Source: Planctomycetota bacterium
GTDB lineage: Bacteria > Planctomycetota > JACQVV01 > JASMLP01
Direction of reading: 5' to 3'
NCBI GenBank assembly: GCA_030748635.1
Contig: JASMLP010000166.1
Location: forward strand, 1 to 64,000
Length of the DNA stretch: 64,000 bases
The notes under the pieces: model-generated
Seen by the model: only the letters and a program-made list of their open reading frames with translations
Told to the model about the DNA's origin: nothing
Database searches by the model: none
In this document: piece by piece, positions 1 through 64,000 of the stretch
Position numbering within the stretch: position 1 is the stretch's first letter
Layout of the letters: each line of letters opens with the position of its first letter
Program-made: the position numbers and the translations under genes

Positions 1-68
1 AGATTATTAGAGGGACGGGCGACATGCCCCGCCGATTACCAAACAGCATCATCGCTGGACTCCCTTAC

Positions 69-1505
69 TCATTCGAGTTCTCTCTCTAGATCCTCTATCG
101 TGATCTTGCGGATTTCGAGGGCCTTGGCCCGTTGAAGATTCCTGTCTCCCTCATCCAGGCCCTCGGCCTCGACATAGAAATCGGTTACCACCGAAACTTT
201 CCGATCCAAGACCCCACCGACACGTGCCAGCAACCGTCGCATCCGGCCGATGTCCGAGTCATCAAAATCTCCGATGAAAGCGACGTGACGGGACTTCTTG
301 GCATCAAAGAAGCGATTGAATACTCGGTCTCCAGCACTCACCGGATCCACTTCGTTTTCCTGAGAAACGATCGAAGCGGCGGACAATTTATCCAGCACTT
401 TCTTGACCTCGATCTTTCCACGGTAGAGCCATTGGTGACCTCGCCCCCGACGATACACGTGAAAAACAACGCCACGCTGGAGTCCCGAGTCTTTACCCAC
501 GTTGATGTAAACTTCTCCGGTAACCGGATTGGAGACCACAATCTTGCCGTCAGGAGTTTCCTCCTCGACCCGACTGGATGCCCCCCCCTGGCCCTGGGAG
601 ACGACTGCCGAAAAGCCTTTACGTGCCTGAACCAGTTCCTGGATCTGTCCTTTCAGGCTGTCTTTCTTTGCCTTGTGATTCTTTTCCATTGCAGCGATAT
701 CGGCCATCCTCTTTTCGACCCGGGCCGAAAATTCGCCGATCTTTTCACGGACATCGCTCTCTAACCTGGCCATGTCTTGAAGAACCGCATTCCCCGAGGA
801 ATTGGCCTTGTAGGCGGACTCATACCGATCACGATCTTCGGTCCATTTCTGGCGAAAGGACTTTTTCCCAGGGATGTCGTAAGCATAAGACTTGGTCCGC
901 CCCCCCTCCTCGTACCGAAGGTTTCCTCGCACCCCATCGGCAAAGGTACTCTGATGGCGCTTTTCATCCTGCTCAATGCCCTGGACCAGTTTTTCGTAGG
1001 CGCGCCAGGACTGTAATTGATCATCGAGCTCCTGGAGTTCTAACTTGCGTGCAGCGAGTACCCGTCGGAGCTTAATGGAATGTTCGACGGAATAGCCCTT
1101 GGTCCCAAACTGCCTATAGAGTTTGTCTTCCTTCGGGTTCGCACCGAACATCTCCTCGACATCATCTTCTTGATTGAAGTCCTTGATGGCGTTGATCGCA
1201 CCGCTGAGGAATGTGGACTGCGGAAAGTCCCCAGCATCTCCAGCTTCGGATGGAGATTGAAATTCATACCCCATCAAGCGCCCGAGGTAGGTGATCTGTT
1301 CTTCGAGTTCGTCTCGACGCTCCTTGAGCATTTGAACGGTGTCACCTTGATCGAGTGCTTCTAGCTTATAGCGCTGGACCTCTTCCATCTCCTTCTTGTG
1401 ATCTTCTAAAGACACGAAGGCGAGAACGGCGGAACCGATCCACAAAATAACAAATACGACTAGGGGGATAATACCGACCCCCCGATTGGATCCATACATG
1501 TCCAT
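69..1505 (-). CDS. Membrane-anchored coiled-coil protein with BRCT-like C-terminus
   Basis: I do not recognise a characterised family for the whole protein (478 aa). It has one N-terminal membrane segment (about residues 10-32), then long charged helices rich in Glu, Lys, Arg and Gln (about 33-85, 145-175, 245-300) that look like coiled coil. A small beta-rich region follows (around VSNPVTGEVYINVGKDSGLQ). The C-terminus reads HVAFIGDFDD...EAEGLDEGDRNLQRAKALEI...ITIEDLERELE, which has the pattern of a BRCT fold (inference from pattern only). The start is placed at the ATG ending at 1505 because AAGGAG lies nine bases upstream of it, whereas the ATG ending at 1514 directly abuts that site. The gene is divergent from polA and has a near-perfect consensus promoter. 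It could be a DNA- or envelope-associated structural protein; no enzymatic motif is visible. Confidence 0.75.
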   Translation of the reverse strand: MDMYGSNRGVGIIPLVVFVILWIGSAVLAFVSLEDHKKEMEEVQRYKLEALDQGDTVQMLKERRDELEEQITYLGRLMGYEFQSPSEAGDAGDFPQSTFLSGAINAIKDFNQEDDVEEMFGANPKEDKLYRQFGTKGYSVEHSIKLRRVLAARKLELQELDDQLQSWRAYEKLVQGIEQDEKRHQSTFADGVRGNLRYEEGGRTKSYAYDIPGKKSFRQKWTEDRDRYESAYKANSSGNAVLQDMARLESDVREKIGEFSARVEKRMADIAAMEKNHKAKKDSLKGQIQELVQARKGFSAVVSQGQGGASSRVEEETPDGKIVVSNPVTGEVYINVGKDSGLQRGVVFHVYRRGRGHQWLYRGKIEVKKVLDKLSAASIVSQENEVDPVSAGDRVFNRFFDAKKSRHVAFIGDFDDSDIGRMRRLLARVGGVLDRKVSVVTDFYVEAEGLDEGDRNLQRAKALEIRKITIEDLERELE

Positions 1506-1543
1506 GTCTGGCATCTCCTTGGCTCAGTTTGAGCGATCCGAGC

Positions 1544-1571
1544 ATTATAGGCCGACTTTATGCTCTGTCAA
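1544..1571 (-). promoter_or_regulatory. Consensus sigma-70 promoter for the coiled-coil gene
   Basis: On the minus strand TTGACA (1571-1566) and TATAAT (1549-1544) are separated by 16 bases. Both hexamers match the consensus exactly. The predicted transcription start is near 1537, giving a leader of about 30 bases. The block TTGACAGAGCA recurs at 1706-1696 as an 11-base direct repeat. Confidence 0.7.
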
Positions 1572-1625
1572 CGATCCTCATCCAGTTCATGTAAAAGAAC
1601 CTCGGATCAGGGATTGACCGACCTT

Positions 1626-1666
1626 GGACCAAATTTTCCTCCCAGCCCCTTGACCCGATTTGGTCC
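1626..1666. promoter_or_regulatory. Inverted repeat overlapping the polA promoter
   Basis: GGACCAAAT (1626-1634) and ATTTGGTCC (1658-1666) form a perfect 9-base inverted repeat with 23 bases between the arms. The right arm lies inside the -35/-10 spacer of the predicted polA promoter. The left arm is itself part of an odd palindrome, TTGGACCAA. The geometry suits a repressor operator; no regulator can be named from sequence. Confidence 0.4.
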
Positions 1667-1679
1667 GATCTCTTAGAAT
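1650..1679 (+). promoter_or_regulatory. Predicted sigma-70 promoter of polA-coaE(-rho)
   Basis: TTGACC (1650-1655), an 18-base spacer and TAGAAT (1674-1679) give five of six consensus matches in each hexamer. The expected start is near 1686, leaving a leader of about 105 bases before polA, which has no clear Shine-Dalgarno sequence. Confidence 0.55.
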
Positions 1680-1792
1680 CCGGACCACTTCGGTTTGCTC
1701 TGTCAAACCAACCCAACAGAACCCACACCACAATTCACTCCTCACCCCGACTCCCGGTACCGCCGGTTTGTCGTCACTTCCCACTTCCGGTC

Positions 1793-4459
1793 ATGACCGA
1801 AACCCTCTACGTCATCGACGGTCACGCTCAAGCCTATCAGGCATTTTATGCCATGGGTGGATTATCTAGCCCGAACGGCATCCCCACCGGAGCGATCTTC
1901 GGGTTTACCAACATCCTCCGTTCGATCCTCCAGAAACAGCAACCCACTTACTGTGTGGTCGTTTTTGATGCCAAAGGGCCCACTTTCCGGCATGAACGCT
2001 ACCCAGCATACAAGGCCCAGCGGAAGCCGATGCCCGAAGAACTGATCCCCCAATTCGACTGGATCAAACAGATCCTCGAGGGCTACCGCATTCCCGTTTT
2101 CGAAGTTTCCGGTTTCGAAGCGGACGATCTTATGGGAACGCTCGCCCGTCAGGCCTCAAATCTAGACATCGCAGTCACTCTCGTCACCCCGGACAAGGAC
2201 ATGAAACAACTCCTTGGCCCGCTCACAAATATGTATATATCCAGGAAGAATGAGTTCATCACCTCCGATTCACTACTGGATTCCGACGGTCTTCGGCCGG
2301 ATCAATTCTGCGACTTTTTGGGGCTGACAGGAGATTCAGTCGACAATATCCCAGGCATCCCTGGCGTAGGCCCCAAGACGGCGAAAAAGCTTCTTCTGGA
2401 GTTCGAAACGCTTGAGGCGGTCCTGGCCAGCGCGGATCAAGTCCGCGGCAAGAAACTCCAGGAACGGCTTCGGGATCACCAAGACCAAGCGCTACTCAGC
2501 CGAGAACTGGCAACCATCAACGTTCAGGCTCCGGTCGAATTCCAGCCCGACACCTGCCGCCGTCAATCCCCCGACCTGAATCGGTTGACTGAGATTTTCG
2601 AGACTCTCGGATTCCGTCGTTTTCTGAACAACTCGAGCCCCAAGAGCGTCACCAAAGATGCCCACTACCACTTAGTCGACTCGCAGGAAAAACTGAACAA
2701 ACTTCTCGCCCGTTGGAAACTCGAGTCTCGTTTTGCCTTCGACCTGGAGACCACATCCACCGATCCGACCCAGGCAACCCTCGTCGGCATCTCGGTCAGC
2801 TTCAAAGAGGCGGAAGCGTTTTACATCCCGATTCGTGTACCCAAAGGCGAAGATTACATCGAGGAGTCGACCGCTCTGGCCAGCATCGAACCGTTCGTCA
2901 CCGACCCGAATCGGGAGCGCGTGGGCCAGAACCTCAAATACGACGACGTGGTTCTTGCGTGTCACGGCATCCAACCAGGGCCCGTTTTTCTGGATACACT
3001 CATCGCGGCCTGGCTGCTGAATCCTTCGCAACGTGGAGGGCGTTCTCTGGACGCTCTTGCACTGGCTCACCTCAACTACAAAACCGTTCCGATCCATACA
3101 CTGATCGGAAAGGGAAAATCCCAGAAGACACTCGACCAGGTTTCAGTGACCGAAGTCTGCACTTATGCCTGCGAAGATGCCGACATCGCCTTCCGATTGG
3201 CTTCGATCCTGGAAAAGGCCCTCCATCAAGAAAAATTGTGGGAACTCTTCTCCCAGTTGGAGATGCCGCTACTTCGAGTTCTCGTCGGTATGGAAGCGAC
3301 AGGGATCACCCTGGATCGGGATCTCCTGAAGCAAATTTCCGAAAGGTTAGGCGAGCGAATCGAACATCTCCGGGAATGGATTCACACCTCGGCGGGCCAC
3401 CCCTTCAACATCGACAGCCCCGCTCAATTACGAACCGTTCTTTTCGATGAACTCGAACTCCCCCCGGGTAAAAAAACAAAAACCGGATACTCCACCGACG
3501 CCGAGGTCCTGGAGCAACTTCGCGACAAGCACCCGATCGCCGGATTACTCCTGGAGTACAGGGGACTCGTCAAGTTGACATCGACCTATGTCGACGCCCT
3601 ACCGAGACTCATTCACCCCACCACCGGAAGAATCCACACCAGTTTCCATCAATCAGGTACCGCAACCGGTCGCCTCTCCAGTTCCGATCCCAATCTTCAG
3701 AACATCCCTATCCGAACGACAGAAGGGCGCAAAATCCGAGCCGCTTTCGTCGCGCCAACCGCGAATCATCAATTGGTGTCGGCCGATTACAGTCAAGTCG
3801 AGCTCCGGATGCTCGCGCATCTTTCTTCTGATCAAACACTGACTGAAGCGTTCAAACACGGCGAAGACATTCACACCTCCCTCGCAGCCTCTATCTTTGA
3901 CACTTCCCCCGATCAAGTGAGTGCCGAGCAGCGTCGCCAGGCCAAGGCGGTCAATTTTGGAATCGTTTACGGCCAAACCCCTTTTGGCCTTTCCAAAGAA
4001 CTCGGCATCCCGAGAGACGAAGCCGCCGAATTCATCGATGCCTACCACCAACGATTTCCCGGTGTCACCCAATGGATCCAGGAGGTCATCAAAAGAGCTG
4101 AATCGGAAGGTGAAGTTCAAACCCTTCTCGGACGCCGACGCCCCCTCCCAGGACTCTCCAGCCAACAACCCATGCAACGCGACGCTTCCCGGCGCATGGC
4201 TGTTAACACCATCGTCCAGGGCTCGGCCGCAGATCTCATCAAACGAGCCATGATCGATGTCTATCAGGCGATCTACCAGAAGGAACTGCCGGCAACTTTA
4301 CTCCTGCAAATTCACGACGAACTTCTCTTCGAAATCGAATCTTGCCACCTCGATCAGGCCTGTCCTCAAATCGAATCTCTCATGACCAACGCGCTCCCGC
4401 TACAGGTTCCCCTTGTTGTAGATCTCGCCTCCGGTAGCAACTGGGCCGACACGAAATGA
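1793..4459 (+). CDS. polA: DNA polymerase I
   Basis: This is a full-length family A DNA polymerase (888 aa) used in gap filling, Okazaki-fragment maturation and repair. The N-terminal 5'-3' nuclease (about 1-290) begins YVIDGHAQAYQAFYA and contains the helix-hairpin-helix GVGPKTAKKLL. The 3'-5' exonuclease (about 300-490) keeps its acidic residues: FDLETTS (DxE), NLKYDD and YACEDAD, so proofreading looks intact, unlike polymerases such as Taq. The polymerase domain has motif A (DYSQVELRMLAHL), motif B (RRQAKAVNFGIVYGQ) and motif C (QIHDELLFE). The start is the ATG at 1793; no strong ribosome site precedes it. Its stop overlaps the coaE start (ATGA). The nearest upstream gene is divergent. Confidence 0.97.
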   Translation: MTETLYVIDGHAQAYQAFYAMGGLSSPNGIPTGAIFGFTNILRSILQKQQPTYCVVVFDAKGPTFRHERYPAYKAQRKPMPEELIPQFDWIKQILEGYRIPVFEVSGFEADDLMGTLARQASNLDIAVTLVTPDKDMKQLLGPLTNMYISRKNEFITSDSLLDSDGLRPDQFCDFLGLTGDSVDNIPGIPGVGPKTAKKLLLEFETLEAVLASADQVRGKKLQERLRDHQDQALLSRELATINVQAPVEFQPDTCRRQSPDLNRLTEIFETLGFRRFLNNSSPKSVTKDAHYHLVDSQEKLNKLLARWKLESRFAFDLETTSTDPTQATLVGISVSFKEAEAFYIPIRVPKGEDYIEESTALASIEPFVTDPNRERVGQNLKYDDVVLACHGIQPGPVFLDTLIAAWLLNPSQRGGRSLDALALAHLNYKTVPIHTLIGKGKSQKTLDQVSVTEVCTYACEDADIAFRLASILEKALHQEKLWELFSQLEMPLLRVLVGMEATGITLDRDLLKQISERLGERIEHLREWIHTSAGHPFNIDSPAQLRTVLFDELELPPGKKTKTGYSTDAEVLEQLRDKHPIAGLLLEYRGLVKLTSTYVDALPRLIHPTTGRIHTSFHQSGTATGRLSSSDPNLQNIPIRTTEGRKIRAAFVAPTANHQLVSADYSQVELRMLAHLSSDQTLTEAFKHGEDIHTSLAASIFDTSPDQVSAEQRRQAKAVNFGIVYGQTPFGLSKELGIPRDEAAEFIDAYHQRFPGVTQWIQEVIKRAESEGEVQTLLGRRRPLPGLSSQQPMQRDASRRMAVNTIVQGSAADLIKRAMIDVYQAIYQKELPATLLLQIHDELLFEIESCHLDQACPQIESLMTNALPLQVPLVVDLASGSNWADTK

Positions 4460-5154
4460 AGCGTCACACCCCTCTTTCTCCTGCTCGTCTGGATAAACTC
4501 CAGAAAATTCGAGACCGCATCGAAAATGCGGCGTACCTCGTGGGGATCAGCGGTGGGATCGGCAGCGGAAAATCCAGCGTTTCGGCAGAATTCAAAAGGT
4601 TCGGCTGCATACTTTTCGATGGGGATGAAGCCGCCCGCCAAGCGTTTGAGGACCCGGAGGTGCAGCAGGCCCTGAAGGACCGATGGGGAGAAAGGGTTTT
4701 TCACCCCCCCGGAGACATCAATCGCCAGGCTCTCGCAAGCATCGTATTTCAAGACCCCGAAGAGTTGAAGATTCTCGAGGAGCTGACACATCCCTGGCTT
4801 CTTTCTCGACTGGAGACAACCGTTCTTCAAGCCGTGGATGACTCCTCGACTTCCACTCTCCTTCCGGTACTCATCCTAGACGCTGCACTGCTCCACGAAA
4901 CAGGCCTTGACGCCCTTTGCGACCTCCTGATTCATGTAGATGTCGCCCGCGAAGAGAGAGTTCGCCGCGTAGTCGAACATCGTGGATGGGATGCAACAGA
5001 ACTTGAACGACGGGAATTGAACCAGATTCCGACTGAACAGAAAAAACAACTCGCCACCGTTGTCATTGACAACAACGGTCCTCCCGAAGGCGCTCAGGAG
5101 GAGATCCAGCGGATCTGGGAAACTTTCATCACACCTAAGCGCAAACGGCATTAG
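4456..5154 (+). CDS. coaE: Dephospho-CoA kinase
   Basis: This enzyme phosphorylates the 3'-OH of dephospho-CoA with ATP, the last step of coenzyme A synthesis. The P-loop [12 protein letters not shown] starts at about residue 31, followed by the family-typical FDGDEAAR (substrate-binding Asp) and later [19 protein letters not shown] in the lid region. At 232 aa it is about 30 residues longer than many CoaE proteins because of an N-terminal extension. The ATG overlaps the polA stop by four bases, which implies translational coupling. polA-coaE adjacency is common in several bacterial lineages, so the context supports the call. Confidence 0.93.
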
Positions 5155-5171
5155 ATAACAGGGAGATCACC

Positions 5172-6569
5172 ATGCCACACATCCGGGAGACCACCATCAA
5201 GAATTCGAGACGGGCAAAAGCCGCCCCCAATCGGATTCCCAACAAAAGACGAGGAAAATCCCCTCAGAAAGAATCCGAGCACGACTACGACAAGATCAAA
5301 AGCGCTCCACAATTTCACCTCACGGAACTCCAGAAGTTGACCACCACGCAACTTCGGTCTACCGCGTCCCAGGAAAATGTCCCCGACACTTCCGGCCTGA
5401 AGAAACAAGATCTGATTTTTCGGATCCTTCAACACCGAGTGCAACAAAATGGCCTTCTCTACGGTGAAGGGGTTCTGGAAATCCACGAGGAAGGTTTTGG
5501 GTTTCTCAGAAGCCCCAAATACAGCTATCTCCCTTCCCCGGACGACATCTATATCAGCCCGACTCAGATCCGAAGATTCAATCTTCAAACCGGCACCACG
5601 ATCTCTGGCCAGATCCGTCCCCCCAAAGAAGGTGAACGATATTTTGCCCTCCTGCGAGTTGAAGCCATCAACTGGAAGGCCCCGCAAGAAGATATCCAGC
5701 GAGCTCATTTCGATGATCTGACACCGCTCTACCCAGAAGAACGCCTGCTGCTCGAGCACGATCCGGACGGCTTGAACATGCGCATCATGGATCTCCTCAC
5801 TCCCATCGGCAAAGGTCAGCGCGGCCTGATCGTGGCGCCTCCCCGGTCGGGCAAAACCGTCCTTCTCCAAAAAATCGCTCAGTCAATCACCAATAACAAC
5901 CGCCAAACCAAACTGATCGTTCTTTTGATCGATGAACGTCCCGAAGAGGTCACCGACATGGAACGCTCGGTGGAAGGAGAAGTCATCTCCTCCACATTCG
6001 ATGAACCCGCCAGCAGGCATATCCAGGTCGCCGAGATGGTCATCGAAAAGGCCCGACGCATGGTGGAGTGTGGTCAAGATGTCGTGATCCTTCTCGACTC
6101 GATCACCCGCCTGGCGCGCGCGTATAACACCGAGAGCCCCCACTCCGGCCGAATCCTTTCCGGCGGTGTCGATGCCAGCGCGCTTCAAAAGCCTAAACGA
6201 TTCTTCGGAGCAGCCCGCAATATCGAAGAGGGCGGCAGCCTGACCATCATGGCAACCGCGCTGGTCGAAACCGGCAGTCGCATGGACGAAGTCATCTTCG
6301 AGGAATTCAAAGGGACCGGAAACATGGAACTCCATCTCGACCGACGCCTCGCGGACAAGAGAGTTTGGCCCGCCATCGACGTCACAGGCAGTGGTACCAG
6401 AAAAGAAGAGCTACTCATGGACCCCGAAGAGCTGCAAAGAATGTGGACTCTTCGAAAGGCTCTCACCGGCCTCAAACCGATCGAAGCGATGGAACGTCTT
6501 CAAGGTCTGGTCAAACGATACCGTACCAACGCCGAATTCCTGATGAGTGAGTCCTTTGGAGCGTTCTGA
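5172..6569 (+). CDS. rho: Transcription termination factor Rho
   Basis: Rho is the hexameric RNA-dependent ATPase that ends transcription at Rho-dependent sites. The protein (465 aa) has a basic N-terminal extension of about 50 residues ([18 protein letters not shown] region). The Rho N and cold-shock-type RNA-binding domains follow ([27 protein letters not shown]). The ATPase domain has Walker A ([12 protein letters not shown]), Walker B ([16 protein letters not shown]), the conserved segment [20 protein letters not shown] and the arginine-finger region. The Ala-to-Ser change in the usual PPRAGKT sits in the P-loop but keeps Lys and Thr. It starts 17 bases after coaE with GGGAG just upstream of the ATG, so it probably belongs to the polA-coaE transcript. 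No intrinsic terminator is obvious after it. Confidence 0.96.
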
Positions 6570-6682
6570 CCCTTCATTCACCCTTCGGCGATTTCGGTTT
6601 CATCACTCCTTGCGCGCCCGGAACCCTTCTTTCTCTCCCTGAAGACTTTTCTGGGCGCTTCATCAGGAGTTCGACCGTCGGT

Positions 6683-6711
6683 TTGACACAAGAACACGGG
6701 TTGAGTAGTCT
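6683..6711 (+). promoter_or_regulatory. Predicted ileS promoter
   Basis: TTGACA (6683-6688), a 17-base spacer and TAGTCT (6706-6711). The -35 is perfect and the -10 is weak. The leader to the ileS ATG would be about 50 bases. Confidence 0.45.
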
Positions 6712-6767
6712 CCTCCACCTCCCGCTTACCTCGCTTCTTTTCACTCCAGACCGACTACCGAGGCCTC

Positions 6768-9700
6768 ATGTTCTGCGACGTCCCCAAAATCCCCGATTTC
6801 CCGGCACTCGAGAAGGAAATACTCGCGTTCTGGGAAGACAATGAAATTTTTGAAAAGCGGGTCAAACTGAACCAGGGCAAGCCTGCTTTCAGCTTTATCG
6901 ACGGCCCGATCACGGCCAACAATCCGATGGGTGTCCACCACGCCTGGGGACGGACATATAAGGATATTTACCAGCGATATCGGGCCATGAACGGTTTTGA
7001 CCTTCGCTACCAGAACGGTTTCGACTGCCAGGGTCTCTGGGTCGAAGTCGAGGTGGAAAAAGAGCTCGGCCTGGATTCCAAAGGGGCCATTCAAGAGTAC
7101 GGCATGGACCGATTCAGCGAAGCTTGCCGGGCTCGAGTCGAACGCTTTTCCAAGGTGCAATCCGAGCAATCCCGACGTCTCGGCCAGTGGATGGACTGGA
7201 ACGACTCCTACTTTACGATGTCGGACCGGAATATCGAAACAATCTGGCACTTCCTGAAAACATGTCACGACAAGGGTTGGCTCTATCGGGGTTATCGTCC
7301 CATGCCCTGGTGCACCCGGTGCGGCACCAGTCTTTCACAGCACGAACTCGCCGACAGCTACAAGGAGATTACCCACGAAGCGGTCTACATCAAATTACCC
7401 GTGACCGGTGAAGCCGATCTCTTTTTCCTCGTCTGGACCACCACCCCATGGACCTTGACTGCCAACACCGCGCTGGCCGTCAACCCGGATCTCGACTATG
7501 TAAAGGTCCGTCAAGGAGAAGAGACCTACATCCTCTCCGCCGCCCGCCTAGAAGCGATCGAGGGTGAGCACGAAATCGTGGGAACGATCAAAGGATCCCA
7601 ACTCGTGGGACTCACTTATCGTGGCCCGATCGACATCCCCGCCCGTCAGCAGGCCAGATTGCGCGTCATCCCCTGGAACGAAGTTTCCGCCGACGAAGGT
7701 ACCGGGATTGTTCATATCGCCCCCGGCTGTGGTGCGGAAGACTACGAACTGAGTCGCACCCTGGACCTGGAAGTCATCATGCCGATCGACGAAAGTGGCA
7801 TGTACCCAACTGATGAATACGAAGAATTTGGCGGTGAAAATGTTTCCGGCATCGCCTCACGAATCTTTGATCACCTTCGTACCCAGGGCTATTTTTACCG
7901 TACCGAATCTTACCAGCACCGATATCCCCATTGCTGGCGTTGCCAGCAGGAATTGGTCTTCCGCTTGGTCCACGAATGGTTCATCTCTTGTCGAGAAATT
8001 CGCGAGCCGATGAAAGCCGCGGCCGAGCAAGTGCAGTGGATCCCATCCCATGTCGGCAAACTGATGCAAGACTGGCTCGACAACATGGGAGACTGGTGTA
8101 TCAGTCGCCGTCGCTTCTGGGGACTTCCCCTTCCGTTTTATCGCTGTCAGTGCGGCACTCTAACCATCTTGGGAAGCCGAGCCGAACTGGAACAACGCGC
8201 GACCGATTCCCTCGAGGACCTCCGAGAGCTTCATCGCCCCTGGATCGACAAGATCCGGATCCAATGCTCCGAATGCGGGAACCCGGTGGAGCGAGTGACC
8301 GAAGTGGGCGATTGCTGGCTCGATGCCGGTATCGTCCCGTTCTCTACCCTCGACTACACGAATTCGGACCGATCCTACTGGGATCGATGGTTTCCGGCGC
8401 AGGTTGTGGTTGAAATGCGAGAACAGGTCCGCCTCTGGTTCTATTCTCTCCTTTTCATGGCAGTCACTCTCGAGAATCGTCCCCCTTACAAAACCGTCGT
8501 CGCCTATGAACGGATGCTTGACGAATCAGGAGGTAAATTCTCCAAAACGCGCGGGAACATGATTCTCTTCGACGAGGCGGCCGAACGGATGGGAGCCGAT
8601 GTCATGCGATGGCTCTACGCCGCCGCTCCTCTGGCGACCGACATTCGTTTCGGTTACGAACCCGCCGAACAATCCAAACGCAAACTGATGACTCTCTGGA
8701 GCGTGTACTCCTTTTTCGTATTGACCGCCAACACCGAGAAGCCGGACCTTACCGTTGCGTACGATCCCGCTCGATGCACCGACCTGGACCGATGGATCCT
8801 GGCCAAACTCAACCGCTTGATCGATTCTGTCAAAAACAGCCTCGAATCCTACGACACGGCCTCGGTTGTGGACCATGGAGAAAGGTTCTTTGAAGACCTG
8901 TCCAACTGGTACCTCCGTCTCTCCCGACGTCGTTTCTACCACGGGAAAGATCCGGAATCTTTCCGAACGCTCTTCCACGTCCTGACCACAACGACCCGCA
9001 TTCTGGCACCTGTCATTCCTTTTACATGCGAAACCATCCACCAGAATTTACGCACGGGGGCCGATGAGTCCTGGCCCGAGAGCGTCCATCTTTCCGATTT
9101 TCCAGAATCCCAACCCTGCGAAGAGGATGATGACCTCATCGCGGACATGGCACAAATTCAGAACGTGGTTCGCTTAGGCCTTCACGCTCGAAAAGAGTCA
9201 GCGCTCAAGGTTCGCCAACCGCTTTCATGCGTGACGCTTCATCTGACCTCGACCAGCGTTCGCAAATCGATAGATCGGTTCAGAGAGATCGTACTCTCAG
9301 AATTGAATGTGAAAAATATCCAATTCGAAGACAATCTAGATCAACTGGTCTCCTACTCGATCAAACCCAATTTTCGCACACTGGGGCCCAAACTCGGACC
9401 GGACGTCAAGTCGGTTGCCAGCCAGTTAGCCTCTATAGACTCCACGCAAATTGCGCAAAAAGCCGCGGCGGGAGAAGCGATTTCCTTGTCCTTACCCGAT
9501 GGTCGATCTGTAACCATCGAGGCAGAGGACCTGGATATCCGTCAGACCTTCGCGGAAGGATTCAGTCAAGATTCCGAGGCGGGCATTGCCCTCCAGATCG
9601 ACACCGTGATCGATGACACCCTTCGAGCCGAAGGAGTGGCTCGCGATCTCAAACGGAAAATCCAGGAGATGCGCAAGGAGGCAGGGCTCGCAGTGACGGA

Positions 9701-9887
9701 TCGAATCGAGATTCGCTATGACGCTCAAGATCCGACGCACGAAGCGATCGACGCACACCGGAAATGGCTCATGGAGGAAACCCTCACTGAAGACCTTTCC
9801 TGCGGTTCGGGTGAAGCAGGCTGGAGATCCAAATCCTTCGACCTGGGAGGAACGCCCATCACCCTGTCGCTTCGTAAACACTCATAA
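6768..9887 (+). CDS. ileS: Isoleucyl-tRNA synthetase with swapped GVHH signature
   Basis: This class I aminoacyl-tRNA synthetase charges tRNA-Ile. At 1039 aa it has the length of the eukaryotic-like (IleRS2) type. FSFIDGPITANNPMGVHHAW places GVHH (residues 55-58) where the canonical HxGH signature should be, so positions 1 and 3 are exchanged. The second signature is KFSKT (590-594) instead of KMSKS. The CP1 editing domain is present (FLVWTTTPWTLTANTALAV), as are Cys-containing zinc-type motifs (PWCTRCGTS; RYPHCWRCQQ; CSECGNP) and a long C-terminal anticodon-binding region. Published work on IleRS2 describes GXHH variants as intrinsically hyper-resistant to mupirocin. No second ileS is in the window. 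A general 'class I tRNA ligase' label is the cautious alternative, but DGP...WLD and the editing-domain motifs favour IleRS. Confidence 0.9.
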   Translation: MFCDVPKIPDFPALEKEILAFWEDNEIFEKRVKLNQGKPAFSFIDGPITANNPMGVHHAWGRTYKDIYQRYRAMNGFDLRYQNGFDCQGLWVEVEVEKELGLDSKGAIQEYGMDRFSEACRARVERFSKVQSEQSRRLGQWMDWNDSYFTMSDRNIETIWHFLKTCHDKGWLYRGYRPMPWCTRCGTSLSQHELADSYKEITHEAVYIKLPVTGEADLFFLVWTTTPWTLTANTALAVNPDLDYVKVRQGEETYILSAARLEAIEGEHEIVGTIKGSQLVGLTYRGPIDIPARQQARLRVIPWNEVSADEGTGIVHIAPGCGAEDYELSRTLDLEVIMPIDESGMYPTDEYEEFGGENVSGIASRIFDHLRTQGYFYRTESYQHRYPHCWRCQQELVFRLVHEWFISCREIREPMKAAAEQVQWIPSHVGKLMQDWLDNMGDWCISRRRFWGLPLPFYRCQCGTLTILGSRAELEQRATDSLEDLRELHRPWIDKIRIQCSECGNPVERVTEVGDCWLDAGIVPFSTLDYTNSDRSYWDRWFPAQVVVEMREQVRLWFYSLLFMAVTLENRPPYKTVVAYERMLDESGGKFSKTRGNMILFDEAAERMGADVMRWLYAAAPLATDIRFGYEPAEQSKRKLMTLWSVYSFFVLTANTEKPDLTVAYDPARCTDLDRWILAKLNRLIDSVKNSLESYDTASVVDHGERFFEDLSNWYLRLSRRRFYHGKDPESFRTLFHVLTTTTRILAPVIPFTCETIHQNLRTGADESWPESVHLSDFPESQPCEEDDDLIADMAQIQNVVRLGLHARKESALKVRQPLSCVTLHLTSTSVRKSIDRFREIVLSELNVKNIQFEDNLDQLVSYSIKPNFRTLGPKLGPDVKSVASQLASIDSTQIAQKAAAGEAISLSLPDGRSVTIEAEDLDIRQTFAEGFSQDSEAGIALQIDTVIDDTLRAEGVARDLKRKIQEMRKEAGLAVTDRIEIRYDAQDPTHEAIDAHRKWLMEETLTEDLSCGSGEAGWRSKSFDLGGTPITLSLRKHS

Positions 9888-9893
9888 TAGAGC

Positions 9894-10670
9894 ATGTTAC
9901 GAGCTATCATCTCAGATATTCACGCTAATCGCGAAGCGCTTGAAGCGGTTCTTTCGGACATACGATCCCACGACGTAGATCACATCGACTGCCTGGGAGA
10001 TCTGGTCGGCTACGGTGCGGACCCCATAGCCTGCGTAGACCTGATTCGCAAAAAATGCCGAGTGGTCCTTTGCGGGAACCACGATCATGCTGTGATACAC
10101 GGCACCATGGGCTTTTCCGATGCAGCCCGCGCCGGCCTCTCCCACGCTCGCAAGGAGATGCGACCGGGGATTCTCAGCGGAATGAAAACCCGCCGTCGGT
10201 GGCACTACCTCGCCAATCTCCCCCATCGTCACCAGGAGGAGGATTTCCTTTACGTTCACGCCTCCCCACGCGACCCACTATCGGAATACCTCATGCCCGA
10301 CGATCCCCGTCAGCGACCTGAGAAACTGGAAGCAACCTTCACTCATTTCGACTCGATCGCCCTAGTTGGACACACCCACCTTCCGGGCATATTTTCAACT
10401 CACCCCCACCTTTCCTTTAAAACTCAGAAAGAGCTTGGCGAAGAGCCGATTCCGATCGGCACTGGAAAAACCATTGTGAACGTCGGTTCAGTCGGACAAC
10501 CCCGCGACCAAGACCCCCGAGCATGTTATGTTCTTTGCAAAAATACCGAGAAAATTCTCACTGTTCAATTTCGCAGGGTTCCCTACGATATTGCAAAAGC
10601 CATGGCCCGCATCCACTCCTACTCGCGACTTCCATCACGCAATGCCGAACGTCTCGGCGAAGGTTGTTGA
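9894..10670 (+). CDS. Metallophosphoesterase family protein
   Basis: A calcineurin-like phosphoesterase of 258 aa with the full dimetal motif set: SDIHAN, GDLVGYGADP, GNHDHA, VHASP and GHTHLPG, followed by NVGSVGQPRD. This arrangement is typical of the Metallophos_2 group, which includes small cytosolic phosphatases and phosphodiesterases. The substrate cannot be told from sequence. It begins six bases after ileS without a visible Shine-Dalgarno sequence and is likely co-transcribed with it. The following ligase gene starts within a few bases of its stop. Confidence 0.88.
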   Translation: MLRAIISDIHANREALEAVLSDIRSHDVDHIDCLGDLVGYGADPIACVDLIRKKCRVVLCGNHDHAVIHGTMGFSDAARAGLSHARKEMRPGILSGMKTRRRWHYLANLPHRHQEEDFLYVHASPRDPLSEYLMPDDPRQRPEKLEATFTHFDSIALVGHTHLPGIFSTHPHLSFKTQKELGEEPIPIGTGKTIVNVGSVGQPRDQDPRACYVLCKNTEKILTVQFRRVPYDIAKAMARIHSYSRLPSRNAERLGEGC

Positions 10671-10672
10671 TC

Positions 10673-12004
10673 TTGTCACCCGCCCCCAATCTTATTCTCG
10701 AAAACCGCGCCCAACTCATCGCTGCGTTTTCAGAGGCCGCATCGCCACCAGAAAATCGACGCATTGGACTCGAGATCGAATTTTTCGCCCTGGACCCGGT
10801 AACCGGATCTCCGATACCCCACGAAGGACCTTGCGGTATCGGCGCGCTACTCAGCCAGATGGCGGACCGATACAAGTGGGAAAAAGAACTGGAAGGTGAA
10901 TACGTCATCGCACTCCGGCGGGAAGGTGAATCTGTCACCCTCGAGCCAGGAGGGCAGGTGGAACTCTCTTCCGCGCCTCGGAAGACTCTTACCGAACTAG
11001 ACCAAGACCAGGAGCGGTTCTGCAACGAACTCCGCGCCGTGGCTCAGGAACTCGGATTTCGTGTACTGGCTACCGGATGTCAACCTTTCGCCCCCATCGC
11101 ATCCTCTCCGTGGATGCCCAAACGTCGCTACAACGTAATGCGCGAGGTACTTTCCCAGACCGGACAACTTGGTCACCACATGATGAAAGGGACTGCCGCT
11201 GTTCAGACGTCCCTGGATTACTCTGACGAAGCGGATGTCACCGAGATTTTCAAGCTCACTCATCAATTGACTCCAGTCGCCGTGGCCCTTTTTGGCTCTA
11301 GCCCCATCGCTCAAGGTAAAGAAACCGGCGCTCTATCCCATCGTAGCCTGATCTGGCTCGACACCGACCCCCATCGCTGCGGAGCGGTTCCGGGGGCTCT
11401 CGAAGGATCTCTCGATTTCGCGTCCTACACCGAATACGGTCTCAACGTCCCCATGTTCTTCATTCTTCGCGACGGACACTATCTCCCGACCCGGGGCCTG
11501 ACATTTGACCAATTCCTTCGCGAAGGCTTCGAGGGCCATCAGGCGACCTGGAGCGATTGGGATCTTCACCTTTCAACCGTCTTCCCTCACGCACGCATGA
11601 AATCCTTCATCGAGATTCGTTCAGCAGATGGGCAGACTCCCCAACGTGCTCTTGCCGTCGCAGCATTTTGGTGTGGACTGATCTACGACCCCACGGCCCG
11701 AAACGTGGCGGTTGAGATCAGCGATGAGCTCTCCACTCTGAACCATCTATCCTTGTATCGTGATGCCGCCATCCGCGGACTTCACGCGCAGGCGGGAAAT
11801 GAGAGCCTGATGGAGATCAGTTCGACACTCCTCCAGGCCTCCCGCGACGGACTCTCCCGGATATCCCCCCCAGAGACCCGATACCTCGACCCGATTTGCG
11901 AACTCGTCCTCGAACGCAAGATCTCCCCCGCCCAGGAACAGTTAGAGATCTGGCGTAGTGCCGAAAATCGCCTGAAGGCGCTACTAGACGCCTACGGTAT
12001 GTGA
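10673..12004 (+). CDS. gshA: Glutamate-cysteine ligase (GCS2/plant-type)
   Basis: This predicted ATP-dependent ligase joins glutamate and cysteine to form gamma-glutamylcysteine. NRRIGLEIEFFALD near the N-terminus, LEPGGQVELSSAP and KGTAAVQTSLDYSDE are typical of the GCS2 type found in plants, alphaproteobacteria and actinobacteria (EgtA is a paralogue). About 443 aa fits the family. The frame is open back to 10523, but that part lies inside the upstream gene and is not homologous. I chose TTG at 10673, with GAAGG nine bases upstream; TTG at 10667, overlapping the previous stop, is the alternative. No glutathione synthetase or ergothioneine genes are nearby, so the pathway end product is unknown. 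Confidence 0.8.
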   Translation: MSPAPNLILENRAQLIAAFSEAASPPENRRIGLEIEFFALDPVTGSPIPHEGPCGIGALLSQMADRYKWEKELEGEYVIALRREGESVTLEPGGQVELSSAPRKTLTELDQDQERFCNELRAVAQELGFRVLATGCQPFAPIASSPWMPKRRYNVMREVLSQTGQLGHHMMKGTAAVQTSLDYSDEADVTEIFKLTHQLTPVAVALFGSSPIAQGKETGALSHRSLIWLDTDPHRCGAVPGALEGSLDFASYTEYGLNVPMFFILRDGHYLPTRGLTFDQFLREGFEGHQATWSDWDLHLSTVFPHARMKSFIEIRSADGQTPQRALAVAAFWCGLIYDPTARNVAVEISDELSTLNHLSLYRDAAIRGLHAQAGNESLMEISSTLLQASRDGLSRISPPETRYLDPICELVLERKISPAQEQLEIWRSAENRLKALLDAYGM

Positions 12005-12018
12005 TCCCAGCGTTCTCG

Positions 12019-13521
12019 TCAGGAATATCGAGAAATCAGCCCAGTCGACTCGTTGAACGCTTGAATCCGAGCATCCCAGGCGGGAATCAAATCCGAGAGA
12101 CCGGTCCAGAAAGACGGGTCTCTTCGTGCCTGGAACTCACTCACAGAAACTCCCTGCTGTTCCACCCACGTGAAGTAACCCAGATTGAAAATTCGATTCC
12201 GATCCACATGAGTTAATTCGGAAACATGATCCGTACGCAATCCGCGCAGATGAGCCCCATAGATCTCGGCCGCATCCAGGACGGAAAAGTTCCCTCCAAA
12301 CCGTTCCTCGATCGCCTTTGAAATCTCGCTGTTATAGAGATCCGCACCGTCGGTCGCCACGGTGATCACTACATCATCGGCTCCCAAGTCCATATACCGG
12401 GCCGCCTTGATGGCAGCGACCACATTACAGATTCCCGAAAGGCCCAGGTCACCCAACCGTTCAACTGCGGAAGGATCCAGTCCGTGCCGCTCGACCAGGA
12501 ACTTTCGTCCCTCCGGTCGCCGAAAAAGAACCGCCAGTGTATCGGTGACCTCATCGGATATACCGACCACAAAATCGGTATTCATAACGTTATGGATGTA
12601 GGGAACATGCTTGTCCCCAATCCCCTGAATATTGTGCTCTCCAAATCCGTTGTAAAGGAGCGTCGGACACTCGAGCGCTTCCACCGCTACGATTTGGGTT
12701 CCCAGCGTACGTTTCAGATGATCTCCGGCTCCGATCGTGCCCGCCGAACCGGTCGCCGAGACAAAAAGCCGAGCCTCGATATCGGGAGATTTCTTCTTGA
12801 GACTCCGGAACACAGATTCCAGGGCCTTCCCGGTACAAAACGAATGAACCAGATAGTTCCCGAATTCGCAGAACTGGTTGAAGATGATCGTCTCGGGATC
12901 TTGATCCAACGCATTGCAGGCATCATAGATCTCCTTCACGTTGCTCTCGGTACCTACGGTGCGAATGATATCTTCTGGGCCCAGCACCCAACGGTCGAGC
13001 CAATCAAACCGCTCGCGACTCATCCCTTCGGGCAAAACCGCGACTCCGTGACATCCCATGAGTCGACTGATCGCAACCCCGCCACGACAGTAGTTACCCG
13101 TCGACGGCCAAACGGCTCGATGTCGAGTCGGATCGAACTGCCCGGTGACCATTCTTGGAGCTAAACACCCGTACGCTGCCAGCACTTTATGCGCGTCGAT
13201 CATGGGGAAAAATCGCCCCAAAGCCACCACGATACGAGCTCGAACTCCCGTCAGCTCTCCGGGGATTTCCAGGTACATGGGGACGCTGGAAAAACCTTGC
13301 CGATCTGGCGAGTTATACCAGTGCACTCGGAAAAGATTCAGTGGATGTGCCTCGTCGGGAGAGACCGTCTCCAGAGCGGAGCGAATACCAGCCGGAATCG
13401 TATCCGGGTGGGCCAGCTGCGAAAATGTCGGGAAACAGATCCCCTGCTCCCGGCAGTGCGCGATCGCTCTGTCGTACACCTCCTGATCCACAATCTCTCG
13501 TTCCAGTCCCAGCTTGGCCAT
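12019..13521 (-). CDS. PLP-dependent enzyme, cysteine synthase/CBS-like fold
   Basis: A fold-type II pyridoxal-phosphate enzyme of 500 aa related to the tryptophan synthase beta/cysteine synthase superfamily. [14 protein letters not shown] contains the probable Schiff-base lysine, [10 protein letters not shown] matches the phosphate/substrate loop (SxGN type), and [18 protein letters not shown] is the glycine-rich PLP-phosphate loop. It is longer than cysteine synthase (about 310 aa), and the substrate is unknown; members of this longer group are usually annotated only as PLP-dependent. The start at 13521 is supported by GAGGAAGG a few bases upstream; the frame extends 44 codons further but without support. 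It converges on the ligase gene with 14 bases between stops. Confidence 0.8.
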
Positions 13522-13567
13522 GTTCCTTCCTCGGCTTGAATACAGCGACATCTCCAGTGGAGGCGCC

Positions 13568-13576
13568 TTTATACCA
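13568..13576 (-). promoter_or_regulatory. Extended -10 promoter of the PLP-enzyme gene
   Basis: On the minus strand TGGTATAAA (13576-13568) is an extended -10 element. No good -35 is present. It lies between the terminator at 13621-13655 and the gene start, as expected for an independent promoter. Confidence 0.4.
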
Positions 13577-13620
13577 AACCGACGAATCGGACACAGAGTC
13601 TCATCTCCGGATAATTGCAC

Positions 13621-13655
13621 AAAAAAGAGTGGGCTGGATAAACACCAGCCCACTC
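13621..13655 (-). terminator. Intrinsic terminator of the EF-hand gene
   Basis: Read on the minus strand this is a perfect 11-bp GC-rich stem (GAGTGGGCTGG/CCAGCCCACTC) with a 7-base loop, followed directly by six T. It lies about 30 bases after the stop of the EF-hand gene. Confidence 0.9.
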
Positions 13656-13685
13656 CACAATCATTCCAATGCTCGACAGTCGAGA

Positions 13686-14327
13686 TCAGGCCCGACGCTC
13701 GGGAGCAGAAGGAGACCGTTTGGGTTGACCCTTTCTCTCCGGCCTGTTCTGAAGCTTTTCTCGGGCCGCGTCTCGCTCCGAGGGAGAGAGTTTCCCATCT
13801 CCATCACTGTCAAAACGTTTCAAGAGCATCGCTCGCTTCCGTTCACGAGCTTCCCCATCTTGACCTCGCTCTGCACGAGCCTTTCGAGCCGCAGCCCGCT
13901 CCTGCTCGGATAATTTCCCGTCTCCATCGGAATCGAATCGTTTCAAAAGTCGGGCCTTTCTCTCAGCGCTTCCGGCGCCTTTGCCTTTCTTGCCTTTGGC
14001 CCGCTTGCCTTTGTCCTGACGGCTCTTGGCCTTCGCCTCACGAAGTTTGGACTTTTCCTCTTTGGAAAGTTTTCCATCTCCATCGGTATCAAAACGCTTG
14101 AGCAGCGCCTGCATTCGAGCCTTCCGTTCCTCGGGAGATTGAGCCGATCGTTTTTCTTTGGCTCGTTTGGCTCGAGCTTTTTCCTTGTCGGAGAGTTTTC
14201 CATCTCCATCGGCGTCAAAACGCTCGAGCACCTTGCTCCTCTTGGCCTCACGCTCTTCCTGAGCTGAGACACCGCTGGCCAAAAAACATCCTAGCGAAAC
14301 CATGACTGCTTGAAGTTTCCAGTTCAT
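13686..14327 (-). CDS. Secreted, highly basic four-EF-hand protein
   Basis: The 213-aa precursor has a signal peptide (about 1-22, ending SGVSA). Four canonical 12-residue EF-hand loops follow at 38-49, 80-91, 132-143 and 173-184, all of the form DxDGDGKLSxxE, each preceded by RFD. All metal-coordinating positions (1, 3, 5, 12) are Asp or Glu, so calcium binding is likely. Linkers are extremely rich in Lys and Arg (for example [12 protein letters not shown]), giving a very positive protein. The near-identical loops suggest internal duplication. The start is the ATG at 14327, which begins the signal peptide; the frame is open for 39 further codons. It has its own terminator. Secretion or periplasmic location is inferred; the role is unknown. 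Confidence 0.82.
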
Positions 14328-14509
14328 CACATCACACCCTAACTGATTGAAAAGTTTTGAATCTGCCGATAAATCCGGTTCGGCAAGAATCAGAGCAAAG
14401 TCCATGCCACACACGCAAGCCTTTACCAGCAAAGAATTTCCCATCTGCGTTCGTAAAGGAGATTAGCAAGGCGATGTAAACTTTCTTGGCAAAACACCCC
14501 GAAAAGGAA

Positions 14510-15703
14510 TTACTTTTGGGATTCGATTGAACCGCCCTCGTCACTCGCTTCCAGTTTTCGTTCGACCTCCTGAACGATTTTCCAGAGCGGCACCCCCCTA
14601 CGATTGGCAAGACGAGCGCAATCCTCGAATTCGGGTTTGATGACCTCTGGCGCATCGGTTCCCCAGGAACGTTTGATACGCACGCTTCCATCCGAGAATT
14701 CGACCGAATCCGTACGGCGAAAGCGCTCCGTCCGCTCCACTCGATGTCGTCGTACACCCAGCGTACGGGCCTGAGAAAAAAGTTCCGACTCCACCCGTTG
14801 CACCAGACTCTCCTCCACCAGAACCGTCAGCAGAGCGCCCGCTCTCCCCTTTTTCATCAGCACCGGTGTGGTGAACACTTCCTGAACCCCCAGATCCCGG
14901 ATCCGGTCGACCACGAAAGCGACTTGCTCTGGAGTCTGATCATCCAAGTTGCACTGCAGCTCGAACAACGAATTCTGAACACCAGGCGTCCCTTCCCCCA
15001 TCCAAACTCGAAGGAGATTCGGAAAGGCATCCTGCTCCCGATCCCCGGCTCCGTACCCGACCTTTTTCACCTGCATGCGCGGCGACCTGAACTGGACACC
15101 CAGTCCGCGCAGAAGGGCCGCGCCGGTTGGAGTCACCATTTCGGATTCAACTCCTCCTGGGCGAATCGGCATCCCCTCCAAAAGATAGGCGGTAGCCGGC
15201 GCCGGGACCGGCAATCTTCCGTGGGCGGTATTCACAAATCCGGAACCCACCGAGATCTCACTCCCGAAAACTTCGTCAACCTGCAGCGCCTCTAGCCCCA
15301 GGCACACTCCAACGATATCCACGATCGCATCCACTTCACCCACCTCATGAAAGTGAACACGGTCTACCGGAACCTCATGAACACGGGACTCCGCTTCGGC
15401 CAGCGCGTCGAAAATGGCCAGCGAACGCATCCGAACCCGTTCCGGCAAAGAGGTCGTCTCGATCCGTTTTCGGATCTCACTGTAGTGCCGATGTCCGGCA
15501 GGCTGGTGAACCTTTACCCGCAAATCGGTCGCAGCGATCCCATGACGCAGCACCTTTCGCACCGAGATCTCATAGCAATCCGAAAGCCCCATTGGCATCA
15601 ATTCGCTCTGAAGTCGACCGAGAGGAAATCCGAGGTCGATCAGAGCGCCGAGAAACATGTCTCCAGCGATTCCGCTAAAGCAATCCAGATGAAGTTCAGT
15701 CAC
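14510..15703 (-). CDS. larC: Nickel-pincer cofactor protein LarC
   Basis: LarC inserts nickel into pyridinium-3,5-bisthiocarboxylic acid mononucleotide in a CTP-dependent step that completes the nickel-pincer cofactor of lactate racemase and related enzymes. HLDCFSGIAGDMFLGALIDLG at the N-terminus and the His-rich region VHFHEVGEVDAIVDI are diagnostic of the family. The 397-aa length corresponds to uninterrupted LarC; in some species the gene is split by a frameshift, but not here. The start is GTG at 15703, 12 bases after the upstream stop, with no strong ribosome site. larB and larE are not in the window. It sits at the tail of the pseudopilin gene run and may be co-transcribed with it. Confidence 0.92.
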   Translation of the reverse strand: MTELHLDCFSGIAGDMFLGALIDLGFPLGRLQSELMPMGLSDCYEISVRKVLRHGIAATDLRVKVHQPAGHRHYSEIRKRIETTSLPERVRMRSLAIFDALAEAESRVHEVPVDRVHFHEVGEVDAIVDIVGVCLGLEALQVDEVFGSEISVGSGFVNTAHGRLPVPAPATAYLLEGMPIRPGGVESEMVTPTGAALLRGLGVQFRSPRMQVKKVGYGAGDREQDAFPNLLRVWMGEGTPGVQNSLFELQCNLDDQTPEQVAFVVDRIRDLGVQEVFTTPVLMKKGRAGALLTVLVEESLVQRVESELFSQARTLGVRRHRVERTERFRRTDSVEFSDGSVRIKRSWGTDAPEVIKPEFEDCARLANRRGVPLWKIVQEVERKLEASDEGGSIESQK

Positions 15704-15715
15704 GGAAAGATGGTC

Positions 15716-17197
15716 TCATTTGAACACAACCGTCCGGTCGTAGCGCATACCTCGACAACGAGTACACACTCGATGCCGTGTTCCTGCGTTGCTCCCCGCG
15801 ACCATATGAACCCGAACTCCCTTGCCTCCGCAACCCGAACAGGGCGTCCAGAGATTCCGTTCGACCTGGAGGTGCTGAATCGCATACAGACCTAACATCA
15901 GATTACTTCGACTAGACCGAGATGCGGCCCGATACCAAAGATTCTTGAGATCCGTTTCACTCTGCCCTCCGGATCCGCCACCCCCTCCCTGGCTCCCCCC
16001 TCGCGACCTACCGGTCTGAAGCTTGGGCCCCCCCATCTTCTCGATCAATTTCTTGATTTCATCGATATCCTTGCTCAGGCCCAGGGCATCCCCCCCTTCA
16101 GTTCCAGCATCTTCCTTGCTAGTTCCTTCAGTCCCCACGAGAAAGGATCCGCTACCAAAACTGACCCGAAAGGATTTTTTCTTGGCGCGTTCCTCGAAAA
16201 AACTCTCGACATCCTGTTCCTCGATTTTCAGCTTGGCCGCAACCAACTTCTTGGCCTCCTCTCCCATGGACCCTTCGGCATAACTTTTCGCCTCATCGTA
16301 TGTCACACCACGCTTCCCCGCCGCCTTTCCGGCCAGAGAACGAAGAGCGCTGATCATCTGATCAAAAACTTGCCTCTGCAAATGAGCATCACGCATTTGC
16401 TGGATCTCTTCGGTGATCAGAGCGGGATCTCGTGTCAGCGCACCTGCATTGTCCTGGAATTCAGCGACAAGTGCTGCCAGATCCGCCTCGGCCTCATCAA
16501 ATCTCTTGGCCTTGGCCTTGGAGAGAATCAAAACGAAACGAGCCTCGATCGCACGACGCTGAACCTCTTCATTTAGCGAAGAAACCCGCTCTGCATATCG
16601 TTCTTCATAACCAGGATCGATCTGAATAGCCTGCTGAAGATGCTCCAGCGCCTTTTCCACGTTCCCCAGACGAACCAGATATTCACAGAGGCGATAATGA
16701 TCCTGAGCGCTCTTGGGATTCAGTCCCTTTAATTGCTGGCGATACAACTCTTCTCCACTGTAGATTTCCGATGCGATCAACTGGATCGCTGTGGCCGTCC
16801 GAATCCGGCTTCGCTCGATCCGGAGAATACCGGAGGAGGTTTTCAACCGGAGCACTTCCGAATCGGTCCCCTTTTCGAGGGGGACCCCTTCCAGCACCCG
16901 GCCGTCCACGAGAAACAGACGCATTCCGCCAACTTTCTCATCCAGATCTTCCTCCAGGATGTATCCCAGCTTTCTCTGGAGCCGTTTTCGGTCGTCCACG
17001 ACCACCCGACTCCACTGAATCGTCACCACTCCACCGGTATCCCACCTCTCCAGAACAAACTGCTTTTCATCGTGTTCCACGATCTCACCCTGCAACCACT
17101 GTCCACCGGAAAGGCGTACGATTTCGGCATCGAGTCCTGAACACAGAAAAACCCCCAGGAATCCGACAAGGCAACTCAACAATAGGTTCTTGGTCAT
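15716..17197 (-). CDS. Exported TPR protein with SH3-like repeats and CxxC motifs
   Basis: Not a recognised family (493 aa). The signal sequence (about 1-25) is followed by two beta-barrel-like repeats, RLSGGQWLQGEIVEHDEKQF and FLVDGRVLEGVPLEKGTDSE, of the pattern hxxDGxxxxGxhxxh. One or two TPRs follow (YRLCEYLVRLGNVEKALEHL), then a Gly/Ser-rich linker, and a C-terminus with CSGCGGKGVR and CTRCRGMR. The Cys motifs resemble the DnaJ zinc repeat (CxxCxGxG) and may bind one zinc. I chose ATG 17197, preceded by GAGGAA; a TTG at 17221 overlapping the previous stop is possible. It is the last protein of the pseudopilin run and shares the DGxxxxG module with other proteins of that run, suggesting a common role. 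Confidence 0.72.
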   Translation of the reverse strand: MTKNLLLSCLVGFLGVFLCSGLDAEIVRLSGGQWLQGEIVEHDEKQFVLERWDTGGVVTIQWSRVVVDDRKRLQRKLGYILEEDLDEKVGGMRLFLVDGRVLEGVPLEKGTDSEVLRLKTSSGILRIERSRIRTATAIQLIASEIYSGEELYRQQLKGLNPKSAQDHYRLCEYLVRLGNVEKALEHLQQAIQIDPGYEERYAERVSSLNEEVQRRAIEARFVLILSKAKAKRFDEAEADLAALVAEFQDNAGALTRDPALITEEIQQMRDAHLQRQVFDQMISALRSLAGKAAGKRGVTYDEAKSYAEGSMGEEAKKLVAAKLKIEEQDVESFFEERAKKKSFRVSFGSGSFLVGTEGTSKEDAGTEGGDALGLSKDIDEIKKLIEKMGGPKLQTGRSRGGSQGGGGGSGGQSETDLKNLWYRAASRSSRSNLMLGLYAIQHLQVERNLWTPCSGCGGKGVRVHMVAGSNAGTRHRVCTRCRGMRYDRTVVFK

Positions 17198-17217
17198 CAC
17201 AACTATTTCCTCGTCAC

Positions 17218-17619
17218 TCAATAGGGGAACTTTCTCAGCAAGATGGTCCGGAACATTCGAGTTTGTTTTTCACCCCGCTCCGCCCACTCCACTTCGATTT
17301 CACTCAACACTTCGAATCCTACCGAATCCAGGGCCTCAAAACGTACATTGTAGCTAAATCCAGGATATTGACGGCTCTCCCGTTTCTGGATGTTCGCCAA
17401 AGGTTGCCTGATCACGAAATGAGGAGAAGATTCGATTTCTGAAACGAGAGAATCGACCAGCAGAGTCACATCGGTCTCGATCTGAGCCTGACGATGGGAC
17501 CAGGTTGCGGCCATCAGCAAACCCACTAGCGACCCCATACCCACCACGAAGATCCCCAAGGCCACGAGGATTTCGACCAGTGTAAATCCCGATCTGGAGG
17601 AGGGTGTATGGAGTCTCAT
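17218..17619 (-). CDS. gspI: Minor pseudopilin, GspI/PilV-like
   Basis: A short (133 aa) type IV pilin-like protein. The leader MRLHTPSSRSG is followed by FTLVEILVALGIFVVGMGSL, a class III signal with Gly at -1 and Glu at +5, which a prepilin peptidase would cleave and methylate. The mature domain is small, as in GspI (the minor pseudopilin that nucleates the tip complex with J and K). The ATG overlaps the stop of the J-like gene (ATGA), with GGAG ten bases upstream. The assignment as I rests on size and position next to J and K; sequence alone would only say minor pseudopilin. Confidence 0.8.
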   Translation of the reverse strand: MRLHTPSSRSGFTLVEILVALGIFVVGMGSLVGLLMAATWSHRQAQIETDVTLLVDSLVSEIESSPHFVIRQPLANIQKRESRQYPGFSYNVRFEALDSVGFEVLSEIEVEWAERGEKQTRMFRTILLRKFPY

Positions 17620-18704
17620 CGGGATTCACTCCGTAAAGGTAGACTCACCGACAATGAGCGAACCAGAGTAAATTCACGGCCGACCCAGACCGGAGTCCCC
17701 GCGGGATGAGCCTGGGCGTTCGTTCCGCGCTGACCACGACGTACTCCCAGTAGCGCTCCGTCCCCTTGCGACCGATATCCGATCCACTCCGTTCCCAATC
17801 GCGCATAACGGACCTTGTCGTCGGAGGGGTTCGGAAACCCCTTCAACGAAAGCACAGAAATACGAGCCGCGCGATCGTCAATATCGGTAAGGGTGTCGGT
17901 TCGAATCGAAAGTTCGGGGGATTGAGCGACGAGGGTCACGCGGATCTTTGCCGGATAAAATCCATCTACCAGCCTCGAAGCGACCGGATCTCCACGGTAC
18001 GGGAAGGTACTCGACCGAGCACAACTCGAATCCCAATTCGTAAGAGGGCCCCCGCTACGTACGCTCTGTCCCTCAACCCAGGTCGTGCTCTCGGGCCCCC
18101 CGTAGAGGACGTTGAAATAAAGCACATTACTAGCGATCACCGACCCGTTGTTCTCGATGTATTCGGGCGTGAGATTGTTCGGATCGAACAACGAACCGCT
18201 ACCGCCTAATGGACTGCGACGAATCCGCTTGATCTCCTGACGATCTGGGTCATACACATACAAAATCTCCACCAAACCGTCCTGAGCTCGCAACCGTACG
18301 CCCGGCACCTCTCGTCCCATGTAATAGTCTTGATAGCCCTCACTGACCGACTGCTCTCCGGCCCGATAGGTAATGAGCGTTTCATCCCTTTCGCTGAACG
18401 AGGCGACAAAGAGAAGAAATACCCGGCCGTTGGGCTGTTTCCCTCCGTAGAGACCGTACCTGATCGCTCCTTCAGACCTACCGGTCGGATGAAGGAGTTC
18501 CAGATCTCTTCCGATCTCCTCGAAAGCGATCCGGGCGCGTGCATACGCTTGCCGGGTCCCTTCACCCGCCTTCCAGGTTCTCAACGTGCTCGCCGTTGTC
18601 GTCACCAGCATGAGGCTCAGAAAGGTAAGAATGGCCACCGCAACCAGCAGTTCAGCAAGAGTAAATCCACCCTCGGAACTACCGTTCCTAGGCAAAGATC
18701 TCAT
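17616..18704 (-). CDS. gspJ: Minor pseudopilin, GspJ-like, with tail-type repeat module
   Basis: 362 aa, with leader ...SSEGG and mature start FTLAELLVAVAILTFLSLML; the +5 Glu and -1 Gly are present. ARARIAFEEIGRDLELL after the membrane helix is typical of GspJ. GspJ is usually about 200 aa; here a C-terminal extension (about 283-342) contains ARLGTEWIGY...VRRGQRGTNAQAHPAGTPV. The same module is repeated in the neighbouring K-like protein. The start has a perfect AGGAGG ribosome site and overlaps the upstream stop by four bases (ATGA). It would sit at the tip of a pseudopilus with I and K. Confidence 0.8.
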   Translation of the reverse strand: MRSLPRNGSSEGGFTLAELLVAVAILTFLSLMLVTTTASTLRTWKAGEGTRQAYARARIAFEEIGRDLELLHPTGRSEGAIRYGLYGGKQPNGRVFLLFVASFSERDETLITYRAGEQSVSEGYQDYYMGREVPGVRLRAQDGLVEILYVYDPDRQEIKRIRRSPLGGSGSLFDPNNLTPEYIENNGSVIASNVLYFNVLYGGPESTTWVEGQSVRSGGPLTNWDSSCARSSTFPYRGDPVASRLVDGFYPAKIRVTLVAQSPELSIRTDTLTDIDDRAARISVLSLKGFPNPSDDKVRYARLGTEWIGYRSQGDGALLGVRRGQRGTNAQAHPAGTPVWVGREFTLVRSLSVSLPLRSESR

Positions 18705-21700
18705 CGGCCCTCCTGATTGTGATAAACCCGTTCGGGAGTGCTTGTGGATACGGCTAATTCATTCAGTAGGGGCGACCGTTTCCAGTCCCCAGCCTGGTAG
18801 GAGCCGTTCCGATACCGGAACATAAAACGGATTTCCATTTCATCGGCCTGAATTCCCAGTTCATGTTCCGTATCCGCTCCCTCGAAAAGCCAAAGTCCGC
18901 CGGGCCGATTGGTAGGGGCAGAAGCCCAGGAAGGACTCCCGTCGAATCGAGCCAGAGCCACCACTTCGAGGCGATTCGAATCGACCACTTTTCCAAAACG
19001 CAAGGTACGAAACCAGGATCCGGGACGATTCACAGCCATCGTGTAATAGGCGAGTTCGGGTCCATCATATTCCAGTGCGAAACGGTCCGGATACCGAAAA
19101 GGCATCTGGTAGACCAGAGATCCCGCGGAGTGAGCTTCTCTGGAGGTCCCGAATGCGCCTCGAAAGATCCCCTTGCTATCCACCGATGGCATCCACAGCA
19201 CCCCTTGACTCCGTCGGGTATATCCGACCATCTCGGCTCCCACCCGAACATACCCTTCATTGGAATAGCCGGAAACCGAAGAGACTCGAAGCGCGTTGTC
19301 ATCCGCTCCCAAACCCGAAGTGAGAGCTGAAGCAACGAGATGAGATTGAGGAAAGACTAGAGCCCCCCCCGCATGGGCACCCGACGAAGAGCCCAGATAC
19401 CCGCGAATACATCCCTGTAGCACCCCCCCACCCGCCTGAGTCACGAGCCCGGTATATCCCACGTATTCATCACCGATTTTGACGATCCCGCCCGTTGCAG
19501 AAAGCCCGGTCGTAGAAGACACCTGAATCACGCTGTCCGAAGCAGAAATTCCGGTGCCAGATGCCAGCGGGAGTCCCCCCGTCACGGCCAATGCGCCGGA
19601 ACGCAATTCGTCAATAACTCCGGAACAGGTCCCACCCGCAAGACCGGACGCAGGCCCACCAAAGAAGACAGCCCCCCCGGTATAGGGCAATTCTCCCGTG
19701 GGAAATTTCAGAAGGCGCGAACCCCCGGAAGCGGCATAAGTACGACTCACCCATCCCCGAAAAGCGACCCGGTTTCCAGAAACCCAGTTGACCGTCATCG
19801 AAAGTCGACTTCCCAGCGCGTTCCCTTCGATCAAGGTGACCGAATCGAATCGTCCCACCTCGCTGGAGGTGGCGTTTCCGCCGACAGTGAATACCGGTTC
19901 GACCTGGGTTCCCGACCGATGCTGCACTTCGAGAGTTCCGTCCCGGGCCCGAATAAGCGCATTTTGAAGAATCTGATCCAAGGTTGTAACCCCGTTGGCA
20001 AGATCCTGGATCAACTGAGGGATCTGAGACTGAATCGATTGCATATCCACCGATTCATAGATAAAGAATCGCCCCATCTGGATCGAAGAGTAGTTGATCC
20101 ACTCATCGTCGATCTGGATCGAACCGCTGGCGGGATAATCCGACGCATTATCCACTGCGACCGAACACGGGATCACATAGGAACCTTGAGTAATGGTACG
20201 CGGCAAGGTGCCCAGTTGCCCCCGTTGACACCCCGAAAGACTGTTACTCGATTTCCCGGTGTAAGATACGTACTCGAAACGTATTCCAGGAAAGCTCAAT
20301 CGAACCAGTAAAGCAAATCCCTCCGACGGAAAGGCCGAGGTATTCTGCACGGGGATGATGGTGTCGGTCGCCGGCAGCGGTTGACCGATCGGCACATTCA
20401 CCAGAGTAAAATCGAGTGGATCCAGGTCTTCAGAAAGCGACCCGCCACCTCGCTGCAGATCGCTCGTCACCGGGATCGCGTAACCGTAGGGAAGAACCGG
20501 TGTCCCGCTAGCGTGCGACATCGGCGCGGTTCCGGCCCGATTCCGACGACTGCTGGAGAAACCGGGTGTGCTGGTGCGAACCGTCAAGCTCCGTCCAGAG
20601 ATTCGTTCGTATTCGATGACCTCTGTCCCGATCTGTACCACCCCCTGGGCGGGAAGATCGACATTCCGGTCCAAAGTAATCGTCCTCGACGAGGCACTCA
20701 GAGAGCCCGCTAACCGGGCGGAAAGAGGCCCCCCATCGCCGGTTCGGTAGGCGAACTCTGTTCCCGCATCCCAACCATCGATGAGTAAAGACAGTCCGCC
20801 ATAAGCGGTCGAATTCCAGGCCACATCAACATGGGACCACTGTCCGAGAGGAAGAGGTCGATTGGCTCGAGTCTCCGCATAGGCGGCCTCCAGAGTCACA
20901 TCGTATACCTTGAAAGATAAAGCGGATCCTTCGTCGACGAGGCTCAATCGGTCGGAAACGTCTCCCGTTCCAGAATCGAGAAGGATCTCTCCCCGCGACC
21001 GAGGAGAAAACCAGAACTGAATCACTCCTGGAGCCAACTGCCCCCCGGACGTTGCAAGGCTATTGATCAGCCCCTGGGACCTCTGAATCGTCCGCCCCTG
21101 GTGACTTCCCGCAAAATGCTCACGACCCGGAAGAGGCATCGGCAAAAGACCGACCGTTCCCGGTTCACCCTGCTCGGGCAACTGCAAAGACGAACGGGCT
21201 CCTAGAAAACGGGGTCCAGTCACCACCCACGAGGAGAGCATAAATTCCTTCGACCTGCGAAAACCGCTCTGCGTTCCGACCGAATAGCCCCCCATCGCAG
21301 GCAGTGCGACCAGCTGTCGAAGAGTTTGTCGAGACCGTTCCGCGCCCGCGTCCCCGCTGACCCAGCTAGTCCCTTCAATCCAAAAAAGTCGCCCAGCCGC
21401 ATAGGAGAAGGGAGCCGTAGTCTGCCGCAACCGTGAGGCCTGCTGCCAGCCGATCGTGCCCCCCCCACGACGCCCCCGCCTTTCGGTATAAGTCGCAGGA
21501 GCACCGCCGGGATGCTGACCCGCCACCAGAATCGAATTTTTGATACTCGGATTCATCTCATCCGAGGGAATGGAATCGAGTACCGATGACAGATGAACAG
21601 GCCCCCGAATCGCCTCCCCCCGGTCACGCAGTGAGAGAATTTCGCGGGTGACCCGGAGGGCATCGGAGTGGGTAACCACCACACTTCCCGTCCCACGAAT

Positions 21701-22837
21701 CCCGGACAAAAGCGCCACAAGCACTTTGGGGGGGGCGCTGTTGACCTGAACCGGGATGGGAGAAAGCACCGAGACTCGCGCAGCCGTCGTAAAAGCAATT
21801 CCCAGTTTTTGATGGAGGGCCAGCTGTCCGGACTGGACTCCTCGCACCAGGCCGTAAGCTTCTCTCCCTCCCTCCTGGATCCGCACCACAGAGCCGGGAT
21901 AGACAAAATCGATCCGATCGACTCGTAGTACATCGGGCACGTTCAATGCGGAGCTGCTGGGCAAAGTATTGCGCAGGAACTGTTCTCCCGTCCAGGTAGA
22001 GACATCTTCACACCAACCCCGCACCGTCAAATAGGGAGCGATCCGGTTGAATTCGCTTCGTGACAATGTACTCGACCCCAGATCCGCAATCCTCCGAACC
22101 TCTTCGACAGTCCGAAAAGGCTGCCAGCGAGAAGGGTCGCGTAACGGATATTTGGCTATCTTGTAGGCCCGAGCGTCGATCACGTGAGTACCGGCCGCAT
22201 GCATTCGAGCCGAGTAGTATTCAAATGGGCGCGAATCGTTGAGTACCGCTCGGGTTAACTGCTCGAAACCGGTTTCACTTCGAAACTGATACCCGATCAG
22301 TTCACCGTTGACAAAAAGGAGTCCCGCGTCGGGAAATCCTCGCGTGGATTCGACTTCAAGAACCGCCGTTTCCCCTTGCGGTAAATTCCGGCTCACCACC
22401 GTGGAGGCCAAAAGGTTTCCAAGCAACGAGAAGTTAGCCCGGTTCAGATCGATCAGCCCGGCCGCATCCTGGGCACGGGCTGTGATGAATCTTCCGCGAC
22501 CCGCAGCATCCACCCCAAGTTTCCCTCGCAATTCCGCTCCCATCCAAACGGAAGATTCACTCGGGAGGTCGTACTGGGGAGTATCAAAGGGCGGTTCAGC
22601 CCGAGAACTGGACTCGGAGGTCCGATCGGTCGAAACCAGCGAAGCCTTTGCGTGAGCCAAAGCGGTCCGGGCGCCCAGGCGAGCCTCGAAACGGGCGCTA
22701 AAACCGAGAGCTTCCCGACGCTCGATGCGCATACTCACCGAGAAGGGAATCACGATGATGGCCAGTAAGGCCAGTGTGGCGATCACCAGGAGCAAGGCGA
22801 TGCCCTGACGAGAATACTTCCCAGCGAATGAGTTCAC
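18701..22837 (-). CDS. gspK: Giant GspK-like pseudopilin with split LamG domain and repeats
   Basis: 1378 aa against about 330 for ordinary GspK. The N-terminus RQGIALLLVIATLALLAIIV is the K-type pilin helix without the +5 Glu, and DAAGLIDLNRANFSLL plus VNSAPPKVLVALL match the GspK SAM-like core. Inserted and appended are: a module at 156-220, a LamG-like region that opens at about 603-698 (VIQFWFSPRS...LLIDGW), further modules at about 716-783, 825-890 and 892-918, what looks like the closing LamG strands at about 1040-1080 (GVIDELRSG), and modules at 1100-1162 and 1179-1244. The start is GTG at 22837, overlapping the previous stop (GTGA) with GGAG upstream. It is presumably the tip protein of the pseudopilus with a large exposed head. 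Confidence 0.78.
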   Translation of the reverse strand: MNSFAGKYSRQGIALLLVIATLALLAIIVIPFSVSMRIERREALGFSARFEARLGARTALAHAKASLVSTDRTSESSSRAEPPFDTPQYDLPSESSVWMGAELRGKLGVDAAGRGRFITARAQDAAGLIDLNRANFSLLGNLLASTVVSRNLPQGETAVLEVESTRGFPDAGLLFVNGELIGYQFRSETGFEQLTRAVLNDSRPFEYYSARMHAAGTHVIDARAYKIAKYPLRDPSRWQPFRTVEEVRRIADLGSSTLSRSEFNRIAPYLTVRGWCEDVSTWTGEQFLRNTLPSSSALNVPDVLRVDRIDFVYPGSVVRIQEGGREAYGLVRGVQSGQLALHQKLGIAFTTAARVSVLSPIPVQVNSAPPKVLVALLSGIRGTGSVVVTHSDALRVTREILSLRDRGEAIRGPVHLSSVLDSIPSDEMNPSIKNSILVAGQHPGGAPATYTERRGRRGGGTIGWQQASRLRQTTAPFSYAAGRLFWIEGTSWVSGDAGAERSRQTLRQLVALPAMGGYSVGTQSGFRRSKEFMLSSWVVTGPRFLGARSSLQLPEQGEPGTVGLLPMPLPGREHFAGSHQGRTIQRSQGLINSLATSGGQLAPGVIQFWFSPRSRGEILLDSGTGDVSDRLSLVDEGSALSFKVYDVTLEAAYAETRANRPLPLGQWSHVDVAWNSTAYGGLSLLIDGWDAGTEFAYRTGDGGPLSARLAGSLSASSRTITLDRNVDLPAQGVVQIGTEVIEYERISGRSLTVRTSTPGFSSSRRNRAGTAPMSHASGTPVLPYGYAIPVTSDLQRGGGSLSEDLDPLDFTLVNVPIGQPLPATDTIIPVQNTSAFPSEGFALLVRLSFPGIRFEYVSYTGKSSNSLSGCQRGQLGTLPRTITQGSYVIPCSVAVDNASDYPASGSIQIDDEWINYSSIQMGRFFIYESVDMQSIQSQIPQLIQDLANGVTTLDQILQNALIRARDGTLEVQHRSGTQVEPVFTVGGNATSSEVGRFDSVTLIEGNALGSRLSMTVNWVSGNRVAFRGWVSRTYAASGGSRLLKFPTGELPYTGGAVFFGGPASGLAGGTCSGVIDELRSGALAVTGGLPLASGTGISASDSVIQVSSTTGLSATGGIVKIGDEYVGYTGLVTQAGGGVLQGCIRGYLGSSSGAHAGGALVFPQSHLVASALTSGLGADDNALRVSSVSGYSNEGYVRVGAEMVGYTRRSQGVLWMPSVDSKGIFRGAFGTSREAHSAGSLVYQMPFRYPDRFALEYDGPELAYYTMAVNRPGSWFRTLRFGKVVDSNRLEVVALARFDGSPSWASAPTNRPGGLWLFEGADTEHELGIQADEMEIRFMFRYRNGSYQAGDWKRSPLLNELAVSTSTPERVYHNQEGR
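19106..19540 (-). repeat. Two tandem IGxExIxY...RGxxGT...H..G modules in the GspK-like gene
   Basis: Two copies, encoded at about 19540-19352 and 19303-19106, read VKIGDEYVGYTG...CIRGYLGSSSGAHAGGALV and VRVGAEMVGYTR...FRGAFGTSREAHSAGSLV. They are protein-level repeats that have diverged at the DNA level. Confidence 0.7.
20168..20692 (-). repeat. Two further copies of the same module nested in the LamG-like region
   Basis: Copies at about 20692-20489 (VQIGTEVIEYERISGRSLTV ... HASGTPVLP) and 20365-20168 (FEYVSYTGKS...CQRGQLGTLPRT). A truncated copy, SIQIDDEWINY, follows at about 20164-20084. They lie between the apparent opening and closing strands of the LamG-like domain. Confidence 0.65.
22178..22372 (-). 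repeat. N-terminal copy of the module in the GspK-like gene
   Basis: About residues 156-220: LEVESTRGFPDAGLLFVNGE, LIGYQ, then HAAGTHVID. The RGxxGT part is replaced by a less conserved stretch. It is located between the pilin helix and the SAM-like core. Confidence 0.55.
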
Positions 22838-23877
22838 GATCCGCTCCGGGTCAACGGCGGGGCGCCGTAGCGTTCCGCCTCTTCCTGAGTCTCCAAGATC
22901 TTGATCTCTTTGAAACCTCCCATGCGGGTCACCTCGACCACCGCCCACTTCTCCAGGTTCTCACTATAGAGAAGGACCCGTTCGATATCGGTATCTCCAT
23001 GAACTCCGGAATCGAGACGTCCACGGGCATCGAAGACAAAGCGTTGGGGAGTCCGGACGATCCGGATGCGTTCCGGCAGTTCGATCTGCTCCAGGGTCAC
23101 CACATGATCCAACCGGACCTCATCGATGATTCCCTGAAAAGGCAAACTCGGGTCACTCACCGTGAATGTACGTTCCGGCTCCAATCGAGGCATCTCATCC
23201 ATCGGGACGCTTGCGACTCGGACCCGGTCGATCCAGAGCGCGAGTTCAACTCCGTCGGCGACCAGCGCGACATGAGTGAATCGGTTTCCCGTCATGAATC
23301 CAGGCTCGGTAAGGACCTGGGCCCCACCCGACTCACCGACCAATCTCATCTCATCATCCATCCAGAGAACCGCCCCACGTCCCGCCCTCAGAATCACCTG
23401 CCGACAGCGACGCCTGGGCTCCACCCACGCTTCCATCGCAATGCCTGTCGACAACCCAAACTCTCCCAGTAGACCGCAGTCGATTCGGCTTCCTGGCGAC
23501 AGACCAAACAGCCCCCCCTGCCCGAAACGTCCCGAGATCCATTCCACCCCGTGGACCTGTCCATGCCGTCCATAAGCTCCGGTGGTCCGATCATCCTCGA
23601 AATGCCATTGGCCCACGATTCGACGCCCGACACCACGAAAAGAGTTGCGACTCGAATCGATCTCGACCTGGGATCGAGCGGAACCCGCCAACGCCCACTG
23701 ACGCGCAGTTCTCAAAACAGACACGATCTGATTCCCTGAAGCTTCAAGCCGGTGTCCACGGCGAAGATTCGAGAAAAACGCGCTGCTAATCCCTAAAATG
23801 ATCGCCACGAGACTCACCACGACCATCAACTCCACCAGCGTGTAGGCCCGAGACCCACTGGAGGAGATCGGCCGCAC
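22834..23877 (-). CDS. gspH: GspH-like pseudopilin with inserted LamG domain
   Basis: 347 aa; GspH is normally about 150-190. The N-terminus GSRAYTLVELMVVVSLVAII is a pilin helix, but Ala occupies the -1 position in place of Gly. LEASGNQIVSVLRTARQWAL is the GspH-type alpha helix. At about 86-257 a LamG/concanavalin-like domain is inserted (VGQWHFEDDRTTGAYGRHG; SGIAMEAWVEP-type strand; FQGIIDEVRL end strand). The GspH beta strands then resume (IRIVRTPQRFVFDARGRL). The start is GTG at 23877 just after the previous stop, with AAGGGG upstream; a TTG at 23895 is possible. It overlaps the K-like gene by four bases. The insertion would display a ligand-binding domain on the pseudopilus. Confidence 0.8.
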   Translation of the reverse strand: MRPISSSGSRAYTLVELMVVVSLVAIILGISSAFFSNLRRGHRLEASGNQIVSVLRTARQWALAGSARSQVEIDSSRNSFRGVGRRIVGQWHFEDDRTTGAYGRHGQVHGVEWISGRFGQGGLFGLSPGSRIDCGLLGEFGLSTGIAMEAWVEPRRRCRQVILRAGRGAVLWMDDEMRLVGESGGAQVLTEPGFMTGNRFTHVALVADGVELALWIDRVRVASVPMDEMPRLEPERTFTVSDPSLPFQGIIDEVRLDHVVTLEQIELPERIRIVRTPQRFVFDARGRLDSGVHGDTDIERVLLYSENLEKWAVVEVTRMGGFKEIKILETQEEAERYGAPPLTRSGS

Positions 23878-23879
23878 CC

Positions 23880-24512
23880 CTATTTCCCCTTCCAACTGGT
23901 GATATCGTCCGCTTCGCCGCGATCATCCACCCCGTTGGGCCCCACCGACCAGATCTGATAGCGTCCTTCACCCGGTAGCACACCTTTGGTCTTGGTGGTG
24001 ATGGGTGCGATGGTAGTCAGTCGACCATCAATCATGTAGGGCACACTACGTCCCCGAAGGACCTCGGCCCAGGAGAAATAGATGTATGGGTTGCCCCAGG
24101 GGTCGACCAACTCGTAGAGTTCAGTGGTATCGCGTGCGCCTGTATAAACACTCAACGAACCCCGAACCTGATCCTCATCGGTATTTTGCAACCGAGCCGG
24201 CGGCAATTCGTGATAAGGACCTTTCCCTCGACGAGTATCCAGGCAGGCGACCAGGCATTCGTTGCCTTCATTCGCGGGTAATCCCCCCGCACCCAGCAGC
24301 GAAAGTCTCGAGGGTGGATAGGCCTGAAAATCCTGCTCGTAAGATTCCAGTGCGGTTCGTAAGTGGGCAATCTCGTTCAGAGATGCCGCCGATTTACCAC
24401 GCGATAAAACACTGCCGATAGTCGGCACCAAAATCCCGGCAAGAATTCCGAGAACCGCAATGACCACCAACAATTCGATCAGGGTAAACGCTTGGCGTTG
24501 TATTGAGGACAT
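23880..24512 (-). CDS. gspG: Major pseudopilin GspG-like
   Basis: 210 aa. QRQAFTLIELLVVIAVLGIL is the pilin signal with Glu at +5 and Ala, not Gly, at -1. The C-terminal half has the GspG hallmarks LVDPWGNPYIYFSW and YQIWSVGPNGVDDRGEADDI, the latter resembling the calcium-site loop of major pseudopilins. It is longer than classical GspG (about 140 aa) by an insertion in the middle. The ATG at 24512 overlaps the previous stop by one base (TGATG) and has GGGAG upstream. It probably forms the pseudopilus shaft. Confidence 0.87.
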   Translation of the reverse strand: MSSIQRQAFTLIELLVVIAVLGILAGILVPTIGSVLSRGKSAASLNEIAHLRTALESYEQDFQAYPPSRLSLLGAGGLPANEGNECLVACLDTRRGKGPYHELPPARLQNTDEDQVRGSLSVYTGARDTTELYELVDPWGNPYIYFSWAEVLRGRSVPYMIDGRLTTIAPITTKTKGVLPGEGRYQIWSVGPNGVDDRGEADDITSWKGK

Positions 24513-27181
24513 CACTGCTCCCTACGTCGAAAAATGAATCTGGCTTCGCTCACAGCGATTCGATACGAACGATTTCTGCGTGCCATCCCGAAGACTCCTA
24601 CCCGGAACCCACCTCCAGAGAATGGAACCTGAACTCGTACATCCCGAGCAACAACTTCTCCGTTGAGCAAAAGATCGTACTGGCGCCTCTTGGACGTCGA
24701 GCGGATCGCAATCTGGACCGGATCCCCCGCAGTCCAGTTACCCAGTATCGTCCATTCGGGAAGACTCTCTCCGTTCACACTGGCCACCACCAACTTGCCC
24801 TTCCAACTTCGTCCGAAATAGAGCCCGGACAACCCTTCGTTCTTCCGACCGCTGAAAAGACCGATCCCCGACCAGGAATCACTAGCCTCGGAAAGATCCA
24901 AAGTGGCTCGAAATTCAACAAATTCCTCGGCATGGGTCGCCTGCGCCATCAAAGTGATTCCGTAATCGACAGATGAGATCCCCTGGAAGACCGCCTGTTG
25001 ATTTTCGATCCGCACCTGGACTCCACGGTCCTCCTTCTCCTGCCACTTCCGATAGATATTCATGTCATCGGATCGGGCGAAAACATCGGCCCACTGCCAC
25101 TTGGAAAGATTATCCCGTATCGAAGCCCGACAGATCTTAGCGTGATCCAGAAACTCGCGACTACGAGCGGTGAGCAGATCCCGAGCGGAGGCGTCCGTCA
25201 CCGAAGCCATCTCTTCCTGATACCGCTCCTGGGCGTCTCGAAATTGCTCCTCGGCCTCGATGAGATTCCCCTTCAACGATTCCAGATATCCGAATCCCAG
25301 AGGTGCGCCGAGGAAGGTTGGGTCCAGCGAGGAGGCTCGCTCGTAACAGGTACGAGCATGAACCCATAACGGAGTACGAATATTTTCCTCTGAAACCTTC
25401 CGGGCAGATTCCAGGTACACACGTGCTAACTGAGCATACTTTCCGGCTGTCGCTCGACGCGCGATAGATGTTCGAAAGAAACGGATAGCGGAGTCCATTT
25501 GACCACTCTCCATCGCCAGGACTCCCAGTCGACTCATGCAATCGGTCAGCCCGAAATCTTTGCGCAAAGCGGACTCATAGGAATCTTTTGCCTTCTGATG
25601 GTACGGACTAGCCGAGTCTCCTCTCGCCATCCTCCACTGGAAATTAGCGAGAAAGTAGTCGGCGAAGGCGTTCGTTGGATTGCTGAAAAGCGCGTCCGCG
25701 TAGAGAGCCTCGACCTCCGCCGGCTCCATCTCACTCTTTTTCTCTTCCAGAGCCGCGAGCCCAAGGAACGGGAGGCAAGAATCCAGGGACATTCTAACAC
25801 TCGCTTCTTCGAGAGCGTTTTCCGCATCGCTATATTCCTTTAACCCGAAAAGCGTAACGCCTAAAGAGTATTGAATAGGTCCGGCTTCGGATTCGGTGGC
25901 GGACGAAAGAGCTTTCTCGTACAAAACTCGAGCCGCCTCGAGCTGTCCACGAAGATAATAGGCTCCCCCAAGAAGCTCATAAACGCGAACACCGGCCTCT
26001 TCGGAGGAAGACAATTCAGTCCCCAATTCCACCGCCTCATTCACCCGCCCCGTCACCAGCAACGCCTCCAGGAACAAGGTCCGCCCCGGAAGATCCATCC
26101 CTCCTCCCTTGGAGATTCTCTGCAAAATCCGATACGCGGACTCCGTCTCCCCCGCAACCAACTGAGACCGGGCCAATTCGATGAGATGATCCTTGTTCTT
26201 GGATGCGACCTTCCCACGATCTCGCAAAGCCCACTCGCTCGTTCCTAGCGCGGGCGTTTCCAGTATCACCGCCCGAGCGGCCAGTAGTCCGGGATCATCA
26301 TTGCGAAGACTCAACCCCTCATTCAATACCCCCAAGGCGTGATCTAGATTCCCCAGAAAACGGTTGAGGTTCGCCAATTCGATCCGAACGCGACTCGCGC
26401 TGGGTTGCTTGTCGAGAAAAGCCTGGTACGACAAGACAGCCACCGAGCGAAGTTCCTGATGTTCCCGACATTCCCGAGCCAGATCCAGAACGGCGCTCCC
26501 GCCCCGGGATCGCAAACTCTCGAGATGGTCGAGATACACATTTTCCAGGCTGCGAACACGTTCGATTCGAGCGACCTCACCTCGATCAAAGCTGCGTTGA
26601 ACCGATCCTTGTACATTTCGGAAATACACCTTGTCTTCCTCGACCTGTAACAAAGTCCCCTCCAGACGCCTTCCGTCTTCCAGTTCGATCACGTCGTGCA
26701 AACGTACCTGATCTTGCAAGCTTGGAGGACCGGTCGCCGTTGGGATCATCAAACCGGGTTGCCCGGAGGTTGTTGGAACAGGAGAGGCAAGAGTCGCCAC
26801 AGCCTCAGGAACGCCAGGAACCAGCGGCAACGTCAACCAGTAGCAAGCGCTCGCATCCGGTAACGGGGAGATCGGCAATCGTAGCGGCACCAGTCCCGGC
26901 AAGGGAGGCAGGGAAAGGCTCGGCGGCGGAAGCGGACGTTGATTGTTCGAGAAGCGGAACGGATCGTGCTGCGAATTTCGCCAATAGAAATCCAGATCCT
27001 GATCGATAAACACACCCTCCTCGCCCCGAATATCCCCCAGACTCGAACCGGCGCTTCGCATCGGAACCGACCAATCTTCCGGCTCCGTCGCATCCAACAA
27101 CTGTCCCAAAAGAACGGGGGTCAAGATCAGAAGGGTCAGCAACAACTGAACCTGTTCCTTATGTTCGGTTATCCAGTCCAT
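24512..27181 (-). CDS. Membrane TPR protein with C-terminal jelly-roll domain
   Basis: 889 aa, not a named family. One N-terminal membrane helix (about 11-29) is followed by a Pro-rich linker (about 80-140) and the barrel-like module ELEDGRRLEGTLLQVEEDKV (about 165-205). About ten TPR-like helical repeats follow (for example VYELLGGAYYLRGQLEAARV, YSLGVTLFGLKEYSDAENAL). The C-terminal 165 residues look like a beta sandwich (VDYGITLMAQATHAEEFVEF; GIGLFSGRKNEGLSGLYFGR), similar in pattern to LamG or DUF1080-type domains. It lies between the GspM-like and GspG-like genes, where it may act as an assembly scaffold of the secretion complex. The ATG at 27181 has AGGA upstream. Confidence 0.7.
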   Translation of the reverse strand: MDWITEHKEQVQLLLTLLILTPVLLGQLLDATEPEDWSVPMRSAGSSLGDIRGEEGVFIDQDLDFYWRNSQHDPFRFSNNQRPLPPPSLSLPPLPGLVPLRLPISPLPDASACYWLTLPLVPGVPEAVATLASPVPTTSGQPGLMIPTATGPPSLQDQVRLHDVIELEDGRRLEGTLLQVEEDKVYFRNVQGSVQRSFDRGEVARIERVRSLENVYLDHLESLRSRGGSAVLDLARECREHQELRSVAVLSYQAFLDKQPSASRVRIELANLNRFLGNLDHALGVLNEGLSLRNDDPGLLAARAVILETPALGTSEWALRDRGKVASKNKDHLIELARSQLVAGETESAYRILQRISKGGGMDLPGRTLFLEALLVTGRVNEAVELGTELSSSEEAGVRVYELLGGAYYLRGQLEAARVLYEKALSSATESEAGPIQYSLGVTLFGLKEYSDAENALEEASVRMSLDSCLPFLGLAALEEKKSEMEPAEVEALYADALFSNPTNAFADYFLANFQWRMARGDSASPYHQKAKDSYESALRKDFGLTDCMSRLGVLAMESGQMDSAIRFFRTSIARRATAGKYAQLARVYLESARKVSEENIRTPLWVHARTCYERASSLDPTFLGAPLGFGYLESLKGNLIEAEEQFRDAQERYQEEMASVTDASARDLLTARSREFLDHAKICRASIRDNLSKWQWADVFARSDDMNIYRKWQEKEDRGVQVRIENQQAVFQGISSVDYGITLMAQATHAEEFVEFRATLDLSEASDSWSGIGLFSGRKNEGLSGLYFGRSWKGKLVVASVNGESLPEWTILGNWTAGDPVQIAIRSTSKRRQYDLLLNGEVVARDVRVQVPFSGGGFRVGVFGMARRNRSYRIAVSEARFIFRRREQ

Positions 27182-27275
27182 GACGTCCTGATTTCTATCC
27201 GGGTGGATGAAAGAAAAGGGCTCGATATGGATACCAGCCGGGAATCACCGCGGCATTCATCATGTTCAAAAGACA

Positions 27276-28151
27276 TCAAAAATCCTCGAAAAGAATCTTC
27301 CTGGGAGCTTTCTTCTTCCCGCGTCCCGCTCCCCCAGGCGTGGTTCCAGAACTTCCGCCATAACCACCTTGCCCTCCCTCGATACCCGCTTGGAGAGCTT
27401 TGGCGACTTCGTCCCCCTCCTGGACCAGAAGGGCTCCGAGAGTCACTTCCAGTGTCATCAAGGAGTCCTTCGACCGACTTTTGACTGTCGCCTGGCGCAA
27501 CGCGAAAGCGCGACGCGTCCCTCGCAACACCTCATGAAGAAACTCTGCGACCTGATCCGAACTGCCTTCAAGAACCAGACGCAACGGAGTCTCGATCAGA
27601 TAGGGTTCTGACTGGCTCGGAGTAGAAACGGAATGATCGATCGACACGATTCGACGGACACGAGCCGCAAAGGCCGCCTCCAGAATGTCACGAGACATAT
27701 CCAATCGCAGAAGGGCTCGGTCCAGTTCGTCCGCCGTAGGATTGGAATCTCCAAACCCCAGGTCGGGAGGGAACGGCATGGAAAATTCGCTTTGACGTCG
27801 TGTAAATTCGGATTGGAGCGCGAGGCGCATCTTGAAGAAATCGACACTTCCCTCCACCGACTTCAAGGTCAATGAGGGATTCCTCTCGAACGCAATCCGG
27901 TTTTCCAAACGTTGAATCAACGTCGCCAGTCGGGATCGAGACTCCTGAGCCTGAGAAACCAGTCCCGGTTCAGGCGGCACCTTCGCGGCAAAAAGCGACT
28001 GAAGCGTATTGCGTTCATTATGACTATCTTTGCGAGCTTGTTCGACTTTATCGCCCAATCCGCCAAGCACACAAGGCCCCAGCACGACCAGCATACATCC
28101 CTGGATGCCGACCAAACGCACCCAACTCTTGTTTTCCTGGTAAAAAGACAT
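27276..28151 (-). CDS. gspM: GspM/PilO-like inner-membrane assembly protein
   Basis: 291 aa with a single N-terminal membrane segment (about 12-33), a coiled-coil stretch (VEQARKDSHNERNTLQSLFA) and a small periplasmic alpha/beta domain (IETPLRLVLEGSSDQVAEFL, a ferredoxin-like pattern seen in PilO/GspM). The C-terminus is Gly-rich and basic (GGSSGTTPGGAGRGKKKAP). Assignment depends largely on the preceding PilM/GspL-like gene, nine bases upstream; sequence similarity to M/O proteins is generally low. It would form the L-M inner-membrane platform. Confidence 0.65.
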   Translation of the reverse strand: MSFYQENKSWVRLVGIQGCMLVVLGPCVLGGLGDKVEQARKDSHNERNTLQSLFAAKVPPEPGLVSQAQESRSRLATLIQRLENRIAFERNPSLTLKSVEGSVDFFKMRLALQSEFTRRQSEFSMPFPPDLGFGDSNPTADELDRALLRLDMSRDILEAAFAARVRRIVSIDHSVSTPSQSEPYLIETPLRLVLEGSSDQVAEFLHEVLRGTRRAFALRQATVKSRSKDSLMTLEVTLGALLVQEGDEVAKALQAGIEGGQGGYGGSSGTTPGGAGRGKKKAPRKILFEDF

Positions 28152-28160
28152 GAGGGCGAA

Positions 28161-29804
28161 TTACTCCTCGAACTGGACCTGTAGCAAAAAGGAAAGAATA
28201 CCCTGGTCACGGTCAGCAACCTGTTGAACGATTTCGCAACTTTTCAAACGATCAAGTCCCGCAAGATGGGCTGCATAGTCGGCCAAAATGACCTGTACGT
28301 CCGATCTGGATTCCTCGACAAAACCCCGAACAGCAAACACAACGACATCGCTTGAAACTCCGGATGAGGACCTTCCTGAACGGACCTCACCCAAGGACTC
28401 CGCTCCCATCCCCACCGCCTCGATGAAGACATGGACCGGTGTTTCTCGCTTGAGAAGTGCCAGCAATTCGAAGAATCGATTCCCCGGGATAACGGCCCTC
28501 TCGATCATCGTTCTCTTCACACGCAAAAGGGCTGAAGACTTTTCTGTATCCTCGAGCGAACTGGCCAGACCCTGAACACGACTTCTCTCCATGACCAAAC
28601 GATGAGACTGATCTCTCGCTTCTCCCAGATGGCTCCAGGACAGAAATATCGCGAGCAGGAGAAGTACTGCGGTCGCAGCCATGGAAATATAGCTCGGTAA
28701 CCTTCGCCGCGAGAAGTCGCGACGCTTGTCTTCGCCAGAGGAGAGAAGCTCCAGTCGATATCCTTCCGGCTCCGCCGCCATTTGGGCCAAACCAAGGGCC
28801 ACCTGAAAACCCGACTGCGGGTTTCCGAGCAGTTTTCGCGACTCCTCCGTGGCAGGACCCATTTCGATCTGAGGCCGAGGATCAAAGCCGAGAACAGGAG
28901 ATCCCAGACTCTTCATCAGATATTCCCTCAAACCGCAAACCCCAAGCGCCTCGCCGGAGAGTACATAACGGTCGATACGCAATTCGACCAGCGCCAATTG
29001 CAATCGACAGAACTTGATCGCGCTCTCGATACCCGCTAGGATCTGGCTGGCTCCAGCCAAACCCGCTTCCTGACCCGTAGCACCCTGTGCACCCGGGGTC
29101 AGATCCAGCGAATTAAAGATTCGGGAACGAATCGCTCCAGGGTCTCCTCCCGCCCCATCTGCGGCGGAGCCGAGCAAGGCCTCCAAACCGATGGAAAGAT
29201 TCCGCAAAAAATAGAGAGTCCCATCCGATACGATTGCCAGATCCAGGGAGTGAAGGCCCAGATGCACAAGAACCACAGTCTCTTTGGATCGAACGTCTCC
29301 GAACTTCACAAAAGAGCGAAAAAGCGCAACCGAGAGAGGCGTCACAGACTGAATTCCAAGACGAGACTTGCGACCTTGAAGGTATATGGATTCGATCCAG
29401 GGATCTCGCGCCATCGCCACCAGCAAAGCGTATTGATCCACCTTGCGGCTAGGAACATTCAAGATCCGGTAGTCGTAGCACGGCTTCTCTTCCGCGGTCC
29501 GAGTCATCTCTTCGATGTCGAACTCCATCAATTTGGCAAGTCTCCACGCGTTCACCCTGGGCACATGCACATAACGAAGAACGAGATCGCGACCGCTGAC
29601 ACCAACCATACAGGGACGTTTCTTGAAGCCCTCCTGTTTCAGCCAGGCCTGAAGTTGAGTGACAACCTCGGGCGAAAAAGCGCCTTCCGAAATCGGGAAA
29701 CGATTCGCTCCAGCCAACACCCAGGTACCGGCCTCGGTCCGGTCCAAGGCCGCGACCTTCAACTCCGAAGCGCCAATCTCGATCCCTAACCCAGAAGCGT
29801 TCAC
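28161..29804 (-). CDS. gspL: PilM/GspL-like actin-fold platform protein
   Basis: 547 aa. The N-terminal 350 residues have the PilM-type actin fold: LGIEIGASELKVAALDRTEA (phosphate-1), VGVSGRDLVLRYVHVPRVNA, VVLVHLGLHSLDLAIVSDGT (phosphate-2) and YVLSGEALGVCGLREYL. A membrane segment (about 370-390, SMAATAVLLLLAIFL) is followed by a coiled coil and a small periplasmic domain, so the protein fuses PilM-like and PilN/GspL-like parts. It would recruit the assembly ATPase to the inner membrane. The start is GTG at 29804 with GGAG seven bases upstream, 22 bases after the FHA gene, probably the same transcript. Confidence 0.82.
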   Translation of the reverse strand: MNASGLGIEIGASELKVAALDRTEAGTWVLAGANRFPISEGAFSPEVVTQLQAWLKQEGFKKRPCMVGVSGRDLVLRYVHVPRVNAWRLAKLMEFDIEEMTRTAEEKPCYDYRILNVPSRKVDQYALLVAMARDPWIESIYLQGRKSRLGIQSVTPLSVALFRSFVKFGDVRSKETVVLVHLGLHSLDLAIVSDGTLYFLRNLSIGLEALLGSAADGAGGDPGAIRSRIFNSLDLTPGAQGATGQEAGLAGASQILAGIESAIKFCRLQLALVELRIDRYVLSGEALGVCGLREYLMKSLGSPVLGFDPRPQIEMGPATEESRKLLGNPQSGFQVALGLAQMAAEPEGYRLELLSSGEDKRRDFSRRRLPSYISMAATAVLLLLAIFLSWSHLGEARDQSHRLVMERSRVQGLASSLEDTEKSSALLRVKRTMIERAVIPGNRFFELLALLKRETPVHVFIEAVGMGAESLGEVRSGRSSSGVSSDVVVFAVRGFVEESRSDVQVILADYAAHLAGLDRLKSCEIVQQVADRDQGILSFLLQVQFEE

Positions 29805-29826
29805 CGGGATCTCCTATCAGGTGAGA

Positions 29827-32610
29827 TCATTTGCCTTCTCCCAGAAGAGTCCGAATCGGATCGTATTTCAATCCGAGTTCCTGCAACTCTCTCCGAGCAT
29901 CATTAGCGGCTGGAGTCTGAGGATATCGGTCCAGAATCTGGAGATAAAAAAGCGCCGCCAGATGTGGCTTCTTGAGACTCTGGCAATCACGAGCCCGACG
30001 AAATAGCACCTGGCCTTCCTGGGAAGCGCCACGCTGTTCGAGACGAATCAATTCTTCGTTGGCTGCCAGACGTATGCGGGTAGCCATATTCGCGAATTCG
30101 GTTCCCTGAAGGCGCGCCTCCGTCTCCGCACATCGAGTCGCAAGCTTTTCAAATCCGGTTCGCTCCTGGAAAAATCGGGCATAGGTCAACGACGCCTCGA
30201 GCTCTTCGATGGACTCCTGGGCTTGACCCGAAATCGCTTCCAGACGTTTTCCGAATTCCTCAACACCGCTTTGAAAAGGGAATTCAAGCTGGATCTTGCG
30301 CAACAACTTCATGGCTTCTCCCCGGCGAGCAGGATCGGATTCCATGTTCCGAAATTGATCGCACAAGGAATCGTACTCGTCTTTCTCGTGAACAAACCCC
30401 GTCCGAACCTCCAACAGGAACGTTCGGCCTTCGCCCCCTTCGGGAGCCGAACCAGAAATGCCCACCGATTGGAGAATAACAGGGCGAGTTCCCACCATCA
30501 CAAGACGCGAAAGCGCCGGAATCGGACTGACCACGTCGAAGCGTTCATCCGCGCGAACCCAACTCAACTGACGGACATCGGGTTCTTCGAATTGACCCCG
30601 ACGCCTTTGAATCTCATCGACCCCGACAATCCCAGTTCCTTTCTCGGAAAAATAGGCGGGTTCTGGCTGGAAGCGAACTCCGATGGTACGCAAATCTTTC
30701 AATCCACCCGTTTGCAAGCGATAGCCGATAGCCACTGTCCGATCACGCAAACGTATAACCGCGGAAAAGGGCAACCAATGACCCGATACAAAATCGAAAA
30801 GGCGACTTTGCAAGATCAGAGTATCGGTACCTTCCACCTTCGGATATCCAGGCTCGGTACGAGAATAGAACTGGTCGACGTACAAGCGAGATCCCTGCGC
30901 CGTCTCCCCCCCCCAAGATCCGATGCAGCGCAAATCGGCGATCAGAACTTGCCGACCCCTGGCTACGGTCACGATGCCACATTCGTCCGACTCCACCCGT
31001 AGGGACCCAGAAGCCAACTGAATCGTCTCTCTCCTCGCCCCACCGTGCCGAACTCGCAGGACCACATCTTCGAAATACGCATCGGAAACATCCCCAACGG
31101 TCATCAAAAGGACCTGCAAATGAGTGCTTCCCAGGGGAGGAGCCACCTCTCCCCCGATCTCTTCCCAGTCCTCACGAACGCCATCGATCCACCCCAGCGA
31201 GACCGATCGACGATAGGTAGGATCCTCTTTACTCCGAAACTGAACGACAATCCCCGAAAGCCCGCGTGAATGCGTCGGCCATATCCAACCGGAGACCTCA
31301 TAGCTCTTCCCGACAGTAACCGGGATCAATGCCCGACTGACACATTTACGCGACGAGGGGATCGGAATCCCCTCAAGAGGGCCAAATCGCAAACTCGACG
31401 AAGCGGTGCGAGACTTCACTCGAGTACCCAGAACCCCCGGCGCGCTCGAATTCCAGTGAACGGTTTTCTGAGATTCCGCGTCCAGAACCTCAAAGGAAGG
31501 ATCTGGCAACAGATTCCTTTCAAAAAGAAAATCGGTCCCCTCGCCACCCTGCTCATGATTCTTTAATGCGGTCGCCTGGTGATGATGAAAAACCAACGTC
31601 CCTCCGACCAGCACCCCACCGACCAAAACAGACAGGAGGATAAAAGGAACTCCACGTCCACGACTCGAGACCACACGCTGCCGCGCGCCGCTGAGTTCAT
31701 GCATACGAGCCAGCTCTTCGCCGCTAACCGGGGGAGGACCACCCACTTTTTGAAAGTAAAATCGGGAGCCTCCAAAAGTCATCAAGTCTCCGTGACTCAA
31801 ACGAATACGATTTACCTTGTCACCATTGACTAGCGTCCCGTTGGTACTTCCCACATCCTCCAACCAGTAATGTCCTCCATGATGAACGATGCGAGCGTGC
31901 ATGCCGCTCGACTGCTGATCTTTCAGTTGGATCAGATTGGAGGATTTTCGTCCTATCGTGGTCTCCTGCTCGGGATCCAGAGGGATCTCAATCGCATCCT
32001 CCCCCTCCTCGACCTTTTTGACGACCAGAAAGCGCTCGGTCAACATGATGCTGGGAGCTTCGATGGATGGCTCGGGATCCGATCCTTGCTCCTCGCTCTC
32101 TGAAGGTTCTTCCGGCTCCAGCTCCAGGACGGGTACCCCGGGAATATCGTCGGAACTCTCTTCCAACTTGAGGACCTGAGGACCCTCTTGATCGAGTTCC
32201 TCAGGGGTTGAAGGAGCCTCATCTTCCTGTTTTGAAAGAACATCCTCCTGTCCCGGCCGCATGGTTACCGCGTCTTCGAAACCCTCCGGAACGTGATCTT
32301 CTTCTCGCGAATAGAAGACGATATCCGTCGTTCCGATCGTGATCTTATGCCCATGCTCGATCGATTTTTCACCCTCCACTCGAACGCCTTGGAGGAGCGT
32401 TCCGTTCCGACTCCCCAGGTCCGCAAGAACATACTCACCATCTCGTCGAATGATCTTGCAATGATGGCGACTGGAGGCGTTATCATCGATGACGATGGTC
32501 GAACGCTTAGAACGCCCGATGGACAATTCCTCTCGGATCATCCGATAGGTTTCGCGAATACCGCCTCGATCGAGAACGAGACGAGGTGTGCATGCAGACG
32601 GATCGGTCAT
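29827..32610 (-). CDS. Two-FHA membrane protein with CBM-like periplasmic domain
   Basis: 927 aa. Two cytoplasmic FHA domains that would bind phosphothreonine lie at about 27-97 (IGRSKRSTIVIDDNASSRHH, LGSRNGTLLQG) and 216-286 (IGRKSSNLIQLKDQQSSGMH, VGSTNGTLVNG). A very acidic linker separates them. A membrane helix (about 321-343) leads to a periplasmic part that begins NLLPDPSFEVLDAESQ, the usual opening of CBM4/9-type beta sandwiches, followed by more beta-rich sequence and a helical C-terminus with a TPR-like end (ALFYLQILDRYPQTPAANDA). It lies between a Ser/Thr kinase and the GspL-like gene. It may receive kinase signals and couple them to the secretion platform (inference). Confidence 0.8.
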   Translation of the reverse strand: MTDPSACTPRLVLDRGGIRETYRMIREELSIGRSKRSTIVIDDNASSRHHCKIIRRDGEYVLADLGSRNGTLLQGVRVEGEKSIEHGHKITIGTTDIVFYSREEDHVPEGFEDAVTMRPGQEDVLSKQEDEAPSTPEELDQEGPQVLKLEESSDDIPGVPVLELEPEEPSESEEQGSDPEPSIEAPSIMLTERFLVVKKVEEGEDAIEIPLDPEQETTIGRKSSNLIQLKDQQSSGMHARIVHHGGHYWLEDVGSTNGTLVNGDKVNRIRLSHGDLMTFGGSRFYFQKVGGPPPVSGEELARMHELSGARQRVVSSRGRGVPFILLSVLVGGVLVGGTLVFHHHQATALKNHEQGGEGTDFLFERNLLPDPSFEVLDAESQKTVHWNSSAPGVLGTRVKSRTASSSLRFGPLEGIPIPSSRKCVSRALIPVTVGKSYEVSGWIWPTHSRGLSGIVVQFRSKEDPTYRRSVSLGWIDGVREDWEEIGGEVAPPLGSTHLQVLLMTVGDVSDAYFEDVVLRVRHGGARRETIQLASGSLRVESDECGIVTVARGRQVLIADLRCIGSWGGETAQGSRLYVDQFYSRTEPGYPKVEGTDTLILQSRLFDFVSGHWLPFSAVIRLRDRTVAIGYRLQTGGLKDLRTIGVRFQPEPAYFSEKGTGIVGVDEIQRRRGQFEEPDVRQLSWVRADERFDVVSPIPALSRLVMVGTRPVILQSVGISGSAPEGGEGRTFLLEVRTGFVHEKDEYDSLCDQFRNMESDPARRGEAMKLLRKIQLEFPFQSGVEEFGKRLEAISGQAQESIEELEASLTYARFFQERTGFEKLATRCAETEARLQGTEFANMATRIRLAANEELIRLEQRGASQEGQVLFRRARDCQSLKKPHLAALFYLQILDRYPQTPAANDARRELQELGLKYDPIRTLLGEGK

Positions 32611-32653
32611 CGTTTACCTGTGAAATACATACAAACGGTATGCCGAGAGTTCG

Positions 32654-32681
32654 AAAAAAGGGGAAGAAGAGCCAACTCCCC
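32654..32681 (-). terminator. Weak intrinsic terminator or attenuator before the FHA gene
   Basis: On the minus strand GGGGA and TCCCC form a 5-bp stem with a 12-base loop, followed by six T. It lies 100 bases after the kinase stop and 43 bases before the FHA start, downstream of a predicted promoter, so it could end kinase transcripts or attenuate the secretion operon. Confidence 0.4.
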
Positions 32682-32748
32682 AGGAGCCGAGCAGTTAGGA
32701 TACCTTACATTCCGTTTCCGAGGGCGTCTCCCAAAATTCATCGTTAAG

Positions 32749-32778
32749 AATGTTTCCATCCCTCCGGAAAGGTGTCAA
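32749..32778 (-). promoter_or_regulatory. Possible promoter of the FHA-secretion gene run
   Basis: A perfect TTGACA (32778-32773) is followed after 18 bases by AACATT (32754-32749), which matches only half of the -10 consensus. The leader would be about 130 bases and contain the hairpin at 32654-32681. Confidence 0.35.
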
Positions 32779-32784
32779 TTTGAT

Positions 32785-35667
32785 TTACTCGGATTTCACA
32801 GGAAAGTCCTCGTCCGAGCACCACCATTCCTTGCCCAAATGCCCCCGCAAAATCATCTCCATGATCCGAACAGGGTGGGATCCGACCCACAGAACAGCCA
32901 ATCCAGACCCCGCATTCTCATCTTCCAAAGGGGACTCAATCCGCTCGGATCCCCAACTAAAAACAGCCACATTTTTTGTCGGATTCGTTTCTAACGTCAA
33001 TCGGTGTGCCTGCATTCTTGACAACTCCGGGCGTGGAACCACTTTTTCTACCCGACTGACGACCTTCCCCTCTCTGCGAAGTTCGATACCGACTCGAATC
33101 TCCTTCTTATGGGTTTCTAGCACATAACCGCGCAAAAAACTTCCGGAGGCTCGATATCCGATCGCAATATGCAGAGAGAGAAAATTCGAATGAATCGGGT
33201 TCACGACGATCTGAAATGAAACATGGCCCTGAAGTCGCAGTCGGTGAGCCAAAAAAGAGACGGGCTCCCCGGTCCATCCCGACGAATGCAGTCGCCAGCG
33301 ACCCGTTCTCGACGCAATCACCCCAGGCAAAAGCCCACGCCGATCCAATTCCACCCACTCGAGTTCTTTCTGTTCACCTCGCGTTCTTTCCTCTTTCCCC
33401 CATTTCCCCCTCGTAACGTTCACCTCGACCGCTCGATTCGAATCGATCCGAACTTTCCCATGAACCCGACTGGACACCTGATCCATTCGCTCACGGTCCT
33501 CGATGAGATCGGCTCTCCAGCCGCGCACTTCAGAGCCGCGTGTACGCATAAATACGGTACCGGAATACTTATTGATCAGCTGCTCCAAGAGCAAACAAGC
33601 ACCTCGAAGATCCCCTTGGTTCTTCTTCGTCTCGGCCTGTTCAAAAACCTCTTTCGCCTCTCTCTCCTCCCGAAAACGCATCAGATGTAGCAGCAATCGC
33701 CGTAGTCGAACGGAAGACACATCGGCAGATGGCAACACACGCAGAGAACGCTTGTACTCTCCATCCGCGAGGAGAAAAAGAGCACGGTTCGCGGACTGTT
33801 CACCGACTCCAGCCCACCGCATGAGATGGGTCGTGGCCAGTCGATACACACCGATCCCCAATTCAACACCTGTCCGGACCTCGAGGTTCAGTTGATCTCG
33901 GGTACAGCCCACGATCCTTCCCTCGAATTTTGTACCCTCCCGAAGAAGAAAGGACTCACGCCTGCCGACCTTGGAGTGAATCTCCCGAGTCGCCTGGAGA
34001 AGCACCGCCTCCATCGCGAGTACATCTTCTCGATATATCCACCTTCTAAGCTGGGGGGCAGATTCAAGAAAGGTGATCGCGTTGAGAAAACTCCGCTTTT
34101 GGAGCAGAGGTAGAATCTCCTTTTCCAGACTTTTCGCATCCCCTTCAGAAAGCGAAAGGACGAGGTCCTCTTCCTGGGTGATTTGGGGTTCCGGCTCCGG
34201 AGAAGATTTCGTTTTACTCTCCTCTCGACCGCCAGAATATTCCGAGAGGGTTCCGTCAAGAAATTCCTGGAGATCGACAACCATCGACTTCCAAAACTCC
34301 TCCCCCAACGTACTTTCCTCTTTCCCAACGGTTTCCGACATCTCCCCTTTTCCCAAACGCTCCTCTCCATCCGTCGGGTCCAGTGCGGGCTCGAACTCTA
34401 GTGGACTCTTCGGCAGAGGCGCCAATTCGGACACCCTGGGCAGATCCACCCCACGCGCATCCGACGCCGGGCCGATCGCTCGAAGATTGGATGCATTCTG
34501 GCTTTCTCCGCGAAAATACCAAAAGGGGAGAAGACAAAGGTGCAGGACAATCGAGACCAGAAGCAAACGGTCACGTATTCGATGAATACCTTCTTTTGTT
34601 CCCTTCTCGAAGGAGAGAGGGATATCCACGGTATCCATCTCTCCCTGTTCAATGCGTAACAGATCTCCAATCAACTGCCCGCAATCCGTGTAGCGATGTT
34701 CCGGATTCTTTTCCAGGAGTTTCCGAATCACTCGATCCATCACAGGAGAAAGATTCGGATTCAAGCGCAAGGGGGGTACGAGAGGTCTCTGTAGATGGGC
34801 TACGAGAATGGCGCCCAAACTCCCTCCAAGAAATGGAGCCTGTCCAGTCACCGCGAAGTAGAGAGTGGCTCCGAGTGAATAGAGGTCGCTTCGTCCATCG
34901 AGATCATCTTCCCCCACCGCCTGCTCCGGACTCATATAGTGCGGTGTACCATGAGTGACCCCGGTCCGAGTCAGCCGAGCATCCAGATCGGCGGGACGAG
35001 CCAAGCCGAGATCACAAAGATGAGACTGTCCATCTTGATCGAGAAGGATATTGGCAGGCTTGATATCCCGATGAAGAATGCCGTGTTCATGAGCATGCCC
35101 CAGAGCTTCAGCCATCTGCCGAGCCAACCGAACCACTTCTTTCTGTCCAAGAAGTCCGGACTTGCTCACACGATCCTTGAGCGTTTCCCCCTCGACATAC
35201 TCCATGACGAAATAGTGAACGCCGTTATCGGCGCCGACATCGAATCCCCCCACCACATGAGGGTGGTTCAATCGAGCCACAGATCGAGCTTCGCGATAAA
35301 AGCGCGCCAGGTATTCAGGGTCTTCTTGCAGAACAGGATCGAGGATCTTGATGGCGACCTTTCTGTCCAGATTTTGTTGCCTCCCCTCGTAAACCGAGCC
35401 GGTAGCTCCCTCCCCGATCTTGGCAACCAAGTGATACCCCTCAACCTGGGGAAGATCGAGTTCCTTGGCGATATTCCGATAGATCGTTTTGACCAGATAT
35501 CTGGAGAGCTGCCCTTCAGCCAGTAGCAACTCGGATATCGAGCGGGAGCGAAACCCACGATCGATAAGCTTGGACTGGAGTCGAATTACCGCATCGACCT
35601 GCTCCCGGGACAGGTAACTGCAGCGCAACGCCTCTTCCGAAAAGATCCGGTCTTCTATGGACTTCAT
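32785..35667 (-). CDS. Transmembrane Ser/Thr protein kinase with extracytoplasmic jelly roll
   Basis: 960 aa. An N-terminal helical module (about 15-68, SREQVDAVIRLQSKLIDRG and SISELLLAEGQLSRYLVKTI) precedes a Hanks-type kinase (about 78-338). The kinase has a G-loop GEGATGSVYEG, Lys107 (VAIK), HRDIKPAN with Asp201, DLG in place of DFG, and GTPHYMSPEQ. A membrane helix (about 367-384) follows. The periplasmic part contains an acidic region, a barrel-like module (REGTKFEGRIVGCTRDQLNL) and a C-terminal beta sandwich (HVSFQIVVNPIHSNFLSLHI). The catalytic residues needed for activity are present. The ATG at 35667 is preferred over a TTG two codons upstream; the ribosome site is weak. It is probably the sensor for the downstream FHA and pseudopilin genes. 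Confidence 0.87.
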   Translation of the reverse strand: MKSIEDRIFSEEALRCSYLSREQVDAVIRLQSKLIDRGFRSRSISELLLAEGQLSRYLVKTIYRNIAKELDLPQVEGYHLVAKIGEGATGSVYEGRQQNLDRKVAIKILDPVLQEDPEYLARFYREARSVARLNHPHVVGGFDVGADNGVHYFVMEYVEGETLKDRVSKSGLLGQKEVVRLARQMAEALGHAHEHGILHRDIKPANILLDQDGQSHLCDLGLARPADLDARLTRTGVTHGTPHYMSPEQAVGEDDLDGRSDLYSLGATLYFAVTGQAPFLGGSLGAILVAHLQRPLVPPLRLNPNLSPVMDRVIRKLLEKNPEHRYTDCGQLIGDLLRIEQGEMDTVDIPLSFEKGTKEGIHRIRDRLLLVSIVLHLCLLPFWYFRGESQNASNLRAIGPASDARGVDLPRVSELAPLPKSPLEFEPALDPTDGEERLGKGEMSETVGKEESTLGEEFWKSMVVDLQEFLDGTLSEYSGGREESKTKSSPEPEPQITQEEDLVLSLSEGDAKSLEKEILPLLQKRSFLNAITFLESAPQLRRWIYREDVLAMEAVLLQATREIHSKVGRRESFLLREGTKFEGRIVGCTRDQLNLEVRTGVELGIGVYRLATTHLMRWAGVGEQSANRALFLLADGEYKRSLRVLPSADVSSVRLRRLLLHLMRFREEREAKEVFEQAETKKNQGDLRGACLLLEQLINKYSGTVFMRTRGSEVRGWRADLIEDRERMDQVSSRVHGKVRIDSNRAVEVNVTRGKWGKEERTRGEQKELEWVELDRRGLLPGVIASRTGRWRLHSSGWTGEPVSFLAHRLRLQGHVSFQIVVNPIHSNFLSLHIAIGYRASGSFLRGYVLETHKKEIRVGIELRREGKVVSRVEKVVPRPELSRMQAHRLTLETNPTKNVAVFSWGSERIESPLEDENAGSGLAVLWVGSHPVRIMEMILRGHLGKEWWCSDEDFPVKSE

Positions 35668-35885
35668 GAGCAACTGCTAAGCATAGTCCCTGGAACCGAG
35701 AGCCCACAAGTCAGGAAACCTCATGAACCTTCCTCCCCCGAAGAATCGGCCCGAAGCGCTCCAACTCGGCCTTCAATATGTAACGAAATGGGTGTATCGA
35801 ATTGAGTATCGAGTGCAACAAATATTTACATTCCAGTGGGTAATCTCTAGTGCAAGCCAGATCCACTCCGAAATTCCCCCATCCA

Positions 35886-35909
35886 TTAATCAACCTAATA
35901 GGTTGTTAA
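35886..35909. promoter_or_regulatory. Inverted repeat, candidate enhancer-binding site
   Basis: TTAA-T-CAACCT, a 3-base centre and AGGTTG-TTAA form a near-perfect inverted repeat with one extra T in the left arm. It lies about 64-87 bases upstream of the -24 element of the sigma-54-like promoter, a usual position for activator sites of sigma-54 systems. Confidence 0.4.
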
Positions 35910-35971
35910 TAAAACTCTTATTGATTTATCAACGGAATTCAACAACTCCATCCCCTTGATTTTCGAACTAC

Positions 35972-35988
35972 GGCACAGAGGTTGCATT
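35972..35988 (+). promoter_or_regulatory. Sigma-54 (-24/-12) promoter of the sigma-factor gene
   Basis: CGGCAC, five bases and TTGCA match the sigma-54 consensus TGGCAC-N5-TTGC except for the first T. GG (35973-35974) and GC (35985-35986) are exactly 12 bases apart, as required. Predicted transcription starts near 35998, leaving a 75-base leader. Confidence 0.5.
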
Positions 35989-36072
35989 AGTAGTGTGGTG
36001 TACAGAGAAAACGCCTCAAATTGGGTCACTTGTTTACAATCCTGCTCACTTGAAAGATCGATGGAGAAAACG

Positions 36073-36972
36073 ATGAAAGCAAACCCACGAAAAAGACAAC
36101 AAGCCGAAAATTTGCTCGAAACGTATTTGAACGACATCCATCAAGTCTCTCTTCTCACCGCAAACGAGGAAAAAGAGCTCGCTCGTAAAGCTCAACTCGG
36201 TGACGATTCGGCACGCGATCGACTCATCGAAGCCAATCTCCGCCTGGTCGTCCGCTCGGCCAAAGGCTACCAAAACCTCGGATTGCCCCTACTTGACCTG
36301 ATCGAAGAAGGAAACCTTGGGCTCCTCAAAGCCGTTGAGAAATTCGACCCAGAATTAGGTTACCGCTTCTCGACCTATGCCTGCTGTTGGATCAAACACG
36401 CTCTTTGCCAAGCGCTCAACGAACAGAACCAAATCATCCGGATCCCCGCCTATATGCGAAAAATCGTGGCGCGATTGCGCAAACAGGCCGCTCGAAAAAC
36501 CGTTCGACTCGGACGCGAAGTGGCTCCCAAGGAGATGGTTCACGAATGCCAATTCTCGACCAAGAAGTCCGATATGGTTCACCAAGCCATTCAGACCATC
36601 GAATCCATGGACCGCATGAAAAACATCCAAACGACCTCTTATAACAACGAGCAGATCGAAGATCCCCACAGTTCAATAGAAGAAAATCGGCTTTTCCACC
36701 GGATGACCCTGGAACGAGTTCTCTGCCACCTAGACCGACTCGACTCCCGCCATGCGGATATCATCCGGATGCGATTTGGACTCGACGGAACCAAGACCCC
36801 GAAAACCCTCAAAGAAATCGGCATAAAAATCAACCTCACCAAAGAACGGGTGCGTCAGATCGAGAAAGAAGCCCTCTCTGAATTGCGCCAACGCATTCTC
36901 GGCTCCCCCCAAAGCGGACCCACTCATACCCGACCACGACACTACGCTCAGCTTGAAATTTCTGCTGCCTGA
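36073..36972 (+). CDS. Sigma-70 family (group 2-like) RNA polymerase sigma factor
   Basis: 299 aa with regions 1.2 to 4 but no long region 1.1. Region 1.2 reads LETYLNDIHQVSLLTANEEK; region 2 contains RLIEANLRLVVRSAKGYQNL, DLIEEGNLGLLKAVEKFDP and YRFSTYACCWIKHALCQAL; region 3 reads IRIPAYMRKIVARLRKQ. Region 4 ends LKEIGIKINLTKERVRQIEK, the -35-binding helix-turn-helix. WIKHAL differs from the WIRQAI of most primary factors, which suggests an alternative rather than housekeeping factor. I chose ATG 36073 because GGAG sits six bases upstream; ATG 36061 is possible. A sigma-54-like promoter precedes it, pointing to a cascade. The regulon is unknown. Confidence 0.88.
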   Translation: MKANPRKRQQAENLLETYLNDIHQVSLLTANEEKELARKAQLGDDSARDRLIEANLRLVVRSAKGYQNLGLPLLDLIEEGNLGLLKAVEKFDPELGYRFSTYACCWIKHALCQALNEQNQIIRIPAYMRKIVARLRKQAARKTVRLGREVAPKEMVHECQFSTKKSDMVHQAIQTIESMDRMKNIQTTSYNNEQIEDPHSSIEENRLFHRMTLERVLCHLDRLDSRHADIIRMRFGLDGTKTPKTLKEIGIKINLTKERVRQIEKEALSELRQRILGSPQSGPTHTRPRHYAQLEISAA

Positions 36973-36979
36973 CCCGGAA

Positions 36980-37008
36980 TTGACTTGCCCGTCACTCGTG
37001 TTCATACT
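36980..37008 (+). promoter_or_regulatory. Predicted promoter of the TPR-metalloprotease gene
   Basis: TTGACT (36980-36985), a 17-base spacer and CATACT (37003-37008): five and four matches to consensus. It lies just after the sigma-factor stop, about 85 bases before the next start. Confidence 0.45.
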
Positions 37009-37094
37009 GGCCCGAAGCTTCACCTGTCCGGTCACTGGCATGCAAAGCGCTTTCGCCTGGCCTCAACATAAAATACTTCCTGTTGCTTCGCCCC

Positions 37095-38327
37095 ATGAGA
37101 AGGCTCTCAACTCTCTGGATCGTTCTCGGCCTGTTCTCGATCCACCTAACGATTCTGGATGCTGACGAAGCAAAAGTCTGGAATCAACGCGGCATTGAAC
37201 TTCTGGAAGAAGGCGACCTCGGAAATGCCCTGAGCGCTTTTCAACGAGCCCAACAAGCCGATCCCGATGACCAGACGATTCGTCGCAATCTAAGCTACGC
37301 TCACGCCAAACAAGGCATCGAAAACATCCTGGCGCACCAGTTGGAAAAGGGGATCGCACACCTCCAAAAAGCCCTTCTCTATTGCCCCACTGAATCCCGT
37401 TATAACTATTGGCTCGGTGTTGGGTATTACCGAAAAAACGACTATTTTGCTGCGATTGTGGAACTCAAGCATGTTCTTGAAAAGAATCCCGAGCATGCCG
37501 AATCCCACGAATACCTGGGATACTCCTATTACCACCAAGGACGAATACCCCTCGCACTCAAACACTGGAAACAGTCGATCCGGTTACGTCCAAAAAACGA
37601 CAATCTCAAACGCTGGATTCTAAAAGCCGAAAGAGAACAGGTCGTAGAATCCAAGTACGAATCGTCCCGTAGCGCCCACTTCACAATTCGTTACGACAGC
37701 AAACGAGCTGACCTCATCGCCCGCAAAGTATTGAATCTCCTCGAAGATGCCCATTTTGAAATAGGTTCGGTTTTCCGCTATTACCCCAAGGAGCCGGTGG
37801 AAGTCGTTCTGTATTCCGAAAAGGATTTCCGGTCAGTGACCCGAAGCCATCACTGGGTCGGGGGGCTTTACGATGGGAAAATCAGGGTGGCCGTTCGAGG
37901 CTGGCAAACCGTCGAATCCGAATTACGTGGAGTGATCCGTCACGAATACACTCACGTTTTAATCTCGAAACTCGCCCCAAACGCGCCCGCCTGGCTCAAT
38001 GAAGGCCTCGCGCAGATGTTAGAGGGAGACGAGGAGGCAAAAATAGCTCATTCCATCGTGGTCCGAGCTTCCCGTGAAAACAAACTACTTCCCTGGTCTA
38101 CCCTACGCGTCCCCTTCCACCAGATCAAAGATACACGCCAGGTCGAAATTGCCTATGCGCAGTCGGAATCTTTCGTTCGATGGATCGCCTCGCGTTATGG
38201 ACGCCCGAGCTTCGCCGGGATATTGCGCGAACTCACGAATGGCGTCCCTCTACCAGAAGCGTTCCAGAAAGAGTACCACCAGAAGCTTGAGGATCTACTC
38301 GCTCTCTGGAAAGCTTCACTTACCTGA
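37095..38327 (+). CDS. Exported TPR protein with peptidase-MA-type metalloprotease domain
   Basis: 410 aa. A signal peptide (about 1-24) is followed by TPRs (GIELLEEGDLGNALSAFQRA; YWLGVGYYRKNDYFAAIVEL; YLGYSYYHQGRIPLALKHW). The C-terminal domain contains VIRHEYTHVLISKLAPNAPA and then WLNEGLAQMLEG, the HExxH plus downstream Glu of gluzincin 'peptidase MA-like' proteins. Zinc ligands and the catalytic Glu are present, so proteolytic activity is plausible. Substrates are unknown; a periplasmic location is inferred. ATG 37095 starts the signal peptide; a TTG at 37083 is in frame but less likely. Confidence 0.83.
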   Translation: MRRLSTLWIVLGLFSIHLTILDADEAKVWNQRGIELLEEGDLGNALSAFQRAQQADPDDQTIRRNLSYAHAKQGIENILAHQLEKGIAHLQKALLYCPTESRYNYWLGVGYYRKNDYFAAIVELKHVLEKNPEHAESHEYLGYSYYHQGRIPLALKHWKQSIRLRPKNDNLKRWILKAEREQVVESKYESSRSAHFTIRYDSKRADLIARKVLNLLEDAHFEIGSVFRYYPKEPVEVVLYSEKDFRSVTRSHHWVGGLYDGKIRVAVRGWQTVESELRGVIRHEYTHVLISKLAPNAPAWLNEGLAQMLEGDEEAKIAHSIVVRASRENKLLPWSTLRVPFHQIKDTRQVEIAYAQSESFVRWIASRYGRPSFAGILRELTNGVPLPEAFQKEYHQKLEDLLALWKASLT

Positions 38328-38444
38328 CCAGATTCTTGCGGCTTCGCCCCCTACAGCAGGATCACTCGAAGCGGATGACGAGCACGACTTCTGTGGATCA
38401 AATTTTCCTTGCCAAGGCACCCGTATTCGCCTCATCTTTTCTTT

Positions 38445-39068
38445 GTGAGCAAAAAAGAATCCCCAGCCCCCTTGTTTTTCGGCACCTTGCGTTTCCGACT
38501 CATCCGGGCATTTCTCCTCACTCTTTTTCGATTGCTCTACCGCTTCCGTTTCCGGGGAATAGAAAATATCCCCACCGAGGGAGCGGCCATTCTGATTTCC
38601 AATCACCCGAGCTATTTCGACCCCATGCTCCTCTATATCCTGGCGCCACGAGAGATCCGATTTCTCACCTGGGACCGACCTTTTGGCGTACCTATCGTCG
38701 GCTGGTTTCTGCGACACTGTGGCGCGATCCCCGTCAATCTGGACACCAACGATGGGCACGCATTTCGAAAGTCCATAAAAGCCCTTCGTCAGGGCGCGCT
38801 TCTGGGCATCTTTCCCGAAGGAGGCCGCACCCCAAAAAACGAGAATTTGACCATCAAACGCGGCACCGCACGCTTGGCTTCGAAACTCCAGGTTCCAATC
38901 ATTCCGGTTCAAATCCTGGAGAACAGGCGTATTTGGCCCCCTGAACACCGCCTACCCCATCTCTGGGGCCGAATCGAAATACGAATCCTTCCACCATTGC
39001 CCTCTCCCCATACCGAAACCGATATTCAACAACAGATCGAAACTCTATGGCTCCCAACCTCCACTTGA
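38445..39068 (+). CDS. plsC: 1-acyl-sn-glycerol-3-phosphate acyltransferase family protein
   Basis: A PlsC-type acyltransferase (about 207 aa) that would acylate lysophosphatidic acid or a related acceptor at the inner membrane. Motif I is NHPSYFD (NHx4D), motif II is FLTWDRPFGVPIVGWF, motif III is GIFPEGGRT and motif IV is QVPIIPVQI. The N-terminal hydrophobic stretch FRLIRAFLLTLFRLLYRF may be a membrane-associated helix. The start is uncertain: GTG 38445 and TTG 38409 are both in frame and neither has a good ribosome site. Its stop overlaps the promoter of the next kinase gene. Confidence 0.85.
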   Translation: MSKKESPAPLFFGTLRFRLIRAFLLTLFRLLYRFRFRGIENIPTEGAAILISNHPSYFDPMLLYILAPREIRFLTWDRPFGVPIVGWFLRHCGAIPVNLDTNDGHAFRKSIKALRQGALLGIFPEGGRTPKNENLTIKRGTARLASKLQVPIIPVQILENRRIWPPEHRLPHLWGRIEIRILPPLPSPHTETDIQQQIETLWLPTST

Positions 39069-39093
39069 AGTTGACTTTAAGGAAATCTATATT
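39065..39093 (+). promoter_or_regulatory. Predicted promoter of the second kinase gene
   Basis: TTGAAG (39065-39070), a 17-base spacer and TATATT (39088-39093), four and five consensus matches. The leader is about 75 bases; the -35 overlaps the end of plsC. Confidence 0.45.
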
Positions 39094-39173
39094 CCATTTC
39101 ACTGGACCGTATCCCCCATCCAATCAGGGGCGATTTATCAACATCTCATCCACATGGACGGATTGAAGAGGAC

Positions 39174-42100
39174 ATGGCATCGAAGGAGGAAATCCTACTC
39201 GGCCAGATTGCTCTCCAAGAGGATCTGATCTCTTCCAAGGCCCTGGATGAAGCTCTTACTCACCAGGAGAGTCACCCCCACCCCCCCCCTCTGGGCGAAG
39301 TATTCCTGAAACTCGGCTACCTGAATCCTGAGCAACTTCAACTTCTGCTCCAAAAACAGAAAATACACTTACAAAATCCCGACCCCGTTACCGGAATACC
39401 TCGGGGCGAAAACATCTTTGGGCAACTCCTCCTGAAGCGGGGCTTGATCTCACCCAAAGTTCTTCACGAATGTGTTCGAATTCAGGGCAGATTGACTCAA
39501 TCGGGCCAACCCAAATCGCTGGGATCGATCCTCGTTTCGAGAGGACACCTCACAGAAGACCAACTCGACGAGATTCTGCTTCAACAAAAACAGATCGTCT
39601 CCCTCGTATGCACCCCGTGCAAAAAACGCTTACAGATCGTCTCCTACGATCCATCCAAAATCTATTCTTGCCGAGAGTGCCAAGGCCCCCTCACCCGCCC
39701 GGACCCCCTTCCCGCAACCTCCTCACCGGACCCACTTCCCCAAGAAAACATTTCTCCCCATTCCGAAGAAGTCCGACGGATTGTCCCCGTCGAGGTTGAG
39801 CAGGACGCTTCTGACGCCTTTCTCTTCTCGCTTTATGGGGGCCCCGAAGGTTACGACGCTCCCGATCTGCCTCCCCCCTCACCCCAGACGTTCGAAATCA
39901 AAACCCCGGTCGAAATCCAGGACGATCTCTGCGGTACCCGACTCGCCGGCTATCAGATACTCAGCCAGATCGGACACGGAGCCATGGGAGTCATCTACAA
40001 GGCGAAACAGATCTCCCTGGACCGAATCGTATGTGTCAAACTTCTGGCTCCACAACTCGCAAATCATCCCGACTTCCTTTCACGATTCCGACGCGAGGCG
40101 ATGGCCGTGGCCCGCCTCAATCACCCACACATCGTCCAGATATTCGATGTGTGCGAGGATCAGGGACGCCATTTCTATTCCATGGAGTACGTTTCTGGAG
40201 AAAACTGTCGCCATATCCAAGAACGCATCGGGCAAATGACGGCTCGCCAAGGATTCGAACTCCTATGCCACCTGGCAAACGCACTCCAGGAAGCCCATCG
40301 AGCCGATTTAGTTCATCGAGATATCAAACCTGACAATATCATGGTCACATCGAAAGGGCAGGCCAAATTAGCGGATCTCGGTATTGCGAAAAGCCTTCTT
40401 TCTAGTCAAGACGCTTCGATCACCGATGAGGACATCTTACTAGGTACTCCCTATTACATGTCTCCTGAGCAAGCTTCATCCCCTGAAACAGTCGACCACC
40501 GCGCCGACATCTATTCGCTGGGCGCAACGTTCTATCACCTTTTCGCGGGCAAGCCACCCTTTTCCGGTATCAATCCCGAATCCATCCTCGACAAACTTAC
40601 CCATCAGATAGCCCCCCCACTGGAATCCTACCGCCCGGACCTCCCACCCGGACTCGTGGCACTGATAGAACGTAGCATGCGCAAGTCTCCAAACACTCGT
40701 TACCAAGACGCTACCGAACTTATCGATGCGCTGGACTCCTTGAGTGACTCCATTCTGTCCGGTCGCTCTCGTAGGATCCAAACCAGACAATTCCACGTCA
40801 TCGAACCCGAGGCTGTGGACATTTCGGGTCTACAAATCATAGAAGACACCGAAACGACAGGCAACGCGCTCCGCCATCTCCCCCTTCAAGTCCCCGCAGA
40901 GATATCCGATCTGAAACCAACCGCTTTGCAAGACACGAGTCCCCGGAGTAACTCCTCCACGCACTCCACTCGCAATCGCATTACGAATTCCAGCAGTCGA
41001 GCCTCATCACGGAAACCGACTTCTAACGGCCTTCCCCTCAAAGGTATTGCGTACTCTTCCCTAGTCATCCTGGCTGGAATCTTCTTGTTTTCCCAACAGA
41101 GGGAAAAGGCCCAGGAGAAAAAGCTGCTCGAACAAGAGGAGGAAACCCGGCAATCGAACATCGAACAGGCTCAAGGAGTTATTCGCTCGATCCTTTCCGA
41201 CCTCAACAAAATCGCCTCCCCGAAACCGACGGATATCGACCACCTTCTTCTCCGCCTCGGGGCCCTGGAGAAAGACCCCAAATTCTCGAAATGGATCGAA
41301 AGAGACCTCTACGACCTGAAATCCAAACTGCTCGCCAGCAAAGAATCCGCGTGGGAATCCTCCACAAAAGAAAAGGTACAGAAACTGTGCGAAACACAGC
41401 GTTACGTAGAGGCACGCCGGATCGTTAGTCACAGCTTAAATGAGACGCGCAACATGCCTCGAATCGCCCCTTCTCTCCGCAATCTCAATATGGAAATCGA
41501 CCGACAGGAACGCAAACGCATACGCCAAGCCATCCAGTCCGCGCGTACTCAATTGAGCAAAAAGCAGTTCCAAAAGGCTCTCGAGTTAATCCAATTACCC
41601 GTTACTAATTTTTCCAAAAACTCTCTTCAACTACTGGTAACTCTTCGGACCGAAATTACCCGCCAGCAATCCCATTGGCTCCAAACGCAGAAAAATAACA
41701 AAACCCAAACCACAGAACGCCTGATCGCACAGGCTCAATCTCGTCTGCTCCCTTTCAGACTTCAAAGGGATCGCACGCCAGCTAGCCAGGCGCTCACGAC
41801 ACTACTGAACTCTCCCGATTACTCCCCCATCGCCGAACTCTTGCGACAAGAACGTTCCTGGCTCGAAGCTCCTTCAAAAATTGAGTCCCAGCTCATCAAG
41901 GCGCTCAAGAATCTTTCTCGAACCGTCCAGGCCGACACCCCCTTCCTGTTCGAATTTCGTGACAACCGGGGTCGTGTCATTTTAAGCAGTGCCCAGAAAA
42001 TTCTTCAGGTTCAGCCCAAACGAAATCGGATCATGACCGACAAGACCATCATCCACCTGAACCGTCTGACTCCAGGATGCGTCGCAAAAGTCTTATCTAC

Positions 42101-42395
42101 CCTCCCCAACCCCCAAAATGACACCTACCATATCCGCCTGGCCGAATTCTTTCTTTCGCGCCAGCTGCTATCCGCAGCACTCGACCATTTGCTCGCAGTC
42201 GAAGAAGAAACCCTCCGAACCCGCACCCTTTATCTCGGGCTGGACTTGCTGGAATGGGCGGCTAAAAAGCCGGATATACTTCCCCCCACCGAAACCCGAA
42301 CGCTTCTCCAGAAATACCTGGAAAGTTTCTCAGGATCCCCACGACTTGCCCCTCTTCAACCGCGCATTCAGATTCTCGTCAAGCGCCTCGATTGA
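39174..42395 (+). CDS. Transmembrane Ser/Thr kinase with two GspE-N-like modules and zinc ribbon
   Basis: 1073 aa. Two helical repeats at about 7-62 and 81-138 (GEVFLKLGYLNPEQLQLLLQ and GSILVSRGHLTEDQLDEILL) resemble the N-terminal domain of GspE/MshE-type ATPases. A zinc ribbon follows (C146, C149, C166, C169). The kinase domain (about 260-525) has GHGAMGVIYKA, Lys289 (VCVK), HRDIKPDN with Asp383, DLG and GTPYYMSPEQ, all needed for activity. A Ser/Thr-rich segment, a membrane helix (about 624-640) and a long helical periplasmic region follow, with a small beta part near residue 930. It has its own promoter. It is not linked to an FHA gene directly but lies 3.5 kb from the first kinase. Confidence 0.88.
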   Translation: MASKEEILLGQIALQEDLISSKALDEALTHQESHPHPPPLGEVFLKLGYLNPEQLQLLLQKQKIHLQNPDPVTGIPRGENIFGQLLLKRGLISPKVLHECVRIQGRLTQSGQPKSLGSILVSRGHLTEDQLDEILLQQKQIVSLVCTPCKKRLQIVSYDPSKIYSCRECQGPLTRPDPLPATSSPDPLPQENISPHSEEVRRIVPVEVEQDASDAFLFSLYGGPEGYDAPDLPPPSPQTFEIKTPVEIQDDLCGTRLAGYQILSQIGHGAMGVIYKAKQISLDRIVCVKLLAPQLANHPDFLSRFRREAMAVARLNHPHIVQIFDVCEDQGRHFYSMEYVSGENCRHIQERIGQMTARQGFELLCHLANALQEAHRADLVHRDIKPDNIMVTSKGQAKLADLGIAKSLLSSQDASITDEDILLGTPYYMSPEQASSPETVDHRADIYSLGATFYHLFAGKPPFSGINPESILDKLTHQIAPPLESYRPDLPPGLVALIERSMRKSPNTRYQDATELIDALDSLSDSILSGRSRRIQTRQFHVIEPEAVDISGLQIIEDTETTGNALRHLPLQVPAEISDLKPTALQDTSPRSNSSTHSTRNRITNSSSRASSRKPTSNGLPLKGIAYSSLVILAGIFLFSQQREKAQEKKLLEQEEETRQSNIEQAQGVIRSILSDLNKIASPKPTDIDHLLLRLGALEKDPKFSKWIERDLYDLKSKLLASKESAWESSTKEKVQKLCETQRYVEARRIVSHSLNETRNMPRIAPSLRNLNMEIDRQERKRIRQAIQSARTQLSKKQFQKALELIQLPVTNFSKNSLQLLVTLRTEITRQQSHWLQTQKNNKTQTTERLIAQAQSRLLPFRLQRDRTPASQALTTLLNSPDYSPIAELLRQERSWLEAPSKIESQLIKALKNLSRTVQADTPFLFEFRDNRGRVILSSAQKILQVQPKRNRIMTDKTIIHLNRLTPGCVAKVLSTLPNPQNDTYHIRLAEFFLSRQLLSAALDHLLAVEEETLRTRTLYLGLDLLEWAAKKPDILPPTETRTLLQKYLESFSGSPRLAPLQPRIQILVKRLD

Positions 42396-42428
42396 GCCCA
42401 CCAACGGCGTTCTGCGTTAAACCGCCTC

Positions 42429-42458
42429 TTGACAGAGTCCAGGGCCAGTTCCTAGACT
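42429..42458 (+). promoter_or_regulatory. Promoter giving a probably leaderless archaemetzincin mRNA
   Basis: TTGACA (42429-42434), an 18-base spacer and TAGACT (42453-42458). Only six bases separate the -10 from the ATG at 42465, so transcription should start at or next to the A of the start codon. No Shine-Dalgarno sequence is present, consistent with leaderless translation. Confidence 0.55.
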
Positions 42459-42464
42459 CTCACG

Positions 42465-43031
42465 ATGAAGCGGACGGTTCCCATCCAGAGCCTCGCCATT
42501 CTTCCGATCGGCAAGTTTGACGAGAGCATACTTCCTCAACTGACCCAACACCTAAAAAAGGTTTTCCAGGTTGAGGTGGAGACTCTACCTTATATCCCCC
42601 GGCCTCTGGATGCCTACGACCAGGAAACCCTCCAGTATTCAGCGCCCCGGATTCTTGAACGTATCGAAACGGAACGACCTGAAAAATCGGTCGCGCTTCT
42701 GGGCATTTTTGACCAAGACCTTTCCCTCGAAGGACTGCACTACACCTTTGGCCACGGTAGTCCCCGTCTGCGTTGCGCGGTGATCTCCCTGACCCGATTG
42801 AAAGAAATCTTCTGGGGCGAAGAGGAAAACCGAGAACTCTTTTTGAATCGAGTACGAACTGAAGCGACTCATGAGATCGGCCAGCTTTTAGGCTTGAGTT
42901 ACTGCAATAAAAACACTTGTGTCATGTATTTTTCAAACGGAATTGCCGAAACGGATCGCAAAATCGATGAATTCTGCGCTGAATGTGACCAGATTCGCCA
43001 AGCCCTGCTTCAACCCGTACCTGGCCGCTGA
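42465..43031 (+). CDS. Archaemetzincin-like protein with lost catalytic zinc ligands
   Basis: 188 aa with the overall archaemetzincin layout. The active metzincin signature is HExxHxxGxxH; here it reads H136-E-I-G-Q140-L-L-G143-L-S-Y146, so the second and third His are Gln and Tyr. The downstream structural zinc site is complete: C147, C152 and C171/C174 (FCAEC), with the Met-turn-like CVMYFSNG. Each lost His is one base change away (CAG, TAC). The protein therefore probably keeps its fold and structural zinc but not normal protease activity. The ATG at 42465 has no ribosome site and an adjacent -10 element. Confidence 0.8.
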   Translation: MKRTVPIQSLAILPIGKFDESILPQLTQHLKKVFQVEVETLPYIPRPLDAYDQETLQYSAPRILERIETERPEKSVALLGIFDQDLSLEGLHYTFGHGSPRLRCAVISLTRLKEIFWGEEENRELFLNRVRTEATHEIGQLLGLSYCNKNTCVMYFSNGIAETDRKIDEFCAECDQIRQALLQPVPGR

Positions 43032-43120
43032 GTCATCCCAATCCGCTGCAATCCTCACGCCAGAACGCCACAAAGACAATCCGCTTCTTTCTTCCAAGCT
43101 GCCTTGGCCCTGGAACGGGG

Positions 43121-43126
43121 TATAAT
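43121..43126 (+). promoter_or_regulatory. -10 element directly before the heme-lipoprotein start
   Basis: A perfect TATAAT lies six bases before the ATG at 43133, the same geometry as at 42453-42465. There is no good -35 at 16-18 bases (GCTGCC), so activity would depend on other contacts. Confidence 0.4.
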
Positions 43127-43132
43127 GATCGT

Positions 43133-44134
43133 ATGTTCTCCAAATTGACTTGGAAATTATTGGCCTTCTCCGCACTCCTGACGGGATGCAACGACTTCAA
43201 CTTCGGCGCCCCTCGTCCAGAACCCCCTGTCGGAGAGACTGACAGCCAAGAGCAAAAATCCGTTCGGAGACTCAGCGCAGATCGAACCCATCTCGAGGTA
43301 CGACCCGATCCCTCCCCAATGCCCATCCTCCAGGCTCCTTACTCGGACCAGAGTCCCATCCTGGACGGGTCGGGAGCTGAACGCATCTGGACCCGCGCTC
43401 CCATCCTTTCATTAGAACTGGGGACCTCCCCCCCGACACAGGACCCTTCCTCCGCCGGAGTCCGACTGGCCTTACGCGCCATTTATACGGATACCGAAAT
43501 CTTCTTCCTCGCGGAATGGCCCGATAACAATCGAAACCATCTCCATCAGCCCTGGACTTTCCGGTTCGATCAGAGTGACTATACCGTGGGGGACCAGTCG
43601 GAAGATCGTATTTCCTTTCTCTTCCCCATAAACGGGCCGTTCCAACCGAACCAGAAACCGACCCAGCCCAGTTCTTGGGACATCTGGACGTGGGGATGCG
43701 GCAGCACCCAAACTTCCGGATTTGCTCTCGATCAGATTCATCGAGTCACCCCAACTCGACCAACCGGAAGTCGAGCCCAGTCTATTTCGCTGGCTGACGG
43801 ATCGACCTTGTGGGTTCAGCGATCATCAGACCAGGGGCGCAGTGTTCATAATCTCTCCAAGAAGCCGGTCGATTATTTGGGTGAAACGGTTCCCCGCTAT
43901 TTCGCGAGCAAACCCACTGGAAGTGGGGCAGATGTTCAGGCCAAAGGGTCCTGGGAAGCCAAAGAGTGGACCATAGAGTTCCGCCGCAAGCTCTCCACCA
44001 AAAATAAGGATGACACCCTCTTCGACCCATCTCGAGGCGACCACCAGGCCTGCCTCCAAGTCACCAACGGCTCCGCTTCTCCTCCCAATCGACATTCACG
44101 CGTTTTCCTCATTCGTTTTGGCCAACGCCCATGA
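43133..44134 (+). CDS. Lipoprotein with ethylbenzene-dehydrogenase-type heme-binding domain
   Basis: 333 aa. The signal peptide ends in the lipobox LLTGC (Cys19), so it is predicted to be a lipid-anchored periplasmic or outer-membrane protein. The mature part has the pattern of the heme-b-binding gamma-subunit domain of ethylbenzene/DMSO-reductase-type enzymes: ILDGSGAERIWTRAPILSLE, ALRAIYTDTEIFFLAEWPD, EDRISFLFPI, WDIWTWGCG and WTIEFRRKL. No molybdoenzyme or iron-sulfur subunit is nearby, so it may be a stand-alone electron carrier or a repurposed fold. The gene appears leaderless. Confidence 0.75.
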   Translation: MFSKLTWKLLAFSALLTGCNDFNFGAPRPEPPVGETDSQEQKSVRRLSADRTHLEVRPDPSPMPILQAPYSDQSPILDGSGAERIWTRAPILSLELGTSPPTQDPSSAGVRLALRAIYTDTEIFFLAEWPDNNRNHLHQPWTFRFDQSDYTVGDQSEDRISFLFPINGPFQPNQKPTQPSSWDIWTWGCGSTQTSGFALDQIHRVTPTRPTGSRAQSISLADGSTLWVQRSSDQGRSVHNLSKKPVDYLGETVPRYFASKPTGSGADVQAKGSWEAKEWTIEFRRKLSTKNKDDTLFDPSRGDHQACLQVTNGSASPPNRHSRVFLIRFGQRP

Positions 44135-44336
44135 ATACCCGCCCGCCTGATTCTATCTCGCGGTTATCCGAAAACGGCTGTTTTCCATCTCGCAGCGACA
44201 TCGAGTCGGTACTCACCCAGCCTATTTCGAACAAACTGCCGGGGGATTGAATCCGACGTTTCGGGAACAAGCAATCAACGAGTTTTTACGCGTAATACGT
44301 TTTCATCCACCCCCTTCTCTCCGACACAACACCACC

Positions 44337-45089
44337 ATGACTGAAGACTCGACTCCGCCCCCTACCCAGAACCCCTCATCAGGCTCAACCACAAACTCTT
44401 TCGCTCAAATGGTTCGAGGGATTCCCTTGCCTCCTGAAGCGGTCATGCCGTTGGTTCATTTCTATCGTGCCGAGGCCTCCCGGGAGAATGTCTGGCGAAC
44501 CCGACTGGACACCACGACTAACTGGGCTGTAGTGACCACGACCTGGATTATCGGCGCCGTCTTCCTCCACCCGAACATCCCCCACCTTGTCGTCCCCATC
44601 GGCTCACTCTCCATTACCCTTTTTCTACTTCTCGAAGGACGGCGGCTTCAATATTACGACGTCTGGCGCGCTCGAACCCGAATGCTCGAGGCCCATTTTT
44701 ATGTACCGATGGTTCTTCACGACCGCAATCTGTTGCAGGGAAACTGGAGACAACGTTTCGCAGAAGATCTTCTGTTGCCGACATTCAAACTGTCTAAACT
44801 TCAAGCGATCGGCATGCGATTGAAGAGGAATTATATCGGCCTCTATTTAGTCTTGAACATCTCCTGGGCCTTCAAACTATTCCTGGATGCCCGGCGCCTC
44901 GATGTAAGCCTTTACCAAGCGATGGCGATCGATCCGCTCCCCTCCTGGATAGTCGCGATTGTATACGGTCTTTTTAATCTCTTGATCCTGACCCTTTTCA
45001 TCTACTCCATTCCAGTAGCTGAACACGGTCGCGCCATCCGACCGGCTCCAAAAACAGCCCGCAAGGAAAAAGAGTTGTGGCCCATGTAA
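44337..45089 (+). CDS. DUF2270 membrane protein
   Basis: 250 aa. MPLVHFYRAEASRENVWRTR, LDTTTNWAVVTTTWIIGAVF and FLLLEGRRLQYYDVWRARTR are the conserved core of DUF2270, a family of small membrane proteins without known function. Membrane segments are visible at about 62-80, 85-102, 165-185 and 205-228. The ATG at 44337 is chosen because family similarity begins shortly after it; the frame is open from a TTG at 44247. No ribosome site is obvious. The next gene starts inside its last codons. Confidence 0.82.
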   Translation: MTEDSTPPPTQNPSSGSTTNSFAQMVRGIPLPPEAVMPLVHFYRAEASRENVWRTRLDTTTNWAVVTTTWIIGAVFLHPNIPHLVVPIGSLSITLFLLLEGRRLQYYDVWRARTRMLEAHFYVPMVLHDRNLLQGNWRQRFAEDLLLPTFKLSKLQAIGMRLKRNYIGLYLVLNISWAFKLFLDARRLDVSLYQAMAIDPLPSWIVAIVYGLFNLLILTLFIYSIPVAEHGRAIRPAPKTARKEKELWPM

Positions 45090-45700
45090 CCGAAGTCGGT
45101 GGCCTGAAACTTTCTCGCCTCGGACCCACTTGCATCCGGATAGAGGGCACCCGCACGATCTACACCGACCCTACCGGAATCACAGGATCTTTACCGGATG
45201 CTGATCTCATCCTATGCACACACTATTCGGACCCGGAACTACCCGATCACGATTTGCAAACACTTATCGATTCCTCCACTTGCGTCCTGCGCCCCCTTGC
45301 TGTTCCCACTCCTTCACCAAACGGTAACAACACCTTCCTGACACCTGGGGACACATGGAATCTGGACAAACTCCATGTCCAAGCCATCCCCGCCTACAAT
45401 CCCCAAAAAGAGGAATCGCCAACCTCGACACGACTCGGCTACCACCTCAAATTAGATGGTCAATCGATCTATTATGGGGGAGCGACTGCGTGCATCCCCG
45501 AGATGTTTCGGATCCAATGTACAATCGCCTTCTTGCCTATTTCCGGGCCTGGGTGCATGGACCCACAAGAAGCGGCTGAAGCGACCGGTCGATTGCGACC
45601 TCGGTACGCGATCCCTCTACACTATGGCGCCACGGGTCCAACCCAAGAAATGGCGAAAGAGTTTGCGAACTTGATCCGTTGTAAAGCGGTTCTACTGTAG
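45077..45700 (+). CDS. UlaG-like metallo-beta-lactamase-fold protein, metal site degenerate
   Basis: 207 aa with the order of secondary-structure motifs of the UlaG/Lactamase_B_3 group: LSRLGPTCIRIEGTRTIYTD, DADLILCTHY..., YYGGAT and RYAIPLHYG. The usual HxHxDH reads HYSDPE (starting at His49), so only the first His is kept, and the Asp of the GDT motif is Ala. Metal-dependent hydrolysis is therefore doubtful. The GTG at 45077 overlaps the DUF2270 gene by 13 bases, implying co-expression. It ends one base before the convergent kinase stop. Confidence 0.72.
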   Translation: MAHVTEVGGLKLSRLGPTCIRIEGTRTIYTDPTGITGSLPDADLILCTHYSDPELPDHDLQTLIDSSTCVLRPLAVPTPSPNGNNTFLTPGDTWNLDKLHVQAIPAYNPQKEESPTSTRLGYHLKLDGQSIYYGGATACIPEMFRIQCTIAFLPISGPGCMDPQEAAEATGRLRPRYAIPLHYGATGPTQEMAKEFANLIRCKAVLL

Positions 45701-45701
45701 G

Positions 45702-47252
45702 CTATTTCTTTTTGTCCTCGTCATCCTCGTTGCGGCGAAACCAGGATGTCCGGCGCCTGGAAGATCGACGACCGGGACGTCGTCCGCGTTCACGAGAGAT
45801 CCTTTTTCTCGATTCCGAGCGCCCCTCTGTGGCCTCCTCGCTATTTTCTTCCGCTGCGGGACGTAACCTTCCTGACCGCCTTGCCCCTGAGATCCCACTT
45901 TTTCGACGAATCGAGTCGTCCGGCGAGGAATCCTCACGATCCCCGGATGCTCGACGACGCCCACTCAGACGCTCCTTACGATTGCCGCGAGAGATTTGCC
46001 GGGTTTCTCCGCGCTGACGACGCCGTCCAGAAGCGCCAGACAAACGAGAACGATCTGAAACCCGTGATCGGCGACTGGAGGCACTATCCTCGTTCCCCTC
46101 GGCAAAACCCGCGCCAGGATTTTCCCGATCGCTATCTCGAGATTCGAAGAAAGTCGCAAATGGATCTTCCCGTTCCGACCCGTACGGATTGAACTGTAGC
46201 GACCGATTCCCCTCCACCGTAGCCTCGATATCTTCAATCACCTCAGCCGGTGATTGGTACCGGACTTCTCGGTCCTTGGCCATCATCTTCTCGATGAAGT
46301 AGTGAGTGTGACGAGCTACATCTTGGCGACGGTTCTTGAGCTTGGGACTACTCAGCCCCTCGCGGACCTGCTTGGCCATGATCTCCATCCGGTCCTCTCC
46401 ACTGAAAGGTACCTCTCCAACAATCAGATGATAGAGAGTCGCTCCTAGCGAATAGATATCGGATCGGATATCCACGTCTGTACGCCCACGTGCCTGTTCA
46501 GGAGAGATATACTGGACGGTACCACAGGTCTGATCTTCGATACCCGCCGCCTCAGGAGTAATCACCTTCGCAAAACCGAGATCGCACAGCTTGATCTGTC
46601 CATCCCGATTGATCAGCATGTTGTCCGGTTTGATATCCCGATGGGTAATATCCTGACTGCCCAGATAATCCAGCACCCGGGCCACCTGTAAAATAATAGC
46701 CAGCGCCAATTCTTCGGGAAGAGCTCCGTGAGAGTTGATCATGCTCTGGACACTTTCGCCCTTCACATATTCCAGCGCCATGTAATGAAATATCCCAGAC
46801 CGCCCCACTTCCACTCCACGCACAAGATTTTCATGCGATAAACCGCAAAGCATCGCTCCTTCGTTTTCGAACCCGGCCACGAAAGCTTCATTCTCGGCAT
46901 GATGAGGAAACAGCACTTTGATCGCAAATTGCTCCCCATCCGAATGGCGTTCGGCCAGAAATACCGTGGCCATTCCCCCCCGACCGATTTTTTCCAGAAG
47001 CGTGTAACCCTCGATGGCGCAACGATCACGCTCCTTGTCCAGATTGAACGCGACCCCATCTCCGGACTGCAAAAATATGATCTGCCGACGTGTCAAATAT
47101 TTCTGGTTATAAAGAATCTGTACGAGGTTTACCTTCGATCCTTCTTCAGCTAGGGCCATTTGACGGTCCATGCACTCCTGAACCCTTTCCTGGGTTGTGA
47201 AGCCCTGCTGTACGGCCTTGACCGCCAAAACCATCTCCGCCTTGGTCGCCAC
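45702..47252 (-). CDS. Ser/Thr protein kinase with Arg/Ser-rich tail
   Basis: 516 aa, no membrane segment. An N-terminal helical module (about 5-63; FTTQERVQECMDRQMALAEE and ILYNQKYLTRRQIIFLQ) precedes a kinase domain (about 83-345) with GRGGMATVFLA, Lys112 (AIK), HRDIKPDN with Asp206, DLG and CGTVQYISPEQ. The last 127 residues are of low complexity with about 37 Arg and many Ser (SRRSRVSDRSRLSG; GRRPGRRSSRRRTSW), ending in the acidic/basic DEDKKK. The tail could bind nucleic acid or polyanions and offers many phosphosites. The start is GTG with GGAG seven bases upstream. Confidence 0.88.
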   Translation of the reverse strand: MATKAEMVLAVKAVQQGFTTQERVQECMDRQMALAEEGSKVNLVQILYNQKYLTRRQIIFLQSGDGVAFNLDKERDRCAIEGYTLLEKIGRGGMATVFLAERHSDGEQFAIKVLFPHHAENEAFVAGFENEGAMLCGLSHENLVRGVEVGRSGIFHYMALEYVKGESVQSMINSHGALPEELALAIILQVARVLDYLGSQDITHRDIKPDNMLINRDGQIKLCDLGFAKVITPEAAGIEDQTCGTVQYISPEQARGRTDVDIRSDIYSLGATLYHLIVGEVPFSGEDRMEIMAKQVREGLSSPKLKNRRQDVARHTHYFIEKMMAKDREVRYQSPAEVIEDIEATVEGNRSLQFNPYGSEREDPFATFFESRDSDRENPGAGFAEGNEDSASSRRSRVSDRSRLSGASGRRRQRGETRQISRGNRKERLSGRRRASGDREDSSPDDSIRRKSGISGARRSGRLRPAAEENSEEATEGRSESRKRISRERGRRPGRRSSRRRTSWFRRNEDDEDKKK

Positions 47253-47337
47253 CGCTTCTCCGGTCGATCAAAAGAGGATCAGTTTCCCGGTCGATTCACG
47301 AAGAAACTCTCTTCCTGCCACCCGGGAATAACTAAAA

Positions 47338-47365
47338 AGTTTACCATGCTCCGAGAGGGTCGCAA
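47338..47365 (-). promoter_or_regulatory. Predicted promoter of the third kinase gene
   Basis: On the minus strand TTGCGA (47365-47360), a 16-base spacer and TAAACT (47343-47338) preceded by TGG (extended -10). The leader is about 80 bases. Confidence 0.35.
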
Positions 47366-47533
47366 AGACGCAACGCCTGATAAAGACCGATCGAGTCCGA
47401 ATCCGAAATTCCCGCCACTCCCCCCAAAAAGGCGCCCCCACGAACGGCCTCTTTGTACACCCAGCGGCCCAGGCGAAATCGCTGAAATACCGCATTTTCG
47501 ACAAATTGCCCGCCTCCTTCCTTTCGCCCGCAG

Positions 47534-47564
47534 GAATGCCTCTTCTTCCCTTAAGAGGGCATTC
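47534..47564. promoter_or_regulatory. Inverted repeat upstream of the beta-oxidation gene
   Basis: GAATGCC-TCTT and AAGA-G-GGCATTC form an 11-bp stem with one bulged G and an 8-base loop. There is no T-run, and no gene ends here, so a terminator is unlikely. It ends where the -35 of an extended -10 promoter (TAGGAT 47585-47590) would lie, which suits a repressor operator. Confidence 0.4.
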
Positions 47565-47656
47565 CGATCTCGCATTCTTACTGGTAGGATACCCAACTTC
47601 CCAGATCTTCCTCACCAGACGGAATGTCTCCTTGGCTACCAAATAAGGACTTCTGC

Positions 47657-49687
47657 ATGACACTGTCAATCTCCGATCAATCCATTCGATGCGTTGGCAT
47701 CATCGGCTCAGGCAACATTGGACCGGATATCGCCCTGCACTTCTCCAAGGTGCTTTCTCCCTACGGCACTCGAATCATCATGGTGGACATCGTCCAAGAG
47801 GCCCTAGATTCAGGGAAAGCCAAGATGGAGAAGAAGATCGGAAAAGGCGTCGAAAGTGGCGCTTTCAAACCCAAGCAAGCCGAAACGATGATTGAAGCGG
47901 TTTCCTGGACCACCGATTTGTCCGATCTCGGTTCCGCCAACCTCGTGATCGAAGCCGCGTCTGAAGATCTCGGTCTCAAACAAAAAATCTTCGGAGATCT
48001 GGAAGAAATCGTTTCTGAAAAAACAATTTTCGCATCCAATTCCAGCCACCTCGAACCGGAACGTATATTCGCCAAACTGACACATCCTCGACGCAGTATG
48101 GTCGTGCACTACTTCTTCCCGGCCGAGCGAAACCCTCTGGTTGAAGTGGTTCCCAGCAATATGACCGATCCAGAACTTACCCGCTCGATACTTCACTTTT
48201 ACGAGGACATCGGCAAAGTTCCTCTGCAGATCGGCAGTCGATACGGCTATGCGGTGGACCCGATCTTCGAAGGTATCTTTCAAGCCGCACTTCTTGCCGT
48301 GGAAGAAGGGCTAGGAGATCACAAACAGGTCGACCACGTCGCCACTCAGACCCTCGGTCTTGGCGTGGGCCCGTTCACAGCCATGAATCTCACCGGTGGC
48401 ACCCCGCTCACATTCCAGGGGCTACAAGGTTATCACGAAAAAATCATGCCCTGGTACCAACCACCCCGCTCGATGGCGCAACAGATTGAAACCGGCCAAC
48501 CCTGGCCTGCAGCGGGCCGAAGCGAAGTCATTGATATTGATGATCAAGCTCGACAAGCGATCGGAAATGATCTCCTGGGCGCTTTCTTCGGCATGGCTTG
48601 CGAAGTGATCGACTCAGGTATCACAAACCTGAGCGACCTGGAATTGGCCATCGAATTGGGCCTGGTCATGCAAGGTCCATTCTCTCTGATGAATCAGGTC
48701 GGCATCCAACGTTCGCTCGAGTTGGTAGAGAACTATGCAAGAAAACACGACGGCTTCACGGTTTCGGAGTCACTCCGCAAACAGGCAGCATCGGGCTCTC
48801 CCTGGGAAATCGGGGTCGTCTTCCGAGAGGACCATGGAGATGTCGCCGTAGTGACCATACGACGCCCGAAGGTTCTCAATGCACTCAATCCTCAGGTCAT
48901 GCACCAGATGCATACGATTTTCGAGGAGATCGCCGCGGACGATTCAATTTCGGGAGCCGTCCTGACCGGTTACGGACGCAAGGCATTTGTATCGGGTGCG
49001 GACATCACGGTTCTCGCGACATTTTCTGGACCGGAGGGGCCGAGTAAAGCCGAAGAGCTTTCCTGCCGAGACCAGGGGATCATCGATTTTATCGAGGATC
49101 TCCAGAAACCGGTCGTCTGCGCCTATAACGGATTGGCGTTCGGAGGAGGAAATGAACTTGCCATGGGTTGTCACGCTCGCATCGCGTCCAAAGGCATGCG
49201 CATTCTCGCCGGCCAACCTGAACCCAACCTGGGCATTATCCCCGGAGCCGGAGGCACTCAGCGCCTTCCGAGACTGATCGGAATGGAACCCGCATGGAAA
49301 ATGCTTCGCGATGCCAAACCGATCTCCTCTTCCATTGCGCTCGAATTCGGACTTATTCTGGAAGAGGTCGAAGGGGATCTTATCGAATCAGCCATCGACA
49401 TTGTTCGACAATGCGCTTCTGGAGAACGCACCCTCACCCCGATCCCACGAGAGCCGATTTCCGTTCCAGAATCACTCCCAGATATCGACATCGGGCACTT
49501 ATCCCAAAAGATCGACGAAATCCTTCAGGCCACCATTCTGGAAGGAGCTGCCATGTCTTTGCGTGACGGACTGGCGCTCGAACAGAAACGGTTCGGTGAA
49601 TGCTTTAAGACCCAGGATGGCCAAATCGGTCTGAGTAACTTCATCGAGAACGGCCCACGAGTTCCGGCAAAATTCACTCACGCCTGA
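47657..49687 (+). CDS. fadN: 3-hydroxyacyl-CoA dehydrogenase/enoyl-CoA hydratase fusion (FadN order)
   Basis: A two-function beta-oxidation protein (676 aa) in which the NAD-dependent dehydrogenase comes first and the hydratase last, as in Bacillus FadN and opposite to E. coli FadB. The Rossmann loop is GIIGSGNIGPDIA. The catalytic His in MVVHYFFPAERNPLVEVV has its partner Glu 12 residues later, though the usual HFFNP Asn is Phe. Two 3HCDH C-terminal helical domains follow. The hydratase part (about 405-600) has VSGADITVL, AFGGGNELAMG (catalytic Glu) and PEPNLGIIPGAGGTQRLP (second Glu). ATG 47657 has AAGGA seven bases upstream and is preferred to 47624. No thiolase or acyl-CoA dehydrogenase is adjacent. 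Confidence 0.85.
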   Translation: MTLSISDQSIRCVGIIGSGNIGPDIALHFSKVLSPYGTRIIMVDIVQEALDSGKAKMEKKIGKGVESGAFKPKQAETMIEAVSWTTDLSDLGSANLVIEAASEDLGLKQKIFGDLEEIVSEKTIFASNSSHLEPERIFAKLTHPRRSMVVHYFFPAERNPLVEVVPSNMTDPELTRSILHFYEDIGKVPLQIGSRYGYAVDPIFEGIFQAALLAVEEGLGDHKQVDHVATQTLGLGVGPFTAMNLTGGTPLTFQGLQGYHEKIMPWYQPPRSMAQQIETGQPWPAAGRSEVIDIDDQARQAIGNDLLGAFFGMACEVIDSGITNLSDLELAIELGLVMQGPFSLMNQVGIQRSLELVENYARKHDGFTVSESLRKQAASGSPWEIGVVFREDHGDVAVVTIRRPKVLNALNPQVMHQMHTIFEEIAADDSISGAVLTGYGRKAFVSGADITVLATFSGPEGPSKAEELSCRDQGIIDFIEDLQKPVVCAYNGLAFGGGNELAMGCHARIASKGMRILAGQPEPNLGIIPGAGGTQRLPRLIGMEPAWKMLRDAKPISSSIALEFGLILEEVEGDLIESAIDIVRQCASGERTLTPIPREPISVPESLPDIDIGHLSQKIDEILQATILEGAAMSLRDGLALEQKRFGECFKTQDGQIGLSNFIENGPRVPAKFTHA

Positions 49688-49768
49688 GCCCTCAGCCCAA
49701 AAGTCCATCGATACGACCGACTCAGGTTTCGGTGCGGACCAGGCGTGGACAGTCCGCTCGAAGCGAAC

Positions 49769-51181
49769 TCAGCGTATGACTTTCCGGGAAAAAGAGACGA
49801 TAAATAATCCCAAAAGGAGCATCCCGGAAAGGCCTTCAAGGGTCAAAGCGACCGCCAACCAACCGTCTACATCCTTGGCCAGAGCGTCGAACCCACTCAC
49901 AAAAGCGGATGTGGAACCGATCAATGCGGTGGCCACGGCATCGACCTTGGACGAACCGGTCAACCGATACGTTTTCAAACTCGCCCTAACCTGTTCCCCA
50001 GAGTCGTAACCAGGTACTCCATGCGTGATCAACGGAAGGCAATACACCATGGCAAAGAACAGAATAACGAGGACTGCGGACAACAACACTCGCATCGGCA
50101 TGGTTCCGTAGCCACACCCTTTGTCAAAAATCAGCCACTCCAGAAAACGGCCAACGGAGCCCAAAACTCCACCTTCGCCCCGATCCCTCCGGGCCCTCCA
50201 TGAGGCCTGTTTAAAACGGTAATAGGCCCAATCTTCTTCATCCAACCAATTCAGTCGGGCGAAGTTATTCTTGAGAATTCCATATTCTTCGGCCGCTGTC
50301 GCATGGTCCTCTTCCGCTTCCGATGCAAGTCGCCCGGCAAGTTGTTGAGGTCGAATCAATAGCGCTTGAGGGATTGAATTCCAGAACCGAAAGTTCGCGC
50401 TGGGCTCGAGTTTCAAGTCCTGTAGATAGGAAAAGTCGTGAAGCTTGGCCTTCTGGAGATCGAAACACCCCCCCAAACTGGTGCCCTCCAGAGTCAGCTT
50501 CTTTTGAATATTGACACCCCGTAGTAGGCAATCCTTTCGGATGAAAGAATTCCGAAATACCACACCTTCTTCAAACTGTATCGATCGTAAGTCCAGATGA
50601 TCCTCCCAGGTGCATCGAGAAAAATCGACCCAACCTCGAGCCCGAGAATCCCATCCATCATGCAACCCTTCGAAGACGCACTGATCAAAAACCGTACGAT
50701 CAGAAAACAGACAATTACGGGTCCGAAAAGCCCCTCCGACCCGCAGGCTCTGAAAGCGGACTGAGGGGCCCCTGAATTCACAACGGATGAAATCCACTCC
50801 CTTTTCGAACTGAGCACCTCGAAACGTCGTACGCTCCAGGAGACAGTTCTTGAAAATCACCTTCTCTTTGAACCGACATCCGGTAAAGACGCATCTCTGC
50901 AACTCACATTCGTCGAAACGCAATTCTCCCTCGAAAACCTTTTTCTTCATCGAAAAGCGAACCAAGGTCTCCCCCTCGAAGGAACCTCCCGTCCGAATAC
51001 GTTCATACAATACCTTGGCAACCGGACCGGTTGGACGAAAGCGACGAGTATCCAGCTCCTCTTCCAGCGCAGGTCCAACCTGTCCATCCCCCTCCTCATC
51101 CCTCATGCGAGGCAAGGCGGAATCGGACCAATCCTCGTCAGCAGTCGACGGATTATCTTCAGGCGAGTGAGTGTCGCTCAT
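49769..51181 (-). CDS. Pentapeptide-repeat-like protein with two-helix channel-like C-terminus
   Basis: 470 aa. An acidic N-terminus is followed by a region (about 75-260) with loose pentapeptide repeats: FDECELQRCVFTGCRFKEKV, FKNCLLERTTFRGAQFEKGV and FRTRNCLFSDRTVFDQCVFE. A helical linker and two membrane segments (about 360-383 and 440-466) follow, with the arrangement of a two-helix potassium-channel pore, but the loop reads IGSTSAFVSGFDALAKDVDG and lacks the T-V-G-Y-G filter. It may therefore be a degenerate channel or only a membrane anchor. ATG 51181 has AGGAG eight bases upstream and lies inside the end of the previous gene. Confidence 0.75.
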   Translation of the reverse strand: MSDTHSPEDNPSTADEDWSDSALPRMRDEEGDGQVGPALEEELDTRRFRPTGPVAKVLYERIRTGGSFEGETLVRFSMKKKVFEGELRFDECELQRCVFTGCRFKEKVIFKNCLLERTTFRGAQFEKGVDFIRCEFRGPSVRFQSLRVGGAFRTRNCLFSDRTVFDQCVFEGLHDGWDSRARGWVDFSRCTWEDHLDLRSIQFEEGVVFRNSFIRKDCLLRGVNIQKKLTLEGTSLGGCFDLQKAKLHDFSYLQDLKLEPSANFRFWNSIPQALLIRPQQLAGRLASEAEEDHATAAEEYGILKNNFARLNWLDEEDWAYYRFKQASWRARRDRGEGGVLGSVGRFLEWLIFDKGCGYGTMPMRVLLSAVLVILFFAMVYCLPLITHGVPGYDSGEQVRASLKTYRLTGSSKVDAVATALIGSTSAFVSGFDALAKDVDGWLAVALTLEGLSGMLLLGLFIVSFSRKVIR

Positions 51182-52217
51182 GGATCCGACTCCTTTCCGG
51201 AAGTTCGGCGTGGGTATTTGGGAAATAGGATCTGGCCTCTTCGAGAAGTACATCGTACCGTCCCCGGTAGCGAGTCGCAAAATGAATGAGCATGAGTTGA
51301 TCCACTCCGGCGTCTGCAGCCAGTCCGGCAACCTGCTCGGTTGTCATGTGCCCATACTTTTCCGCCTTGACCTCCTGACCGACCGCGTAGTACGAATCCC
51401 CATAGAGACGCCACGCGCCTTCTACCAGTTCAACCAGACGAGGGTACGTTTGACGATCAACCCGAGTATCGGTCACAAATCCGATCCGACGAGCTTTCTC
51501 GAAGGTAAAATACCCGTCGAGTAACGTCTTCAGCGCAAAACGTCCTCCTTCGCCATCCACTGGCAGCTCCCGAGCTCTAGAATCCTTTGGCTTTCTGACC
51601 TCTTCGAGCACCCTTTTCACCCAGGGGCCGGGACGTAAAACTCCCCCCCGAGCCTTGGTCGGATCGAAACGATATCCTCTCTTGATATCAACCGCATAAC
51701 TCACACAGGGAACCGTATGACTCGCTAGAGCAAATCGAACCCGACACTCCGGATTCTCCAGGATCACACTCCCGATTCCCGGAGAATGACGGGCCAGATC
51801 TCGTCGAACAAATCCCTCCTGGCAATCAAATGATGCCCGCGAACCACTCTCCTCAGGTGTCCCCAGTTCCAGCACTTCATAGCGTACCTTCATGAACGGA
51901 AACCGGTGGTGCACGTACGCTCCAAGCTTTTTTTCAACTGCCCCTATCGTGCCTACCGGCCCACAAACATAGACCGTTTTTTCTCGATCGATGGTGGATC
52001 GAAGAATCCGATCAAAGCCGACAAAATGGTCCATGTGCAGATGAGTTAGCAAAACCATACCGATATCCCGGACCTCAACGGGATCGAGCCGATGTAACTC
52101 TCCGGCATCGAATTGAACCGCATTGTCTTGTCCTGGGAAATCCAGGTACACAGCAGGATCCCCAGCCGATCCATTGACCAGTCGTAACGCACTAACCGGA
52201 TCTTTACTATGCCTCAC
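51159..52217 (-). CDS. RNase Z-like metallo-beta-lactamase-fold hydrolase
   Basis: 352 aa. THLHMDHFVGFDRIL (His59, His61, Asp63, His64) is the intact metal motif, with ASHTVPCVSYAVD, VTDTRVD and LIHFATRY matching the remaining ligand-bearing motifs of the tRNase Z/ElaC group. GPVGTIGAVEKKL and FPFMKVRYEVLEL also match that group. It is longer than bacterial RNase Z (about 305 aa) and could be tRNA 3'-processing RNase Z or a phosphodiesterase relative. The start is GTG at 52217 with AAGGAG eight bases upstream. It is the first gene after a 66-base gap from the uncharacterised MoxR-linked gene. Confidence 0.78.
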   Translation of the reverse strand: MRHSKDPVSALRLVNGSAGDPAVYLDFPGQDNAVQFDAGELHRLDPVEVRDIGMVLLTHLHMDHFVGFDRILRSTIDREKTVYVCGPVGTIGAVEKKLGAYVHHRFPFMKVRYEVLELGTPEESGSRASFDCQEGFVRRDLARHSPGIGSVILENPECRVRFALASHTVPCVSYAVDIKRGYRFDPTKARGGVLRPGPWVKRVLEEVRKPKDSRARELPVDGEGGRFALKTLLDGYFTFEKARRIGFVTDTRVDRQTYPRLVELVEGAWRLYGDSYYAVGQEVKAEKYGHMTTEQVAGLAADAGVDQLMLIHFATRYRGRYDVLLEEARSYFPNTHAELPERSRIHERHSLA

Positions 52218-52283
52218 CCAAGAAACTCCTTCTGACCATTAAACAACCACGAAATACAGAACCGAAAAGCATTTTCAAGGAAG

Positions 52284-54137
52284 TCACCGGATGAAATCCC
52301 GGGCCCACGATCGAACTTCCTGCCCGTTAAGAACATGAAAGATTCGTAACTTCTGCAGGGTTTCTCGAGAGAACATCGAAATCGGCATGAAGAGGAGTCG
52401 CCGCCCCTGCCGACGAGCATACGCTTGCATTCTCGCCGTGGGTCGATCTTTCGAAACCAAAGTGACATATCGATCTTGACTGTGGAAAAGCGCGCTAAAT
52501 ACCAGGGACTCGGCCTCATCTCGAGCATGCTGAAACCTCGGATCCCTCCAGACATCCGGAATCAACTGGGGCGGATACAGAAAGGAAGCTCCCCCGTAAA
52601 AAGAACGCCCAATACCTGGCCCGACCATATCCTCCATAAAGTGGGTCGCATAAAAAGCCAGAGTCGATTCATTCTCGTGTTCCGCCAGCCAGGTCATTCG
52701 CAAGGGGTAGCGGGTTCCATCCGGATCGGGTTCGAATAGGAAGACCACCGCTCCCACCTGCCCACGTACCTGGGGTTCCTCTTTCACATACACCTTTCCC
52801 AGATGAAGGTTCCGAATCGTTTCCCGTACATGCAAACCGTCCTTCATCGAGGACGTGAACTCCTCGGCCCGAATCTGCGATATACCCACCATCTGGAGCG
52901 CCCGATCTCGAACATATCCCGCAAGATTCTCGATCCGTTCATCCTCCGGAGGCCAGGAGCACGACTGGTAGGGATCCCAGCGAGACTTCCACTTCTGACG
53001 CTTCTTTGGATCCGGATCCCGCCGCAACTTGAGACTCTTCCATTCTTTGGACAACCCCTGAGGGCGTCTCAAACAGGGCCGAACCTCCTCTTCCCACCGG
53101 ATCTGGCGATCCGTCATCTTGACGGGTGCATCCGTTTGTTCGAAATCCAGGTAAGGGTAGTATTTGGCCAACTCCATCAATTCACGAGCAAACGTATCTC
53201 CAATCACACCCTTGGCCGCAACAGCCAATTCATATAACGAAGGGATACATCGACTCTGCACGAGACAGAGATTCCTCGCATAGGTCAAAAGAGTCTGAAA
53301 CCTCTGGGGACCCACTCGAAACATATCATCAGGAAACCGGCGGCGATATTCCGTCCGTGCAGCGAGAAGAAGTTGCTTCAGATCCTCCGTGATATCTCTG
53401 CCCCCGATCTCCAGTCCGTGCCGATCCCGTTCGTATCGATAGGCGAGATAAGGCATCTCTCCGAGTATGTGATAGAGGCTTTTGGGATCCGGTTGGGCTG
53501 TCCAGATTTTCCAGGGTGGAATCCCCGCATCGGGCACTTCCAAAATCTCTCGGCGTTTCCTGCGTTCGACCAGTCCTGGCAAAAGATCCAATCCGAAAAC
53601 GAAAAGCACCGGTTCTGGAGCCACCGAGCGCGCCAACCGAAAAACTCTGGCGGCTAGCGTGGTTTCTCGAACCGACTCACTTCCTTCATCGGGCGGCGGA
53701 CCTAAGTGAGGCCAAACCGCTTGAATGTAGGGGTCTAAACCCAGTCGACCGATGACAAATTCATCGGGAAGAACCCTTTCTTTCCCCTCGAATCGCCCGA
53801 CTTCCGCGTCGATGAAATGCACCGGAATCCGCCCCATTCGAGCGGATCGGATAGCCTCCACGAGCGCATCGCACGGATCGGTCGGTATGTACACAACTCG
53901 ATCGGTTTCAGGCTCCTCGTAACATACCACCGAGACATGAGGCAAACGGTCGACTGCGGCGACCACGGAACCCTCGACCGAGGCGGGCAATTCGACCGCC
54001 ACCGCAGCAAAGGGGATATCCATGACCAATTGACGTGCTCGAGTGGCAAAAACCGATCGGCCGGGAATCGAGGGGAGCAGACATAAGTTTCCCCACCAAA
54101 GCCCGCCATCACGTTCGGTCCACCCGAAATCAGTCAT
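52284..54137 (-). CDS. Uncharacterised protein encoded with a MoxR ATPase
   Basis: 617 aa, family not recognised. No signal peptide, membrane segment or zinc motif is apparent. The N-terminal part is alpha/beta (VMDIPFAAVAVELPASVEGS; PVHFIDAEV), loosely reminiscent of TraB/ChaN-type folds, but that is a guess. The middle is helical and Arg-rich (KRQKWKSRWDPYQSCSWPPE), and the C-terminus is alpha/beta again (GAVVFLFEPDPDG; RLLFMPISMF). The ATG at 54137 overlaps the stop of the MoxR gene by eight bases, so the two products are almost certainly made together. It is probably a client or adaptor of the ATPase (inference from linkage). Confidence 0.68.
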   Translation of the reverse strand: MTDFGWTERDGGLWWGNLCLLPSIPGRSVFATRARQLVMDIPFAAVAVELPASVEGSVVAAVDRLPHVSVVCYEEPETDRVVYIPTDPCDALVEAIRSARMGRIPVHFIDAEVGRFEGKERVLPDEFVIGRLGLDPYIQAVWPHLGPPPDEGSESVRETTLAARVFRLARSVAPEPVLFVFGLDLLPGLVERRKRREILEVPDAGIPPWKIWTAQPDPKSLYHILGEMPYLAYRYERDRHGLEIGGRDITEDLKQLLLAARTEYRRRFPDDMFRVGPQRFQTLLTYARNLCLVQSRCIPSLYELAVAAKGVIGDTFARELMELAKYYPYLDFEQTDAPVKMTDRQIRWEEEVRPCLRRPQGLSKEWKSLKLRRDPDPKKRQKWKSRWDPYQSCSWPPEDERIENLAGYVRDRALQMVGISQIRAEEFTSSMKDGLHVRETIRNLHLGKVYVKEEPQVRGQVGAVVFLFEPDPDGTRYPLRMTWLAEHENESTLAFYATHFMEDMVGPGIGRSFYGGASFLYPPQLIPDVWRDPRFQHARDEAESLVFSALFHSQDRYVTLVSKDRPTARMQAYARRQGRRLLFMPISMFSRETLQKLRIFHVLNGQEVRSWARDFIR

Positions 54138-55065
54138 CCTCGTCTGGGAGTTCCCCCTCATCCCCGAGTAGGTCTTCCTCGTTGGTGAAAAAGTCCTGAA
54201 AGCCGTCGAGGATCTGAAACTGATGTAGATTCTTTTCCAGACGCTTCTGATCGAACTCGAAAGCGTCCGGCCCGAGGACCTGCCGAACCGCCTGATCGAA
54301 AACATCTTCCAGCGGTCTCTCCGGTTGAGATGCTCGCAACTTCAACGCAAAGCGCAGAATGTGGATTCCATCACGAGTGGAATAATCGAGATCGTTTTGA
54401 TGGCCACCCTGAAGAAAATCCACGGTCAAACCGAGCAAAACCTCGGGAGCAAAATCCACATGATATTTGAGAATCTGTAACTCCTCCTCCCGCTCGGGGA
54501 AACCCACTTCGATCATCGGCTGAATTCGACTCATGATGTAGTCTGGAACTTCATAGGTGCTCGCGTCATCATTCATCGTCACCGTACAACGAAAATCCTC
54601 GTGAGCTGGCACCTGAACTCCGGCCACAATGCTCTCAACGTAACGACGATGATCCAGAAGGGGCGCCAAGCTGGCCCAGGACTTTTCACTCATCCGGTTC
54701 GCTTCATCGAGGACTACCACCGCCCCCTCAATCATGGCCGTGACAATCGGACTGGCATGATATCGGACCGCTCCCCCCCGAGAAAGCACCGGGGTAACCA
54801 CCAGGTCTTCAGGACGCGTATCCATCGTACATTGATGAATGTATAGCGGCTTACCGAGGCGACGAGCGGCTGCGGCCGCCAGCGTAGTCTTCCCCACTCC
54901 GGGCCTACCGACAATCCGAGGACACAGGGGGACGTCTCCGGGTTCAACCACGAGCCAACACGCCTGCAATTGCCCCATCAACTCCTCACTGCCGATCCAG
55001 TCAACGGCAAGATCGACCGGATGCGAGAGAATCAGTTCGACATCTCCCATGGAATAGGTTCTCAA
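54130..55065 (-). CDS. MoxR-family AAA+ ATPase
   Basis: 311 aa. Walker A is GRPGVGKTT (53-61), Walker B is AVVVLDEANRMSEKS and sensor 1 is CTVTMNDDAS, followed by the arginine-finger region YIMSRIQPMIEVGFPEREEE. MoxR ATPases act as chaperones for assembly or metal insertion, normally with a VWA-domain partner; here no VWA gene is adjacent and an unknown 617-aa protein occupies that place. The C-terminus is acidic. The TTG at 55065 overlaps the stop of the peptidase gene (TTGA) and has GGAG seven bases upstream; ATG 55050 is the alternative. Confidence 0.87.
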   Translation of the reverse strand: MRTYSMGDVELILSHPVDLAVDWIGSEELMGQLQACWLVVEPGDVPLCPRIVGRPGVGKTTLAAAAARRLGKPLYIHQCTMDTRPEDLVVTPVLSRGGAVRYHASPIVTAMIEGAVVVLDEANRMSEKSWASLAPLLDHRRYVESIVAGVQVPAHEDFRCTVTMNDDASTYEVPDYIMSRIQPMIEVGFPEREEELQILKYHVDFAPEVLLGLTVDFLQGGHQNDLDYSTRDGIHILRFALKLRASQPERPLEDVFDQAVRQVLGPDAFEFDQKRLEKNLHQFQILDGFQDFFTNEEDLLGDEGELPDEDD

Positions 55066-57689
55066 GCGCCTTCTCCGGAAACTTTGTTCTTACGATCACC
55101 CTTTTCAAGAGCCTTTTCGCGCAACTCCAACTCTTTCTCACGCAAATCCAACTCCTTTTCCCTGATCTGGAGACGTTCGCGTTCGAGTTCGATCCTTTCA
55201 CGCAAAAGCGCGTCTCGACCTCTTTCTTCGGCCAGTTTTTTGGCCTTCAAACGCTTCTCGATATTCCCGATGGCCCGGTCATAGGAATCGAGAACTCGTC
55301 GCACGGGATCGCTCTGCTTCTGTTTTTTGAGATATGAAATATCCGCCTTGCCTCCCACCCGGCCGAGTCCCAGAACTGCGCTCCTACGAATCCGATGATC
55401 TGGATCCTCGACATAGCCCCGAAGTCGTTTTCGTACCGAGGCATTCTCCTTCCCCAAGGCGACAGCAAGTTCGATGGCGGCGCGCCGAACAGGAAACGGA
55501 TGGCCACTCCCCATCCTTTCCATCGCGAGGGGCAAACTCCGCTTATCCCTCAATTCTTTCAAAACGACTAGCGCGCACTCGGCCATTTTCCCGCGAAAAC
55601 TCGGAGTCACCAGAACACGCATCGTCAAGTCGTAGACCTCCTGATCTTTGGCTTTCACCAAAGCCAACAACGCGGAGCGCAACACCGAGTAACTCGGCTC
55701 TCTCATGACCTGACTTTTCAGTGCGGTGCGTACGTCGATATCCGAAAATTGCCCCAAGTGCCGAGCACAGTTTGCTCGCACTCCCGCGTCCTCATCCGAC
55801 AGCCCACCCAGCAAAAAGTGGCAAACGAGATCTCCACCTCGCTTAGCCAATGAATGTACGATCTCTTGGCGAACCGAAGGAGTCGGGTCCGTCCTCAACG
55901 CAGCCCCAAGGGCCTGAACCACTTTGATCCTATCCACATGTTCTTTCAGGGCAATCGCAGCACGCAACCGCCCAATACAATCCTTATCCTTTTTCAACTG
56001 ACCGATCCATTGTTCGACGGTTTGGTGACATCGAATGTCGGCCAGGATCTCTCCCCCTTCATCAAAATTCACAAACAGAGGAGAGTGTTCGCATTCCAGA
56101 AGAAAGACTTGCTTTCTTTTTGTAATTTCGAGCTTCTTTCGAACCACCTTTTCCGGCAGGACGATCTTCACTCCAACCGGAAACCGAAACGCAGAGGGAA
56201 CTCCTTTTTTATCCTGAATCTGCTCCACAACCAGCCGAACCTCGTTGGATTCGGAAAGGAACTTCCACTCAATCTTCAATATCGGGTGACCCGGTTTGTG
56301 AATCCACTGATCGAAAAAAGGGCCCAGATCTTGTCCGGACACCTCTTCCATCGACAACCGCAGCTGCCGAGTGGTCACACTTCGTGCACGGTGAGTTTTC
56401 AGATAATGTTTCACTCCTCTTCGAAACACATCCTCACCCAGATGGCTCCGCAACATATGAAGGACCGCGGCCCCTTTACTGTAAGAGTGGGAGTCGAAAA
56501 GTTCGTAGGGGGAGCCATATCCATCGGAGACGATGGGTCGCACCTTGCGACTGGCTTCTCTTAGGTAAGACTTCCTGCCCGAACGCCTAGCTATACGAAA
56601 ACCTTCCTGTCCGAGGTCTTCCCTCATCCACAGTTGGGTGTAATAAGTCGCAAACCCTTCGTTCAGCCAGAGGTGTCCCCACGATCGACAGGTCACCAGA
56701 TTTCCAAACCACTGATGAGCTAACTCATGAGCCACCAAGCCATCGGAATTGCGAACCCAGTGGCTCCGTTCATCATGAATGGTGCTGGAGGTCAAGGTGG
56801 TTGCCCCCGTATGCTCCATGCCCCCCCACATAAAACGACGCACCGTAATCTGAGCATATTTCTCGTAGGGGTAGGGAACGCCTGTCTCTTTCTGAAACCA
56901 GAGCATCATAGCGCCGGTCTTGCCAAAAGTTCGATCCGCATGGGGAACTTCATCCCGCGAAACGAAGTATTGAAGCGGAACCTCTCCCGCTAGCTCTTTG
57001 ATAACCACATAGTCGCCGGCCACAAACGTTGTCAAATAGACCGAATGGGGGACCGATTGCCGGAAGTGAACGGTCCGCGTATGAGTTTTGTCATTCTCTA
57101 CCCGAGAAATCATTTTTCCGTTGGATAGAACCTCGAGATCCCTGGGCACTGTGGCCTTCAATTCAACGGTAAGCTTGTCTTCAGGATGGTCGACGCAAGG
57201 AATCCAGTGCCGAGTTTCATCTGGCTCACTCTGAGTCCAGACCTGGCGAGGAACCCCCTCCTCTTTCCCCGTTGGGTTAACAAAATACATCCCCTTCTTG
57301 GGCCGATGAATCGAATAATCCACCACGAGATCGATTTCCGCCCCAGCCTGATGAAGTGTTCCCAGAAGAATAACCAACGACTCCCCATCGGTATGAAAAG
57401 TCAATTCTCGCTCTTCGACCCCGAGACGTACCGACCGAATATCTAATTCGACCGCATCCAAAGTGATCCGATCAACCTCTTTTAGCAAATGCAACTTCAA
57501 CCGCGCCTGAGCCTGCACCTTCTGCCGCTGAAAGTCGACATTCAACTCGAGATGAAGATGCTTCATGTCGAGATGACGTTCTCGCGAGTCTGCCGGTGCG
57601 GGATCCCCATCGACAGGATCCGCAGCAACAGAGAATGCGAAACAAAAAGAGAATGTGACGGCCCAGATAAACCATTTCACGGGATTCAC
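55062..57689 (-). CDS. Exported M1-family aminopeptidase with HEAT repeats and coiled-coil tail
   Basis: 875 aa. The signal peptide (about 1-23) is followed by the M1 beta-sandwich. The catalytic domain has GGMEH (289-293, the exopeptidase motif, usually GAMEN) and HELAHQWFGN (321-325 HExxH) with the third ligand Glu344 in LWLNEGFATYY. A HEAT-repeat solenoid (about 560-800) and a strongly charged helix (IELERERLQIREKELDLREK) follow. All zinc ligands are intact, so it should cleave N-terminal residues from peptides in the periplasm. The GTG start overlaps the stop of the epimerase gene (GTGA). It shares a transcript with the MoxR pair. Confidence 0.88.
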   Translation of the reverse strand: MNPVKWFIWAVTFSFCFAFSVAADPVDGDPAPADSRERHLDMKHLHLELNVDFQRQKVQAQARLKLHLLKEVDRITLDAVELDIRSVRLGVEERELTFHTDGESLVILLGTLHQAGAEIDLVVDYSIHRPKKGMYFVNPTGKEEGVPRQVWTQSEPDETRHWIPCVDHPEDKLTVELKATVPRDLEVLSNGKMISRVENDKTHTRTVHFRQSVPHSVYLTTFVAGDYVVIKELAGEVPLQYFVSRDEVPHADRTFGKTGAMMLWFQKETGVPYPYEKYAQITVRRFMWGGMEHTGATTLTSSTIHDERSHWVRNSDGLVAHELAHQWFGNLVTCRSWGHLWLNEGFATYYTQLWMREDLGQEGFRIARRSGRKSYLREASRKVRPIVSDGYGSPYELFDSHSYSKGAAVLHMLRSHLGEDVFRRGVKHYLKTHRARSVTTRQLRLSMEEVSGQDLGPFFDQWIHKPGHPILKIEWKFLSESNEVRLVVEQIQDKKGVPSAFRFPVGVKIVLPEKVVRKKLEITKRKQVFLLECEHSPLFVNFDEGGEILADIRCHQTVEQWIGQLKKDKDCIGRLRAAIALKEHVDRIKVVQALGAALRTDPTPSVRQEIVHSLAKRGGDLVCHFLLGGLSDEDAGVRANCARHLGQFSDIDVRTALKSQVMREPSYSVLRSALLALVKAKDQEVYDLTMRVLVTPSFRGKMAECALVVLKELRDKRSLPLAMERMGSGHPFPVRRAAIELAVALGKENASVRKRLRGYVEDPDHRIRRSAVLGLGRVGGKADISYLKKQKQSDPVRRVLDSYDRAIGNIEKRLKAKKLAEERGRDALLRERIELERERLQIREKELDLREKELELREKALEKGDRKNKVSGEGA

Positions 57690-58648
57690 CCAGACACCGT
57701 CTTCGAGTTCCCGCTATGGCGACTCACAAACCATTCAACGGTTCTTTTCAAGCCCTCTTGCAGGGAGACCTGTGGATCGTATCCAAGACAACGACGGGCC
57801 TTCTCGATATCAGCCAATGAATGCTTGATGTCTCCGGCCCGAGCGGGTTCGAAAATCGGTTCCACCGATTCACCGAGCACTTCATCCAGTTGGCCTACCA
57901 GGTCGAGCAGACTGGTGCGCTGGCCGCAGGCGATATTGATCACCTCTCCTACCGCTTCAGCCGACCACCCAGCGGCCAGATTTGCATCGACCACATTCTC
58001 GACAAAGGTGAAATCTCGAGTCTGAGTTCCATCTCCATAAATTCGAGGCGGGATTCCAGATAATCGTCTGGAAATAAATTGAGGGATCACCGCCGCATAC
58101 TGACTGGTTTCATCCTGCCGAGGACCGAATACATTGAAATAGCGAAGGGAAACGGTTTCAAACCCGTAGACATGGGAAAAAACTCTGCAGTAGTGCTCAC
58201 CCGTCAATTTGGCGACCCCATAGGGTGAGAGTGGCCATGTTGGCAAAGTTTCCACTTTCACCGACTCTGGCGTATCTCCATAGGCGCTAGAACTCGACGC
58301 ATAGACCACCCTCCGAACCCCGGCCGCACGCGCCGCATTCAGTACATTCAAGGTTCCAGTGGCGTTGGCATCGTGGCTATCCCCAGGTTGCTCGATCGAA
58401 CGAGGCACCGAGGGTAACGCTCCCTTGTGAAAAACAACCTCGCAGCCCTCCACTGCCTCAGCCACGATATCGGGATCTCTGAGATCCCCTTTGACTACAT
58501 GAATAGCGTCTTTCACACCGACGAGATTTTCTAGCTTTCCGGTAGAAAAGTTATCCAGAACGACCACATTATGTCCGTCTTTCAGCAATCGTTCCGCCAG
58601 GTGGCTTCCGATAAACCCGGCACCACCTGTCACCAATATTCGACTCAT
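57686..58648 (-). CDS. NAD-dependent sugar-nucleotide epimerase (WbpP/GalE-like)
   Basis: 320 aa extended short-chain dehydrogenase. [17 protein letters not shown] is the NAD-binding loop; SSSSAYGD supplies the catalytic Ser; Y143-x3-K147 (YGVAK) is the catalytic pair; [12 protein letters not shown] and [14 protein letters not shown] are typical of UDP-GlcNAc/UDP-glucose 4-epimerases. [20 protein letters not shown] is especially close to the WbpP group acting on N-acetylated sugars. The product would feed surface polysaccharide synthesis. ATG 58648 has GGAG 11 bases upstream. The stop overlaps the next gene. Confidence 0.86.
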
Positions 58649-58704
58649 GGCGTCTGATTCTCCATGTAATTGTGACCGAACATAGAATCCGCGTGGTTCA
58701 CAAA

Positions 58705-59541
58705 TCAGGTTTGAGGTGAGCTAGCCTGAGGTATCCCAAGGCGTTCCAACAACCCCTCGATCTGCTCACCAGGAACTACGTAGGTTCCCAGTTTCCCTTG
58801 CCCCGGATGTCCATGCCAGTCCGACCCTCCCGATCGCAGCAGCCCAAGATCATCCGAAACCTTTTCGAAAAGATACTCGTGTGCCCCACTCGCTCGCTTG
58901 AAATAAACCTCAACTCCCTCGAGACCCATCTCCTTGAACTCGTGGATATGGGCATCAAAAAGATCCAGGGAAGGATGAGCCCAGACCGACACACCACCCT
59001 CCTCGGCAATCAAGGCGATGACCTCTTCGGCTCCTCGAGTCGGACACGGAATCAACCCATGCTCAGAAGACAAGTATTTCCGAAACGCTTCACCATAAGA
59101 GCGGATGACTCTCTTCTTAACCAACGCCTGGGCCAGATGGCTACGGCTCATCGTGTCTCCCTTGGAGCAAGCCTGTACATCCTCGAATTGGATGACTAGC
59201 CCCAGTTCCGAGAGAGCCTCCACACCTTGGCGCATCCGTTCGATACGTTCACTCTGCAACGAACGCATGAGTTCATGTACCTTCGGAGTCGTCCCCTGGG
59301 GAAAATATCCAAGAATATGAACCTCCGTGGAGGCAAACCAGGTGGTGAATTCGACCCCTTCGATCAGGAGGGGCCCCCCCGCGCGTTGAGTCTCCTCGAA
59401 AGCGCTAGCGTACCCACTATGGGTATCGTGGTCGGTAATCGCCAGGACGTCCAGTCGCCCCTCCAGTCCCATCCGAGCGACTACAGACGGGTCGTGAACC
59501 CCATCCGAACGATTACTGTGAACATGTAAATCAATACGCAT
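58705..59541 (-). CDS. PHP-domain phosphoesterase (RNase AM/YciV-like)
   Basis: 278 aa with the PHP metal motifs IDLHVHSNRSDG, LAITDHDTHSG, GVEFTTWF, VWAHPSL and GGSDWHGHPG. This pattern matches 3',5'-nucleoside bisphosphate phosphatases and the 5'-exoribonuclease RNase AM. It lacks the polymerase or histidinol-phosphatase context of other PHP proteins. The ATG at 59541 has AGGA eight bases upstream and is preferred over a TTG two codons earlier. It stands 56 bases from the epimerase and may be part of the same transcript. Confidence 0.85.
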   Translation of the reverse strand: MRIDLHVHSNRSDGVHDPSVVARMGLEGRLDVLAITDHDTHSGYASAFEETQRAGGPLLIEGVEFTTWFASTEVHILGYFPQGTTPKVHELMRSLQSERIERMRQGVEALSELGLVIQFEDVQACSKGDTMSRSHLAQALVKKRVIRSYGEAFRKYLSSEHGLIPCPTRGAEEVIALIAEEGGVSVWAHPSLDLFDAHIHEFKEMGLEGVEVYFKRASGAHEYLFEKVSDDLGLLRSGGSDWHGHPGQGKLGTYVVPGEQIEGLLERLGIPQASSPQT

Positions 59542-59669
59542 GAACAAGTTCCTATGTATAAAAGTAGGAACAGTCTACTCGGAGTGCCAATACGTATCCA
59601 CGAAAGTCCGCCAGAGAAAATAGGACTGAATCCATTTTCTGCCGTCTCCACCCAGCGTATTCCACCTCC

Positions 59670-60971
59670 TCAGGAATCTCCGTGTAGTCGACGAAATACT
59701 TTCGTAAGAAACCCGAACTCCTCGATAACCGCCTCCACCGGTTCTCCATTCAGGAAACGCTGCATATCTTTGGCAAACTCGTTTGCAGTGGGATATCGCT
59801 TCCGTTTCTTCTTCTGCATAGCGCAAAGGACAATGCGTTCCACTTCCTCGGGAATCTCCGGATTCAATTCATGAGGGAGAATCGGCGCTTCATGCTCAAC
59901 CGCGTCCAAAACATCGATTATCGGCCTACCGTAGAAAGGGGGTAGTCCGGTCAGCATCTCGTACAGCAGCGCTCCCAGACCGTACACATCAGTCGTCCGG
60001 TCCAGTTCATCGATCTGACCAGCCGCCTGTTCGGGTGCCATATAAACCGGCGTTCCCAGTGCCGTGCCGATCTTGGTTACCTGAGTGACTTCCGAGAAAA
60101 TCTTGGCTATGGAGAAGTCGAGCAAATGCGGAATACCATCCTCGGTGAGAAGGACATTCTCTGGCTTGACGTCCCGATGAATGATGTCCCGTTCATGCGC
60201 AAAGTGAAGAGCCTCCGCAACGGGAATTATCAGCCGGAAAGCGCGCTCTACCCCCAAGGACTCTTCTTTTTCCAGAACATCCTTGAGTGTAATTCCACGA
60301 ATATAATCCATTGCGTAATAGTGTTTTCCCCCCTCGGTACCCACCTCATGGATTCTTACGATGTTTGGATGGTTCAAGTCACGTATCGCGCTGATTTCAT
60401 GCTGAAATCGCTTGACGTTCTCCCAGGTAATTCCCCCCTCAGGATGTAAAATCTTTAGGGCAACCACCTTACCCTGCCGACCATCACGAACCTTGTAAAC
60501 TTTTCCCATCCCTCCTTCGCCCAACTCTTTCAGAATTTCGTAGGGGCCAAAGGTTGGACCCAGATGGAGCACCCCATCCTGGCTGTCCCGATCCCGAAAA
60601 AGAGTTCGATCAAAAGAAAGATCCGCCTTGAAAACCTGAGCCAACTCCCCCTGACATCGTTTGCAGCAACGCGCCTTCTGATCATCCGGATCTCGAACCC
60701 GGAAAATGGCATTGCAATCGATGCAACCGAGCACTTCCTTTTCATGCTCGAAAATCACCCGTTCTGCCTGGCTTTCCGATACATACTCCAGGTCAATAAG
60801 CAGATCTTTGAGACTGATCAACCCCCATAGGCTCTGATTTTTCTTTTTCAGGGATAGGCACTTCTTGATCTGGTCTCGCGTAACAAGCCCCTTGTCGATA
60901 CAAAATCGAGCAAAAAGGTTGTCGATCTGCTCCTGGTTATTCCGGTCCTTCACGTGTGAATCGACCCCCAC
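59670..60971 (-). CDS. Cytosolic Ser/Thr kinase with GspE-N-like module and zinc ribbon
   Basis: About 433 aa, no membrane helix. An N-terminal helical module (FARFCIDKGLVTRDQIKKCL; LLIDLEYVSESQAERVIF) is followed by a zinc ribbon (LGCIDCNAIFRVRDP...CCKRCQGEL) closely resembling that of the kinase at 39174-42395. The kinase domain (about 143-405) has GEGGMGKVYKV, the VALK lysine, HRDVKPEN, then DFS where DFG is expected, and LGTPVYMAPEQ. The missing Gly of the magnesium loop is unusual but the Asp is kept. The start is uncertain; GTG 60971 has GGAG five bases upstream, with GTG 60953 and TTG 60992 as alternatives. It is divergent from the aminotransferase. Confidence 0.85.
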   Translation of the reverse strand: MGVDSHVKDRNNQEQIDNLFARFCIDKGLVTRDQIKKCLSLKKKNQSLWGLISLKDLLIDLEYVSESQAERVIFEHEKEVLGCIDCNAIFRVRDPDDQKARCCKRCQGELAQVFKADLSFDRTLFRDRDSQDGVLHLGPTFGPYEILKELGEGGMGKVYKVRDGRQGKVVALKILHPEGGITWENVKRFQHEISAIRDLNHPNIVRIHEVGTEGGKHYYAMDYIRGITLKDVLEKEESLGVERAFRLIIPVAEALHFAHERDIIHRDVKPENVLLTEDGIPHLLDFSIAKIFSEVTQVTKIGTALGTPVYMAPEQAAGQIDELDRTTDVYGLGALLYEMLTGLPPFYGRPIIDVLDAVEHEAPILPHELNPEIPEEVERIVLCAMQKKKRKRYPTANEFAKDMQRFLNGEPVEAVIEEFGFLTKVFRRLHGDS

Positions 60972-61108
60972 TCCAACTCCGGCCAAAAGCAAAAACTCCT
61001 CTACCAGAGAGAAGTCCCCTCAGGCCCTAAGTTCCGTGATATTATCCACTTTTCACGTTTGGCTCCAAACTCATTCCAGTGAATTTGACCTCTATTCCCA
61101 AGAATTCA

Positions 61109-62041
61109 ATGTCCATCACCGTCAACATCAATGGAACGTTTTTCCCCCCGGAAAAATCTCAAATCAGCATTTTCGATCACGGTTTTTTATTCGGCGATTC
61201 TGTCTATGAAGTCGTGCGAACCTTCGGGGGTGTTCCCTTCGCAGTTCAGCCTCATTTTTTGCGACTGTTGCAGTCGGCCCGCCGCATCGGACTCCAACTT
61301 CCCGATTCCGCGACTCATTTAGGCCGGGAAGTTCTGCGAACCATTCGCCGTTCGGAACTTCCTGAATGCATGGTTCGCATTGTGATCACACGTGGCGCCG
61401 GAGCCCCACGGATCGACCCCAGCACTTGCTCTTCTCCTAATTCCATTTTGATCCTTCAACCGATCCCCAACCCCTCGGACTCAGAAGACCAGAAAAGCCC
61501 TGATCTCGTCATAGTGGACATCGAACGAAACAGTCGTAGATCGACCGACCCTCGGATCAAGAGTGGCAACTACCTGAACAATGTTCTCGCCCTCATGGAA
61601 GCGAACCAAAGGGGAGCTTGCGAAGGCATCATGAAAAATGCTCAAGGGCACCTCACAGAAGGCACCACTTCCAACATATTCTTTATCTGCGATGGAACCC
61701 TCCATACCCCCGCCCTCTCCTGCGGCATTCTCTCCGGCATCACCCGTGATCTGGTACTCAACCTCGCTCGTACCCTTTCCATCCCGATCAAAGAAGGAAA
61801 CTTCACTCCGGACCAACTCGAATCCGCCCAAGAAGTCTTTATCACCTCGACCACCCGAGATATTCTCCCCATCCGAACTCTCCAGGGTGCCCCTTACCCC
61901 GAGCCGTTTCCCGGTCCGGTAACTCAGCGACTTCTGGAACAATTCCAAATAGTGGTTCAGTCATTTAGAAGCGAATATCCCGATCTCGATCACTTCGAAT
62001 CCAGACTGAACACCCTCTTGAAAAAAGAAGATCTCTGGTGA
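61109..62041 (+). CDS. Class IV aminotransferase (branched-chain/D-amino-acid/ADC lyase type)
   Basis: 310 aa PLP enzyme of fold type IV. ISIFDHGFLFGDSVYEVVRT at the start, the Schiff-base Lys151 in RIKSGNYLNNVLALMEA, the phosphate-binding HLTEGTTSNIFF and SCGILSGITRDLVL and EVFITSTTRDILPI are diagnostic. The family includes IlvE, D-alanine aminotransferase and PabC, and substrate choice cannot be settled from these motifs. The ATG at 61109 is preferred over the GTG at 61079. Its stop overlaps the start of hisA, which may hint at an amino-acid-biosynthesis role. Confidence 0.85.
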   Translation: MSITVNINGTFFPPEKSQISIFDHGFLFGDSVYEVVRTFGGVPFAVQPHFLRLLQSARRIGLQLPDSATHLGREVLRTIRRSELPECMVRIVITRGAGAPRIDPSTCSSPNSILILQPIPNPSDSEDQKSPDLVIVDIERNSRRSTDPRIKSGNYLNNVLALMEANQRGACEGIMKNAQGHLTEGTTSNIFFICDGTLHTPALSCGILSGITRDLVLNLARTLSIPIKEGNFTPDQLESAQEVFITSTTRDILPIRTLQGAPYPEPFPGPVTQRLLEQFQIVVQSFRSEYPDLDHFESRLNTLLKKEDLW

Positions 62042-62763
62042 TTGTCTACCCCGCCATAGACCTTCGAAACCATCGATGCGTCCGCCTCGAACAGGGCGAC
62101 TTCGACGCAGCCACCATTTACAACGACGATCCCATAGAACAGGCATTTCAGTGGAAATCCGCGGGGTCCGAATTTCTGCACATTGTCGACCTCGACGGGG
62201 CTCTCACCGGATATCCAACTCACGCGAAGATGATTCATTCCATCGTGGAGAGCACCGAGATGAAAGTTCAAGTCGGCGGAGGCATTCGGGAGGAAGCCAC
62301 GGTTGCCGCTTACATCGAATCCGGCGCGAACCGAGTCGTGCTTGGAACGCTCATCACCGAAAACCCAGAACTCGCTCTTCGTATTGCGAAAAATTTTCCC
62401 GGAAAAATCGTGGCCGGACTGGACTTCCGCAACAACCGAGTGGCCATTCGAGGTTGGAAAGAAACGACCTCTGAATCCCCCCTGGAACTCGCGCACCGAC
62501 TATCCGGTGAAGGTTTCGTGGCAATCGTAGCCACCGACATTCAGCGTGACGGAGTGCTCATCGGCCCCAACATCAACTTCTACAGTCATTTATTGTCAGA
62601 AGACACAGGCCTGGAAATCGTTGCGAGCGGCGGAGTGGCTTCGATCGAGGATCTTCTTTCCCTGCAAAATTCCGGCTGTCACGGGGCGATCATCGGCCGG
62701 GCTCTATACACCGGCTCCATCGACCTTTCGCAAGCCCTGGCCGCTCTTTCAAATCGAGCCTAG
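62038..62763 (+). CDS. hisA: Phosphoribosylformimino-AICAR isomerase HisA
   Basis: 241 aa TIM-barrel enzyme of histidine synthesis that isomerises ProFAR to PRFAR. The catalytic pair is Asp8 (YPAIDLRNHRCVRL) and Asp129 (VAGLDFRNN). GSEFLHIVDLDGA, VQVGGGIRE and ASGGVASIEDL give the two phosphate-binding sites. The GTG start overlaps the aminotransferase stop by four bases (GTGA). No other his gene is present in the window, so the pathway is dispersed. Confidence 0.93.
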   Translation: MIVYPAIDLRNHRCVRLEQGDFDAATIYNDDPIEQAFQWKSAGSEFLHIVDLDGALTGYPTHAKMIHSIVESTEMKVQVGGGIREEATVAAYIESGANRVVLGTLITENPELALRIAKNFPGKIVAGLDFRNNRVAIRGWKETTSESPLELAHRLSGEGFVAIVATDIQRDGVLIGPNINFYSHLLSEDTGLEIVASGGVASIEDLLSLQNSGCHGAIIGRALYTGSIDLSQALAALSNRA

Positions 62764-62783
62764 GGAAATCATCGGATTTTCAC

Positions 62784-62811
62784 TTGAAAGGAGCCCTTCT
62801 CGACCTAGAAT
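62784..62811 (+). promoter_or_regulatory. Predicted promoter of the EF-G-like gene
   Basis: TTGAAA (62784-62789), a 16-base spacer and TAGAAT (62806-62811), five matches each. The leader to the ATG at 62880 is about 60 bases and carries AGGAG 14 bases before the start. Confidence 0.5.
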
Positions 62812-62879
62812 CGCTTCACCGTTGAGTGCAACGCAAAAGTATGGCTTCACCCCGCATCCAGGAGATTCGATTTCTTAGC

Positions 62880-64000
62880 ATGTCTACGCCAACCACCTCC
62901 AACATTCGCAATATTGCCATTGTCGGTCATTCCGGAAGCGGGAAGACGACGCTCACCGAACTCATCCTTCACAAAACCGGGGTCAACTCTCGATTTGGTC
63001 GTGTCGACGACAAAACTTCCCTTTCCGACCACCTCGAAGAAGAAAAGGAAACCGGCCATTCGATCACCGCGTCTGCATTCCATGCCCCCTGGAAAGATGT
63101 CCAAATCAATTTGATCGATACTCCAGGGTATCCTGACTTCATCGGTGAATCGATCGGTGCGCTAGGAGGAACCGATACCGCCATTATCGTGATCAGTGCG
63201 GTCCAAGGGATCGGCACCAACACACGCAAGATGTGGGAAGTTGCAGGTGAACTGGGAATGGCTCGTGCCATTGTCATCTCTAAACTGGATGCCGAAGGTG
63301 TGGACTTTGACGGTCTAGTCAGCAAGATCCAGGACACATTTGGAAAACGATGCATTCCGCTGACCTATCCGGTGAATCCCGGCCCGTCCCTCTCGGGTGT
63401 CGTGAACACTTTCCTGGGAACGAATGTCCCGGAAGATCTCGTCGATGTTGCCGAAGAACTCGGCACCGCCATCAAAGAGCGAATCGTAGAGATCGATGAT
63501 GACCTCACCGAACGGTTCCTGGAAGATGCCATTTCCGAAGAAGAATTCGCGTCGAATTTTACTCAAGCTCTTGCCCAAGGCGCCGTGGTTCCGATCCTGG
63601 CTCTTTCTTCCGAAAAAGAGTTCGGTATCCGCAATCTTCTCGATTGGCTGGCGGGATATGCGCCCTGCCCTGCTAACCGTGGAAACTGGCATCTTGCCAC
63701 GGACGAAGAAGAAGGATCCCTGGTCATCGGCAAAGACGAATCCTTTGTGGGCCAGGTTTTCAAGATCGTTCGAGATCCTTTCGCCGGAAAACTCTCCTTT
63801 GTGCGTATCATTACGGGAAGTCTGACTTCCCACGATTCGGTCCTCACAGAGGGTGGACACAAAGCGGAAAAAATCGGCGGACTATTTCATCCTCAAGGAA
63901 ATGAACAAGTAGCCACGGAGACTGCCCTTGCCGGGGATATCGTGGGTTTGAAGAAAATCGACAGCGTCAAAATCGGAAGCCCTCTCGTACTCAAAGGGGA
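62880..64000 (+). CDS. Elongation factor G-like GTPase (partial, cut by window end)
   Basis: The frame is open from ATG 62880 to the window end (373 codons). G1 is GHSGSGKTT, G3 is DTPGYPDF and G4 is SKLD (usually NKxD). HLEEEKETGHSITASAF replaces the EERGITI switch segment, and domain II begins around FVGQVFKIVRDPFAGKLSFV. These features fit the EF-G-like subgroup (EF-G2/FusA2 type) rather than the canonical translocase next to rpsL/rpsG. It has its own promoter and no ribosomal-protein neighbours in view. The C-terminal domains are beyond the window, so function within ribosome translocation, recycling or another role cannot be assigned. Confidence 0.88.
   Translation, partial: MSTPTTSNIRNIAIVGHSGSGKTTLTELILHKTGVNSRFGRVDDKTSLSDHLEEEKETGHSITASAFHAPWKDVQINLIDTPGYPDFIGESIGALGGTDTAIIVISAVQGIGTNTRKMWEVAGELGMARAIVISKLDAEGVDFDGLVSKIQDTFGKRCIPLTYPVNPGPSLSGVVNTFLGTNVPEDLVDVAEELGTAIKERIVEIDDDLTERFLEDAISEEEFASNFTQALAQGAVVPILALSSEKEFGIRNLLDWLAGYAPCPANRGNWHLATDEEEGSLVIGKDESFVGQVFKIVRDPFAGKLSFVRIITGSLTSHDSVLTEGGHKAEKIGGLFHPQGNEQVATETALAGDIVGLKKIDSVKIGSPLVLKG

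Follow-up and report, generated by a model that had tools for sequence, protein, structure and literature searches.

An operon of ten genes on the minus strand

The window examined here, the first 64 kb of the 83-kb contig C166 of a 4.2-Mb genome in 217 contigs, contains a minus-strand operon of ten genes (15716-32610) that encode, in order, an FHA protein, a GspL-like protein, a GspM/PilO-like protein, a TPR protein (TPR1), the pseudopilins G, H, K, J and I, and a second TPR protein (TPR2). The gene of a membrane Ser/Thr kinase lies 174 bp upstream of the FHA gene, and with the kinase included eleven minus-strand ORFs were confirmed at 15716-35673; the LarC-type gene downstream of the operon is unrelated. 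The first-pass annotation had described this run of kinase, FHA, L, M, G, H, K, J, I and TPR genes, and the ORFs and domain profiles agree with it. It had also reported that most pseudopilin genes overlap by 1-4 bases, and we found overlaps of exactly 4 bases at five junctions (TPR2/I, I/J, J/K, K/H and G/TPR1), but the H/G overlap is 16 bases with H and G as called. For K, the start was reassigned to a GTG at 22837, where GTGA overlaps the stop codon of H. Divergent from the operon, at 35956-42395, a sigma-70 factor and a TPR-peptidase-like protein are encoded, together with another large Ser/Thr kinase in which one stretch weakly resembles DUF4388.

A TM scan found one TM-like segment in each membrane protein of the locus, which places the extra C-terminal domains of the kinase, the FHA protein, TPR1 and the pilins in the periplasm before assembly, unless they are exported.

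A predicted set of type II secretion pseudopilins

In the type II secretion system (T2SS), GspK with I and J forms the tip of the pseudopilus, G elongates it, and its link to the ATPase is made by L and M. The order of the tip is also given in PMC8179133. As far as sequence can tell, the locus has the full T2SS pseudopilin set, predicted G, H, I, J and K, together with the predicted partners L and M. A prepilin N-terminus with Glu5 and an N_methyl match are present in each of G, H, J and I. The major pseudopilin G (23880-24515) has DPWGNPY and a GspG-type C-terminal motif, the signature of T2SS major pseudopilins, and matches TIGR01710 at 7e-17, which is below the equivalog cut-off, and T2SSG at 1.7e-6, which is above the gathering score. 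Among the minor pseudopilins, J (17616-18704) matches N_methyl at 4e-5 and TIGR02599 at 7e-9, I (17218-17619) matches N_methyl at 9e-6 and the PilV, XpsI and GspI models, and the giant K of 1,378 aa (18701-22837) matches NF037980 at 8e-5, with all profile matches of H, I, J and K staying below the equivalog cut-offs. K begins with a hydrophobic prepilin segment and a GspK-type N-terminus without Glu5, and its core (~21305-22837) keeps DEQGKxNLN and PVNVNTA, which we take to be typical of tip GspK proteins; T2SSK matches K in 4 of the 22 relatives.

The L protein (28161-29804; PilM_2 6e-8, TIGR01175 6e-14, Amuc_1101 6e-12) has a PilM-type, actin-like cytoplasmic domain at aa 1-370, a TM segment at 373-391 and a periplasmic C-terminal part, which is the bitopic layout of GspL. 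M (27276-28151) has an N-terminal TM segment and only a weak likeness to Amuc_1100 (NF038287, 0.005), and it is assigned as GspM/PilO-like from its topology and from its position, which is conserved in ~60 loci.

Repeated phage-baseplate-type modules in K and J

When compared with PHROG profiles, K matched the baseplate wedge family phrog_2885 at 3.5e-14, phrog_708 at 1e-7 and phrog_1101 at 1e-5, the three being baseplate wedge and tail families, and J matched phrog_1101 weakly. An HMM of the underlying module (~60 residues, consensus TEIPVEDASGFPDSGVVRIGGELIEYTSRSGGSLTGTGVGRGARGTEPQAHAAGAPVLD) finds six copies in the window K and a single copy in the window J. These modules had gone unnoticed in the first-pass annotation. 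The first copy in K is inserted inside the GspK core (22175-22366, 6.5e-14), and the others follow at 20489-20686 (2.2e-15), 20168-20362 (7.3e-13), 19898-20167 (interrupted, 3.7e-12), 19349-19534 (3.7e-12, the best stretch of the phrog_2885 match) and 19106-19297 (2.2e-16); the copy in J lies at ~17685-17867 (1e-15). In relatives, the module occurs in 1-6 copies in all 24 K ORFs matched and once in 21 J ORFs, and in none of the other ORFs of those loci. A Foldseek search of K against viral models returned cyanophage structural proteins among its matches, and tblastn gave one weak phage match to the K modules and none that was strong, so the likeness to phage baseplates rests on the PHROG profiles and Foldseek.

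Lectin-type folds on H, K and the FHA protein

Pseudopilin H (22834-23895) contains a LamG domain (Laminin_G_3) at ~23083-23451 that scores over the Pfam cut-off. Pfam also finds LamG in H of 25 of the 30 relatives, with a best value of 5e-18, and the H family profile matched pilins and, at 9e-12, neurexin LamG in the PDB. In K, a LamG domain was found at ~20756-21022 (Pfam 7e-6) and in 10 of the 22 relatives; the AF2 model of K (pLDDT 74) had laminin G, neurexin and agrin LamG domains as its best PDB matches, these being local matches with low whole-chain TM-scores. A fusion of a pilin N-terminus to a PF13385/concanavalin A-like module is therefore present in H, as seen by Pfam, and in K, as seen from the fold and from those 10 of 22 relatives.

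The FHA protein (29827-32610; Pfam FHA 2e-34) gave an AF2 model with a pLDDT of 80 and a confident beta region at residues 365-736, and its Foldseek matches in the PDB were FHA domains, CBM16 (TM-score 0.78 over the target), CBM22 and GH2/GH38 sandwich domains. The protein has two cytoplasmic FHA domains (~32308-32547 and ~31771-31962) and a TM segment (~31588-31644), followed by a periplasmic CBM16-like domain (~31036-31518), a galactosidase-type sandwich (~30403-31023) and a helical C-terminus, the structural matches being placed on residues from their size and strand positions. In addition, CBM_4_9 was matched in the FHA protein of 5 of the 29 relatives.

TPR1 (24512-27181) consists of an N-terminal TM anchor, a proline-rich linker, a TPR array recognized by Pfam and a conserved C-terminal domain (24515-25114) in which the alignment of relatives shows an invariant Trp and an invariant Gly. 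Comparison of this C-terminus with the H LamG profile, with the kinase C-terminus and with the PDB gave no significant match; we consider the domain probably lectin-like in fold. For the C-terminus of the kinase, neither Pfam nor the comparison with the TPR1 C-terminus supported a beta-sandwich. The first-pass annotation had assigned extracytoplasmic beta-sandwich regions to five proteins, and this was borne out for H (Pfam and PDB profile) and for K and the FHA protein (AF2 and Foldseek), but not for the kinase, and TPR1 has a conserved domain without a significant match.

TPR2 (15716-17221; Pfam TPR_2 7e-6) has a signal peptide or anchor, small beta modules and TPRs. At the C-terminus of this secreted protein (aa 459-492, ~15746-15847) we noted a DnaJ-like CxxCxG...CxxC pattern resembling a zinc ribbon (DnaJ_CXXCXGXG, 0.019), which is kept in nearly all complete relatives. 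We also noted that TPR1, TPR2 and the kinase share a small beta module of ~60 aa with the pattern 'DG..leG.i', and we treat this as a lead only, because these three proteins also supplied the sequences for the HMM.

Phosphothreonine-binding residues are conserved in the FHA domains

The kinase (32785-35673; Pfam Pkinase 1e-50) has its kinase domain at aa 80-329 and one TM segment at ~366-384; its periplasmic region includes a short beta module and resembles TPRs along one stretch. The kinase gene adjoins the operon only in the window and at one other locus, L051. The phosphothreonine-binding pattern GR..S..H..NG is present in both FHA domains of the window and in most relatives. Phospho-reading is thus conserved, and a linked kinase is not. 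The earlier proposal of phosphorylation control by the kinase and the FHA protein thus holds for the FHA residues, but not for the kinase as a conserved member of the operon. Directly upstream, the FHA protein in the two relatives scanned is an FHA-GAF-sigma54 activator-Fis protein, and an FHA ORF of similar size is found there in many loci. Upstream of the operon in L044, L046, L061, L083, L084 and L094 we observed an RsmE-type rRNA methyltransferase, a large TPR membrane protein and an FHA-GAF-sigma54 activator, and some of the large TPR membrane proteins upstream in relatives include a PMT_2-like region.

The gene order recurs in Planctomycetota

The order FHA-L-M-TPR1-G-H-(K)-J-I-TPR2 recurs at ~60 loci in Planctomycetota with a protein identity of 15-40%, so the same arrangement is found well beyond the source genome, as the first-pass annotation had asked of its proposal. 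A search with L found matches in 53 of 59 relatives, mostly with <40% identity, and profile searches of the neighbouring 20 kb recovered the gene order in ~43 loci, as far as each stretch reaches; the order was also found in most of 18 further loci, picked mainly at the divergent end. In 394 Planctomycetota genomes of at least 90% completeness, 127 (counted among the matches listed, with the synteny of the weakest matches checked in part) had a best L match of 2e-58 or lower, with a gap separating these from the generic PilM matches. Those relatives that were recovered from a named collection are all MAGs, nearly all of them assigned to Planctomycetota or a planctomycete taxon, and the hosts of the operon are mostly uncultured.

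K reaches up to ~2,000 aa in relatives. Ten loci have no K between H and J, and we considered that K had been lost from them; this was rejected, since the genomes of such loci that were tested encode a solitary K of ~1,800-2,000 aa with 6-7 modules elsewhere in the genome. In one genome with operon-type L, K is a contig-edge fragment only, and seven genomes without operon-type L also lack such a K. In at least two genomes (L185 and L187), the relocated K lies beside sigma-factor-like and anti-sigma-like genes.

Motor genes lie elsewhere in the genome

The 64-kb window contains no secretin, ATPase or GspF gene, as the first-pass annotation had stated, and the relatives searched have no secretin or GspF near L, the hits being at a distance of at least 30 kb or on a different contig (closest, 30-40 kb in one genome). 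PilQ and PilT are also absent from the locus, which thus does not have a type IVa PilMNOPQ operon. Genes for gspD, gspE and gspF, whose location had been left to be checked, are found on contig C181 of the source genome, unlinked to the operon. C181 encodes a complete T2SS with D, E, F, G, H, I, J and a PilM-type L, and in a reading of its ORFs no GspK was recognized; contig C187 continues the end of C181. The source genome also has PilB, PilT and PilC on C54, PilM/PilQ-type genes on C186 and the start of a further E-F pair on C168, whose GspF fragment falls, in an unsupported grouping, beside T2SS-like GspF proteins from other planctomycetes. At L070:808-4596 (G000:C187) lies the gene of a protein of 1,263 aa that has four FHA domains and, in its C-terminal region, an HExxH-like stretch; this gene is convergent with a GspF-like gene spanning the C181/C187 break.

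In GspF trees, the C181 copy belongs to a clade common to nearly all sampled genomes with operon-type L (local support 0.89), and this clade also includes genomes without it, such as G096 and G116. The operon may thus share the T2SS motor, an assignment based on a co-occurrence that is confounded by ancestry, since the C181-type clade also occurs without the operon. A dedicated GspF, from a clade almost confined to genomes with operon-type L, was considered and rejected, as its neighbours are PilT and ordinary pilins, that is, a type IV pilus, and the source genome does not have it. Two GspF-domain matches (G044:C2:120080 and G085:C1:488153) fall in stop-free frames of 24,589 and 13,576 aa, which are either giant genes or stop-poor antisense frames.

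Discussion

The operon resembles the T2SS pseudopilus in its set of G, H, I, J and K, in its bitopic PilM-type GspL with a GspM/PilO-like partner, and in a K without Glu5. It differs from the T2SS in that D, E and F are not linked, in that its K, which bears LamG and baseplate-type modules, is 1.4-2 thousand residues long and its H carries a LamG, and in that the FHA scaffold and the TPR proteins are conserved members. The Akkermansia Amuc_1098-1102 pilus-like operon is similar in its PilM-like Amuc_1101 and Amuc_1100-like proteins (NCBIfam), but the planctomycete operon has no secretin and has other pilins, and its scores are far below the equivalog cut-offs. The repeated ~60-residue module of K and J is like that of phage baseplate wedge and tail proteins (phrog_2885, phrog_708 and phrog_1101), except that in the operon it is fused to a pseudopilin. 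As in the threonine-phosphorylation modules of the T6SS type, the FHA domains keep the phosphothreonine-binding residues, but there is no conserved kinase beside the FHA target. The Kil/Tad-like apparatus of Myxococcus is likewise an FHA-rich pilin system with genes split between clusters, but it is of the Tad family and has another platform and other pilins (PMC8460266).

Modular pilins that bear a PF13385 lectin module already form a recognized class (PMC8179133). One of them, PilC of Streptococcus sanguinis, is a glycan-binding pilin that has been placed in a type IV pilus tip complex (PMC9934059). Decorated pilins are thus not new in themselves, and this class qualifies the first-pass statement that T2SS pseudopilins are normally small and undecorated. 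The operon shares with modular pilins and PilC the fusion of a pilin N-terminus to a concanavalin A/LamG-type PF13385 module and the proposed location at a tip, but it is a T2SS-type set of a diderm with two decorated subunits, and its K is far above the 860-residue extreme cited for multi-domain pilins (PMC8179133, PMC9934059). Type II secretion genes have been described in Planctopirus limnophila as well, where they form a large putative operon together with partners specific to the phylum (PMC10632474). We did not find in the open-access literature searched the same layout of two decorated subunits, a giant GspK with baseplate modules, an FHA scaffold and an unlinked motor across a phylum. 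Judged by its sequences, the operon shows modular pilins extended to predicted T2SS-type pseudopilins, and a phage-baseplate-type module reused on a putative pseudopilus tip.

What we observe is the architecture of the operon, its co-conservation and the folds on H, K and the FHA protein. To explain them we incline, with moderate confidence, to a second T2SS-like pseudopilus of part of the Planctomycetota, with a giant tip that would grip glycans, a borrowed motor and a link to phosphothreonine signalling. G would be polymerized by a motor from another locus, most likely that of the complete T2SS in the source genome or else of its type IV pilus, and the G filament would sit under an I-J-K(-H) tip as in the known T2SS. 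The giant K and H would offer lectin-type surfaces to grip a polysaccharide, peptidoglycan or a glycosylated substrate, either in the wide planctomycete periplasm or at the mouth of the secretin. The FHA protein and TPR1 may form a periplasmic, carbohydrate-facing scaffold, and binding of phosphothreonine by the FHA domains may tie assembly or expression to Ser/Thr kinase signalling. Assembly of the filament is putative here, because the window and the relatives searched show no linked secretin or GspF, and the window has no ATPase. In favour of such a pseudopilus are the order kept in ~60 loci at low identity, the GspK motifs of a K that lacks Glu5 and its retention in the genome when relocated, LamG in H and K, the CBM16-like and galactosidase-type folds, the FHA residues together with the sigma54 activator, the location of the extra domains past a single TM segment, and the precedent set by PilC, a lectin pilin placed in the tip complex of a pilus (PMC9934059). 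The first-pass proposal of a pseudopilus with lectin-like heads is supported by the same lectin-type folds on H and K and from the conservation of the unit in the phylum.

The same genes could instead be an alternative tip-and-scaffold set for the existing T2SS, in which a swap of pseudopilins on one machine alters the choice of substrate. This reading, which we consider rather unlikely, would account for a C181 system that is complete except for a recognized GspK, next to a window with a giant K, and for C181-type GspF in nearly all sampled genomes with operon-type L; but the operon comes with a separate G, L and M, beyond the needs of a tip swap, the C181-type clade also occurs without the operon, and the absence of K from C181 was judged from a reading of ORFs. 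LamG folds often bind proteins as well, and the K extension resembles the architecture of the phage baseplate, which is itself structural, so the LamG and baseplate-type modules might serve as plug, tether or substrate clamp of a substrate-specific secretion pseudopilus that binds protein and not glycan. We find this doubtful, as the CBM16-like domain and the glycosidase-type sandwich on the FHA scaffold point to carbohydrate.

Dextran-gold decorates pili-like fibres of the crateriform structures in Planctopirus and Gemmata (PMC5394234), and an operon that supplies lectin-type pilins might encode the polysaccharide-binding fibre apparatus of these structures. Yet in many highly complete planctomycete genomes, of families f25, f42, f4, f61, f72 and f84, there is only a generic PilM match or none, and no motor is linked; we consider this explanation very improbable. 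That the operon is a relic, or a cassette whose pilin-like proteins build no filament, comparable to the Verru_Chthon cassettes of Verrucomicrobiota, seems to us equally improbable: J and H do score against TIGR02599 and TIGR02596 and the motor is again not linked, but the operon has dedicated L and M proteins and its whole order is conserved phylum-wide.

Returning to the second, glycan-gripping pseudopilus, a bolder form of it, which we offer only tentatively, would make the operon an FHA-gated, motor-sharing planctomycete branch of the type IV filament superfamily, with a giant lectin/baseplate GspK tip for the capture, processing or export of extracellular or periplasmic polysaccharide. 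The operon bears on how planctomycetes handle large polysaccharides and on the roles of their many extra type II- and type IV-like genes, and it provides a defined set of conserved genes whose lectin-type tips, as putative glycan binders, are open to testing.

Follow-up and report, generated by a model that had tools for sequence, protein, structure and literature searches.

Within the tip complex, the minor pseudopilin K occupies the top position (PMC6211770, PMC9934059). In Streptococcus sanguinis, the tip minor pilin PilC binds glycans through a ConA-like lectin module (PMC9934059). Modular pilins that bear a ConA-like module are a known kind of protein: PF13385 is among the pilin modules listed, and the most extreme multi-domain modular pilin named has 860 residues (PMC8179133). 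ComZ of Thermus thermophilus, a GspK-like pilin with a large domain in its pilin sheet, has been proposed to be a tip receptor (PMC6561018). In two planctomycetes, dextran binds to pili-like fibres (PMC5394234). Here we describe a giant GspK-like minor pseudopilin from the phylum Planctomycetota. In the literature searched, no description was found of this protein, its size, its conserved nesting, its baseplate-like modules or its phylum-wide spread, and in the modular-pilin literature none was found of a lectin fold that is itself interrupted.

The window, a 64,000-nucleotide stretch of contig JASMLP010000166.1 (GCA_030748635.1), carries the gene on the minus strand at 18701..22837 as one frame of 1378 codons with a GTG start and zero internal stops. 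The initial annotation had read it as a single protein of 1378 residues, and this was confirmed. The protein is single copy in the source genome. Its operon, wholly on the minus strand, begins with a PilM-like protein (28161..29804, PilM_2 E 6.2e-8), whose place upstream of giant K is kept in 22 of the 46 loci from relatives. It is followed by a putative assembly-protein-like gene (27276..28151), named by its PilN/O or GspM position adjoining PilM and its recurrence, whose product gave no match against Pfam. Then come a membrane-anchored TPR protein (24512..27181, TPR matches), a GspG-like major pseudopilin (23880..24515, TIGR01710 E 6.9e-17, under cut-off), a GspH-like pseudopilin (22834..23895, N_methyl E 4e-5) with its own uninterrupted LamG (LamG_3 E 2.3e-6 at 149-271), the giant K, a GspJ-like pseudopilin (17616..18704, N_methyl) and a GspI/PilV-like pseudopilin (17218..17619, family-model matches). 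The last protein in operon order (15716-17221) recurs at the same place in relatives. The giant gene overlaps both neighbours, the GspH stop and giant-K start sharing GTGA and the giant-K stop and GspJ start sharing ATGA; the GspJ/GspI pair overlaps in the same manner, as does the TPR stop with the GspG start. Because such stop/start overlaps run along the gene set, it is one coupled operon, in which G-H-K-J-I is a translationally coupled pseudopilin gene set.

No secretin, ATPase or platform gene was found in the cassette within the stretches examined, so that it probably relies on an assembly machine whose genes lie at another site of the genome. The source genome has secretin, T2SSE and T2SSF genes at other sites, including a separate T2SS locus (D-E-F-G-H-I-J) with its own G-J set. 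In relatives, isolated GspE- or GspF-like matches lay near four loci, and none lay near the cassette in most of those examined.

A search with the giant protein matched 54 of 79 relatives, mostly as long stop-free single frames. The homologues extracted from 40 other genomes, a few of them cut by contig ends, are each one open frame of 1273-2291 aa. When a profile of the C-terminal part was run on a phylum sample of 392 Planctomycetota genomes (267 genera) at a threshold of 1e-10, matches were obtained in 214 genomes and 152 genera. In a separate collection, named homologue records were nearly all Planctomycetota MAGs, which suggests an origin of the window in that phylum. The neighbours were surveyed in the 46 named relative loci, many of whose contigs are too short to show all genes. 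In 25 loci GspG and GspH lie ahead of the giant gene; GspJ lies behind it in 35 and GspI in 31, while the complete layout (G and H upstream, J and I downstream) was present in 21, many on short contigs. Some of the 46 loci showed none of the four neighbour pseudopilins at threshold, for which short contigs account in part; at L072, L073, L092, L105 and L079, a motif scan near the giant gene returned no typical prepilins. A 20-sequence homologue alignment was too diverse for patterns and a 5-sequence alignment was usable; conservation was scored on an alignment of 39 sequences, the window protein included.

Residues 1-516 (21290..22837, minus strand) are predicted to adopt the GspK pseudopilin fold. 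The AlphaFold (AF2) model of residues 1-620, built with 28 homologues, is confident to about residue 520 except for 444-468. The GspK fold comprises a long N-helix, a pilin sheet and an inserted alpha domain. With VIA-align, the four top PDB chains were all GspK or Pseudomonas XcpX (Z 13.6-14.4 over model 9-517; XcpX chains 13.6-14.3), and the next unrelated rows stood at 9.9. Among them, E. coli GspK (3ci0_K) aligned 233 residues of model 41-516 with Z 14.4 and rmsd 3.4. GspK was absent among the matches listed by Foldseek alone for the same model, and two profiles compared with the sequences of solved structures gave chance-level matches only, plus GspK 5vtm_X at E 0.29. The NCBIfam GspK model NF037980 matched residues 11-105 weakly (E 9e-5); as its score of 22.1-24.9 bits is under the curated cut-off of 130, the protein is called GspK-like and not an equivalog. 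Among the homologues, NF037980 matched 27 of 29 and T2SSK 15 of 29.

The N-terminus is prepilin-like (RQG-IALLL at residues 10-17) with a cleavage-like G12. At position +5 after the cleavage-type glycine, the 39 sequences have L, M, A, S, I or T and never Glu; GspG, H, I and J of the same operon carry Glu5. Lack of this residue characterises GspK, the pseudopilin that caps the tip. The modelled GspK fold together with the missing Glu5 supports a position of the giant K at the filament tip, in agreement with its initial annotation as a tip pseudopilin.

Beta-barrel modules, all encoded on the minus strand, lie both within the GspK fold and after it. M1 (residues 137-230, 22148..22429) and M2 (residues 274-361, 21755..22018) lie within the GspK fold; M1 resembles the phage Chi tail tip 8vjh_A (Z 9.3), and M2 the phage tail tube 9n71_A and the JBD30 baseplate 8rk3_D (Z 9.9). 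Between the two halves of the LamG domain are M3 (residues 696-796, 20450..20752), M4 (residues 798-893, 20159..20446) and M5 (residues 891-992, 19862..20167). M6 (residues 1084-1169, 19331..19588) and M7 (residues 1163-1252, 19082..19351) follow LamG. The chain ends in a conserved C-terminal beta domain (residues 1253-1378, 18704..19081), which is present in 39/39 sequences, shows long strands of high confidence in the model and gave no family match.

In a profile-profile comparison with columns cut from the orthologous alignment, M1 and M3-M7 were mutually linked at 81-99% probability, and thus form one family; five control regions gave nothing at 15% or above. A module HMM found six copies in the giant protein at E 5e-14 to 3e-24 (2.9e-15 for M1, 1.5e-20, 9.6e-17 and 5.1e-14 for M3 to M5, 3.6e-17 for M6 and 3.1e-24 for M7). 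It also picked one copy outside its training set, at residues 256-351 of GspJ (E 3.9e-15). M2 is a barrel by structure; its profile comparison with the other modules was weak, giving no sequence support for membership of the repeat family.

The modules also resemble phage proteins. In PHROG, M3 matched a family of unknown function (phrog_7578, 1.4e-6), M4 a virion structural protein (phrog_4406, 5.2e-11) and a baseplate wedge, M6 a baseplate wedge (phrog_2885, 2.8e-9) and a tail protein, and M7 a tail fibre (phrog_11439, 9.5e-6); for the giant protein itself the best E value was 5e-11, and a homologue reached 8e-19. By tblastn of residues 700-986, a cyanophage baseplate wedge showed 51% over 51 aa (query 124-174, in M4), and the module HMM scored 7e-10 on this gp7-like phage protein vs 1.6 for the best shuffle. 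Against viral models, a structure search with a threshold of 1e-3 gave 104 matches, among them a baseplate wedge initiator, fibre proteins and phage proteins with an 'FCCH domain'. Most of these phage-side matches span a single module. Judged from sequence, the repeats appear to be homologous to phage virion modules of the baseplate wedge, tail or fibre type.

The first half of the LamG domain covers residues 579-697 (20747..21103, minus strand), where LG chains begin to align. Pfam LamG_3 (PF13385) covers residues 606-694 of this half only (E 7e-6), scoring 26.7 bits on the full length and 27.9 bits on residues 545-1378 against a gathering cut-off of 27.6. The closing half, residues 1038-1082 (19592..19726, minus strand; RLLKFPTGELP...GVIDELRSG), aligns with the LG terminal strands and is the best-conserved segment of the protein (40.8% mean pairwise identity). 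Between M5 and the closing half is Region X (residues 986-1037, 19727..19882, minus strand), which is beta-rich with predicted strands of good confidence and matched none of the modules in the profile comparison. The initial annotation placed the LamG parts about 380 residues apart. Measured between its own motifs this holds, as VIQFWFSPRS lies at about 605, LLIDGW ends at about 689 and GVIDELRSG starts at 1073, about 384 residues later; the closing half, however, already starts at about 1038 with RLLKFPTGELP, so the interruption itself is about 340 residues. The repeats expected in between are the three modules M3, M4 and M5, seen both by profile comparison and with the module HMM. As for the proposed nested insertion, the modules do interrupt LamG, but LamG itself lies outside the pilin fold, which closes at about 516: it is M1 and M2 that interrupt the GspK fold, and LamG follows its closure.

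Aligned ranges and residue counts on predicted models were used to judge whether the two LamG stretches belong together. The model of residues 545-1378, for which 35 homologues were used, is of good quality along its whole length (mean pLDDT 88, pTM 0.84). Its top PDB match, agrin 3v64_B, aligned 145 residues of model 35-538 (protein 579-1082) with Z 15.1 and rmsd 2.5 A. LG domains align over the same range with 143-153 residues and finish at about 1081-1086, the last aligned residue falling in the closing half. As the first half alone supplies only about 120 residues, part of every such alignment must be supplied by other stretches of the chain. When the intact LamG of the neighbouring GspH was used as a profile, it gave E 3.6e-12 on the spliced halves (to the G.IDE.R strand) vs 2.5e-9 on the first half, an improvement of nearly three orders of magnitude. 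That the stretches are separate unrelated domains, and the split a coincidence of motifs, might be argued from the facts that Pfam reports the first half alone and that the closing half alone is weakly similar to the GspH LamG (28% probability). Yet the alignment across both halves and the gain upon splicing speak against it, and both halves are present and split in 39/39 aligned sequences, 308-738 residues apart (median 487), with no unsplit form seen. We therefore rejected this explanation as highly improbable. Residues ~579-697 and ~1038-1082 are predicted to form one closed laminin-G jelly roll, so that the two parts pack together as the initial annotation had envisaged. An assembly artefact, a frameshift or a fusion of two genes could be suspected in a draft genome of 217 contigs. 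However, the same one-frame architecture occurs in independent genomes across the phylum, including the frames of 1273-2291 aa from the 40 other genomes, and the chance of such an error is negligible. Since dozens of relatives share this layout, the giant protein with its split LamG is real and old.

We consider it reasonably probable that this protein is a K-type, tip-capping minor pseudopilin of a type IV-type filament, with a ligand-binding head enlarged by barrels. Barrel modules built into and onto the head would have enlarged it roughly fourfold relative to the normal size. In such an arrangement, residues 1-516 would make the GspK fold with two barrels inside, and the laminin-G (ConA-like) domain would start after its closure. 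Beyond the 'DG' strand the chain would exit the jelly roll, pass three barrels, re-enter the same jelly roll and complete it with the RLLKFPSGELP...G.IDE.R strands, before running through two further barrels into the conserved C-terminal beta domain. The giant K would be processed by prepilin peptidase and would cap the filament jointly with GspJ, GspI and GspH. Its LamG-centred head, the GspH LamG and the GspJ barrel may create a composite ligand-binding surface, for which the barrels could act as rigid spacers or extra contacts. The ligand would probably be carbohydrate or some other surface polymer; LG folds are also used to bind partners other than carbohydrates. PilC, ComZ and the dextran-binding fibres of planctomycetes are precedents for a filament head of this kind. 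The head may be exposed outside the cell. T2SS pseudopili normally remain periplasmic, and the giant-K head may therefore never be outside. A second, less probable reading is a T2SS-like periplasmic pseudopilus tip, whose head recognises exoproteins or pushes them to a secretin, with LamG binding the cargo or its glycan. The G-H-I-J-K set with a GspK fold is that of a pseudopilus, and the genome has several secretins besides the T2SS locus; however, that locus has a G-J set of its own, relatives have no secretin close to the cassette, and the PilM-like and PilN/O-like neighbours agree at least equally well with type IV pili. It is rather unlikely that the head is mainly structural, with barrels and LG serving as a plug or gasket which sizes an outer-membrane pore or controls filament length and binds no ligand. 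GspK was reported to control pseudopilus length (PMC6211770), and an insert whose length ranges over 308-738 residues could be a spacer, but the strong conservation of the LamG closing strands and the LamG in GspH of the same operon both fit a binding role better.

Beyond the K-type tip-capping reading, we propose only tentatively that a phylum-wide planctomycete filament bears a composite receptor tip of giant GspK, GspH and GspJ with phage-type modules, which would be the polymer-binding tip of polysaccharide-capturing pili-like fibres. The locus offers a concrete candidate gene set for the polymer-binding fibres of Planctomycetota. It extends the modular pilin principle in size, with 1378 residues here and up to about 2300 in relatives vs 860, and in nesting, with a lectin-type fold cut by repeats and kept so across the phylum. 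It also shows that the tip of a bacterial filament has modules in common with phage baseplates or tail fibres.

Compared with GspK and XcpX (3ci0, 5vtm, 6utu), the giant K shares the predicted pilin fold with an inserted alpha domain, the lack of Glu5 and the G-H-I-J-K set. Those proteins have about 300 residues, whereas the giant K has 1378, with barrels in the fold and about 860 extra C-terminal residues, and it scores far under the GspK equivalog cut-off. Like the modular pilins, it combines an N-terminal pilin module with an LG domain that is not pilus-specific and whose function is putative. It resembles S. sanguinis PilC and PilB in being a minor pilin with a module (ConA-like lectin or vWA in their case) grafted at the tip (PMC8179133, PMC9934059); there, however, a complete domain following the pilin forms the module, while the lectin-type fold of the giant K is interrupted. 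The insert of ComZ is a beta-solenoid, proposed as a DNA receptor, without LamG or barrel repeats. The Verru_Chthon cassette protein A (TIGR02600) has a similar model length (1296 positions) and a pilin-like start, and gave weak matches in 6 of 29 homologues (best 6.6e-5); membership was rejected, as the match reached 8.7 bits against a cut-off of 332.3 and covered the N-terminal 54 residues only. Finally, the phage barrel modules (phrog_4406, 2885, 1101 and 11439, cyanophage gp7, Rcc01698_C and the E1 FCCH-like domain) are like the repeats in both sequence and fold. They are parts of virion proteins, whereas the modules of the giant K are built into a putative pilus-tip protein.

The GspH-like pseudopilin gene that adjoins the giant GspK-like gene (22834-23895, minus strand) encodes a LamG domain of its own, which lies inside the pseudopilin with the N-terminal part before it and the C-terminal strands after it. 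The GspJ-like pseudopilin (17616-18704, minus strand) carries one copy of the barrel module close to its C-terminus, and this module is the same as that in the giant GspK-like protein. Therefore, at least three decorated pseudopilins are encoded in one operon. Further large GspK-like or PilX-like frames of 790 and 1089 aa were observed in the same genome (G000) on contigs C146 (locus L157) and C92 (locus L158), and barrel modules were absent from both frames.

Elsewhere in the window, the stretch 13686-14444 (minus strand) encodes a small protein in which an EF-hand-like motif, DxDGDGKLS, recurs. Several apparent Ser/Thr protein kinases are also present within these 64 kb, at 32785-35673, 45702-47252 and 59670-60992 on the minus strand and at 39174-42395 on the plus strand. 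Some of them share a similar N-terminal segment ahead of the kinase domain.

As for the relatives, the giant-gene match is interrupted by a single in-frame stop in a few genomes (G051, G088 and G107), which may reflect either gene decay or a sequencing error. At five loci (L072, L073, L079, L092 and L105), the giant gene has no recognisable pseudopilin neighbours, although by sequence L072 and L073 rank among the closest. In one relative, two giant genes of 1284 and 1358 aa form a tandem pair (locus L077, 3877-12072).
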